Shown here piece by piece: positions 1 through 33,493 of a DNA stretch of 33,493 bases. The position numbers and the translations under genes were made by a program. The DNA comes from a virus: IMG/VR virus record IMGVR_UViG_3300033064_002647, positions 1-33,493 of that record; one strand, given 5' to 3'. The number at the start of each line of letters is the position of its first letter. Positions within the stretch are counted from its first letter, which is position 1. The notes under the pieces are model-generated. The model was not told the DNA's origin. It ran no database searches and saw nothing but the letters and a program-made list of their open reading frames with translations.

Positions 1-2
1 AA

Positions 3-59
3 CGTCTAGAAAAAGACAGGGCTAAAATAGAAGCAGAAAGGGAGGACTATGAAGCATAA
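3..59 (+). CDS. C-terminal end of an upstream gene (5' truncated)
   Basis: An open frame enters from the left edge and stops with TAA at 57-59, giving 18 visible residues rich in Glu, Lys, Arg and Ala that look like the end of a charged helix or coiled coil. It overlaps the start of the ThiF-like gene by 11 bases, so the two are probably co-transcribed and translationally coupled. The ribosome-binding site of the ThiF-like gene lies inside this end. Too little is visible to assign a function. Confidence 0.5.
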   Translation, partial: RLEKDRAKIEAEREDYEA

Positions 60-699
60 TAGACAAATTGACCTCATAAACCCAAATAAACTTGAAATGT
101 CTATAGAGATAATAGGTGCTGGGGGGATAGGCTCATGGGCCACTCTAGCACTTACTAAGATGGGTTGTAAGAATATTAAAATAAGAGATCATGACAAAGT
201 AGAGATCCACAATACAGCCAGTCAATTGTTTGGAGAGAATTCTGTAGGAGAGTCTAAGGTAGCCGCTCTTACAAAATATATCCTAGACTTAACTGGAGAG
301 GCTATCTTAGTAAGTGAGTATGAGTGGAAACCAGTGGGAGTTCCCTTCATAGGGCCAATTGTTATCTCGGCAGTTGACAGTATAGAAACACGAATAGAGA
401 TCTGGAAACAGATTCTAGAAAGCCCAGGGGTAGAGCTCTATATAGACGGACGAATGGCTGGTGACTTAATAAGGATCTACTCTATTCCTCTTCATAGTGG
501 ACCTAAAGACTGGGATCCAATGATTGAGTATGCTAAGACACTTGTCCCAGTAAAGCCAGGACCATGTACAGCAAGGGCAGTCGTCTATAATACATTCGTA
601 TGTGGAGGATTTATTGCCAATCTAGTAAAGAAATATGCTAAAGAAGAAGAAGTTCCATTCGAAGTCTCGTTCGATTTAACAACACTTGAAAGAGTATAA
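49..699 (+). CDS. ThiF/MoeB/E1-like adenylyltransferase
   Basis: This 216-residue protein belongs to the ThiF/E1 superfamily, whose members use ATP to adenylate the C-terminal glycine of a ubiquitin-like or sulfur-carrier protein. A Rossmann nucleotide-binding loop (GAGGIGS) is at residues 23-29. It is followed by the family pattern D49..E52..N55...Q59, then K69 and D109. C172, in a PCTARA stretch, is a candidate active-site cysteine. The length matches a minimal E1 without extra domains. A strong GGGAGGA ribosome-binding site supports the ATG at 49. It is one of only two complete plus-strand genes here. A JAMM-family peptidase, the usual functional opposite of E1 enzymes, is encoded at 15475-15933, but no ubiquitin-like protein or E2 is visible. 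It could instead serve cofactor sulfur transfer. The family call is firm; the substrate is unknown. Confidence 0.88.
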   Translation: MKHNRQIDLINPNKLEMSIEIIGAGGIGSWATLALTKMGCKNIKIRDHDKVEIHNTASQLFGENSVGESKVAALTKYILDLTGEAILVSEYEWKPVGVPFIGPIVISAVDSIETRIEIWKQILESPGVELYIDGRMAGDLIRIYSIPLHSGPKDWDPMIEYAKTLVPVKPGPCTARAVVYNTFVCGGFIANLVKKYAKEEEVPFEVSFDLTTLERV

Positions 700-739
700 A
701 TATTAAAGAATTGAATAATCTTAAAAAGGAGGTGAAGAT

Positions 740-1030
740 ATGAAAAAAGGATATAAAAAAATGTCTCCAAAAGAGTTTATTGAGATAAAAAAATTGCTTA
801 CACTTGATCTAACAACAGGGATGGTAGTACAAATAACCAAAAGATCACCAAACACTGTTATGAAAGTAAGGAAATCAATGGATTTCGCAGAATACCAAAC
901 TCTTATTAAGGCCAAAAAGGAACAAAAAGCTCATAAACTAGGAGTTTCAGGGCTCCCAGCCAATTTAGACAACAAACTTAAAATCAGTGGAGCTATAAAG
1001 ATACTTCAAAATGTTCTAGAAAGTCTTTAA
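740..1030 (+). CDS. Small helix-turn-helix protein
   Basis: This 96-residue basic protein has a likely helix-turn-helix at about residues 25-50: a TTGMVVQITKRS segment, then NTVMKVRKS as the probable recognition helix, like the homeodomain-like HTH of small phage regulators and transposase-type repressors. The start is well supported by an AAAAAGGAGGTGAAGAT Shine-Dalgarno just upstream, among the strongest in the window. It follows the ThiF-like gene by 40 bases in the same direction. Its stop overlaps the stop of the converging minus-strand gene by 4 bases. It may regulate one of the transcription units, but its target is unknown. An opposite-strand frame covering the same bases is a shadow without a good start. 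Confidence 0.7.
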   Translation: MKKGYKKMSPKEFIEIKKLLTLDLTTGMVVQITKRSPNTVMKVRKSMDFAEYQTLIKAKKEQKAHKLGVSGLPANLDNKLKISGAIKILQNVLESL

Positions 1031-1257
1031 TTTATTCTCTTTCCTATAAGAGCAACTGAGAACTCGTATTTTTGGAGGGCGGGATTATTTAGTTCCTTTA
1101 TACTTTCCCATTCAGTCTCGGGAATATCAAGGGCTAGAGAAAACCCGCCCCCCGTTCCTTGTTTAACACTAGGAGAGTAGGCCCTGAACGTCACTGTGAC
1201 GCTATCTTCTGCTTGCTCAACGGTATCACTGGTATTTTCTTGTATTGAATCTTGCAT
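1027..1257 (-). CDS. Hypothetical protein, last gene of the minus-strand block
   Basis: This is a 76-residue acidic-to-neutral protein with no family I recognise. The N-terminal 20 residues are polar and acidic; the rest alternates short hydrophobic strands (TVTFRAYSP, GFSLALDIPE) with a likely helix, suggesting a small beta-rich fold. I prefer the ATG at 1257; a TTG at 1266 is also in frame. Neither has a clear Shine-Dalgarno, so translation may depend on coupling to the overlapping zinc-finger gene upstream, which shares 67 bases in another frame. Its stop meets the converging plus-strand HTH gene, so this marks the strand switch. Confidence 0.5.
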   Translation of the reverse strand: MQDSIQENTSDTVEQAEDSVTVTFRAYSPSVKQGTGGGFSLALDIPETEWESIKELNNPALQKYEFSVALIGKRIN

Positions 1258-1535
1258 GATGAACAATAGGCAATCATAACCATGTTGTCTTGTAGATCTA
1301 TATCAATAGTATCTACCTCACGACCACACTTGCCACATTTGCCTGTATATTTATATTCTAAAGTTACTTTTGTTACCGCTGGGACTTTCGGTATTCTTGG
1401 TTTAAGCGCCTTTTCCTGCTCAACTATGCCTTTTGGAAGAGGGTGGCCAGCCTTAGCGTGGTCATTGAGATCTTTAACCGAGTTAAACTCGACACTTCTA
1501 CCCTCACTGGAACACTTCATGCAAAGAACACTCAT
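1191..1535 (-). CDS. C2H2-type plus zinc-ribbon protein
   Basis: This 114-residue protein carries two likely zinc sites. The N-terminus has C5, C8, F17, L23, H26 and H31, which closely matches the classical C2H2 zinc-finger spacing, including the hydrophobic core positions. The second half has C67, C70, C91 and C94, a four-cysteine ribbon. A basic, proline-rich linker (residues 42-56) joins them. It is probably a nucleic-acid or protein-binding factor. It lies just downstream of tRNA-Asn. A TATAAT-like hexamer about 20 bases before the ATG could be a -10 element, but no -35 is evident. Its 3' end overlaps the next gene. Confidence 0.65.
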   Translation of the reverse strand: MSVLCMKCSSEGRSVEFNSVKDLNDHAKAGHPLPKGIVEQEKALKPRIPKVPAVTKVTLEYKYTGKCGKCGREVDTIDIDLQDNMVMIAYCSSCKIQYKKIPVIPLSKQKIASQ

Positions 1536-1566
1536 ATCATTTTGTTATTATACCCGTATCATTTTG

Positions 1567-1638
1567 CTCTGAGGAAGGGAGTCGAACCCCTAGTCTTCGC
1601 GTTAACAGCGCGCTGTATTGCCATTCTACTACCTCAGA
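1567..1638 (-). tRNA. tRNA-Asn(GUU)
   Basis: The minus strand folds as a 72-nt cloverleaf: a 7-bp acceptor stem (TCTGAGG with CCTCAGA), a short GTA/TAC D-stem, an anticodon loop CTGTTAA giving GUU, a 5-nt variable loop, and a T-arm with TTCGACT loop. The first anticodon-stem pair is G-A mismatched. The CCA end is not encoded. Its 5' end overlaps the last 10 bases of the glycosyltransferase gene 1629-2660, so transcript processing must separate the two. Confidence 0.9.
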
Positions 1639-2660
1639 TCATTAAAGAATCGTTTCAATTCCTCAAACTCTTTATCATAGTTTACCATACTTTTAAAACG
1701 AATGTAAGCGTTATCTGAAATCTCTACTAGTTTGTTTACGTCACAGTACTCTAAAACCTTGTCAGCAGCCTCTAAGGGGCTTAGACCGTCTATATCAATA
1801 CAAGTTACCCCATCTTCCATCAACTTACCAGCTAATTGTCCTTTGTATTGGCTCATTTTAACTATCGGAGCTCTTCCACAAGCAAAGGCGTTATGAATTA
1901 TGTGGCCAAAACCATCTCCTCCTCTTTTAAGGTGGAAAATAAATTGAGACTCACGTATTTTCCTTGCAATATTCTCATGTCCTAGGATTGCCCCGTCTCT
2001 ATTTCCTCCCCCATAAGCTCTAAATTTCCAATCCAACTCTCTCTCCAAAGCAAGAAACATCTTTAAATCAGACTTCCTTAAGACGTTGACGAAGGAACTA
2101 ATCGTCTTCGAAACATGGGGAGCTGAGTAGCTGAAGATGTCTGTATCAAACTCTTGATGATAAAAAACTGAATGAACTGACGTTGGAAAAGGGAGCGTAG
2201 AGGCCATTAGGTTCTTAACTTTAGAATGTACTGGCCAGTTATTCCCCATCTGTTGAATTACCTTAGCGTTTTTCTGAAACTTATCTCTTAACTTTAAAAA
2301 CGGAGTAACATGAGGAGCATAGGAGGCAATAATGATGTCAAAGTCAATGTTCTTAAACTGCTCAAAAGTGACTGCCCGTTGTTCGATAGGATTTCCCTTA
2401 ACAATGTAATAACCATTTTCTTTCTCCTTAATGTTATTTAACGGCCTACTGCCATCTACTAGTTGATAGACCTCATCCCTTATACCAAGATACTGGAAAA
2501 CTGTTCCCCTGTCGTTACCGTAAGGTTCTGCTATCTTCCAGTAGCCTTCGTTAAACCAATTAACTCCTATCGGCCTGTACAACTCCCAACCTAGTCTTCG
2601 GAATAGTAACTGAAGGGACAGATAAAGATCATCGTGATGATAGTCGCAAAAAACTTTCAT
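1629..2660 (-). CDS. GT-B-type glycosyltransferase-like protein
   Basis: This 343-residue protein is probably a soluble glycosyltransferase of the GT-B fold. The C-terminal half contains a GGDGFGHIIHNAFACGRAP segment (about residues 248-266), which resembles the donor-binding region of GT4-like enzymes in which a Gly-rich loop precedes a conserved 'NAxAxGxxPI' helix. The N-terminal half alternates strands and helices and includes DFDIIIASYAPH, as expected for the first Rossmann domain. No signal peptide or membrane helix is seen. It overlaps the upstream gene by four bases (ATGA), and its stop codon lies inside the tRNA-Asn gene. Donor and acceptor sugars cannot be told. The family call is moderate because the classical E-x7-E motif is not clear. 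Confidence 0.6.
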   Translation of the reverse strand: MKVFCDYHHDDLYLSLQLLFRRLGWELYRPIGVNWFNEGYWKIAEPYGNDRGTVFQYLGIRDEVYQLVDGSRPLNNIKEKENGYYIVKGNPIEQRAVTFEQFKNIDFDIIIASYAPHVTPFLKLRDKFQKNAKVIQQMGNNWPVHSKVKNLMASTLPFPTSVHSVFYHQEFDTDIFSYSAPHVSKTISSFVNVLRKSDLKMFLALERELDWKFRAYGGGNRDGAILGHENIARKIRESQFIFHLKRGGDGFGHIIHNAFACGRAPIVKMSQYKGQLAGKLMEDGVTCIDIDGLSPLEAADKVLEYCDVNKLVEISDNAYIRFKSMVNYDKEFEELKRFFNDLR

Positions 2661-2863
2661 ATACTAATCGGTCTAATTGGGACTGCTCCCATTGCAAGTG
2701 CCTCATCACACATGGACTTAACAAGACCTCTCTTTACATCAGCCTGTAATCCACAAGCAAAGTCGTCCTCTGCAAGACGGGGGTCTTTGTTTACTGCTTG
2801 ACCCTTAATCTCTTCACAAATTACCATATTTTTAACTCGTTGGAACATGTCCATAATCTTCAA
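2657..2863 (-). CDS. Hypothetical small protein in glycan block
   Basis: This 68-residue protein has no recognised family. It has three cysteines (in MVICEE, FACGL and KSMCDEA), mixed charge and a C-terminal MGAVPIRPI tail. Three in-frame ATGs (2863, 2854, 2848) lie close together inside the 3' end of the upstream glycosyltransferase gene and the true start is uncertain. It overlaps the downstream gene by an ATGA, which supports real translation in this polycistron. Confidence 0.45.
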   Translation of the reverse strand: MKIMDMFQRVKNMVICEEIKGQAVNKDPRLAEDDFACGLQADVKRGLVKSMCDEALAMGAVPIRPISI

Positions 2864-3530
2864 ATAGTTTAATAAAATCAGGATGCATATCTTCTTTTAA
2901 ACAATCTTTAGTGTATTTAAGAAACTCGGCTGGTCTGTAATTTGGCTCTTCTCCGTGTTGTAGCATGTGGATATTCTGAGACAAGCCATCCATGTGTGTA
3001 AAAGACTCATCTTCTACCATAAAGCCTGTATTAACATTTTTCAAATCTTGAGCTATCTTGTAGAAATGATCATGTTTATCAGGAACAACGCCAAAATCCA
3101 TACGAGTCTGCCTCAATGTTTCCCATTCGACAAATAAGCAAGATGGATGAAGTCTTACTCCACCCTGGTAATATCCAATTGCCTTGAAACCTCTTTGATA
3201 GAAGTTATTCACTATACCCCAAAATTTATCATTATCGTGAATTATAAAGTCCTGCTCAGTAAACCAAACCCAATTGAGAATTGAATACTCTAAAGCCATG
3301 TTAACAGCCTTGTCTCTCCAGTCTTGATCAGCACTAGCAGGAGTACTTGTTTTGAAAATAATCCCGTCACCCATTTTGTACTTAACAAAGTCTCTGTAAT
3401 CACCATCCGTGTTCATGTCAGTGAAGATGATTATAACTTTATCAAATCTGTGACGCTGTTCTTTTATAAACTTGCGCCACAATGGATAATCTAAATGTTT
3501 TGGCCAAGCAACAATTACGTCAGGCTTCAT
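2832..3530 (-). CDS. GT-A-like glycosyltransferase, paralogue 1
   Basis: This 232-residue protein looks like a compact GT-A nucleotide-sugar transferase. An N-terminal strand-helix unit (DVIVAWPKHLDYPLWRKF) leads to the likely metal/nucleotide site WFTEQDF (E92, Q93, D94), which sits where GT2-family enzymes carry DxD. A conserved HPSCLF segment follows. The next gene (3527-4309) shares the YPxWRK, WxWFxEQDF and HPSCLF blocks in the same order, so the two arose by tandem duplication. The acceptor-side C-terminus differs, which suggests that specificity has diverged. No membrane helix is visible. The two genes overlap by four bases. Confidence 0.6.
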   Translation of the reverse strand: MKPDVIVAWPKHLDYPLWRKFIKEQRHRFDKVIIIFTDMNTDGDYRDFVKYKMGDGIIFKTSTPASADQDWRDKAVNMALEYSILNWVWFTEQDFIIHDNDKFWGIVNNFYQRGFKAIGYYQGGVRLHPSCLFVEWETLRQTRMDFGVVPDKHDHFYKIAQDLKNVNTGFMVEDESFTHMDGLSQNIHMLQHGEEPNYRPAEFLKYTKDCLKEDMHPDFIKLFEDYGHVPTS

Positions 3531-4309
3531 ATATCAAAAAACTTAACAAATTTATTGTCTTCTGGGTCAAATTGACAGTCCTCCCTCTTTTTAAGTTCTT
3601 CCTCTACTTCTAAAGAAAGCTTTATATACTCTGGACTTGAAGGCTCAACCTTCCTACTCCAGTGATTGTATGCGTAGAACATTGGAACATTACCTACACC
3701 AAAGTGCCTATCAGTAGACCAATTTTGGTACGGATATGTCATTCCACCTAAGTGACAAGCGTTCTCCCAATTCTTATAGCCCAGATCTTGAAGTTTTACG
3801 ATCTTGCCAAACTTCTCCACGTCTCTAGTAAGCATGGCAAAGTGGTCACAACCTATGATATCAGGATGTGCTCTAAAGTCTTTCCTAGTCTTCTCTAGTG
3901 TCTCCTTCTTAATAAACAGACAAGATGGATGAACGTATGGGAACTGACTAGGACTCCACCAACCTATCATGTCGGCTTCTTCCATCTGTGCCTGAACATC
4001 CATGAAGAATTTATCCCAATCGTCTACAAAAAAGTCCTGTTCAGCAAACCAAATCCAATCGGCCTCAACATGTTCCAAACAAGGAATTGTTTCTGCTTGT
4101 CGCCAATCTTCCTTACCAAAGTCAATCTCTACTGGGTCAACCCACGTTTCCTTGATTTGCTCTTTAGAAAATTCCTCTAAATCTATATATCCGTGATGTC
4201 TGGATGGATAAAGGATAATCTTATTAAATAATGGTCTGTACTTCTTAATCATCTTTCTCCAGATTGGATAATCATTATACACACAATACTGTAAAACTAT
4301 ATCTATCAT
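3527..4309 (-). CDS. GT-A-like glycosyltransferase, paralogue 2
   Basis: This is a 260-residue paralogue of the preceding gene. Shared blocks are YPIWRK (14-19), WIWFAEQDF (85-93, candidate metal-binding E90/D92) and HPSCLF further on. It is longer at the C-terminus, with aromatic-rich stretches (HLGGMTYPYQNWS, FYAYNHW) that could line an acceptor-sugar pocket. It is cytosolic by appearance. An ATGA overlap on each side places it firmly in one polycistron. The exact GT family cannot be given from sequence reading alone; the fold call rests on the acidic motif and the strand-helix pattern. Confidence 0.6.
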   Translation of the reverse strand: MIDIVLQYCVYNDYPIWRKMIKKYRPLFNKIILYPSRHHGYIDLEEFSKEQIKETWVDPVEIDFGKEDWRQAETIPCLEHVEADWIWFAEQDFFVDDWDKFFMDVQAQMEEADMIGWWSPSQFPYVHPSCLFIKKETLEKTRKDFRAHPDIIGCDHFAMLTRDVEKFGKIVKLQDLGYKNWENACHLGGMTYPYQNWSTDRHFGVGNVPMFYAYNHWSRKVEPSSPEYIKLSLEVEEELKKREDCQFDPEDNKFVKFFDI

Positions 4310-4551
4310 TTTTCCTCCTTTGTTATTATTACTATTGGTGGTTCTATTTCTGGTATAATACTGCCCTCATCAACTTCCTTAAACTTCTTGCTCTCAATGA
4401 CTATTGAAAATGCATACCTTTCCCTATCAATATTAACTCCAATAACTTTTATATCCTTGGGAAAATCTGACTTTATTTTAAAAGTTCCATTGTTTATAAA
4501 CATTTCACCCAATAATTGAGGAGCTATCAAAAATCTTTTCAATCTTCTCAT
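4306..4551 (-). CDS. Hypothetical protein between glycosyltransferases
   Basis: This is an 81-residue, probably beta-rich protein: alternating hydrophobic strands such as IKVIGVNIDRERYAFSIVIES and a final PPIVIITKEEK. The N-terminus is basic (RRLKR). No family is recognised. It overlaps both neighbours by four bases (ATGA), so its production is tied to the glycosyltransferases on either side; it might be an accessory subunit, which is inference. I checked for a ubiquitin-like C-terminal Gly-Gly and did not find one, so it is not an obvious partner for the ThiF-like protein. Confidence 0.5.
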   Translation of the reverse strand: MRRLKRFLIAPQLLGEMFINNGTFKIKSDFPKDIKVIGVNIDRERYAFSIVIESKKFKEVDEGSIIPEIEPPIVIITKEEK

Positions 4552-5531
4552 ATACGCATAACTCCTTTGTACAATTTCATTTTATGTTCTATTCTCTTGC
4601 TGTCTAACTCAGCATTAGTCACAAGATCAATTATCCCAAGCATATACTTCTCCTTAAAGTCATTAAATCCATCAACTTGGTCCATTGCTATTTGCCAAAA
4701 GGCAACTCGTGTCTCTATCTCCATCTTAGCACCAATAGTTGAAGTATCTGGGACTCTCCCTGAAAGATAACCTCCCCAGCCAGTAGACAGTGATCCTCCA
4801 TGTATCCATTTCATTGGTTCCCCATACCAATTTAAGGCCTTAGTCCTCTTGTCTTCAATCTCTGTAGGTGAAGCGTGATGTTGTGGGACATCGTGGAATC
4901 TTAATCCCATTGCCCTTAGCTGAACACATGTCCAGACAAAAGTATCCCCGTGATTAATTTCTTTGAACGTATGATCCAGATGAGGACAGTGTTCTCCTGG
5001 CTTCCATGTATGGCTGGCAAAATCAAGATCGGTTTTAAGCAAGTCATTCAATTTACAGAAGAAGAAGTTAGGCCAACAGTTTGGTCCTTTATCCCCATAT
5101 CCACTGTAATCTAAATTGTATTTCTTTTTACTTGCCTCTCCTACCTCAACTCCACAAGAGAATCTTGGAGAGCCTACCACGTCAGCTAGATCAGACTCTA
5201 TCTGTTGAAAACACTTACTTACTATGCCTGGTTCAAAAATAAAGCCATCATCTTCTAAGAGCATTACTAGATCGGTGTCAGCTATCTTCGTCATCTCTGT
5301 AATTGGCATTCCGTTACCTATTCCTCTTGGGTGATAAATTAGGTGTACCTTGGGATCTTTTATAACCCTAGCGCAAAACTCACTCGCTACTTCTACTGGT
5401 ACTCCTGAGTGATTGTTGTAATTAATGTAAAACTTGTCTACCTCGTCATACCAACGCTCTTGCCATAACTTAATCGCAAGCAGAGTAATAAATGGCTCTC
5501 CTCCTGCTGATAAGAATACTGATTTTGTCAT
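4548..5531 (-). CDS. GT2-like glycosyltransferase
   Basis: This 327-residue protein is probably a GT-A glycosyltransferase that moves a sugar from a nucleotide donor. The putative metal-binding motif is E93-D94-D95 in VMLLEDDGFIF, with GxGNGMPITEM before it, as in GT2 family enzymes. A later HxDH..E..HGDTFVW segment may form the catalytic/acceptor side. I place the start at 5531 because an AAAGGAAAT Shine-Dalgarno precedes it; a longer frame to 5594 overlaps a separate small gene. There is no membrane segment. It follows a tiny membrane protein gene by one base. Confidence 0.68.
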   Translation of the reverse strand: MTKSVFLSAGGEPFITLLAIKLWQERWYDEVDKFYINYNNHSGVPVEVASEFCARVIKDPKVHLIYHPRGIGNGMPITEMTKIADTDLVMLLEDDGFIFEPGIVSKCFQQIESDLADVVGSPRFSCGVEVGEASKKKYNLDYSGYGDKGPNCWPNFFFCKLNDLLKTDLDFASHTWKPGEHCPHLDHTFKEINHGDTFVWTCVQLRAMGLRFHDVPQHHASPTEIEDKRTKALNWYGEPMKWIHGGSLSTGWGGYLSGRVPDTSTIGAKMEIETRVAFWQIAMDQVDGFNDFKEKYMLGIIDLVTNAELDSKRIEHKMKLYKGVMRI

Positions 5532-5532
5532 A

Positions 5533-5652
5533 TTAATTTCCTTTCTTTTTGTACCAAAGCCCCCACCCAAGTTTATAATCAATAAGCGTGGCAACCATGA
5601 GAATAGTCATGCCAATACTAATTCCAAGAACCAAGGAGGTAAAGTCAATCAT
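5533..5652 (-). CDS. 39-residue single-pass membrane protein
   Basis: This short gene has an AGAGGAG Shine-Dalgarno eight bases before its ATG and an ATGA overlap with the gene upstream. The product has a hydrophobic helix from about residue 5 to 24 (LVLGISIGMTILMVATLI) and a short basic tail ending KKKGN. It would sit in the inner membrane with the Lys-rich tail probably cytoplasmic. It ends one base before the glycosyltransferase start region and could help place the cytosolic transferases at the membrane, which is inference. No family is recognised. Confidence 0.65.
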   Translation of the reverse strand: MIDFTSLVLGISIGMTILMVATLIDYKLGWGLWYKKKGN

Positions 5653-5846
5653 ATTTTAATCTCCTCTTTTTGACCAAACTCTTCATTAATGGCGTTTTTA
5701 AGGGCCGAACGCTGTTTATTGAGTTCTTGGATCTTCTTAGCGTCTTCCCTTGTGTGAGTATCATCATACACTTTATCTATAAGCATGTAAATCTTTATAT
5801 TTATAATGCCAATTTCGTCTATAAGCTCACCTATTGTTTTTTTCAT
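5649..5846 (-). CDS. Small helical protein, DUF4254-like motif
   Basis: This 65-residue, fully helical, charged protein has the pattern IGELIDEIGIxNIKIxxLIDKVxDD followed by a second helix with KKIQELNKQRSALKNAINE. This resembles the small 'IDEL...NxKIW' proteins (DUF4254-like) often found in polysaccharide clusters; the match is from memory and is weak. It is probably an antiparallel helical hairpin or a dimer. Four-base overlaps on both sides tie it to the operon. It may be an accessory or structural subunit for neighbouring sugar enzymes. Confidence 0.5.
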   Translation of the reverse strand: MKKTIGELIDEIGIINIKIYMLIDKVYDDTHTREDAKKIQELNKQRSALKNAINEEFGQKEEIKI

Positions 5847-6151
5847 ACATACCCTATCAGCTTTACATCTTCAGAAAACCCAGGATTTCCCTCAAGGAAA
5901 ATAAATCTATCAGTCTCATGAACAGTAATCCCAGAGCCCTTGGGAATAGTAAGCACCATCTTCTTCCCATTAATCTTAGAAAAAAGATTTACACAGAGAT
6001 TATCTTTGTGTATTTTAAGATAAACCTTGTGGTCATCGTCTCTCCAAAGATGCCTCCCGTAGTCTTTTCCATAAACACTACACCGACCATAAGGCCTATT
6101 GTCGCCACTAAAGCCACACCTTAAACAGAACTTGTCATTTTGTTTTTTCAT
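5843..6151 (-). CDS. Hypothetical protein with N-terminal zinc-like motif
   Basis: This 102-residue protein begins with a short metal-site-like region (C9, C12, C24 in CLRCGFSGDNRPYGRCSV), which could bind zinc with a further ligand such as H34. The rest is a beta-rich domain (VYLKIHKDNLCVNLFS, MVLTIPKGSG, FIFLEG). No family is recognised. It overlaps the glycosyltransferase upstream and the helical protein downstream by four bases each. Its role in the glycan block is unknown. Confidence 0.5.
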   Translation of the reverse strand: MKKQNDKFCLRCGFSGDNRPYGRCSVYGKDYGRHLWRDDDHKVYLKIHKDNLCVNLFSKINGKKMVLTIPKGSGITVHETDRFIFLEGNPGFSEDVKLIGYV

Positions 6152-7026
6152 AAGCCATGATACTCTCTAAATCTTTTAATATATGGTTTCCACTTCGTCT
6201 CGTCCACTTCAATATCTTTCAACATCTCCCAAATCTTCATTCTTACAAGATAGGTCTTCTCGTTTGCGTTAGTCATTTCATAATACCAGGCAATTTGTCT
6301 CAAATATTCCTGCTTTGGTTGATCCCCTATATAGTCTTCATAACCCTTGTGATCATGGTCCCTATACGCCAATAAAACCGCTGGCACACTTCCTGCCCTG
6401 ATATGGTAGTAACCTAAGTCATTACTCTTCTTCCCATCTTGAGTTTTATTAAATAAACAATCAGACTTGTCTTCTTCTAACTCGTACGGCTTAACCCCAT
6501 CCCCTAGCATTTCTTCTGTAAGTTTACCAAGTGTTTCATGCTCTGGCATGTTAGAACCCCAGTCAACATCTAAATACTTCATCAACAAGTCTTTTTTAGT
6601 AGCAAACAAATAAGGACAAAACTTTGACTTCCCACCAAGCTCCTCATGAGTCTTCCCGATTGTGTCGTAAATTGAAACTACATCATAATCGGCCAACCTG
6701 CTGAAGATGTTATATATTATCCCTTTTCTATAAAACACCATGTCATTGTCTGTAAACAAAACAAGGTCTTCCTTTATCTTCGGCAATACGTTCTTAAAGG
6801 CATCATAATACCTCACACTAGAATTCTCTCTAACAATCTCATATCCAAACTCCATCTTATCCGTATCTTCTTTAGAGATCTCCCAATTACTATCTATGAA
6901 ATACACTTTGTCAAACTCGTCCTTAAGCATGTTCATGCTCTTAATAAAGTAATCAAGAATCGGTTGGTAATATTCACCACCGTATGGCTGGTATTTGTGC
7001 ATACACACTACGATTGCTTTGGTCAT
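6148..7026 (-). CDS. GT-A-like glycosyltransferase
   Basis: This 292-residue protein is probably a GT-A nucleotide-sugar transferase. LVLFTDNDMVFY at about residues 88-99 carries a D93-N94-D95 metal/nucleotide motif at the end of a strand, and an upstream strand (KVYFIDSNWEI) fits the donor-binding core. GYYHIRAG and LAYRDHDHKGYEDY later in the chain could form the acceptor side. It has no signal peptide or membrane helix. It is separated from the methyltransferase gene upstream by 19 bases and overlaps the gene downstream by four. Substrates are unknown. Confidence 0.68.
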   Translation of the reverse strand: MTKAIVVCMHKYQPYGGEYYQPILDYFIKSMNMLKDEFDKVYFIDSNWEISKEDTDKMEFGYEIVRENSSVRYYDAFKNVLPKIKEDLVLFTDNDMVFYRKGIIYNIFSRLADYDVVSIYDTIGKTHEELGGKSKFCPYLFATKKDLLMKYLDVDWGSNMPEHETLGKLTEEMLGDGVKPYELEEDKSDCLFNKTQDGKKSNDLGYYHIRAGSVPAVLLAYRDHDHKGYEDYIGDQPKQEYLRQIAWYYEMTNANEKTYLVRMKIWEMLKDIEVDETKWKPYIKRFREYHGL

Positions 7027-7045
7027 ATATATTCTAACACGCGGA

Positions 7046-7597
7046 TTACACGCAGAAAATCACGCTCATCCCTAAAAATTTAGTATCTAATAAATGTACT
7101 GCCTTATAATGCTCATTCTCTGCCAAAAACTCATCTAAAGCCTTTCTACAACCAGAATGAATAGGATCAGTACTGGCTGTATCGTGCATCATTATAACTC
7201 CACCAGTCTTAACAAACGGAGTCCATGCCTTTAACTCATTTACTGTATGTTCATATCTATTATTTGTATCAATTAAGAGAAAGTCAATTTCTTTCTTCCA
7301 AGCAACAGATGCTTCTACACTATCACCAACAATAAAAGTAACGCTTTTCTCCTTCTCAAGAACTCCCTTTCCCTCTGGGTATAGTCTCAGATGAGCGTCG
7401 CTAACATAATCAATACTCCAAAGGTGGCCATTTGTTTTATTAGCAACTGCCGTCAATGCATATGTGGATTGACCAGCTCCTAGTTCAACCAGCACCTTGG
7501 CGTTCATTTGAACAGGAATATTATAGAGGGATAGTAAATACTCATTTATATCCGTATCTCTTCCAGCCATTTGTAGAATATCATTTCGATTAAACAC
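7046..7597 (-). CDS. Class I SAM-dependent methyltransferase
   Basis: This 183-residue protein has the Rossmann methyltransferase signature. Motif I is VELGAGQS (residues 37-44), an acidic strand end (WSIDYVSD) would hold the SAM ribose, and IDFLLIDTNNRYEHT followed by TGGVIMMHD marks the motif IV/post-IV region typical of the Methyltransf_24 type found in glycan and cephalosporin-hydroxylase-like clusters. It could methylate a sugar. It overlaps the epimerase gene by eight bases. A second, unrelated-length methyltransferase lies at 8926-9660. Confidence 0.82.
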   Translation of the reverse strand: MFNRNDILQMAGRDTDINEYLLSLYNIPVQMNAKVLVELGAGQSTYALTAVANKTNGHLWSIDYVSDAHLRLYPEGKGVLEKEKSVTFIVGDSVEASVAWKKEIDFLLIDTNNRYEHTVNELKAWTPFVKTGGVIMMHDTASTDPIHSGCRKALDEFLAENEHYKAVHLLDTKFLGMSVIFCV

Positions 7598-8525
7598 CTG
7601 TCCACCAATAAATATAATCTTTTATAGCTTCCTCTACTGGTATCTCCGCAACAAAGCCCAATTTCTCTTCTGCCTTGCTTACATCTGAGTGGTGCTTCAG
7701 CGTTTCATGAGACAACATCGGCACATTAATTATCTTTGACTTAGAATTAGTCTTCTCAATAACCATCTCAGCCATATCTCTTATAAAGGTTAGTTGCTTG
7801 TTTGCAATATTGAATATCTCAAAACCATCATACTTTTCTTTGGCTAGTATCGTAGCCCTGACAGCATCATCTACATGGGTATAGTCAGCAGAACATGGAA
7901 TAAAACCATTTACCATATCAAAACGACCATGAACTTTAAGATCCTCTCCTTTTAACGCCTGTTCCGTAAAAATTGAAAGTACAAGATCTGGGTTACTTCT
8001 TGCTCCTGCAACGTGATGATATCTTAAAACGACACAAGGAACATCAAAATACTTGTTATACATTTCACATAACTTCTCAGAACCCCACTTAGCTACGGCA
8101 TACGGACCCTCTGGTTGTGGTAATTTATCCTCTCTCCACGGACATTCTTGTTTACCGTACACTTTATTCGAAGAAGCGAACACTACGAGAGGTTTTGGAT
8201 TGCACAATCTAGCCGCTTCTAATACGTTAGCAGTACCAGCTAGATCAACCATTGCATAGTCGTGTGGGGCTGTTAAAGCTAGTCTATGACTAGGTAGAGC
8301 CGCAAGATGATAAATTACATCAACTCCATCCTTAATTGTCTCCTTAAGTTTCTCAAAATCAAGAACATCTCCAACCACAAAATCAAACTTCCCCCCAGCT
8401 TCCATTAAATTGATGATACTTCTTTTCCCTCTAACAAGACTGTCGTAGACAACAACGTCTTCTTTTTCTAAACGAGATGTTAAATGAGAGCCGATAAAGC
8501 CAGCTCCTCCTGTAATTACGTTCAT
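7590..8525 (-). CDS. NAD-dependent nucleotide-sugar epimerase/dehydratase (SDR)
   Basis: This 311-residue extended short-chain dehydrogenase/reductase has an N-terminal GGAGFIGS NAD-binding loop (6-13), GDVLDF around residue 52, and LAALPS near 75. The catalytic set is S118/S119 with Y142 and K146 (YAVAK). The length and ordering match GalE/WbpP-like UDP-sugar 4-epimerases or dTDP-sugar dehydratases. It would make a modified nucleotide sugar for the nearby transferases. It overlaps the acetyltransferase gene by four bases. The family is firm; the exact sugar is not. Confidence 0.93.
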   Translation of the reverse strand: MNVITGGAGFIGSHLTSRLEKEDVVVYDSLVRGKRSIINLMEAGGKFDFVVGDVLDFEKLKETIKDGVDVIYHLAALPSHRLALTAPHDYAMVDLAGTANVLEAARLCNPKPLVVFASSNKVYGKQECPWREDKLPQPEGPYAVAKWGSEKLCEMYNKYFDVPCVVLRYHHVAGARSNPDLVLSIFTEQALKGEDLKVHGRFDMVNGFIPCSADYTHVDDAVRATILAKEKYDGFEIFNIANKQLTFIRDMAEMVIEKTNSKSKIINVPMLSHETLKHHSDVSKAEEKLGFVAEIPVEEAIKDYIYWWTGV

Positions 8526-8929
8526 ATTTTTCCTATCTTTTTAATAAATTTAGCTGGAACTCCACCCCAAACCTCACATGGCGGAACATCTTTACATACA
8601 ACTGCCCCAGCCGCTACTACCGCATGTTCTCCGACAGTAACTCCTGGGAGGATTATACACCTTGTACAAAGCCAAGCGCCTTCCTTAATAATAACTGGGA
8701 GGATCTTACTTACTCTTTTTCTGTCATCCCTAAAAAGATCATAGTTATGGCTACCAGTAAGAATCATTATATCATGGCCAGAGAAGGCGTCTTTCTCTAT
8801 TGTTACTTTTCCTTGGCAATCAATCAAACCACTTATACCGACACCATCAGCAATCTCAGGCTTAACACCTAATTCGTAATTTATAAACCTAGCTCCACAT
8901 GGATGTCCTTTATATTCTCCTACGCTCAT
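8522..8929 (-). CDS. Hexapeptide-repeat acetyltransferase
   Basis: This 135-residue left-handed beta-helix protein resembles the maltose/galactoside O-acetyltransferase (LbetaH) family. Isoleucine-rich hexapeptide turns (VGISGLIDCQGKVTIEKDAF; VIIKEGAWLCTRCIILPGVTVGEHAVVAAGAVV) run through it. The GSHNYD segment carries the likely catalytic histidine, and PPCEVWGGVPAKFI is the classic C-terminal signature. It uses acetyl-CoA and probably acetylates a sugar. An AGGGAG site precedes the ATG. It sits between the epimerase and a methyltransferase with ATGA overlaps on both sides, as in O-antigen clusters. Confidence 0.9.
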   Translation of the reverse strand: MSVGEYKGHPCGARFINYELGVKPEIADGVGISGLIDCQGKVTIEKDAFSGHDIMILTGSHNYDLFRDDRKRVSKILPVIIKEGAWLCTRCIILPGVTVGEHAVVAAGAVVCKDVPPCEVWGGVPAKFIKKIGKI

Positions 8930-9660
8930 ACATCTCCCTTTAAATATTTATAACTCATAAAGTTAGAATCATATTTCTGTAGAAGAGTAAAGCCACGAGG
9001 AGTTCTAAAATTAACTACGGTCAATTGGTGGTCTCTTATTAGATTACCAAAAAATGGACGAAAATCACCAAACGGCCAATGATCCATCCCATGCAATGTT
9101 TGGTTGCTCAACCCAAGATGTTCGTGTAAGTCATGAATCATTATAAACCCACCAGGGTTAACAGCACTATAAAACTTTTGTAACTCCTTAAAACGGATGT
9201 CTGGCTCGCTATCTAAGAATAAAAGGTCAAATGTTATTTTTGGTTTTAAGTGTTCATCTAATTCTACTGAACCACGATCATCTCTTGGCAAAACGAACTT
9301 TAATGAATCTGTGTGAACGACGTTAATTCTATTAATACCTAACTTACTATGTAACGCTTTCGACTTTTTAACCCACTCTTCATTTAACTCAAGAGTAGTA
9401 ACCCTGCCACTGTTTCCCGAATACGACTGGTTATTCTTATCCATAGCATAAGCCATAACCGCCGAAGACCAACCAGCATACGTTCCAGTTTCTAAGACAT
9501 TTCTAGGTTTTGCTAATCTTACAAGCCCATACAAGAATTCAAGGACTTCAACCTCTGCACTACCATCCTGAATCATCTTAAACCGTCTTAGGGAGTCACT
9601 AACTTCTGGTTGTATTTCTACTCCAGCTTTCTCACATAACTGTTCAACTATACTTTTCAT
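8926..9660 (-). CDS. Class I SAM-dependent methyltransferase (O-methyltransferase-like)
   Basis: This 244-residue protein has motif I NVLETGTYAGWSS (about 54-66), a TTLELNEEW strand for the SAM ribose, FDLLFLDSEPDIRF at the catalytic strand, and PGGFIMIHD after it. This pattern fits the caffeoyl-CoA-type/Methyltransf_24 O-methyltransferases. It probably modifies a sugar or other small molecule. An ATGA overlap links it to a Cys/His-rich mini-protein gene upstream and to the acetyltransferase downstream. It shares layout with the shorter methyltransferase at 7046-7597 but the two are not close copies. Confidence 0.85.
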   Translation of the reverse strand: MKSIVEQLCEKAGVEIQPEVSDSLRRFKMIQDGSAEVEVLEFLYGLVRLAKPRNVLETGTYAGWSSAVMAYAMDKNNQSYSGNSGRVTTLELNEEWVKKSKALHSKLGINRINVVHTDSLKFVLPRDDRGSVELDEHLKPKITFDLLFLDSEPDIRFKELQKFYSAVNPGGFIMIHDLHEHLGLSNQTLHGMDHWPFGDFRPFFGNLIRDHQLTVVNFRTPRGFTLLQKYDSNFMSYKYLKGDV

Positions 9661-9827
9661 CTACAACCTCCTTTATTATGTCCCCTACAAGCCACCTGTA
9701 GAAACCCAATTCTCCTACAACCAATCCACTCTTTGCCACACTTGCAACAATATTCTACATTACAAATATTGCATCTGTGCTTACAATGACAACAACGAGG
9801 ATGGTGATGTCTGTGATCATGAATCAT
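9657..9827 (-). CDS. 56-residue Cys/His-rich mini-protein
   Basis: This small gene has a near-perfect AAGGAGGTAAAA ribosome-binding site before the ATG and an ATGA overlap with the methyltransferase downstream. The product has 11 cysteines and eight histidines in 56 residues. It starts with a His cluster (H3, H5, H7-H9), then C12, C13, C15, C19, C22, C27, C28, C30 and C37, with C47 and C55 in a basic tail. This must be a metal-binding (probably zinc) protein, perhaps two small knuckles. It overlaps the VWA gene by 11 bases. No family is recognised. Confidence 0.75.
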   Translation of the reverse strand: MIHDHRHHHPRCCHCKHRCNICNVEYCCKCGKEWIGCRRIGFLQVACRGHNKGGCR

Positions 9828-10437
9828 TTTTACCTCCTTGAAAATAACTTTTTGTACTTAAGTCAGCACTGGCAGCATATGTCTCGGCAGAACGCATCGT
9901 AGAGGCAAAAACCTGTTTCGTTCCCCCTCTAGTCGCTTCCCAGTCCATAACATTTCCCCTATGAAAGCCTAAATTAGAAGCAACCCCCCACGAATCTTGG
10001 TTTGCTCCCATATAAACAAATGTCCAGTTATCTTTCTTTTGCAACTTCTCAATAAGACTTCTTAAGCAACGCTCATCATGTTTCCTAGAGGAGTTCTCCT
10101 CACCATCGGTCATTATTACTACTATTGCTTTTTGATTGGATTTAACCTTCTTAGCCATCTTCTCTACTGTTTCAACAACAGCGTCGTAGAGAGGAGTCAT
10201 AGCATTCGGTTGGTATCCCTTTTTAGTAAGCTTCCTCACTTCCTTAACATCAACCATTGAATAAGGAATTCTAATTCCATTTGAGTCGAATTTCGTTAAG
10301 GTAAGATAGGACTTTGTTTTCTGCTTCTTCAGGCCATTAACGTACTCATTGAAACCACTAATCACTGAGTCTCTAATACCTTCCATTGAACCCGACTCAT
10401 CAAGAACAAAGTTTATAATTGTATCTGCTTTTTTCAT
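9817..10437 (-). CDS. von Willebrand factor A (VWA) domain protein
   Basis: This 206-residue protein is a single VWA domain. The metal-ion-dependent adhesion site is intact: D13-x-S15-x-S17 (DESGS), a threonine in NAMTPLYDA near the middle, and an aspartate in VVIMTDGEEN. Such domains bind protein partners through a divalent cation. I place the start at 10437, where GGAGGG precedes it and the ATG overlaps the upstream stop (ATGA); a frame to 10455 reads back into the upstream gene. It sits between glycosyltransferases and a metal-binding mini-protein. Stand-alone VWA proteins in phages have no settled role. Confidence 0.88.
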   Translation of the reverse strand: MKKADTIINFVLDESGSMEGIRDSVISGFNEYVNGLKKQKTKSYLTLTKFDSNGIRIPYSMVDVKEVRKLTKKGYQPNAMTPLYDAVVETVEKMAKKVKSNQKAIVVIMTDGEENSSRKHDERCLRSLIEKLQKKDNWTFVYMGANQDSWGVASNLGFHRGNVMDWEATRGGTKQVFASTMRSAETYAASADLSTKSYFQGGKNDS

Positions 10438-11435
10438 TTTAAAAATTCCCTCCATTGATTCTTAATATTTTCTTTTCCAAATAACTCAATCGCTCTCTTT
10501 CTTCCTGCCTCTCCCCATTGACGGGCTAGATCTTTATCTTCTAATAACCTGTGAATTGTTGCCCTTAACTCGTTCATTTCGTCCGAATAAAATCCGCTTT
10601 TCTCTGTCTCAATAATCTCTGGTATCTCAAAGAACTTAAACCTCTCCACCTTAAGATTTTCAGCCATCTGTCTCCCAATGGAAACAACTGGAATACCTGT
10701 CATCATGGCCTCTATTAACATCAAAGTATAAGGTGCTGGCCAAGTCCCTGTATAAACATAAACACGGTTGTCTCTCAACTCCTTCTTCGTCGTTTCGTAC
10801 GGTATCTCTCCACCATTGAGTGGGCCAAGATCGTCATTCCCCGAGCCGAAAATTGTAGCAGGAAACCCCTCAACCATCTGCATCACATGATCGTAATGAC
10901 AACACAGTCTTCTTCCCTTAAGCGTTTGAGTGAAATTGACAACTCTTTGTTTGTCCCCATTCCAACCACAAAATTCTTCTGGATCTTTGTAAAACCTAAT
11001 CGTAGCGTCTTCGCCTAAATAATCTGGAATATACTTCTCCATCGGAGAATATCTTACAATCTGCATTCCTTCGTATCTCATTTTTCGAATCATGTTCTCT
11101 ACAACCTTCGTAGACTGGCCTATTGACCTCCAAATTACCCTCTTGTGCTTCATTCTATCCCAATTCTCTGAAATCCATTCTGGAGTGTGCATGGCGATAA
11201 TACAATCAAACGGCTCAATAAGCTCTGCTGGAAGTCTCGTCTTTGGGTGGTGTCTAGTAAGTTCTTCAAATTCCTTAAAATGTTTAGCTCCCTTAATTCC
11301 TGGCCTCGGAAGCGACTTGTTGCCCCGTGGATCTGCATAAGCATCGTTCGAAAACACATCATGGCCCAACTCTGTCAACAAACTAACCTCATCATATTCT
11401 AATACGCAATGTGTACTTAGATAGTGTATTTTCAT
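10434..11435 (-). CDS. GT-B glycosyltransferase (GT4-like)
   Basis: This 333-residue protein has the GT-B layout: an N-terminal domain with FDCIIAMHTPEWI and a C-terminal domain with APYTLMLIEAMMTGIPVVSIG, the family's donor-binding signature in which the E of LIEAM is the second Glu of the E-x7-E motif. The typical C-terminal helix (ARQWGEAGRKRAIELFG) follows. It is cytosolic, with no signal. Four-base overlaps join it to the GT4 enzyme upstream and the VWA gene downstream. The donor is a nucleotide sugar of unknown identity. Confidence 0.82.
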   Translation of the reverse strand: MKIHYLSTHCVLEYDEVSLLTELGHDVFSNDAYADPRGNKSLPRPGIKGAKHFKEFEELTRHHPKTRLPAELIEPFDCIIAMHTPEWISENWDRMKHKRVIWRSIGQSTKVVENMIRKMRYEGMQIVRYSPMEKYIPDYLGEDATIRFYKDPEEFCGWNGDKQRVVNFTQTLKGRRLCCHYDHVMQMVEGFPATIFGSGNDDLGPLNGGEIPYETTKKELRDNRVYVYTGTWPAPYTLMLIEAMMTGIPVVSIGRQMAENLKVERFKFFEIPEIIETEKSGFYSDEMNELRATIHRLLEDKDLARQWGEAGRKRAIELFGKENIKNQWREFLK

Positions 11436-12559
11436 ATAGTCTTCTGTATCTCCTCTAGTCGTTTTTTCATTAAATTACCTACTGCTTTGTAAGACAATTT
11501 ATCCTTAACCATTTTCTTTGCGTTAGTCCCTATTCTACCACCATCTCCGCTATTATTAAAGACCCTGCGCATCTTCCTCTTAAGCTCATCTATATTAACC
11601 TCTGCCCAGTTCTGGTCTTTAGAGTACCAAGGAGCAAATCCCATATTAAAAACTCCCGTCTTCTCCCAACCAACTAAATGAGCTGTATGACCATCTTCAA
11701 ACCATTCATGAACTCCACCTATATTAGTAGAGATTACTGGATTGCCGACTGAGGCTGCTTCAGCTTGAGGAACACCCCAACCCTCTCCTCTATGGGCAGA
11801 AACAAAACAGTCCCCAGTTGAATGGAGACGTAAAACATCTTCTTTTGAAAGAAAGTCAAAACAAAGTAAAACCCTTGGAAAGCTTGTTAGTCCTGATTTT
11901 CTCTTCCATCTTTTAATATCATCACGGATAACATCTTTCTCTTTTTTATCAAATCCGAATCTATAGACCTTCAACAACAGAGTCACATCAGTTACTCCTT
12001 GGAACTCTTCCCAATAAGCCTTTAACAGCGCTCTTGGGTTCTTTCTCTCTATCCATTGAAAAATAGAATAAAACAAATAACCTTCATGGTGAGGAACATT
12101 AAACGGTCTTTGGGCATCAATGTTCGTACTTAAAGCCTGAGGAAAAACATGAATCGGGACTTTAACACCAGACTTTATAAAGCTTTGTTTATGAAATTCT
12201 CCGCCAGTCCATATCTCATCCATTAAGTTACAATTCCAAGCCCAAGTCTTCGACAACCCGTCTGTTTCCCAGAAAAGATGTCCTATGTGATATTTACAAG
12301 GTTCAAGGAATTTCAAATAACCATCCGAAGGTACGTGGACAATCTTTATATCGTAAGGCATTGATCTACCCTCTGACTTCTTAGCTATTTCAAAAGACTT
12401 TCCAAAACCCTTCTTACTGGCAGAATATACTACCCTCTCCGTTGTTACCTCCACCCCAGCTTCTACTAAAGCACGAATCGTGTTTCTATTGGCCTCACCG
12501 TAACCAGTGAAGTCTGACCAAGGACCAACATATTTACACGATACTTTTTTTCCTAGCAT
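11432..12559 (-). CDS. GT4-family glycosyltransferase
   Basis: This 375-residue protein is a clear group 1/GT4 enzyme. The N-terminus has a Gly-rich acceptor loop (WSDFTGYGEANRN) and the C-terminal domain carries HRGEGWGVPQAEAASVGNPVISTNIGG, where E and E' of the E-x7-E motif and the conserved GxPV turn are visible. The FYSIFQWIERKNPRALLKAY stretch is typical of the start of the donor domain. It probably transfers a sugar from a nucleotide donor to a growing glycan. It overlaps the gene upstream by seven bases and the next transferase by four. Confidence 0.9.
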   Translation of the reverse strand: MLGKKVSCKYVGPWSDFTGYGEANRNTIRALVEAGVEVTTERVVYSASKKGFGKSFEIAKKSEGRSMPYDIKIVHVPSDGYLKFLEPCKYHIGHLFWETDGLSKTWAWNCNLMDEIWTGGEFHKQSFIKSGVKVPIHVFPQALSTNIDAQRPFNVPHHEGYLFYSIFQWIERKNPRALLKAYWEEFQGVTDVTLLLKVYRFGFDKKEKDVIRDDIKRWKRKSGLTSFPRVLLCFDFLSKEDVLRLHSTGDCFVSAHRGEGWGVPQAEAASVGNPVISTNIGGVHEWFEDGHTAHLVGWEKTGVFNMGFAPWYSKDQNWAEVNIDELKRKMRRVFNNSGDGGRIGTNAKKMVKDKLSYKAVGNLMKKRLEEIQKTI

Positions 12560-12783
12560 ATCTCTATTTCTAATGTATCTCCTATTGTATTTGTTTCTTT
12601 AACTGAATCTGCTACTCGCCACGCTAAATCAACCTTCGCATCATCACCCTTATCATGGATTTGAGAATAGGTCATTTCTCTTTGATCTGGTGGTAGATGA
12701 GCAAAACCCTTTCTTAAGAAGATCTCCACTCTATCTTCTGTTACTGTGATAACTCTACCCCTAGTATTAATCAACTTGATCAT
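12553..12783 (-). CDS. Hypothetical phage protein, 76 residues
   Basis: This small protein begins with two beta strands (KLINTRGRVITVTEDRVEIFLRKGFAHLPP), a pattern common in small phage and structural-gene-neighbour proteins of unknown role. An acidic C-terminus ends in DTLEIEIC. No catalytic motif is seen. It overlaps the upstream mini-gene by four bases and the GT4 gene by seven. It marks the border between the glycan block and the small accessory genes. Confidence 0.5.
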   Translation of the reverse strand: MIKLINTRGRVITVTEDRVEIFLRKGFAHLPPDQREMTYSQIHDKGDDAKVDLAWRVADSVKETNTIGDTLEIEIC

Positions 12784-12968
12784 AACTTTTTCTTGTTTTC
12801 TTGCATAAAGTCATATGCTGACTGAGCATGTTTAGCTCCACAAAAAAACCCCTCAAGGTCTTCGCTGTTAACAGTATATCCTAATTTAACTGGTCCAATG
12901 TGACAATGTTGCCAATCACATCTTTTACGGTGATTTAACTTAACCTGTCTACCCATCATTGCTGTCAT
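12780..12968 (-). CDS. Small Cys/His protein
   Basis: This 62-residue basic protein has C17, H21, C22 and H23 in RCDWQHCHIG and C43 with H47 in FFCGAKHAQSAYDFM, which together could hold one zinc. A strong AAGGAGAGAAGT site precedes the ATG. It overlaps the HNH gene upstream by four bases. It may be a small DNA- or protein-binding factor; no family is recognised. Confidence 0.55.
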   Translation of the reverse strand: MTAMMGRQVKLNHRKRCDWQHCHIGPVKLGYTVNSEDLEGFFCGAKHAQSAYDFMQENKKKL

Positions 12969-13333
12969 ACTTCTCTCCTTTTCAAATTATTTAACAAGAC
13001 TTCGTAATCATACTTGCTTCGCTTGATTATCTTATTCTTTTTCATCATCAAATAATTGTATCTCTCTTCATGTCTTTCTCTAAACCAATCGGTGAACTGC
13101 AACGGTTCCTTATGTTGCCAATAAAGATGACACCCTACGCAGAAACATAAAGCATTCATGGGATCCCAACGCAACATCATATTTCTACGTCCAATAATAT
13201 GAGCACATTGTAAGCCTTCTGACTTACCACATTTCTCACATCTTCCGTGTTCTCTTATTAAGAGGGAGAATTCTTTATCACACTGTTTCTTGAGATAGGA
13301 GACACTCCCTTTCGAAACTCTTTTCCTAACCAT
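12965..13333 (-). CDS. HNH/NinG-like nuclease
   Basis: This 122-residue basic protein carries a zinc-HNH core. C32 and C35 (CEKCG), then CAHIIGRRNMMLRWDPMNALCFCVGCH with H45, N60 and C65/C68-H69, match the betabeta-alpha-metal layout of HNH nucleases and the 'AHxxGR...RWDPxNxxxxC..CH' pattern of phage NinG/Rap-like proteins. It would cut or resolve DNA, perhaps branched recombination intermediates. The C-terminus is a charged helix. The Shine-Dalgarno is weak. Whether it is a resolvase, packaging-related HNH or homing-type enzyme cannot be told. Confidence 0.78.
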   Translation of the reverse strand: MVRKRVSKGSVSYLKKQCDKEFSLLIREHGRCEKCGKSEGLQCAHIIGRRNMMLRWDPMNALCFCVGCHLYWQHKEPLQFTDWFRERHEERYNYLMMKKNKIIKRSKYDYEVLLNNLKRREV

Positions 13334-13346
13334 GAACCCATTGTAC

Positions 13347-13565
13347 CTAAGTTTCTAGCACTTGTCTAGTTGGACTGCCAATAGAAGAATCCTTTATCTT
13401 ATATCCAGCTCTTCTTGCGCAGCTCTTGCAAATACGACCAACTAACTCAACCTCTTTAACCTCTCCAGTAAGAGGAGACTCTACATGATCAGCTAATTTT
13501 ACTGCATACGATCCATAATGCCTTATGACTAATTTACATCCCATGCATCTAGTTGCTCTTTTCAT
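13347..13565 (-). CDS. Zinc-ribbon small protein
   Basis: This 72-residue protein has two CxxC pairs, RCMGCK near the N-terminus and ICKSCARR about 37 residues later, which would form a zinc ribbon around a beta hairpin. I use the ATG at 13565; an in-frame TTG lies three codons upstream. The start overlaps the upstream membrane-protein gene by 17 bases. It is probably a nucleic-acid-binding or scaffolding factor; its target is unknown. Confidence 0.6.
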   Translation of the reverse strand: MKRATRCMGCKLVIRHYGSYAVKLADHVESPLTGEVKEVELVGRICKSCARRAGYKIKDSSIGSPTRQVLET

Positions 13566-13791
13566 ATTCAACAATACCCTTCTTCTGTAAATGGTTAATC
13601 AAATCGAATGGTTCAGAAATGCTCCAATAAAAAATGTACAGAAACACTGACACTATTGCTAAAGTAAAAAATACCCCCCACAACCACTCTGAAGCATTAA
13701 ACTTATCAAACAATAAGAACATTGCAATCCAAGAAGAAAGATTAAACGGTTGCATTACATTAACATTTTTAATTCTCTTCACTCTCTTCAT
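13549..13791 (-). CDS. Small membrane protein, about two helices
   Basis: This 80-residue protein starts with a basic segment (KRVKRIKN). Two hydrophobic stretches follow: FNLSSWIAMFLLF and WLWGVFFTLAIVSVFLYIFYW. The C-terminus is soluble and charged. A GGAGGCAAAG site and the ATGA overlap with the gene upstream decide the start at 13791; a frame reaching 13905 only reads across the neighbour. It is likely in the inner membrane. No family is recognised. Confidence 0.58.
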   Translation of the reverse strand: MKRVKRIKNVNVMQPFNLSSWIAMFLLFDKFNASEWLWGVFFTLAIVSVFLYIFYWSISEPFDLINHLQKKGIVEYEKSN

Positions 13792-14003
13792 CTTTGCCTC
13801 CATGCAAGTACTATGCTTATAATTAACAGGCTTGTCATAAAAATCGTTAGAAAAACGAATATTATTATGGCAGAAATCCAAATTGGTGACAAAACCCACC
13901 ACCAACTCCAGTCAATTTCACCGAGCAACTTCAACGTGATAAAAACAATGGTTAGCAGTCCTGTAAAACCTATCCCCCCAGAACTATATTTCGACTCACT
14001 CAT
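13788..14003 (-). CDS. Small phage-type membrane protein, two helices
   Basis: This 71-residue protein has the layout GIGFTGLLTIVFITLKLLGEIDWSWWWVLSPIW followed by a second hydrophobic helix IIIFVFLTIFMTSLLIISIVL. This pattern, a short helix, a Trp-rich turn and a second helix, recurs in small phage membrane proteins of unknown function. A GGAGTAAT site precedes the ATG. The neighbour downstream overlaps by ATGA. It may influence the inner membrane during infection, but it is not next to the lysis genes. Confidence 0.6.
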   Translation of the reverse strand: MSESKYSSGGIGFTGLLTIVFITLKLLGEIDWSWWWVLSPIWISAIIIFVFLTIFMTSLLIISIVLAWRQR

Positions 14004-14015
14004 ATTACTCCAATT

Positions 14016-14336
14016 TTAATTAAGGAAAAACACAGTTGTCAGACTAGGTGAATGATCAGTCCAATAGTTGTCTTCAAGACTATATTTTTCACAAACAACA
14101 GTTTTTCTCTCAAAATAATCTACAAAAAGAATACAATCCTTATTATCACTTAAATCATAACTATTCGTGTACCATGTTTGGAGATCAACTTTTACCCTGT
14201 ATCTTTGATCTCCGTATCTTGCCTTAGTTATTGACTGGCTAACGAATACAATGGGAATTACTATAGAAAGCGCAAAAAATACCACACAAAAAACAAATAC
14301 AATAGCTTGGCATACTAATTTAATTAACTCTTTCAT
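14016..14336 (-). CDS. Membrane-anchored protein with external domain
   Basis: This 106-residue protein has an N-terminal hydrophobic helix (about 9-33, VCQAIVFVFCVVFFALSI and onward) followed by a 70-residue domain with three cysteines. The helix could be an uncleaved signal anchor that exports the rest. An AAGGAGAAAAA site precedes the ATG and the start overlaps the upstream HTH gene by ATGA. It is followed by two other small membrane-protein genes. No family is recognised; a superinfection-exclusion role would fit the layout but is only a guess. Confidence 0.55.
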   Translation of the reverse strand: MKELIKLVCQAIVFVFCVVFFALSIVIPIVFVSQSITKARYGDQRYRVKVDLQTWYTNSYDLSDNKDCILFVDYFERKTVVCEKYSLEDNYWTDHSPSLTTVFFLN

Positions 14337-14635
14337 TTTTTCTCCTTCGGTCTATGAATTTTTAATATCTTATGCATAACTGGTTGTGTTGACCCACCCA
14401 TTCTCTTTGCAATCTCACGTTGGGAAAATCCTCTATCATGTAAATATAAAACCATTTCAATCCTAATACGACTGTATATAGAAATAACCTCTTCTGGTAA
14501 AAGCTTTTCGAAGTCTGGTAATGGATTAACTACCTTCTCTATCTCATTCTGTGGCATCTCTGAGGCTCTTAAAACCTCTCTAGCTGACTTTCTTGTCTGT
14601 TCTAGTATAGTTAGTATCTCTTCTTGTTTATCCAT
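14333..14635 (-). CDS. Helix-turn-helix DNA-binding protein
   Basis: This 100-residue protein ends with a clear helix-turn-helix: VLYLHDRGFSQREIAKRMGGSTQPVMHKILK (about residues 62-92), of the sigma-region-4/homeodomain-like kind. The N-terminal half is a charged, helical region that may dimerise. An AAGGAGAAAA site precedes the start. It is a candidate regulator of the nearby transcription units. Its start overlaps the mini-gene upstream by eight bases. Confidence 0.7.
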   Translation of the reverse strand: MDKQEEILTILEQTRKSAREVLRASEMPQNEIEKVVNPLPDFEKLLPEEVISIYSRIRIEMVLYLHDRGFSQREIAKRMGGSTQPVMHKILKIHRPKEKK

Positions 14636-14795
14636 TTTTCTCCTTGAGTATATAAACTATCTCTGTTTGTGATATGGAAACTACGGTAGAATGCAATATT
14701 TCCCAACCATCTTCTAATAACATATCTAATTCATCATTGCCACCAGGATCATGATAATCTTGAGCGACTTTGACTCTCTTAATTTGTTTACTCAT
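14628..14795 (-). CDS. 55-residue protein, DUF4177-like tail
   Basis: This small gene has a CAGGAG site seven bases before the ATG and an ATGA overlap with the gene upstream. The product has an N-terminal basic segment, then MLLEDGWEILHSTVVS and EIVYILKEK. The 'L..GWE....' turn followed by a strand is typical of DUF4177-like small phage proteins. It is probably a small alpha-beta protein. Function is unknown. Confidence 0.65.
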   Translation of the reverse strand: MSKQIKRVKVAQDYHDPGGNDELDMLLEDGWEILHSTVVSISQTEIVYILKEKNG

Positions 14796-15031
14796 TTTTT
14801 CTCCTGACCAGAGAGGTAGCTAACCAATTTCTTTAATGATGACATTTTTTGTTTTTCTGTCTTATCCTTGAGACCTACGACCTTCCAGTTATATTTCTCT
14901 GCCTCTTTAGATTTAAAAAAGAACGCAGCAAACTGTTGAGCACTCTCACCACTAATTCCTAAACGAATTCCCTTTGGATATTTAAAAATTATTTCTTGTA
15001 CATCTATGTATTTAGGGTTGTTCATTTTCAT
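14792..15031 (-). CDS. Hypothetical protein, 79 residues
   Basis: This basic protein has an alpha-beta appearance (VQEIIFKYPKGIRLGISGESAQQFAAFFF) and a Lys-rich C-terminus. No family is recognised and no catalytic motif is visible. It overlaps the gene upstream by 20 bases and the one downstream by four. It belongs to the transcription unit that may start at the TTGACA promoter near 15220. Confidence 0.5.
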   Translation of the reverse strand: MKMNNPKYIDVQEIIFKYPKGIRLGISGESAQQFAAFFFKSKEAEKYNWKVVGLKDKTEKQKMSSLKKLVSYLSGQEKK

Positions 15032-15191
15032 GATTGCTGATATTCATTTGACGATCAAGCTCCTCAGATGAAATCATTCCTATTCTATATTTGAGATTTA
15101 AATATCTCCAATTATTATCTACGTAAAGAGTTTTATCGAGAATCTCTATCTCTTCAATAATGTCAGAATCGTTTATTGTAGGATCATTCAT
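15012..15191 (-). CDS. 59-residue acidic helical protein
   Basis: This small gene has an open frame bounded upstream by stops, so the ATG at 15191 is the only likely early start. The product is acidic (MNDPTINDSDIIEEIEILDK), then has LYVDNNWRYLNLKYRIG and SSEELDRQMN. No Shine-Dalgarno is visible. The ATG directly follows the -10-like element of a TTGACA promoter, so that promoter would start transcription inside the gene; an upstream transcript may be used instead. Function is unknown. Confidence 0.45.
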   Translation of the reverse strand: MNDPTINDSDIIEEIEILDKTLYVDNNWRYLNLKYRIGMISSEELDRQMNISNHENEQP

Positions 15192-15220
15192 AGCTTATCA
15201 CTTATTATTTTCACTGTCAA
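15192..15220 (-). promoter_or_regulatory. Candidate sigma70-like promoter P2
   Basis: On the minus strand a perfect TTGACA (15215-15220) is followed, after 17 bases, by TAAGCT (15192-15197). Three other sites in non-coding or gene-end positions have the same TTGACA, 17-bp spacing and a related -10. It sits in a 59-base gap after the end of the gene at 15251. Its -10 abuts the ATG at 15191, so the transcript start would fall within that small gene. Confidence 0.4.
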
Positions 15221-15250
15221 CGGGCTGTTTAAAAACTCTAATAAATATTC

Positions 15251-15478
15251 TCATATATGCCAACTCTGCTGATTTTTGATTCTTTCTCTTTCCTTGTCCC
15301 TTGCATCTTCCATCTTTTTCTCACAACGATGACAAGGATTATTACCACCATAGGAATAAAATGTTTTGTCCCTCTTATTGGGTCTTTCTTTCTTAGGAAC
15401 GTCATAGGTTACTCCGCAAAGATCATTAGTCCGACAGGCAACCTCATAACCACACAGATCACATGTAAACTTAATCAT
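15251..15478 (-). CDS. Zinc-binding small protein
   Basis: This 75-residue protein has C6 and C9 (TCDLCG), then C15 and C21, and C49 and C52 (PCHRCEKK), enough for one or two zinc sites. The C-terminus is a charged helix. It overlaps the JAMM-protease gene by four bases (ATGA), so the two are translated together and could act together. Because the upstream gene is a JAMM-type peptidase, a link to protein tagging or cleavage is possible but is only inferred from position. Confidence 0.6.
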   Translation of the reverse strand: MIKFTCDLCGYEVACRTNDLCGVTYDVPKKERPNKRDKTFYSYGGNNPCHRCEKKMEDARDKERERIKNQQSWHI

Positions 15479-15933
15479 AATTCCTCTGATAACATTAATA
15501 TTTGTTCAACCCATGTTGGAATACAGTCTGAAATATCACACTCATGGAAATGGATTTCTCTTTTGGGGACTATTTTGTATCTCTCTAGTTTCCTTTTCCG
15601 TTCTTCCCAGTCTAAGAGCGGTTCTAGATGATACCAGTACCTTCCTCTAAATATCCCACCACCAACCCTACATATTACTTCCATGAAAATTGGGTAAGGG
15701 GAATGAGCGTATGTCCATGCTTTTAAGGACATCCTGTCTTCTTTAGAAAGATAATTCATTCCAGGAGGATGAGTATGAGCCATTAGTCTAATAAGGCCTG
15801 GGAATCGCTCGTGATGGGCTCTTATATACTCTTCTGGAAACGCCATCTTGGAATACTTACCGAAAGTCGTATGTAAGACAATGTTATCCTGTCCGACAAC
15901 CATTGCTACTTTTTTGAACTTCCTTAATGGCAT
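15475..15933 (-). CDS. JAMM/JAB-family metalloprotease (Mov34/MPN-like)
   Basis: This 152-residue protein has an intact JAMM zinc motif: H53-x-H55-P, seven residues, S63-x-x-D66, the spacing of active deubiquitinase- and RadC/JAB-like peptidases. Acidic residues E34/E35 upstream could provide the general base. Such enzymes cleave an isopeptide or peptide bond next to a ubiquitin-like protein, or trim its C-terminus. I place the start at 15933 (AAAGG site); the frame running on to 16020 only reads through tRNA-Gly. It has no NlpC/P60 domain and is far from the tail genes, unlike the lambda tail protein K. A ThiF/E1-like gene at 49-699 is the natural partner. It overlaps a zinc protein gene downstream. 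Confidence 0.86.
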   Translation of the reverse strand: MPLRKFKKVAMVVGQDNIVLHTTFGKYSKMAFPEEYIRAHHERFPGLIRLMAHTHPPGMNYLSKEDRMSLKAWTYAHSPYPIFMEVICRVGGGIFRGRYWYHLEPLLDWEERKRKLERYKIVPKREIHFHECDISDCIPTWVEQILMLSEEL

Positions 15934-15950
15934 ATAAGAACCTTTCTTTG

Positions 15951-16022
15951 CAAGTGTGGAGAGATTCGAACTCCCAGTCAGTACTTTGGAGGTACTTGGT
16001 TTAGCCGTTAACCGACACACTT
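15951..16022 (-). tRNA. tRNA-Gly(UCC)
   Basis: The minus strand forms a full 72-nt cloverleaf: acceptor AAGTGTG with CACACTT, D-stem GGTT/AACC, anticodon stem AGTAC/GTACT with loop CTCCAAA (anticodon UCC), a 5-nt variable loop and a T-arm GGGAG/CTCTC with TTCGAAT loop. CCA is not encoded. It lies 17 bases upstream of the JAMM-protease start codon, probably in the same transcript. Confidence 0.93.
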
Positions 16023-16030
16023 TAGTGTAA

Positions 16031-16078
16031 AGCAGTAATGTGAGACATGATAATCACAAAACGCAACACATTACCGCC
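16031..16078 (-). ncRNA. Structured RNA hairpin next to tRNA-Gly
   Basis: Arms 16031-16042 and 16067-16078 pair as a 12-bp stem (with two G-U pairs) around a 24-nt loop on the minus-strand transcript. The loop contains TTGCGTT, which is exactly complementary to AACGCAA inside the neighbouring structured element at 16151-16230. No open reading frame covers it. It may be a processed spacer or a small RNA. Confidence 0.45.
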
Positions 16079-16085
16079 TTAACTG

Positions 16086-16143
16086 TGGGGATGCAAGGAA
16101 CCGAACCTTGATGGTCTAAAAGATCACTGATCGTCACATCCCC
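16086..16143 (-). ncRNA. Shortened tRNA-like element, possible tRNA-Lys(UUU) relic
   Basis: This 58-nt element has a perfect 7-bp acceptor stem (GGGGATG with CATCCCC) and a perfect T-arm (CAAGG/CCTTG with loop TTCGGTT) but only 26 nt between them where a tRNA has about 40. A CTTTTAG loop on an imperfect stem could present UUU. There is no room for a normal D-arm plus variable loop. It is either a decayed tRNA or a deliberately reduced tRNA-like RNA. Confidence 0.5.
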
Positions 16144-16150
16144 TATGAAT

Positions 16151-16230
16151 GATGAGGTAACATCCAAAATTGCGTTCGGTTTGTTGTCGTCATCGACACC
16201 GTAATCGCTGAATTTCAGGTGTTACTCATC
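16151..16230 (-). ncRNA. Structured RNA element upstream of tRNA-like array
   Basis: The ends (16151-16162 and 16220-16230) form an 11-bp stem with one bulge. Inside are a GTCG/CGAC hairpin with a 4-nt loop and a CTGAA/TTCAG pairing. The length is tRNA-like but no T-loop or anticodon loop is found. It lies just after promoter P4, so it would be the first RNA in a transcript that also holds the tRNA-like element, tRNA-Gly and the JAMM gene. Confidence 0.4.
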
Positions 16231-16245
16231 ACCTTCTTAAATAAC

Positions 16246-16274
16246 ACTTTATCAAATTAAATAGATGATGTCAA
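16246..16274 (-). promoter_or_regulatory. Candidate sigma70-like promoter P4
   Basis: A perfect TTGACA (16269-16274) is followed after 17 bases by TAAAGT (16246-16251) on the minus strand. The -35 box contains the TGA stop of the upstream gene. It would drive the RNA elements, tRNA-Gly and the JAMM protease. Spacing and both boxes match the other TTGACA sites in the window. Confidence 0.65.
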
Positions 16275-16519
16275 TAGGCTTTTGAGCCTAATATCTTTTC
16301 TGCCTCTTTAATTTTAATGGCATCACAAATAGCTTCATATTTCCATAAAGCCTTCTGATAAAGAGGAGATTGTTCGTGTTCTATCAACCACTTCTCAGCC
16401 GTTTTTTTTAGTTGCTGAAGTCTACCGTCACTGTGACCAGTATAACCAAGAGGCTTCTCATTCGCCTTCAAAGATTCTCCAGCTAATTTCCATTTCTGAT
16501 AACCTGTAAGCTTTTTCAC
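16271..16519 (-). CDS. Hypothetical helical protein
   Basis: This 82-residue basic, helical protein (TAEKWLIEHEQSPLYQKALWKYEAICDAIKIKEAEKI) has no recognised family. The only good start is a GTG at 16519, 62 bases inside the upstream gene in another frame. A stop shortly upstream excludes a simple frameshift fusion. Its stop codon lies inside the -35 box of promoter P4, so it ends a transcription unit. Confidence 0.45.
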   Translation of the reverse strand: MKKLTGYQKWKLAGESLKANEKPLGYTGHSDGRLQQLKKTAEKWLIEHEQSPLYQKALWKYEAICDAIKIKEAEKILGSKAY

Positions 16520-16883
16520 AATTAGGACATGTTATTATTTTTTCTTTTTTTTCTTTAGGCATTGGAAGATACTTGTTACAGATCTTGTGCCAACTGGTAT
16601 TCTTACCTTCAGGCAATAAGTTGAGGTCAGGGTACTTCTTATAGAACTGGACAGATCTCTCCACAGTGCGCTTACTTTTATTGAGTGATTGCGCCACGCG
16701 TGTTGTAACCTCTTTAGGTTCGATTCCTGCTCGTACAAATAAAGCATTATCCTCCGTTATTCTTTTCCCTAATATCCAGTATCCTTCTACTAATGCCCAG
16801 CGAGAAGTAAAACTGGCTTCTACTATTATTGATTTACATTCATCTATCAAATGATTATACCATTCAGCAGTAACTACCTCCAC
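16458..16883 (-). CDS. Phage protein with HTH-like segment and C-terminal CxxC
   Basis: This 141-residue protein has an N-terminal helical region (WYNHLIDECKSIIVEASFTSRWALVEGYWILGKRI), then an HTH-like segment TTRVAQSLNKSKRTVERSVQFYKKYPDL, an LPEGKNTSWHKI turn, and a final CPNC pair. The order resembles DNA-binding phage and plasmid proteins in which a helical domain precedes an HTH and an 'LPEGKNxxWxKI' box. I prefer the GTG at 16883, which follows AGAGGCGG; an in-frame TTG is at 16913. It may be a replication or regulatory factor. Confidence 0.55.
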   Translation of the reverse strand: MEVVTAEWYNHLIDECKSIIVEASFTSRWALVEGYWILGKRITEDNALFVRAGIEPKEVTTRVAQSLNKSKRTVERSVQFYKKYPDLNLLPEGKNTSWHKICNKYLPMPKEKKEKIITCPNCEKAYRLSEMEISWRIFEGE

Positions 16884-17073
16884 AATATCCGCCTCTCTCG
16901 TTCCAAATTCCAACTTGGTCTAATGGTTTAGTTAAATCTGGCTCTCTGTTAGTAACTCTGCCTGTGAACCCTCTCATGTCTTTTATTTTTATGTGTGGCC
17001 TAGTATCTTTTTTAACTGGAACTCTTTGATTGTCTGGACCAGTTAATTGTGAGCGTGTACTTTTTTCATTCAT
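16864..17073 (-). CDS. Hypothetical basic protein
   Basis: This 69-residue basic protein lacks hydrophobic segments and looks partly disordered (MNEKSTRSQLTGPDNQRVPV), ending in GGYCGGSYC. No family is recognised. The ATG at 17073 follows the preceding gene by five bases; the Shine-Dalgarno is weak. Its 3' end overlaps the next gene in another frame. Confidence 0.4.
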   Translation of the reverse strand: MNEKSTRSQLTGPDNQRVPVKKDTRPHIKIKDMRGFTGRVTNREPDLTKPLDQVGIWNERGGYCGGSYC

Positions 17074-17078
17074 TTTAG

Positions 17079-17267
17079 TTAACTCTCTAAAAGACTAAAA
17101 TATTCATCTTCTTCAAGTCCTTCCTCTCTCATTGCGTACATTTCTTTAAACTCTGACATCTGTTCTTCATGTTCGTACCTAATTCTAGCCTCCATAGCCT
17201 CATCCAATTCCCTAGGGCATCTTATCAAAGTTCTAGCATAAGTAAAAGCATCAGTTTTCATATCCAT
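17079..17267 (-). CDS. Small acidic helical protein
   Basis: This 62-residue acidic protein appears to be a helical hairpin (ELDEAMEARIRYEHEEQMSE and onward). I use the ATG at 17267, preceded by AAAGGAAAT; a longer frame begins with TTG inside the upstream gene. No family is recognised. Many Glu residues could mimic DNA or bind a basic partner, which is speculation. Confidence 0.48.
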   Translation of the reverse strand: MDMKTDAFTYARTLIRCPRELDEAMEARIRYEHEEQMSEFKEMYAMREEGLEEDEYFSLLES

Positions 17268-17299
17268 TATTATTTTTATTTCCTTTTTTATATTTAATA

Positions 17300-17755
17300 T
17301 CAACTATATCTTCTTCTTTTAATCTCCTCACTTTTCGTACCCAACAACCTTTTAGAAATTTTGTCAAAACGGACCTTCTTCGTTAGTTTCAATTTCTTTT
17401 CAAAAACAAAGTCAAAATCACCAGCCTCACCCCCCCAAGTATCATCACTCCCATTTAATTCCCTAGTTGGCCCTGCTTTAGTACATCTATAAATATATGC
17501 ATACTTTTTGTCCTTTGTCTTCCCTTTCATTATTCGATCACCTACAGAATAAACCAACCCATTAGTAATAAGACTACTATAATGTCTCAAACGATAATAT
17601 TTGTTAGTTCCATGTCTCGTGTTATGAATCCGTTCTATAACTTCTCCTAGCTCTAATGAAATAAATCCGAAAATAAGAAATATCCCAGTAATGGTCAAAA
17701 GTACCATCCAAATGCCAATCCACATACTGATTATTTCTACAAAATCATTCTCCAT
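17300..17755 (-). CDS. Membrane-anchored hypothetical protein
   Basis: This 151-residue protein has one or two N-terminal hydrophobic helices (MWIGIWMVLLTITGIFLIFGFISL), then a soluble basic domain with strands (GLVYSVGDRIMKGKTKDKKYAYIY) and a Lys/Arg-rich end (EEIKRRRYS). An AAAAAAGGAGATTTT site precedes the ATG, and a second, unused AAAAAAAGGAGA copy lies 17 bases further upstream. It is the first gene after a structured gene-free region. The domain is not recognised. Confidence 0.6.
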   Translation of the reverse strand: MENDFVEIISMWIGIWMVLLTITGIFLIFGFISLELGEVIERIHNTRHGTNKYYRLRHYSSLITNGLVYSVGDRIMKGKTKDKKYAYIYRCTKAGPTRELNGSDDTWGGEAGDFDFVFEKKLKLTKKVRFDKISKRLLGTKSEEIKRRRYS

Positions 17756-17880
17756 AAAATCTCCTTTTTTATATTTTCTCCTTTTTTTAATAAACTTTAC
17801 ACAACAAAACTAACCTTAATAAAGGCCTTCCTATATTGTCTTTCTTCTTGTAAGGTCGTATGTACCACCCCTACTTAGTT

Positions 17881-18012
17881 TTAATAATGCACTAAACATC
17901 TAAAACCGAGAGTATCGCTAGGGACTTTCTTAAGGAGGTATAAACCAGCAATAATAGAGTTTATCCCAAAGATTACCCAATAATACTTAAGACTCCGACA
18001 ATCATAGGACAC
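17881..18012 (-). CDS. Possible 43-residue membrane peptide
   Basis: A frame from a GTG at 18012 to a TAA at 17881 encodes a peptide with a hydrophobic helix (YYWVIFGINSIIAGLYLL) followed by a basic turn (KKVPSD). No Shine-Dalgarno precedes it and its start overlaps the RNA element 18011-18088, so it is uncertain. Its composition looks coding-like. Confidence 0.28.
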   Translation of the reverse strand: MSYDCRSLKYYWVIFGINSIIAGLYLLKKVPSDTLGFRCLVHY

Positions 18013-18088
18013 GGGATGTCGCTTGTTTCGATCCTATGTCGGGTGAGGTGCGACAGGTTCAGGTTACTTACCCTGCGCTGTATCCCGT
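18011..18088 (-). ncRNA. Degenerate tRNA-like fold
   Basis: A 7-bp closing stem (ACGGGAT with ATCCCGT) encloses 64 nt, a tRNA-sized span. The middle contains a GTCGC/CCGAC-type arm with a 7-nt ACCTCAC loop, but position 33 would be C and the T-arm region is broken (ATCGAAA without a matching stem). It also has competing pairings with its flanks (CCGACA...TGTCGG). It is probably a decayed tRNA or a different structured RNA. Confidence 0.3.
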
Positions 18089-18145
18089 TATTTTAGATGT
18101 TTTAATTTGTTTTGCTACTGAACAAAGTCTAATTAAAGACTTAAT

Positions 18146-18277
18146 ACTGTAGATTGGCAAGGATCTTTTGAATAAAGCTAGCAAACCACGCAGGGAGTCG
18201 AACCCGTTCACTTTAAGCATAGCCCTAATTACTGGTTTATTAAGGTGATCAACCTATTTTTACCACCAATCTACAGT
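18146..18277 (-). ncRNA. Long hairpin containing a tRNA-type T-arm
   Basis: A perfect 12-bp inverted repeat (18146-18157 and 18266-18277) encloses about 108 nt. Inside is GGGTTCGACTCCC (minus strand), a canonical TPsiC-type loop on a short stem. No matching full acceptor or anticodon arm was found. It is a structured RNA with tRNA ancestry or mimicry. Confidence 0.4.
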
Positions 18278-18386
18278 GTTAAATTTTCAAATGGTAATTA
18301 GAGGAGCTAAAATTCTAAACCCCTTAGCGATCAACCAAAGGTAAAACCACTCTATTCAATATATTCAAGCAGACTCCTCCAATTAG

Positions 18387-18481
18387 TGGAGCAAAGGAGA
18401 TTCGAACTCCTATTCCAACATACGCTCTCTCTAACTTCGAGTTACTGTCGGGTGTTACCTAGTGTTAGTCACTATTGCTCC
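18387..18481 (-). ncRNA. Class II tRNA-like element (95 nt)
   Basis: The acceptor (GGAGCAA with TTGCTCC) and the T-arm (AGGAG/CTCCT, TTCGAAT loop) are perfect, and a GTG/CAC D-stem with a GG-containing loop is possible. The length fits Ser, Leu or Tyr tRNAs, but the anticodon arm is poor: CTCGAAG (anticodon CGA, Ser) has only three stem pairs, while CCGAC/GTTGG would leave a 27-nt loop. CCA is not encoded. The 5' end overlaps the last codons and stop of the gene 18465-18689. Confidence 0.55.
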
Positions 18482-18689
18482 TAATTTCTAGTCCATTAAT
18501 AATCTCGTCAATCATTTTCCCATAAATTTCTACATATTCTTCATTACTAAGTTCGTTATTGGTTTTGTATCCCCACTCTTTAGTTGATAAATTAACAGCA
18601 ACATTGCTACACTTTTCCCTTAGGTCTTCTATCATTTCTTCAGCAAGAACCTTTTTGATTGCAAATATTATTTTTTCATTAGTGTTCAT
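18465..18689 (-). CDS. Hypothetical acidic helical protein
   Basis: This 74-residue protein is mostly helical (KIIFAIKKVLAEEMIEDLREK; EEYVEIYGKMIDEIINGLE) with a polar centre. No family is recognised. It follows the mini membrane gene by seven bases. Its last 17 bases are also the 5' end of the class II tRNA-like element, so RNA processing would remove the stop codon from the message, as with tRNA-Asn at 1629-1638. Confidence 0.5.
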   Translation of the reverse strand: MNTNEKIIFAIKKVLAEEMIEDLREKCSNVAVNLSTKEWGYKTNNELSNEEYVEIYGKMIDEIINGLEIRSNSD

Positions 18690-18696
18690 ATATAAT

Positions 18697-18834
18697 CTAA
18701 ATTATTACCCAAAACGGGATTAGCATGGCCCACCATTGCCATGTGGTTGGGGGAAAGCCTAGATAAGATAAAAAACCTCCAATCCAACCACCTAGAAAAC
18801 ATTGTGCTATTATTCTTTTTTTATTTCTACTCAT
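18697..18834 (-). CDS. 45-residue membrane protein
   Basis: This short gene has an ATG at 18834 and a TAG at 18697. The product has a basic start (MSRNKKR) and two hydrophobic stretches, FLGGWIGGFLSYLGF and a Trp-rich WWAMLIPFWVII, separated by a PPTTW turn. This Trp-rich hairpin resembles small phage membrane proteins. There is no clear Shine-Dalgarno. It is the first gene after a leader that can form a terminator, so expression may depend on terminator read-through. Confidence 0.55.
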   Translation of the reverse strand: MSRNKKRIIAQCFLGGWIGGFLSYLGFPPTTWQWWAMLIPFWVII

Positions 18835-18846
18835 ATATACAACAAA

Positions 18847-18888
18847 AAACCCCTTCTGCTGCAACCCTCACGGTTTCAAAAGGAGTTT
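18847..18888 (-). terminator. Terminator/attenuator hairpin in a leader
   Basis: On the minus strand an 11-bp stem pairs 18878-18888 with 18847-18857 and is followed by TTTTTT, a Rho-independent terminator shape. It stands between promoter P3 and the 45-residue membrane gene. Its loop (18859-18871) is complementary to a segment at 18911-18925 near the start of the transcript, so an alternative or pseudoknot structure could control it. Confidence 0.6.
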
Positions 18889-18932
18889 CTTGCTAAAGTA
18901 CTCTAATTATGTGAGGAGAATGCAGTTCGTAT

Positions 18933-18961
18933 ATTTAATCATTGTATTCTTTTTTTGTCAA
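18933..18961 (-). promoter_or_regulatory. Candidate sigma70-like promoter P3
   Basis: A perfect TTGACA (18956-18961), 17-base spacer and TTAAAT (18933-18938) lie 12 bases after the end of the gene upstream. The predicted start, about 18926, would give a roughly 90-nt leader that includes the attenuator hairpin before the ATG at 18834. Confidence 0.62.
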
Positions 18962-18972
18962 GTACTAATTTA

Positions 18973-19254
18973 CTAGGTAGCAATTTTAGCCTTATCTTTT
19001 TCTCTAAACATTTTAAACTTAAGGTCTTTCATTGCGTCATGGTGTTCTTTAAAGTTCATTTCTTCTTCACCAGCCCAAGCTGCTTGGGACAGTTCCTTAC
19101 ACTCTCCATATCTTACATCATCAAACTCAAAAAAGAAAGTAACACCATCGTCAGACTTTATGTCTGCGAGTTGCCACCCTCTCATCTGTAAAAATGCCGC
19201 TAAGTAAAGACTCCTTGTCTTGAACTTCTCTACAACAGAATTCACATTTTCCAT
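18973..19254 (-). CDS. DUF5659-like small phage protein
   Basis: This 93-residue protein contains FKTRSLYLAAFLQMRGWQLADIKSDDGVTFFFEFDDVRYGECKEL. The layout 'T..LyLAAFL...G..L......g...F.F.D' is that of small phage proteins of the DUF5659 kind, which have no settled function. The C-terminus is charged and helical. An AAAGGAAT site decides the start at 19254; the longer frame to 19299 reads across the neighbouring gene. It overlaps the Cys-rich gene by 104 bases in another frame. Confidence 0.65.
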   Translation of the reverse strand: MENVNSVVEKFKTRSLYLAAFLQMRGWQLADIKSDDGVTFFFEFDDVRYGECKELSQAAWAGEEEMNFKEHHDAMKDLKFKMFREKDKAKIAT

Positions 19255-19414
19255 TTTTGTATTCCTTTTCTTTATGTTCCTTACCAAGATGTATACCACA
19301 GGACTTACAGGTTTTGCAAGGACAATTTTTTCTTTTAATCTTCTTACCTATACAACGTGGACATTGGCAATATCCATAATTCTTATCCCAATCATGATAT
19401 ATTCGCCTTTTCAT
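19151..19414 (-). CDS. Cys-rich multi-zinc protein
   Basis: This 87-residue basic protein has three Cys groups: CQCPRC, CPCKTCKSC and CEFCC, with a His-containing spacer (HLGKEHKEKE). It should bind two or more zinc ions, like DnaJ-type or RING-like small domains. I use the ATG at 19414 after an AAGGTGAG site. Its last third overlaps the DUF5659-like gene in another frame, and the CEFCC group lies in that overlap, so both frames appear to be under selection. Confidence 0.6.
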   Translation of the reverse strand: MKRRIYHDWDKNYGYCQCPRCIGKKIKRKNCPCKTCKSCGIHLGKEHKEKEYKNGKCEFCCREVQDKESLLSGIFTDERVATRRHKV

Positions 19415-19745
19415 TACAATACTCACCTTCTCCTAGTTTCTTGGTACATTTATAGAAAGGGCCAAATTTACCATCAAAACGCCTCATTTCCCTATTATGC
19501 ACCTTACACATAGGAACAGTCTCTTTAAGCCATTCTGGAGTCTCTGACGGCCCCGTAGGACCCTCTTTCCATGATGGTTGCCAATTTTGTTCCTGAGCAT
19601 GTCCAACAACCTTAATAACTTTCCCTAAAACGTCGCTAACCTCTGTTCCTCTCATTGTTAGCATAATCCCAAATCCATCTACCCAAAACTTAATATTTGC
19701 TGAAGCTGGTGCTTCAGGTAGCATCTCCTTCGTCTCCTGTGTCAT
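19392..19745 (-). CDS. Hypothetical protein with C-terminal zinc site
   Basis: This 117-residue protein has an N-terminal strand-rich region (IKFWVDGFGIMLTMRG), a helix (VSDVLGKVIKVVGHAQ), a Gly/Pro/Trp-rich linker and a C-terminal VPMCKVHNREMRRF....FYKCT....YCNEK group in which three Cys and one His could hold zinc. The start at 19745 has a GAGGAGGAAA site and overlaps the upstream gene by 32 bases. It may bind nucleic acid; no family name is certain. Confidence 0.58.
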   Translation of the reverse strand: MTQETKEMLPEAPASANIKFWVDGFGIMLTMRGTEVSDVLGKVIKVVGHAQEQNWQPSWKEGPTGPSETPEWLKETVPMCKVHNREMRRFDGKFGPFYKCTKKLGEGEYCNEKANIS

Positions 19746-19986
19746 TTTCCTCCTCATCCCAATCCTCTTGGTCAAACTTGTTAATAATTTGATAAATCCT
19801 ATTCGGTGTAAGTCCAGCACAAGAAGCAAGGTCTGTTACACTAACAAAACCCTTCTTCACCAGTCTATATATCAGGAGGTTAAATCTAATGGAGTCAATT
19901 TCGTTTAGTCTTCTATATAGCTGATTTAGTGTTGCGACTCGCTCTTTTTTATATAATATAATTTCTTCACTGTAGTCTTCATTCAT
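19714..19986 (-). CDS. Small helix-turn-helix protein
   Basis: This 90-residue protein has a helical N-terminus and the segment LLIYRLVKKGFVSVTDLASCAGLTPNRIYQIINKF, a helix-turn-helix of the sigma/MarR-like type. A highly acidic tail (DEEENDTGDEGD) follows. It could regulate phage transcription. The Shine-Dalgarno is weak. It overlaps the next gene by 32 bases. Confidence 0.65.
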   Translation of the reverse strand: MNEDYSEEIILYKKERVATLNQLYRRLNEIDSIRFNLLIYRLVKKGFVSVTDLASCAGLTPNRIYQIINKFDQEDWDEEENDTGDEGDAT

Positions 19987-20017
19987 ATATCAATAATATC
20001 ATGTCCTAAGTTTAATA

Positions 20018-20263
20018 TCAACCACGCTGCTTGGGGGCATCTTCTGGGCTAGGGCCTGAGATTTGACCAAGGGCGTCACTAATTTTGCAAAGACTGCTAT
20101 GACACTCACTCAAACGGTGAGTGGCGAAACTTATCCTGCTAGACGGAGATGCCGTCTCGGTAGATTCTTCAGCCCCCACAACTGTCCGATAGAGCTTGCT
20201 TTCAATATCTTTAATAATATTCTCAATTTGAGATACCTGACTTAACAATGTTTTTTCTGACAT
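20018..20263 (-). CDS. Small coiled-coil protein
   Basis: This 81-residue protein has an N-terminal amphipathic helix (LLSQVSQIENIIKDIESKLY), a Ser/Thr-rich centre, a second helix and a Pro/Gly-rich tail. It resembles small phage proteins with 'RL...H..L..I...L..I' helices, but I cannot name a family. A GAGGAAAA site precedes the ATG. Confidence 0.5.
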   Translation of the reverse strand: MSEKTLLSQVSQIENIIKDIESKLYRTVVGAEESTETASPSSRISFATHRLSECHSSLCKISDALGQISGPSPEDAPKQRG

Positions 20264-20290
20264 ATTTTTTTTCCTCTTTATTAAATTTAT

Positions 20291-20479
20291 CTAGACTAAG
20301 CCTTCAAGTTTATTCGGAGTTTCTGGGTTCCTTCTAGAATGGTTTAGCTGTTCAACTAATTCATCTGCACAACGAATAGCATTTTCACAAGCTTCCTTAG
20401 CATGGCTTACATTTTTTGTATTAGAAATTATCCCTTGTAAGATCTTAATTGAAAAGTATTCTCGTTTTGATAGCTTCAT
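20291..20479 (-). CDS. Conserved small phage protein
   Basis: This 62-residue protein follows a pattern seen in many phages, 'MKLSKREYFSIKILQG....' followed by 'AxxxADELxEQLN'. It is helical and soluble. Its role is not known. It overlaps the mini-gene upstream by four bases (ATGA). Confidence 0.6.
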   Translation of the reverse strand: MKLSKREYFSIKILQGIISNTKNVSHAKEACENAIRCADELVEQLNHSRRNPETPNKLEGLV

Positions 20480-20646
20480 ATTTCTTTTTTATCCAGCTTC
20501 TCAGCCAATGCTTTAAGAAATGGATTTTCCTCTAACAACCCTCTCATTTTAACAGGATCGACAAAAACGACAGTAACGTCTTCACCATTTTTATGGCTCA
20601 TTTCTATTTTCAAATCCTTTATTCTTTCGTGTAAATACAAGGCCAT
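20476..20646 (-). CDS. 56-residue hypothetical protein
   Basis: This small gene has AAGGATGATT before its ATG, begins two bases after the stop of the upstream gene and overlaps the downstream start by ATGA. The product has an N-terminal helix (LYLHERIKDLKIEM), a strand (DVTVVFVDP) and a C-terminal helix (NPFLKALAEKLDKKEI). No family is recognised. The strong RBS and coupling on both sides make translation likely. Confidence 0.65.
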   Translation of the reverse strand: MALYLHERIKDLKIEMSHKNGEDVTVVFVDPVKMRGLLEENPFLKALAEKLDKKEI

Positions 20647-20648
20647 AA

Positions 20649-20921
20649 TCATCCTTGGTTATATAAAGCCGTTGTCTCCAAACATTTTTTACAGAAATAA
20701 ACTGCTACAGCACAAGCATCATGAAGCCAAAATTCGTTTGGTGGTTTATTCTTATACATGTGAGAAACGTATTTTTGTCCCTTCTTTTGTCCCTCTTCAT
20801 GGGCAACAAATCCTAACCTTGCTTCTCCGTCACATCGGCAACATTCTGTAGTCTTAGGGAAATCGGCTTGCCATGATATTTGCCTAGTTTTATCAACATC
20901 AAATGCTATTTGTACTTTCAT
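20649..20921 (-). CDS. Zinc-binding phage protein
   Basis: This 90-residue protein has C27, C28 and C30 in ECCRCDGEARLGFVAHEE and, later, WLHDACAVAVYFCKKCLETTALYNQ with further Cys residues and a His. The 'HDACAVAVYFCxxCLExTALYNQ' end is a pattern I associate with uncultured phages, but I have no named family for it. It probably binds zinc through the two Cys groups. Confidence 0.6.
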   Translation of the reverse strand: MKVQIAFDVDKTRQISWQADFPKTTECCRCDGEARLGFVAHEEGQKKGQKYVSHMYKNKPPNEFWLHDACAVAVYFCKKCLETTALYNQG

Positions 20922-20929
20922 ATTTTCCC

Positions 20930-21187
20930 TTACAGTCTTTTTAATATAGCAGATCGTGGTTTAGAGTTCTCCCAATATAGCTTATAGAAAGTTTGTGCTT
21001 CAGCAAAAATAACAGCCGAACTACCTAAAATTTCACTAGTCCCATAAAGGTTGTCGTAGTTCACAAGAGCTCCAAGACCTATGCTTATAAGTAATGAAAT
21101 CAAATATTTTACTTTAGAACTTGCGATCCTGTTGTTAATAAGATCAATCACTGGTGGTAATAAAAAGCCAATTAATTCTTTATTCAT
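20930..21187 (-). CDS. Holin-like membrane protein
   Basis: This 85-residue protein has a hydrophobic N-terminal helix (LIGFLLPPVIDLI), a second helix (YLISLLISIGLGALV) and a more polar third segment before a basic end. It overlaps the endopeptidase gene by four bases. Size, helices and position next to a lysis enzyme fit a holin that makes pores in the inner membrane for endolysin release. The assignment is by context. Confidence 0.65.
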   Translation of the reverse strand: MNKELIGFLLPPVIDLINNRIASSKVKYLISLLISIGLGALVNYDNLYGTSEILGSSAVIFAEAQTFYKLYWENSKPRSAILKRL

Positions 21188-22050
21188 TTTTTCTTCGTCA
21201 CCTCCCCTTTTTCTTCTCGTGAGAAAATTTTGTTAATTAATATAGTAAATAACTCTCCAATTTCAAGACCTTTAACTGAAGTTAATTTAGCACTGTCTAC
21301 CTTAGACTGCCAATCTTTGTCTAATGCCAACTTATCTTCTTTACATAGCTCTTTTTCCACTTTCTTAACTGATTCAATCTCCAATTTGTGTGTGTCTATA
21401 GTATTTTTTAGCTGAAGTTGTGTAGATGCTAAATCACCTGAAAGTACTGGAACCCTTACATCGTTTGCAATGAGCGCATTTACATAACCTTCCCAATTTC
21501 CTTCGGGACCAGCTACGCGTTCGGTTCGGTAAGCATCCAGTAATCTAATTCCTTCTTCTTTATACTCATCCACTTGCTCAACCACTTCTTCACCCATTGT
21601 TTGTTGTAGAAATGGAAGAGGGTCAATACCACCCATGAAGCCGTTATTCTTGTTTAGCCTATAACCTCTAGAATCTACTTCAAAGCGGTTAACGTGAAGA
21701 TGTGCTCCCGTGGAGTTTCCAGTACTGCCCATAGTTCCTATTGGAGCACCTGGAGCCAAGTCTTGACCAACCCAGACTTTATTAGCAGACTCATGACAAT
21801 ATTGCCAAGCTTCATTAATGTCTGGATACCAAATTGTACAAAAAATACCGTAATTACCCCCTCTAGAAGCCATGTCAATATCTTTAACAACCTTCCCTTT
21901 CCAGGGTAAAGAAAATATTGTCCAATCTGAAGAAGTCGGAACTACATCTAATCCCTCATGTCCCTTAAGGCCCCACTTTTTATAGTAGTCCTCGTTAACC
22001 CCGAATTCCTGTGTAATCCTAAACGGCGAATTAAATACCTTGACAGCCAT
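21184..22050 (-). CDS. M23-family endopeptidase (endolysin)
   Basis: This 288-residue protein has an LytM/M23 zinc endopeptidase domain. H31-x3-D35 (GHEGLD) and H117-x-H119 (AHLHVN) supply the zinc ligands and active histidine, and the GNSTGAHLHV context is typical. It would cut peptidoglycan cross-bridge or stem peptides. After about residue 150 a long charged coiled-coil region (to about 260) replaces a classic cell-wall-binding domain. There is no signal peptide, so release would need the adjacent holin-like protein. Confidence 0.88.
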   Translation of the reverse strand: MAVKVFNSPFRITQEFGVNEDYYKKWGLKGHEGLDVVPTSSDWTIFSLPWKGKVVKDIDMASRGGNYGIFCTIWYPDINEAWQYCHESANKVWVGQDLAPGAPIGTMGSTGNSTGAHLHVNRFEVDSRGYRLNKNNGFMGGIDPLPFLQQTMGEEVVEQVDEYKEEGIRLLDAYRTERVAGPEGNWEGYVNALIANDVRVPVLSGDLASTQLQLKNTIDTHKLEIESVKKVEKELCKEDKLALDKDWQSKVDSAKLTSVKGLEIGELFTILINKIFSREEKGEVTKKK

Positions 22051-22054
22051 AGTT

Positions 22055-22294
22055 TTATTTTATCACAAATCCTAATAAAGTCAACAACCCACCAACAATG
22101 GCGGTTATAACAAGTGCTAAAACAAGGTTTCTAACTTTGACATTGTTTTCAACCTTACCTTTTAGAACAACGAACTCTTCTCTTGTAACATAACGATCTT
22201 TCATGTCTTCCTTAAGATCATTAAATAGTCTCTCGATGTTGGCTAGTCTTTGATCAACTTTGCCCATCCATCTGTCTATTGTTTCAGTTTTCAT
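22055..22294 (-). CDS. Coiled-coil, tail-anchored membrane protein
   Basis: This 79-residue protein has an N-terminal coiled coil (DRWMGKVDQRLANIERLFNDL and onward) and a C-terminal membrane helix (LVLALVITAIVGGLLTLLGFVI). The layout is that of XhlA-like haemolysin/holin-accessory proteins. The start at 22294 is set by an ATGA overlap. It precedes the M23 gene by four bases, so it belongs to the lysis cassette. Confidence 0.65.
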   Translation of the reverse strand: MKTETIDRWMGKVDQRLANIERLFNDLKEDMKDRYVTREEFVVLKGKVENNVKVRNLVLALVITAIVGGLLTLLGFVIK

Positions 22295-22530
22295 TCTGCG
22301 AATGTAATTAATAATAATAATAATATTTGAAATACCTGCAAAAGAGCAATGACAATAAACCCAATACAAACATTGATTCGTATTCGCGTAAGCTTCTTTT
22401 GTCTGTCTTCACTCCTAAGCGCTTTCCCTAAAATCTCAATCATCTTAGGTTCACTAAACTTGATCCCCATGTTAAATACCTGAGACTCCAAATCACTTAG
22501 TCTTTCGTTTACTTCTTTTACGTTTACCAT
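22291..22530 (-). CDS. Second coiled-coil, tail-anchored membrane protein
   Basis: This 79-residue protein has a short coiled coil (VNERLSDLESQVFNMG), a charged middle and a strongly hydrophobic C-terminus (VCIGFIVIALLQVFQILLLLLITF). It is similar in plan to the next gene and overlaps it by ATGA. It could be a second holin/antiholin or spanin-like part. Its start overlaps the 3' end of the basic mini-gene by 38 bases. Confidence 0.6.
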   Translation of the reverse strand: MVNVKEVNERLSDLESQVFNMGIKFSEPKMIEILGKALRSEDRQKKLTRIRINVCIGFIVIALLQVFQILLLLLITFAE

Positions 22531-22600
22531 ACTTTATTTTGGGTCTCCTAAGTCTTAGTTTTAATCTCTTTAACAATAATTTTGGTTTAGAAAGTTTCAT
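22493..22600 (-). CDS. 35-residue extremely basic peptide
   Basis: This short gene has a strong AAGGAGGAAA site before the ATG and an ATGA overlap with the large structural gene upstream. The product has 19 Lys or Arg in 35 residues and no acidic residue. The first half is amphipathic (LLLKRLKLRLRR) and the second half is a run of Lys/Arg with one Tyr. It could bind nucleic acid or disturb membranes. It stands between virion and lysis genes. Confidence 0.7.
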   Translation of the reverse strand: MKLSKPKLLLKRLKLRLRRPKIKYGKRKRSKRKTK

Positions 22601-24060
22601 TTTCCTCCTTCCCTAGCTACCTTAACTCCAGCAGCCCTCTTGAATGCCTCTGGAACTGTAGTTTCTCCAACCTTTTGTGCCGTAGCAGCAGCCCTTGATT
22701 TGAACTGAGGGCTACGATAAACTTGTTCAGCCGCTATCGGGACAGCTCCAAGAGCCGCAAGCCCAGGTTTCCCAGACACAGCTCCAAGAAGAGTAGTCCC
22801 GTACAAGCCTTTAATTATAACGCTTGACTCTCTTTTAGACAGTCTATCCAAATTAGCCACTAAAGCATCTCTAGCTGTATTATAATACATTATATTCCTA
22901 TTTATGTCTTTAACTCCAGGAGCATATCTCTCAATCAGGTTGTTAACTTCCCTAGCAACATCTGCTAAGGCTTTGCTTTGGGGAGTTGGTTTACCACTGG
23001 CTGAATAGTAAGATTTAGCGGCTGTTTGAACATCTCTCTTGAATCCGTTTAGTTGAACAAGGTCAATGCCTGGTCCTTTCATAAATAGTTCTCGTTCACT
23101 GGTAGTCCATTGACTCGCTGGTTTGTTCGGTGCGCCTGGGAAGTTAAGCCAATCATCTGCTAAGGATTTTAACTTACTTATTGCCCCGCCCTGCATTGCT
23201 CTTCCAGGGGCTTTCCTCCCACTCATTGTGTCATAAATTATCTTCCCTACTTCTTCATTGGGTACTGTTTTAACTCCAGTTCCCTCTGCTCCCTTTTTGA
23301 CAACAGCAGGATCTACTTTAAAACTGCCAAGAAACTCATCTGCCTTGTTGTTCCAATTGTCTACCTGATCATTAAAGTATGTTCTAAGCTTCCCATCGTT
23401 CATTCCTTTAATATTTTGAATATCCTTATCTATAACTTCATCAGCAAATTCCATTTTACCGTATTTTCTAAGATCTTTAAGATGTTTAGACGTAGGTTTA
23501 AATAGTTGAAGAACAAACGGCTTGGCCTGTTTTTTGATCTTCTCCTTTAACTTACCAGCACCAGCTAATGCTATATCAAACGCAGCTCCAGTTCCAGCAC
23601 CTTTTAGTGTTTTACCAGCTCTTTCTTTGAAAGTCATCTCCTCTGGTGAAGTTGATGCTAACAGGGCCCCTCTAGCCATCCCAGCTAAAGGAACAGTCTT
23701 TCCACCTATCAAAGGTAGTTTACTGGCTGCCTTGACTCCCTTAGAGCCTGGAATCATGTAAGAACCAAGCTCGGCGGCCACTGGACCCGTTTCTTTGTAT
23801 TTCTTCGCTAAGTAATAAGGAAGTAATAGTTTCTCCAGCGCCCCTTCAGGCCTATGTTGTCCTGCTAGGTACTCTTGACCAAACTTCTTTGTTCTAGGAG
23901 CCAAGAGATCACCAAGAAATCCTGGCAACTTTTCACCAATATTTCCACCCATATTTCCGATCTTGTCGGCAATACTAGATGAACCAGATTGGCCACTTGA
24001 TTTTCCCTTTAATTGTTGTAGTTCTTCAGGCGATAATCGCCCAACTTTTCTTATAGCCAT
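22597..24060 (-). CDS. Large virion/ejection-like protein
   Basis: This 487-residue protein has a Gly/Ser-rich start, a hydrophobic-basic section and several Ala/Gly-rich helices (FDIALAGAGKLK, LYGTTLLGAVSGKPGLAALGAVPIAAEQV). The layout fits internal or ejection proteins of short-tailed phages, which reach the cell with DNA. It is the last gene of the virion block in transcription order. There is no recognisable enzyme domain. The identity is by position and composition. Confidence 0.5.
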   Translation of the reverse strand: MAIRKVGRLSPEELQQLKGKSSGQSGSSSIADKIGNMGGNIGEKLPGFLGDLLAPRTKKFGQEYLAGQHRPEGALEKLLLPYYLAKKYKETGPVAAELGSYMIPGSKGVKAASKLPLIGGKTVPLAGMARGALLASTSPEEMTFKERAGKTLKGAGTGAAFDIALAGAGKLKEKIKKQAKPFVLQLFKPTSKHLKDLRKYGKMEFADEVIDKDIQNIKGMNDGKLRTYFNDQVDNWNNKADEFLGSFKVDPAVVKKGAEGTGVKTVPNEEVGKIIYDTMSGRKAPGRAMQGGAISKLKSLADDWLNFPGAPNKPASQWTTSERELFMKGPGIDLVQLNGFKRDVQTAAKSYYSASGKPTPQSKALADVAREVNNLIERYAPGVKDINRNIMYYNTARDALVANLDRLSKRESSVIIKGLYGTTLLGAVSGKPGLAALGAVPIAAEQVYRSPQFKSRAAATAQKVGETTVPEAFKRAAGVKVAREGGK

Positions 24061-24078
24061 AATCTAATGATTAAATTA

Positions 24079-25272
24079 TTACATTGGCATGTAGCCTTCA
24101 TTTAGTAATTCAATATACTCTTCCATTGTGTCTGCCTCGTATGCATCTCCTGTTTCTGGATCTACTGCGGAAAAAGATTCTCCTGCACTACTATACTTGG
24201 CCATTAGACCATCTTTAACACCTTCTATTTTTTGTGCTGCTAGTTCGTTGTCCATCCACCATGCTGGCATTTGTTTTAAGTAGAATTTTCTATCTTCGTC
24301 AGAAAGCCTGTTCTTTTCGACCTCTTTAGCTAAGATTTGAGTAAGGATATTCTTTTGCGATTCAACTCTTGCTCCTGATGGATTACGAGGATCTAATCGC
24401 TCTTGAGGAGAAGTTTGTGATCTAGCTAATAAATAATTATCTAAAGCGCTTGAAACTCCTTCAAACATCTTCTTTCCCTCTCTATCGGCCTTGTCTTCCT
24501 TGCTCTCTTCTGGGAATAACGACCTAGTTAAATATTCACTAGCTATTCCTTTTCCTAACTCAGGGTAAATACTCATTAGTAAAGGAGACATGTCTTGCAT
24601 TGGCTTATCACCAAGGGGATCCCACTGATCAGTAGATGTGTTGTATTTCCACTCTTGTCCGCCATCTGTTGTAGCAACCTCATCTGGTTCAGAAGGAGAA
24701 TATTGTGGTGGTTGTCCCACAGCTCCCTGTCCAGACAACAACTTAATTAAAGCAGCTATTCTATCAGCTTCAGATGTTTCTCCTTTAGACTTCCGAGCGG
24801 CCTCTTCTCTCTTAAGCTTATGCTCTTCTAAAGCTAGTTGGCTTCTGAACTCTGTATCTAAGAACCCCATCTCTTTCTCTTTAGCCCCAAGACCTAATTC
24901 AAAGATTTTAACTCCTCTTTCCAGTATCCCTTCTAGATGTTGTTCTCGGTTCTCTAGGAGTCTTGTAGCACCAGATACCTGACCAAGTGTGGCTTGATGT
25001 TGACCAGCAGCTATTTCCTCTCTCTTGTAAGGATCACGGATAAACATTTCACTCTCAGGATTAGCATATCTTTCAGCCATTCTCTTATCTACGTCCCACA
25101 ACTGCATAATAGAGGCATCTTTTTGAGAACGAAGTGCAGGAGCAATCTTTTCTTTACCATAAACAGCTTCTTTTAAAGAGCTTTGGAACTTAGGAAGATC
25201 GGCCACTCTTTGGCCGTATTCTTGCCTTTTTGTTGCCATTTGTTGTTGTAGATTTTGAAATGATGTTGCCAT
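24079..25272 (-). CDS. Helical virion protein, Gln/Glu-rich
   Basis: This 397-residue protein is rich in Gln, Glu, Lys and Arg and mostly helical, beginning MATSFQNLQQQMATKRQEYG. A long charged section (about 100-170) is likely coiled coil. The C-terminus is acidic and aromatic (EADTMEEYIELLNEGYMPM). It lies between two other large helical structural genes. It is probably an internal or ejection protein. No named family. Confidence 0.5.
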   Translation of the reverse strand: MATSFQNLQQQMATKRQEYGQRVADLPKFQSSLKEAVYGKEKIAPALRSQKDASIMQLWDVDKRMAERYANPESEMFIRDPYKREEIAAGQHQATLGQVSGATRLLENREQHLEGILERGVKIFELGLGAKEKEMGFLDTEFRSQLALEEHKLKREEAARKSKGETSEADRIAALIKLLSGQGAVGQPPQYSPSEPDEVATTDGGQEWKYNTSTDQWDPLGDKPMQDMSPLLMSIYPELGKGIASEYLTRSLFPEESKEDKADREGKKMFEGVSSALDNYLLARSQTSPQERLDPRNPSGARVESQKNILTQILAKEVEKNRLSDEDRKFYLKQMPAWWMDNELAAQKIEGVKDGLMAKYSSAGESFSAVDPETGDAYEADTMEEYIELLNEGYMPM

Positions 25273-25292
25273 ATATATTTACCAGTAGGTTA

Positions 25293-26249
25293 TTATTTCA
25301 TAAACCTTTCGGCCTCAGCTAAATGTGTAGTATATTTTCTTCCATACTGACTTTCTGCCATTCCAGCAGCTCGTTCCTTCTTTTGTTCTCCTAATTCTCT
25401 CTCATAACGCGGTTGAAGAATATCAATATCCTCAGTACTACGTTGTCTATCTATTCCAGCCACTTCTTCTTTCCTTTGAACGGCTCGTTGGATAGCTTCT
25501 CTTCTTCGTTTTTGAGTATCTGTTAGGAATTGTTGTTCAGTCTCTTGGATTGTACTCTTACCAATGCTGAATACACCTTTTCTATTTAATTCCTCTAACA
25601 TTGATCTCTTCTCACGTGGGTCTAGTAAGTCAAATCCTTTCTCTGCAACACTCAGGTCTTCAGATCTAAATCGCTTACCTTGTTGATAGTCTTCTTCCAT
25701 TCTTTTCTTAGCCAGTTCAACATCACCCTTAGACTCTGCTAAAACCTCTTCATAATATGGTCTTAGTTTCTCTAAAGCATCTGCTTCGCCCTGTTCCCAA
25801 TCAAATTCAAACGGCACTAATTCACCATTAGAGTCTCCTGCAACTCCAGCCTGTGCCCCAAGTTTAGTAGAAAAGAATTCATATTCTGCTGAACCTGGAT
25901 CAGCTGTTATATTGTAGGTTTTATCAGCTTGTAATGGGTCCGTCTCACTTATACCCATCATTTGGGCTATCAAATCGGGCCTTCCGATCATATTTCCTTC
26001 AGATTGAATTTGTTTTAAAGATTTCCCAACAAACTCTTCTGGAACTGTTATAGCCTGAGATGTTTGGGTAGTAGGTTGATCTCCACCTAATCCCAACATT
26101 TCAAATATACCAGCATAACTGTCATCTCCGCCTCCACCACCCATACCACGTGCCTGGGCAAGAGCATTATAGTCTTTCCCCTTAGCTTCCCAATCTGCTT
26201 GAGCTCCAGCTGGATCCCAACCTTGATATAATTCTTGTGGATAATCCAT
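25293..26249 (-). CDS. Helical virion protein
   Basis: This 318-residue acidic protein has a short Gly-rich stretch (GMGGGGGDDSY) at about 35-45 and a long charged C-terminal helix region (about 170-318) with many Glu, Gln and Arg. Its plan is like the neighbour at 24079-25272, suggesting a set of related ejection or scaffold-like proteins. It starts one base after the stop of the transglycosylase gene. Confidence 0.48.
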   Translation of the reverse strand: MDYPQELYQGWDPAGAQADWEAKGKDYNALAQARGMGGGGGDDSYAGIFEMLGLGGDQPTTQTSQAITVPEEFVGKSLKQIQSEGNMIGRPDLIAQMMGISETDPLQADKTYNITADPGSAEYEFFSTKLGAQAGVAGDSNGELVPFEFDWEQGEADALEKLRPYYEEVLAESKGDVELAKKRMEEDYQQGKRFRSEDLSVAEKGFDLLDPREKRSMLEELNRKGVFSIGKSTIQETEQQFLTDTQKRRREAIQRAVQRKEEVAGIDRQRSTEDIDILQPRYERELGEQKKERAAGMAESQYGRKYTTHLAEAERFMK

Positions 26250-26250
26250 A

Positions 26251-27051
26251 TTATTTTACTGCGTACTTATCTTTCTTAAAACCTTCTACCATAGAAACGG
26301 CTTCTTTAGGTTCTTGAGCCTTAACTCCTTTAACTACGGATGGCTTTACTGTCTTAACCATTGCATTGATAGATTTAACGTAATTTTGTGTTTCCTTAAA
26401 AGGAGGAATTCCTTTGTATTTGTTAACCGCCCCAGGGCCAGCATTATAAGCGGCCAGAGCCTTGTTCATGTCGTTATATTGTTTCATCATATTAGCTAGA
26501 TACTTCGCAGCTCCGTTGATTGATGAAGTTGCATCCCAAGGATCAACCCCATATTGTTTAGCTGTAGCTGGCATGAATTGAGCTATTCCTTCCCCACCAA
26601 CTGGTGATTTAGCTTTTAGATTAAAACCACTTTCTTGCTTTAAAAGAGCAGATAGCACACTTGTAGGGATCCCATATTTATCAGCGGCACTAGAAATAAT
26701 TGCCATTAGATTAGCTGGTGTCCCTTGTACAAATCCTAAATTCCCTAAAGGAGCAGGTGGACCGTAAGTTGGTTCAGCAATGGGACTTAGCATCCCTTGT
26801 CTCTGCGTGGCTGGTTCTGCGATAGGGCTCAACATTCCCTGTCTTTGCGGCGCTGGAGCTGGAGTTGGAGTTGGTGCTGGCCTTGGAGTTGGAGTCGATA
26901 CTTGCCCTGACTTCAATTGACCAAGCAAAGCCGTATTTTGAGCGGCTGTGCCCATATATTTAGGACCCAAATCAAATTGACTCCTTCTTTCCTGTACGGA
27001 AGGTAGTTGTTGTCCCTTTTGACTGTAGTATTCCCACAATGTATTTGCCAT
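26251..27051 (-). CDS. Virion-associated lytic transglycosylase (SLT domain)
   Basis: This 266-residue protein has an SLT-type transglycosylase domain from about 115 to 235. LSALLKQESGFN holds the catalytic E140, and GEGIAQFMPATAKQYG plus AAYNAGPGAVNKY are the usual family blocks. It would open the peptidoglycan locally at infection. The N-terminal linker is Pro/Thr-rich and carries two copies of QRQGMLSPIAEP (69-80 and 83-94). There is no signal peptide, consistent with packing into the virion. It lies among ejection-like genes, as in short-tailed phages. Confidence 0.9.
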   Translation of the reverse strand: MANTLWEYYSQKGQQLPSVQERRSQFDLGPKYMGTAAQNTALLGQLKSGQVSTPTPRPAPTPTPAPAPQRQGMLSPIAEPATQRQGMLSPIAEPTYGPPAPLGNLGFVQGTPANLMAIISSAADKYGIPTSVLSALLKQESGFNLKAKSPVGGEGIAQFMPATAKQYGVDPWDATSSINGAAKYLANMMKQYNDMNKALAAYNAGPGAVNKYKGIPPFKETQNYVKSINAMVKTVKPSVVKGVKAQEPKEAVSMVEGFKKDKYAVK

Positions 27052-27055
27052 ATCT

Positions 27056-27754
27056 TTAAATTGATCTTGATAATTCTATCCAGTTAGCACCTGTTTTTAA
27101 CAACACAATGTTGCTGTCAAGGTTTTCCATGACAAAATCGGCATTTCCTGCTAATCTAATGTTTGCTGTATCTATAATGGTTATATCCCTACCGTTGTTG
27201 CTTTGTCGCAAAAGAAGAATGTCTCCAACAGACCCTCCATTAATGGTAGACAGACTGTCGGCAGCATCATCACTTTCTGTATCTATTGAGTGACGTGATC
27301 TAGTGATTGTAATTGCTCCGCTACTTATAGTAAGTTCACTCTCTGTTCCTAGATTAAAGAAGCCTGTAGTTCCAAGAGTTATGCCACCATCTTTCAATAG
27401 AGTGCTATCAATAGTTACTCCAGTGGCCCCTGTTTTTTCATTAATCACATCAGTAGTAACCTCAGAGTCTTTTAATAAAACTCCATCAGCAGTTACTCCA
27501 GCAGCACTAGTCGCTTCATTTATCTGATCAATAGCAGGAGTGGTCAAGGTCTTGTTGGTTAAAGTCTCCGTCCCAGCAAGAGTAACCGCTGTACCAGATA
27601 TTTTTGAAGTTGCTATGGCCGCATCAGCAGCAATATTGTCATTAGAAACACTTCCGTTGTAATCATCAACAATATTGTCAAACTCTGCATTAATGTCAGC
27701 AGCAGTAAATGTTTGTGATGTAGCCCATGTTTTTTGTCTAGATAATGTACTCAT
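27056..27754 (-). CDS. Tail fibre/appendage protein
   Basis: This 232-residue protein starts with a segment found at the N-terminus of many phage appendage proteins (FTAADINAEFDNIV), followed by TLTNKTLTTP, then two similar repeats (INEATSAAGVTADGVLLKD; INEKTGATGVTIDSTLLKD). The C-terminus (ITIIDTANIRLAGNADFVM and onward) looks like a beta-helical or trimeric tip domain. It is likely a tail fibre or baseplate decoration. An AGGAGGAAC site precedes the ATG. Confidence 0.68.
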   Translation of the reverse strand: MSTLSRQKTWATSQTFTAADINAEFDNIVDDYNGSVSNDNIAADAAIATSKISGTAVTLAGTETLTNKTLTTPAIDQINEATSAAGVTADGVLLKDSEVTTDVINEKTGATGVTIDSTLLKDGGITLGTTGFFNLGTESELTISSGAITITRSRHSIDTESDDAADSLSTINGGSVGDILLLRQSNNGRDITIIDTANIRLAGNADFVMENLDSNIVLLKTGANWIELSRSI

Positions 27755-27782
27755 GTTCCTCCTATGCGCCTCTGAAGCGCTT

Positions 27783-29315
27783 CTATAAATTCTTTAATGA
27801 CCTATGTTTATAAAGTATTTCCCAATCTCTTATAACGACAGGTTCATCAAGACTAGAATTGTAAAATTTTAATTGTAGAGAATAACCTCTTTTTTTAGCA
27901 AAATGAAGTCTTTCTTTCACAATGTCTGTTGTTCCTAAAACCGCTGGTAGTGTAAAAGGTAGTATTGTTTCGCTTGCCTTTACGTTTACTGTTCCAAGAC
28001 TGTCATAAGACCGCCCATCAGGTGAAGACTCTACAGTAAGATCATAATCTCCTGTGTCTTCAGTAGTTATATAAAGGTATTTCCATTTTTTCTTTAATTC
28101 TGGTCTATCTCCTCCATATCTCCTAGTAAAGACTTGAAAGTCTATAGCAGAACCATTGTCATTTGTAGATGTGTCTAATATATAAGTTAACGAATCGGCT
28201 GTTGCTTCTCCAAAGTAAATTGCTGATTCACTACTAAAGTCAAATTCTGCGAAACAAGAAGCATTTATTCCAGTATCTCGAGTCCAACCACTTGTTACAG
28301 TGTCCAAAATAGAATTTTGGTTATTAGTTGTGCTCCCAGAAAGTGGGTATGACCATCTAACTTTTCTCCCGTCAAATATTCCAGCTGTCTGACCAAGGCG
28401 ACCTTCGTTTAATCCAGATAGTGTACCCTTAATGTCGTCTGAAATAAGACCACCTTCAACGATAACGCCATACCTTGTTCGTTGTAGGCTTCTGAATTCT
28501 GGTTCTCCTCCTACGTGAGACATGTAATATAGATCATTCCCCGTGTTTACTATTGACCTGTGAGAAACAGTCCCGAAACCAGTCAGTTTTTCATTTAAGT
28601 CATCAACTGTGAATGAAGCTGTTCCGAATCCAGTCAAAGACCAAATTCTATTTCTTTTAAAAATAATAAGCTCATCCTTTAGGACAGCTAACCCAGTAAT
28701 CTCATCACCATCATCTGGATTAATGTCAAGACTTCCAGTGACTCCATTGGTAAAATCATCAGAATCTCCTAGGTCTGACCAATATAGTCTACTTTTAGAT
28801 GCTGATACTCCTGCTACGAATAAGAAATTATGAAACCAAACAGCAAACTTCCCTGCTGGGAAATTACCATCTGCTACAGCAGCAGCCGTACTCGGTGAGC
28901 CTGGTGTGATCTTGGCAGGAACACTACCTCCGTCAAAGGCATAAAGAACATTTTCAGCAGCAACACAATTTACACCTTCTCCTACGTTAGTTAATAAAGA
29001 GTCATCTATTTTTGTTTTATTTCCAGAGCCAGTCCAATCATAAATCTCTATAGCCGTATCGCCAGAATCATTATGGAATGAATAAAGCCTTTTAAGTCCA
29101 GCAGAAGTTGTAATTCCACATAAACCTAGAATTGCCTTATTGCCAGTGTCATTCCCAACGGCACTGTAGCCAGTTCTTGTTTCAATTTTGTCATTTGATA
29201 TAACACCATTCTTTATATCGGCAAGATATCCTTTTGGAATAAACTCTGGAGGCAACTTATCATTATAGCCTTTTCCAAAAATCTGCTCCCTTACGATCAT
29301 TAAATTGCTTTGCAT
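27783..29315 (-). CDS. Beta-propeller-like tail protein (tail tubular B / stabilisation type)
   Basis: This 510-residue protein is all-beta. The opening PPEFIPKGYLADIKNGVISNDKIETRTGYSAV is typical of tail stabilisation and tail tubular B proteins. Repeated blades follow, such as VLYAFDGGSVPAKIT, FAVWFHNFLFVAGV and ELIIFKRNRIWSLTGFG. It sits directly downstream of the adaptor-like gene, in the order seen in short-tailed phages. The C-terminus (from about 390) may be a separate beta domain. Confidence 0.65.
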   Translation of the reverse strand: MQSNLMIVREQIFGKGYNDKLPPEFIPKGYLADIKNGVISNDKIETRTGYSAVGNDTGNKAILGLCGITTSAGLKRLYSFHNDSGDTAIEIYDWTGSGNKTKIDDSLLTNVGEGVNCVAAENVLYAFDGGSVPAKITPGSPSTAAAVADGNFPAGKFAVWFHNFLFVAGVSASKSRLYWSDLGDSDDFTNGVTGSLDINPDDGDEITGLAVLKDELIIFKRNRIWSLTGFGTASFTVDDLNEKLTGFGTVSHRSIVNTGNDLYYMSHVGGEPEFRSLQRTRYGVIVEGGLISDDIKGTLSGLNEGRLGQTAGIFDGRKVRWSYPLSGSTTNNQNSILDTVTSGWTRDTGINASCFAEFDFSSESAIYFGEATADSLTYILDTSTNDNGSAIDFQVFTRRYGGDRPELKKKWKYLYITTEDTGDYDLTVESSPDGRSYDSLGTVNVKASETILPFTLPAVLGTTDIVKERLHFAKKRGYSLQLKFYNSSLDEPVVIRDWEILYKHRSLKNL

Positions 29316-29317
29316 TT

Positions 29318-30031
29318 TTAGTACCCCCCAAAATCAACATGATCCCCTTGAATATCAATCACTCCTTTATAGTCATCGGCTGTACGATTTTCTAAATACT
29401 CAGTCATTTTTAATAATCCTCTTTCGTACTTCCTATCGAGCTTGTCTGCTTCTTCTGTTTCTTGTTGACCAAATCTAAGCGCCTCAGAAGCCGCCCCCCA
29501 TACTATAAGGAGAAAGTCTCTATCAGCATATGGAAGATCTATAGTATCACTGTCAGCAGTCAAATCACTCTGTAACGGGTAATACCATAATTTAATTGCT
29601 TCGTCTCCTGCCTTATCTGGTATAGGAATAAATCCTATTACATTAGCCCTAAGATAGTAAACAGCACCTCTTTTTATAGTTAAAAGAGTATTTTCATTAG
29701 CTAGATCTTTCCTTACAGCGTCCATCGTAACGGGGAGTGCCTTAGCAAAAGTTGAACCACTATTACTAATGTCATAATTTATCTCTGCCCTTCTCACTTT
29801 TAAGAAGTCAGTCGGTAAGGAATACTCTTGTTGACCCGCTACAGTATCAGAAGTAGAAACACTTAAAGGAGAATAGTCTTCAAACACATCTATTACTGAA
29901 GAATAAACTCTATGATAATAAGAATTTATAAGAACATTTAGCTCTGTATCAGTCCAATCTGCTGCATTAGCAGAAGGTTCATCTAAATAACTCCTTACAA
30001 GATCTCTAATTTGTAGTAATGTTTTTGCCAT
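29318..30031 (-). CDS. Head-tail adaptor-like protein
   Basis: This 237-residue protein has an N-terminal helical section (LLQIRDLVRSYLDEPSANAADWTDTELNVLINSYYHRVY), YSLPTDFLKVRRAEI and a mixed centre, then a helical C-terminus with LPYADRDFLLIVWGAASEALRFG. This resembles adaptor or tail tubular A proteins, which start 'L..lv...l.e......ws...l...in......'. It lies upstream of the beta-propeller tail gene, which fits. A terminator-like hairpin ends 11 bases before its ATG, and there is no strong Shine-Dalgarno. Confidence 0.65.
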   Translation of the reverse strand: MAKTLLQIRDLVRSYLDEPSANAADWTDTELNVLINSYYHRVYSSVIDVFEDYSPLSVSTSDTVAGQQEYSLPTDFLKVRRAEINYDISNSGSTFAKALPVTMDAVRKDLANENTLLTIKRGAVYYLRANVIGFIPIPDKAGDEAIKLWYYPLQSDLTADSDTIDLPYADRDFLLIVWGAASEALRFGQQETEEADKLDRKYERGLLKMTEYLENRTADDYKGVIDIQGDHVDFGGY

Positions 30032-30041
30032 ATTTGAGCAT

Positions 30042-30073
30042 AAAAAAACGCACGAGGAATATAACCTCGCGCG
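30042..30073 (-). terminator. Rho-independent terminator
   Basis: On the minus strand a 9-bp G/C-rich stem (30065-30073 with 30049-30057, one G-U) with a 7-nt loop is followed by seven T (30048-30042). It follows the small gene 30116-30277 and stands 11 bases before the adaptor start codon, so read-through or another start is needed to express the adaptor. Confidence 0.85.
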
Positions 30074-30115
30074 TATCTATTGATTACTGCGCTCTAAGAG
30101 CCCGAGAACCCTTAT

Positions 30116-30277
30116 TTATTTCTTTTTAGCTTTCTTCTCTGGTTCAGCCTTTTTAAGAGGCTTAGTTAAAGCCATTCTAACTGAAACTAAAGCTCCAGCT
30201 TCATTGCCCTTCAGATCAACTCTGTCTAAGAAAGTTCTAATGTTTTTTACATCCTGATCGGATATTTCGTATAACAT
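30116..30277 (-). CDS. 53-residue protein, possibly leaderless mRNA
   Basis: This short gene starts at ATG 30277 and ends at TAA 30116, followed by the terminator. The product has a helical, acidic start (LYEISDQDVKNIRTFLDRVDL), a middle VSVRMALTK and a Lys-rich tail (KKAEPEKKAKKK). Its ATG is at the predicted transcription start of promoter P1, with no Shine-Dalgarno. It therefore has its own promoter and terminator inside the virion block. The family is unknown; small DNA-binding proteins may look like this. Confidence 0.6.
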   Translation of the reverse strand: MLYEISDQDVKNIRTFLDRVDLKGNEAGALVSVRMALTKPLKKAEPEKKAKKK

Positions 30278-30284
30278 ACTCTAT

Positions 30285-30313
30285 AGTTTACAATACTTTT
30301 AATTATTTGTCAA
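30285..30313 (-). promoter_or_regulatory. Candidate sigma70-like promoter P1
   Basis: A perfect TTGACA (30308-30313), 17-base spacer and TAAACT (30285-30290) lie immediately upstream of the 53-residue gene. The expected start is about 30278, one base before the ATG. The -35 contains the TGA stop of the decayed frame 30310-30513. Confidence 0.72.
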
Positions 30314-30513
30314 GCGCCTTGGCCTATCTTAAGACGTTGTGAGGCTATTCCAGATGGAGGAGCGGCTGCTGCTAGAATTGCTGCTGCTGCCATTGCTGGA
30401 TTGTCAGCATTAGTAAATGCAAAGGTTGTATTGGCGTTACCAGAATTTTGCCTTGATTCAGCATAGTTATCTCCTGTGTCCCAAGCGGTTGGGGATATTA
30501 AAGGATTGAACTT
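30310..30513 (-). pseudogene. Decayed 3' fragment of a tail-protein gene
   Basis: The minus strand reads open for 67 codons with no usable start codon near its beginning. The translation has structural-protein features: NPLISPTAWDTGDNYAE, an Ala-rich stretch (NPAMAAAAILAAAAPP) and the ending SQRLKIGQGA. It is in the same frame as the gene 30544-31860, separated by TAG and TAA stops. Its last 19 bases are repeated at the end of that gene (17 of 19 identical). It is probably a leftover from duplication or recombination. Programmed read-through is possible but would need two stops to be passed. Confidence 0.5.
30312..30330. repeat. Direct repeat, copy 1 of 2
   Basis: This 19-bp sequence matches 30532-30550 at 17 of 19 positions in the same orientation. 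On the minus strand it encodes KIGQGA at the end of the decayed frame and runs into the TTGACA of promoter P1. Confidence 0.7.
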
Positions 30514-30531
30514 TTACTTTACGAAGTAGTT

Positions 30532-30550
30532 AAGCACCGTGGCCTATCTT
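30532..30550. repeat. Direct repeat, copy 2 of 2
   Basis: This is the second copy, at the 3' end of the gene 30544-31860. Read in another frame it would encode KIGHGA and then a stop, which corresponds to the KIGQGA end of the decayed frame; in the gene's own frame a TAG interrupts it. The copies are 220 bases apart. Confidence 0.7.
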
Positions 30551-31860
30551 GAAAAGGGGATAATCCCAGGTCCTATGATATCTTTAACACCACCCGATAC
30601 TGCTTCTGTAAAGTCAATTTCTAGAATAGCCGCCTTTGCTTGAGCAGCATTGTAATCATAGGCTTTCCAATATTCACCATTTCCTGTGCCAGTATTCCAA
30701 GCAAAAAGCCTCATATCTTGTCCAGTTGCCCAACCGCCTCTATTAACCAGTTCTTGTATAATTGCCGTAACATCAATAGTATTAACACCATTAGCAGTTG
30801 GAGCAAAGGCAGTTTTCGCAGTAGTTTTTGTTGCGGTTGTTGGTTTACTTGCCGCCCCCCAAGCTGGGGCATCATCAACATCATCTCCATATATTTGTGT
30901 TAACGGACTTCCAGGTGTCCCAGTAATCGTCAACTTAAGATTTGCTAGATCAATAGTATCACCTTGGCCTACAGCTATACTCTGGAATCTAAAACCAGCA
31001 TGATATGGTTGAGCCGCTGAATAACCAAGACCAGCTATTAATTCTGTTGAGCTATACTGCCAAGCATTTTGCCAAGTATTACTTGGATAAACCTTTTCCT
31101 GTCCATCATCTCCAGTGCCAGTGATATTCTCCGTAATATCAACATCAATAATAACAGGATAATTTACAATATTGTCCCACTCTAATACCCTTGTTTTCTT
31201 GTTCTTACAAACGGCTGTCTTCCCTTCAAATTTTTCATAAAGCTGATAAAACTTCCTTCTATTATCTACTTTTCCATTCACAATCTTATTAGTCATTCTT
31301 ATTTTGCGTTTCTCGGCATCTTTACCACCAGTCTCTTGTTGCATTGAAAAATCATTATCTATGTCATGTTCGATATTCCAAGTAAATTCTCTAATTGCTT
31401 GATCGCTCCTAAGAATCTTGTAAAACTCAACACCTCCAGGTTTTAATTCCAAATAAATATCTGTATCCAAGGCAACATTATCCCACCAGATCTTTGCTCC
31501 ATCTACTCTAACTTCTCCTGTATATGCAATAAAATCTGTATTCCCAATCTTAGCCAAACCAAAACTAGCCGAGCCCCTCTGCTTAGATACATACTTGAAT
31601 GATATAGTGGCCTTATCTATAGTTAATTTGTATGGTGCTTCCTCAACAGTTATTTTATTATCTTTAATTACTGGTGTTAAATCAATTTCCTTCCAATCCT
31701 CGTTCTTATCTTGATTGTTTTCTTTATAATGAACAAGACCAAAAACCTTAACTAACTTTCTCTTACGACCACCTAAATTAAACACCTTTGTATCCTTAAG
31801 GCGTTTGCTAACCATTTCAAAACTATCTTTTGGAAATTTAATTATACTTGCTGGTTTCAT
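30544..31860 (-). CDS. Tail appendage protein with carbohydrate-binding-like C-terminus
   Basis: This 438-residue protein has a beta-rich N-terminal half (RKLVKVFGLVHYKENN; APYKLTIDKATISFKYV) and a C-terminal domain with IDVTAIIQELVNRGGWATGQDMRLFAW....AKAAILEIDF. The latter is the 'V.aivQElvnR.gWa.G..l......' layout of DNRLRE/galactose-binding-like beta-sandwich domains, which bind glycans. It may be a receptor-binding or baseplate component. It overlaps the sulfotransferase-like gene by four bases. The extreme C-terminus (VKDIIGPGIIPFSR) may reflect a recent frameshift, since the repeat copy there reads as the expected ending in another frame. Confidence 0.6.
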   Translation of the reverse strand: MKPASIIKFPKDSFEMVSKRLKDTKVFNLGGRKRKLVKVFGLVHYKENNQDKNEDWKEIDLTPVIKDNKITVEEAPYKLTIDKATISFKYVSKQRGSASFGLAKIGNTDFIAYTGEVRVDGAKIWWDNVALDTDIYLELKPGGVEFYKILRSDQAIREFTWNIEHDIDNDFSMQQETGGKDAEKRKIRMTNKIVNGKVDNRRKFYQLYEKFEGKTAVCKNKKTRVLEWDNIVNYPVIIDVDITENITGTGDDGQEKVYPSNTWQNAWQYSSTELIAGLGYSAAQPYHAGFRFQSIAVGQGDTIDLANLKLTITGTPGSPLTQIYGDDVDDAPAWGAASKPTTATKTTAKTAFAPTANGVNTIDVTAIIQELVNRGGWATGQDMRLFAWNTGTGNGEYWKAYDYNAAQAKAAILEIDFTEAVSGGVKDIIGPGIIPFSR

Positions 31861-32429
31861 ATACCTATGGTTAAGTCCTCCCTTTTAAATCTTAACAAAC
31901 TTGGATCTATAACTGAAATTGCCTTATCTGTATCTATTGGCCATCCTTGATTTTTTAGAGTATTGAAGTGTTTCATGGGATCTTTAATTACTTCTCTGTA
32001 TTGAAAAACATCTATTTGAGTATCTAATCTGTTTTTAAGCATGTCAATAGAGTCTTGCATTATTTCCTCGTACTTCTCAAACGTTGGTGGCAATTTGTTC
32101 CCGAAGAACGCTTCATAGGATTGCCGAATCTCTTCGGTATCTCTCATCATAAAGACAATCTTGTAATCCCCTACCACCATCCTCCACAACCCTCCATGCA
32201 AGCACTTAATCAATTTCCCCTCGTACATTCTAGGAAAACCAAATTGCATATATTCTCGTCTTTGTAGCTCATAAAAGCCACCAGGATTCGGTTTATAATC
32301 CTTATCACCATATTGATCATTCATTTTCTCTCTAGTAGGATTCTTAACCGCATCTAACCCGCCAGCCTCCAAGGCTCGCATCATCATTGAAGTACCAGTT
32401 CTCATGTATCCTGAGACAATATAGATCAT
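31857..32429 (-). CDS. Sulfotransferase-like P-loop protein
   Basis: This 190-residue protein begins IVSGYMRTGTSMMMRAL, the 5'-phosphosulfate-binding loop of sulfotransferases (GxxRSGTS type, residues 7-14). YKIVFMMRDTEEIRQSYEAF carries the matching 3'-phosphate-binding R/S strand-helix. Such enzymes move sulfate from PAPS to sugars or proteins. It is unusually placed, with ATGA overlaps on both sides, between two tail-structure genes. It is short for the family but complete in its two binding motifs. It may sulfate virion or host glycans, which is inference. Confidence 0.78.
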   Translation of the reverse strand: MIYIVSGYMRTGTSMMMRALEAGGLDAVKNPTREKMNDQYGDKDYKPNPGGFYELQRREYMQFGFPRMYEGKLIKCLHGGLWRMVVGDYKIVFMMRDTEEIRQSYEAFFGNKLPPTFEKYEEIMQDSIDMLKNRLDTQIDVFQYREVIKDPMKHFNTLKNQGWPIDTDKAISVIDPSLLRFKREDLTIGI

Positions 32430-33493
32430 ACACTAACTATTGCATAACTAATCCAACCATCCAAAGCGGCATCTACAACATCAACTTCTAAATCCTTGTT
32501 AGTTGCCAATTTCCAGATAGGCATGGAAAAATTACCAGAAGGTGCTTGTGACATTCCAGAGTTAGCCGCAAAGTCCATAATTCCTGAGATAGCGGTGTCG
32601 TCTTCATCTTGGAATGAGACTGTGCCAGCTACCGAGACTGTAAAACCAAACCCATAAACCCAAATCTGTTTACTTGCCGCACTTGAAACTAGAACTTGAT
32701 TAGCTCCAGCGTTTAAATTAATGGCAAATTGAGTATATGAATCAATCGTTGGTTCACCTGGGCCGACTATTGCTCCATCTATTAGCTCAACGGCTGTTTT
32801 AATAGCTGAAGCACTTGCCTCAGTCACATTCAAATCAGCAGCAGTGTCTTGAACTACCTCTACTCCCCCTGCATTATCAACAGTAACATTGTGGCCATCT
32901 GCAAGTTGTAATGCAGACGTTGCAAATCCCGAAATAGGGCTACTTTCTGTTACTGCCAAAGCCGTCATTCCTGCAATTCCCTGAACGGCCAATACTTCAC
33001 CAGCTTGTGGGCTTCCTGCCGTGCCACCACCTCTTACAAATACTTCATTGGTAATAATATTGTCAACTGTTACATTATGCCCATCAGCTAATTGAAGTGC
33101 TGAAGTAGCAAGGCCAACGTCGTCAGCGACGATAGTAGTATTAATAGAATTGTCTGTATCTTCAGTTACTTCATCACCAGTGGCAGTTACTAATCTAACT
33201 TTTCCTATAACATTAGTTCCTGCCGCTATTGATAAAATGTCAACATCTCCAATATCTACACCACTGTTAGCAGCTAGTTTTCCTATAGCATTTGTTCCTG
33301 CTGGTAATGATGCTACTACATCAACTTGCATTTGCCCCGCCGCTACTGCTCCTGCCAAAGTACTAGTATCAGCATCTATTGTCGCAAGTAAAGCAACTGC
33401 TGGATCATCCGAGGCCAATGTTACTCTTTGTACCCCTGCTGCTACTGCCCCTGCACCTCCGACTACATCTGTACCAGCAATATTCATGTTGGT
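32426..33493 (-). CDS. Repetitive structural protein (5' end beyond window)
   Basis: This frame is open to the right edge; an ATG at 33487 exists but the gene probably starts further upstream. Over 350 residues it is Ala/Val/Thr/Asp-rich with beta-strand repeats. ATSALQLADGHNVTVDN occurs twice (about 126-142 and 189-205), and GTNxIGKxx units recur near 55 and 88. The stretch VAAGVQRVTLASDDPAVALLATIDADTSTLAG is widespread in phage structural proteins. The C-terminal 100 residues (from about 250) form a different, probably beta-sandwich domain. It is likely a tail fibre, head decoration or appendage protein. Confidence 0.65.
   Translation of the reverse strand, partial: TNMNIAGTDVVGGAGAVAAGVQRVTLASDDPAVALLATIDADTSTLAGAVAAGQMQVDVVASLPAGTNAIGKLAANSGVDIGDVDILSIAAGTNVIGKVRLVTATGDEVTEDTDNSINTTIVADDVGLATSALQLADGHNVTVDNIITNEVFVRGGGTAGSPQAGEVLAVQGIAGMTALAVTESSPISGFATSALQLADGHNVTVDNAGGVEVVQDTAADLNVTEASASAIKTAVELIDGAIVGPGEPTIDSYTQFAINLNAGANQVLVSSAASKQIWVYGFGFTVSVAGTVSFQDEDDTAISGIMDFAANSGMSQAPSGNFSMPIWKLATNKDLEVDVVDAALDGWISYAIVSV

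Follow-up and report, generated by a model that had tools for sequence, protein, structure and literature searches.

A phage E1-like enzyme gene and a small JAMM-type gene point to a phage-encoded ubiquitin-like protein-conjugation system

Bacterial ubiquitin (Ub)-like conjugation is best known from anti-phage defence, as in CBASS and Bil. Bacterial operons that combine genes for a ubiquitin-like protein (Ubl), an E2-like protein, a JAB protein and an E1 have been described as types 6a to 6e (PMC1779556). In CBASS, the E1, E2 and JAMM activities of Cap2 and Cap3 belong to one set, with Cap2 being a single E2–E1 fusion (PMC10097602, PMC11153139). In BilABCD, a Ubl, an E2, a JAMM and an E1 are encoded by four genes, and maturation of the Ubl is the expected task of the JAMM; BilA carries a pair of Ubl domains, and in BilD two adenylation domains are combined with a Cys domain (PMC11354881). 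In phages, a Ubl and a JAMM are known from the tail-assembly proteins TAPI and TAPK, which are encoded in the tail gene block with the JAB fused to NlpC/P60 and with neither E1 nor E2 (PMC1779556). In the non-canonical E1 systems UBA5–UFC1 and ATG7–ATG10, the catalytic Cys forms part of one single adenylation domain (PMC12355090 and PMC11354881, on ATG7 and UBA5).

The window analysed here, the whole 33,493-base stretch of DNA and exactly the length of the virus record, probably carries some of the genes of a phage-encoded ubiquitin-like protein-conjugation system, and the phage set to which it belongs is rated as a new phage-encoded variant of the bacterial systems. Like the bacterial operons and the loci of Planctomycetota and Myxococcota, the phage set unites the four predicted activities in one operon and has an E1 without a rhodanese domain; as in the bacterial operons, the JAB gene adjoins the E1 gene when unfused, the Ubl has a terminal Gly and the E2-like protein has a conserved His and Cys. 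It differs from them in being phage-encoded, with all parts as separate genes and a small single-domain E1, and the window's lineage has a second, small JAMM that the bacterial loci lack. The set shares its predicted E1, E2 and JAMM activities with CBASS, but its E1 and E2-like proteins are separate; it shares its four genes with BilABCD, but its Ubl has a single domain in most members and the window E1 has one adenylation domain. A phage-encoded Ubl and JAMM are common to this set and TAPI/TAPK, whose lack of E1 and E2, NlpC/P60 fusion and position in the tail block set them apart. The placement of the candidate catalytic Cys within a single adenylation domain is shared with UBA5 and ATG7, and the modelled E2-like protein appears to resemble UFC1 and Atg10; this similarity is distant, and direct descent is not claimed. 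Searches of the open-access literature for links of crAss-like phages to ubiquitin or ThiF, and of phage Ubls to ThiF, returned no relevant paper, and an earlier description elsewhere is possible. The features of the window are listed in Table 1.

Table 1. Features of the window discussed in the text
Feature	Position	Strand	Details
Last 18 codons of an ORF truncated at the contig end	3..59	+	RLEKDRAKIEAEREDYEA*; overlaps the E1 start
E1-like (ThiF-fold) adenylating enzyme	49..699	+	216 aa; ATG start; candidate catalytic Cys173
VWA-domain protein	9817..10455	-	VWA, 29.5 bits; matches L077:8608-9636 (E 1e-13)
Small JAMM-type protein (second JAMM)	15475..15933	-	152 aa; H53-x-H55-x(7)-S63-x(2)-D66; acidic residue at 35

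The E1 gene, which is preceded by GGAGG at 41–45, encodes an adenylating enzyme of the E1/ThiF superfamily. Its product matched the Pfam ThiF family (PF00899) with 64.5 bits, where the cut-off is 28.1, and the PDB chains that it matched were of E1 type (UBA5, MccB, TcdA, Uba4 and MoeB). The glycine loop, D47/D49, N55, Q59, K70 and D110 were confirmed, and R5, D49, N55, K70, D110 and C173 are kept in 116 to 119 of the 119 relatives. The candidate Cys put forward in that prediction also stood, being conserved in 118 of 119 sequences, but its number is 173 (Met as 1) and not 172. Throughout the E1 family, the N-x-x-R-Q motif lacks its usual Arg, and position 58 is mostly Gly. Comparison with models of narrower families showed that the window E1 missed the ThiF (59.6 against 159) and MoeB (23.1 against 376.55) equivalog cut-offs by far, remained below that of PRTRC_ThiF (31.1 against 144.75 bits) and matched the PADLOC E1–E2 models weakly, with 37.8 bits. 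Neither a Cap2-type E2–E1 fusion nor a BilD architecture was found: the protein stands alone with one ThiF stretch, and the E2-like protein of its relatives is separate. A first E1 tree, built without lineage C, gave the window a very long branch and was superseded by a later tree, in which the E1 proteins of the window and of three phages (L075, L076 and L077) form one clade.

That an E1 and a JAMM gene point to a ubiquitin-like conjugation system, as had been proposed for the window, was borne out by the neighbourhoods of related E1 genes. Among 81 distinct phage loci that extend 5 kb or more to either side of E1, a JAMM gene was present in all 81, a Ubl gene in 76 and an E2-like gene in 76, and 73 encode all four together, as counted with component profiles built from part of the same loci; the window itself contains no Ubl or E2. 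In 100 of 113 loci the JAMM gene is immediately upstream and ends at or overlaps the start of E1, compared with 3 of 654 ORFs as the background for the motif. Homologous phages carrying only one of the two genes, which the original prediction had named as evidence against itself, were not found as far as E1 plus a JAMM is concerned, but most relatives encode the canonical JAMM instead of the small one.

The Ubl proteins of the relatives contain a conserved Gly (KSG, EG or GG) followed by an extension. GG ends occur among them, and Ser-Gly is invariant in 28/28 lineage B proteins. Modelling gave a confident beta-grasp with a clear ubiquitin fold, in which confidence drops at the KSG site, and SUMO1, ISG15, NEDD8 and ubiquitin were matched. 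Lineage C Ubls matched the Pfam families ThiS and Ub-Mut7C over the cut-off. The E2-like proteins share an invariant HxH...CxG motif in a UBC-like order of elements. In the VIA comparison of the E2-like model, rows for UBC, RWD, UFC1 and Atg10 stood at the top of a list made up mostly of UBC/RWD rows, with Z at most 6.3; a Foldseek search of the model against the PDB gave no match at E 0.001 or better. The predicted fold is weakly UBC/RWD-like, with an invariant Cys. Alignment of lineages A and B with hhalign gave low probability for the Ubls, and low probability also for the E2s and JAMMs, where the alignments span the motifs.

A different function for the E1 and Ubl would be that of a sulfur carrier, ThiS/ThiF or MoaD/MoeB-like, for phage nucleotide, tRNA or cofactor modification, with the JAMM only freeing the Ubl tail. 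In favour of it, the E1 is a member of the ThiF superfamily, ThiS is matched by the lineage C Ubls, and operons of ThiS/MoaD, JAB and E1 are tied to sulfur metabolism (PMC1779556). Against this, the ThiF and MoeB cut-offs were missed by far, and inspection of the surroundings of the sets, which was not a systematic search, revealed no sulfurtransferase. Moreover, an E2-like gene accompanies E1 in nearly all full loci, and sulfur carriers do not need an E2. A sulfur-carrier role is considered unlikely.

The set is present in crAss001 (gp76–79), in Flavobacterium phages, and in Planctomycetota and Myxococcota, whose proteins are recognised by the profiles of phage lineages A, B and C. Cultured phages such as crAss001 encode it amid their replication genes; in crAss001, gp76 is annotated only as 'thiamine biosynthesis protein', gp77 only as 'metalloprotease' and gp78–79 as hypothetical. 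In lineage B the set is embedded among replication genes, between those for primase and uracil-DNA glycosylase, and occupies the same place in distant phages, suggesting a core role. This position argues against a phage-borne defence cassette that, like CBASS or Bil, would act against competing phages outside the phage's own programme. Such a cassette would fit the weak PADLOC match of the window E1 and the frequent service of bacterial Ub-like systems in defence (PMC10097602, PMC11153139, PMC11354881), but a similarly unsystematic inspection of its neighbours showed neither a CD-NTase nor an effector, and the idea is regarded as improbable, slightly more so than a sulfur carrier.

The E1 operon of the window is probably cut by the contig end, because only 48 bp of the contig precede the E1 gene, and this end falls inside an overlapping upstream ORF that, judged from sequence and from the JAMM genes that abut or overlap the E1 start in relatives, is possibly another component of the operon. 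The original statement that no Ubl or E2 is visible was correct: when the window was searched with the lineage A, B and C profiles, neither a Ubl nor an E2 nor a canonical JAMM was detected, likely because the contig ends so close to the E1 start. Rather than being hidden inside the contig, the missing partners probably lie beyond it, and we infer a place just left of position 1. An exact-sequence search found no viral contig overlapping this edge. Two ORFs that had been suggested as Ubl candidates were rejected, as neither matches a Ubl profile of the three lineages or has a terminal Gly; that at 4306–4551 matches only phrog_20473 (function not assigned), and that at 5843–6151 has no Pfam or PHROG match.

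The JAMM gene of the window is present as predicted, about 15 kb from the E1 gene and on the opposite strand, and encodes a divergent member of the JAMM type. Its product reached only 12.5 bits (E 0.14) with Pfam Prok-JAB, under the cut-off of 25, and its motif cannot settle the family by itself: among 654 unrelated ORFs at least 120 aa long, 3 show a similar pattern. Viral contigs yielded no hit when scanned with one protein at a time, be it the window E1, the small JAMM or a tail protein, so that alignments were needed, and tblastn of the small JAMM against phage records gave no match. Three homologues (phmmer E 1e-18 to 4e-14) were found, and the HxHx(7)SxxD zinc motif is intact in 4/4 members. 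No ExSG-type catalytic Glu motif, invariant in the operon JAMMs, occurs N-terminal of H53; position 35 is acidic (E, E, E and D in the four members) and may take the role of the catalytic Glu. Comparison of the operon JAMMs with the window JAMM by hhalign gave low probability. The window JAMM is probably an accessory second JAMM and not the canonical operon JAMM.

The predicted link between E1 and JAMM found support in the window's lineage. In 2.9 million viral contigs, small-JAMM homologues were found only in L075, L076 and L077, the closest E1 relatives; the gene was absent from L078. In L076, 22 bp separate it from the E1 gene, which follows downstream on the same strand; in L075 it precedes E1 by 2.4 kb within one gene run, and in L077 it is 4.4 kb from E1. 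The co-occurrence may partly reflect common phage ancestry, because a head-tail protein, too, is common to the four phages. This shared protein, the distances in the window and L077, the opposite strand in the window, the separate canonical JAMM of relatives and a weak RadC-JAB match of one homologue (E 0.09) would all fit an unrelated RadC-like metalloprotein that merely shares the phage lineage with an E1 from a conjugation set. That is a serious possibility, although its restriction to E1-bearing phages and the gene arrangements in L076 and L075 tell against it. That the small JAMM is a tail-assembly JAB peptidase, the kind of phage JAMM described in PMC1779556, is highly improbable: it is a standalone protein at 15.5 kb without an NlpC/P60 fusion, the virion block lies at 22.6–33.5 kb, no tail PHROG matched it, and its homologues lie near the E1 gene.

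By analogy with known Ub-like pathways, which underlies each catalytic step proposed here and the role of the small JAMM, the JAMM protease would trim the Ubl precursor to its C-terminal Gly, and the E1 would adenylate this Gly and take the Ubl on Cys173. The E2-like protein would then receive the Ubl on the invariant Cys after its HxH/HP motif and attach it to target amines, while JAMM activity would remove the tag; the small JAMM would serve as a second processing or deconjugating factor. We somewhat favour the view that many phages, crAss001 and other crAss-like phages among them, share a conserved, complete and active Ubl/E1/E2/JAMM pathway by which proteins are tagged during infection, with the second small JAMM editing the tag in the window's lineage. 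Because the lineage B set lies between primase and uracil-DNA glycosylase genes, our guess is that host or phage proteins are modified early in infection. If true, a full phage-encoded set would mean that phages, too, use protein tagging, and it would give unexplained conserved genes of abundant gut phages a function and offer a direct route to testing their targets.

The VWA-domain protein of the window is a possible, weakly linked neighbour of the proposed tagging system. Its counterpart in L077 lies close to the E1 gene of that phage.

The E1-like identity originally predicted for the leftmost gene of the window was borne out by a Pfam ThiF score of 64.5 bits and by matches to UBA5, MccB, TcdA, Uba4 and MoeB chains; the product scored far below the NCBIfam cut-offs for ThiF, MoeB, TcdA, PRTRC_ThiF and 6A-MBL cap2_3. 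Among 119 sequences of the E1 family, D49, N55, K70, D110, R115 and R135 are each present in 119/119, and C173 and R5 are kept in 118 and 116, respectively. The N-x-x-R-Q motif of MoeB/ThiF usually has an Arg before its Gln; this Arg is absent throughout the family, position 58 being mostly Gly. Set against BilD (PMC11354881), the phage E1 is short, with the Cys placed inside the adenylation domain, the latter a feature shared with non-canonical E1s.

By tblastn, Flavobacterium phages, Dulem virus 41 and crAss-like phage cr128_1 were seen to encode members of the E1 family. In all three groups, a Prok-JAB-like JAMM gene lies directly upstream of E1, and the next gene before it encodes a product with an HSH...CxG motif. 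With a family alignment as query, 67 viral loci were recovered; a second one yielded 58 more, the window's own lineage among them. In lineage A (near Planctomycetota loci), Ubl (ubiquitin-like protein) comes first, then an E2-like protein bearing Cys-rich repeats, then JAMM and E1. Lineage B (crAss-like, Flavobacterium and others) encodes, amid replication genes, a Ubl precursor, E2-like protein, JAMM and E1 in that order; in lineage C, to which the window belongs, these components are arranged variably. Profiles made from the lineage C Ubl, E2 and JAMM recognise Planctomycetota and Myxococcota operons too, linking the lineages to one another. In 100 of 113 loci, an ORF with the JAMM motif has its end at the E1 start or overlaps it, against a background of 3/654 distant ORFs. 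When at least 5 kb of flank was required on both sides of E1 (n=81 distinct loci), JAMM was found in 81/81, Ubl in 76/81, E2 in 76/81 and all four in 73/81, counts that are descriptive and no independent test, the component profiles having been built from some of these loci. The contig from a Spirochaetia MAG (L172) that carries a lineage B set probably derives from a phage and was binned together with bacterial sequence.

The N-terminal part of the lineage B Ubl, some 75-95 residues long, closes with K-x-S-G (Ser-Gly invariant, 28/28), and 1 to about 217 further residues follow; the Ubls of loci L030 and L064 comprise the domain and 1-2 residues only. In L064, the Ubl gene stops two residues past KSG, immediately ahead of an endonuclease-like ORF. 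A distinct downstream ORF of L064 resembles the usual C-terminal extension, an arrangement that could have arisen by an insertion into the gene at the cleavage site. The Ubl structure model showed a confident beta-grasp domain (residues 1-86), with confidence falling at the KSG site (87-90), and its matches include TINCR UBL, UBX, SUMO1, ISG15, NEDD8 and ubiquitin. Lineage C Ubls terminate in GG, with 0-2 residues after it; two of them exceed the Pfam thresholds for ThiS or Ub-Mut7C. JAMM would release the Ubl tail, by analogy with BilA/BilC (PMC11354881).

The lineage B E2-like protein has invariant Y89, S92-H93, C109-x-G111 and E145, and those of lineages A and C carry HPH/HPx...CxG, matching the conserved His and Cys of bacterial E2 domains (PMC1779556). 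In the E2-like model (pLDDT 83.8), the elements follow the UBC order: helix, strands, active-site loop, helices. Foldseek with this model gave no significant match; in a second look with VIA, the top rows were mostly UEV, UBE2H, RWD, Atg10, UFC1 and UBE2R2 (Z at most 6.3). The predicted E2 identity is likely, not proven. Lineage A E2-like proteins bear long C-terminal CxxC runs, possibly RING- or zinc-ribbon-like, in which case these proteins may combine E2 with E3 function. An AAA ATPase encoded a few kb downstream of E1 in several lineage A loci could be a partner unfolding tagged proteins.

The window makes up the whole of an IMG/VR virus record, 33,493 bases long, with the majority of its genes on the minus strand. 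An ORF entering from outside terminates at 57-59, three codons inside the E1 gene, which suggests that the E1 operon is cut by the contig end. As in the original prediction, which saw no Ubl or E2, profiles of all lineages detected neither in the window. Because the contig stops 48 bp before the E1 start and none of Ubl, E2 and canonical JAMM lies to its right, the window's own set would be expected left of E1, as in the related locus L078 (Ubl, coiled-coil protein, E2, JAMM, E1). The glycosyltransferase-rich block is shared with L078, three of its proteins having strong matches there (E 1e-126 to 1e-74).

Coordinates and annotations of features in the window, in related loci with the same E1 family (L numbers) and in crAss001
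Sequence	Feature	Position	Strand	Remark
Window	E1 gene	49-699	+	leftmost gene
Window	tRNA-Asn	1566-1638		after glycosyltransferase block
Window	Glycosyltransferases and related enzymes	1629-12559		block
Window	VWA protein	9817-10455
Window	Small genes, tRNA-Trp	middle
Window	Small JAMM	15475-15933	-
Window	tRNA-Trp	15950-16022		directly upstream of small JAMM gene
Window	Virion genes	22.6-33.5 kb
Window	Transglycosylase-like virion protein	26251-27051
L005	E2-like, CxxC runs	7874-9172		lineage A
L016	E2-like, CxxC runs	7810-9060		lineage A
L020	E2-like, CxxC runs	6978-8297		lineage A
L029	E2-like, CxxC runs	7843-9051		lineage A
L005	AAA ATPase	12899-14470		lineage A
L010	AAA ATPase	3800-5359		lineage A
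L029	AAA ATPase	13292-14833		lineage A
L064	Ubl gene and endonuclease-like ORF	5680-6883
L075	AAA ATPase and DUF2201 metallopeptidase/VWA protein	7190-10648		between small JAMM and E1
crAss001	Ubl	gp79		annotated hypothetical
crAss001	E2-like	gp78		annotated hypothetical
crAss001	JAMM	gp77		annotated metalloprotease
crAss001	E1	gp76		annotated thiamine biosynthesis protein

The zinc motif of the JAMM gene first noticed in the window was confirmed, though family scores are weak. The nearest E1 relatives, L075, L076 and L077 (46%, 47% and 40% identity; clade support with the window 94/90), each encode a homologue of this small JAMM (phmmer E 1e-18 to 4e-14). When 2.9 million viral contigs were scanned with the three-member alignment, by a method based on short patterns, only the L075, L076 and L077 records were found, two of which were in the query. 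The small JAMM stops 22 bp ahead of E1 in L076, and lies 2.4 kb upstream of it in L075 and 4.4 kb downstream in L077. In L077, a VWA gene close to E1 matches the VWA protein of the window. Shared phage ancestry may explain part of this co-occurrence, given that the window head-tail protein matches the L075-L078 records and 0/11 others tested; the small JAMM is absent from L078. L075, L076 and L077 also encode a canonical JAMM, and the small JAMM is therefore a second JAMM.

Bacterial Ubl-E2-JAB-E1 operons and a phage tail Ubl/JAB pair are already known (PMC1779556), as are Bil (PMC11354881) and CBASS Cap2/Cap3 (PMC10097602, PMC11153139). The tested defining features of CBASS, Bil, PRTRC and tail JAB are not seen in the window and its relatives, and no paper that identifies these phage genes as a conjugation pathway was found in the open-access literature; we therefore rate the set as a novel variant among known Ub-like conjugation systems, its enzymatic steps being predicted. 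The four-gene set (E1, JAMM, E2-like, Ubl) is present in crAss001 as gp76-79 (loci L058, the IMG/VR copy, and L074). Among ten virion-block proteins of the window scanned, the transglycosylase-like product gave the top PHROG match.
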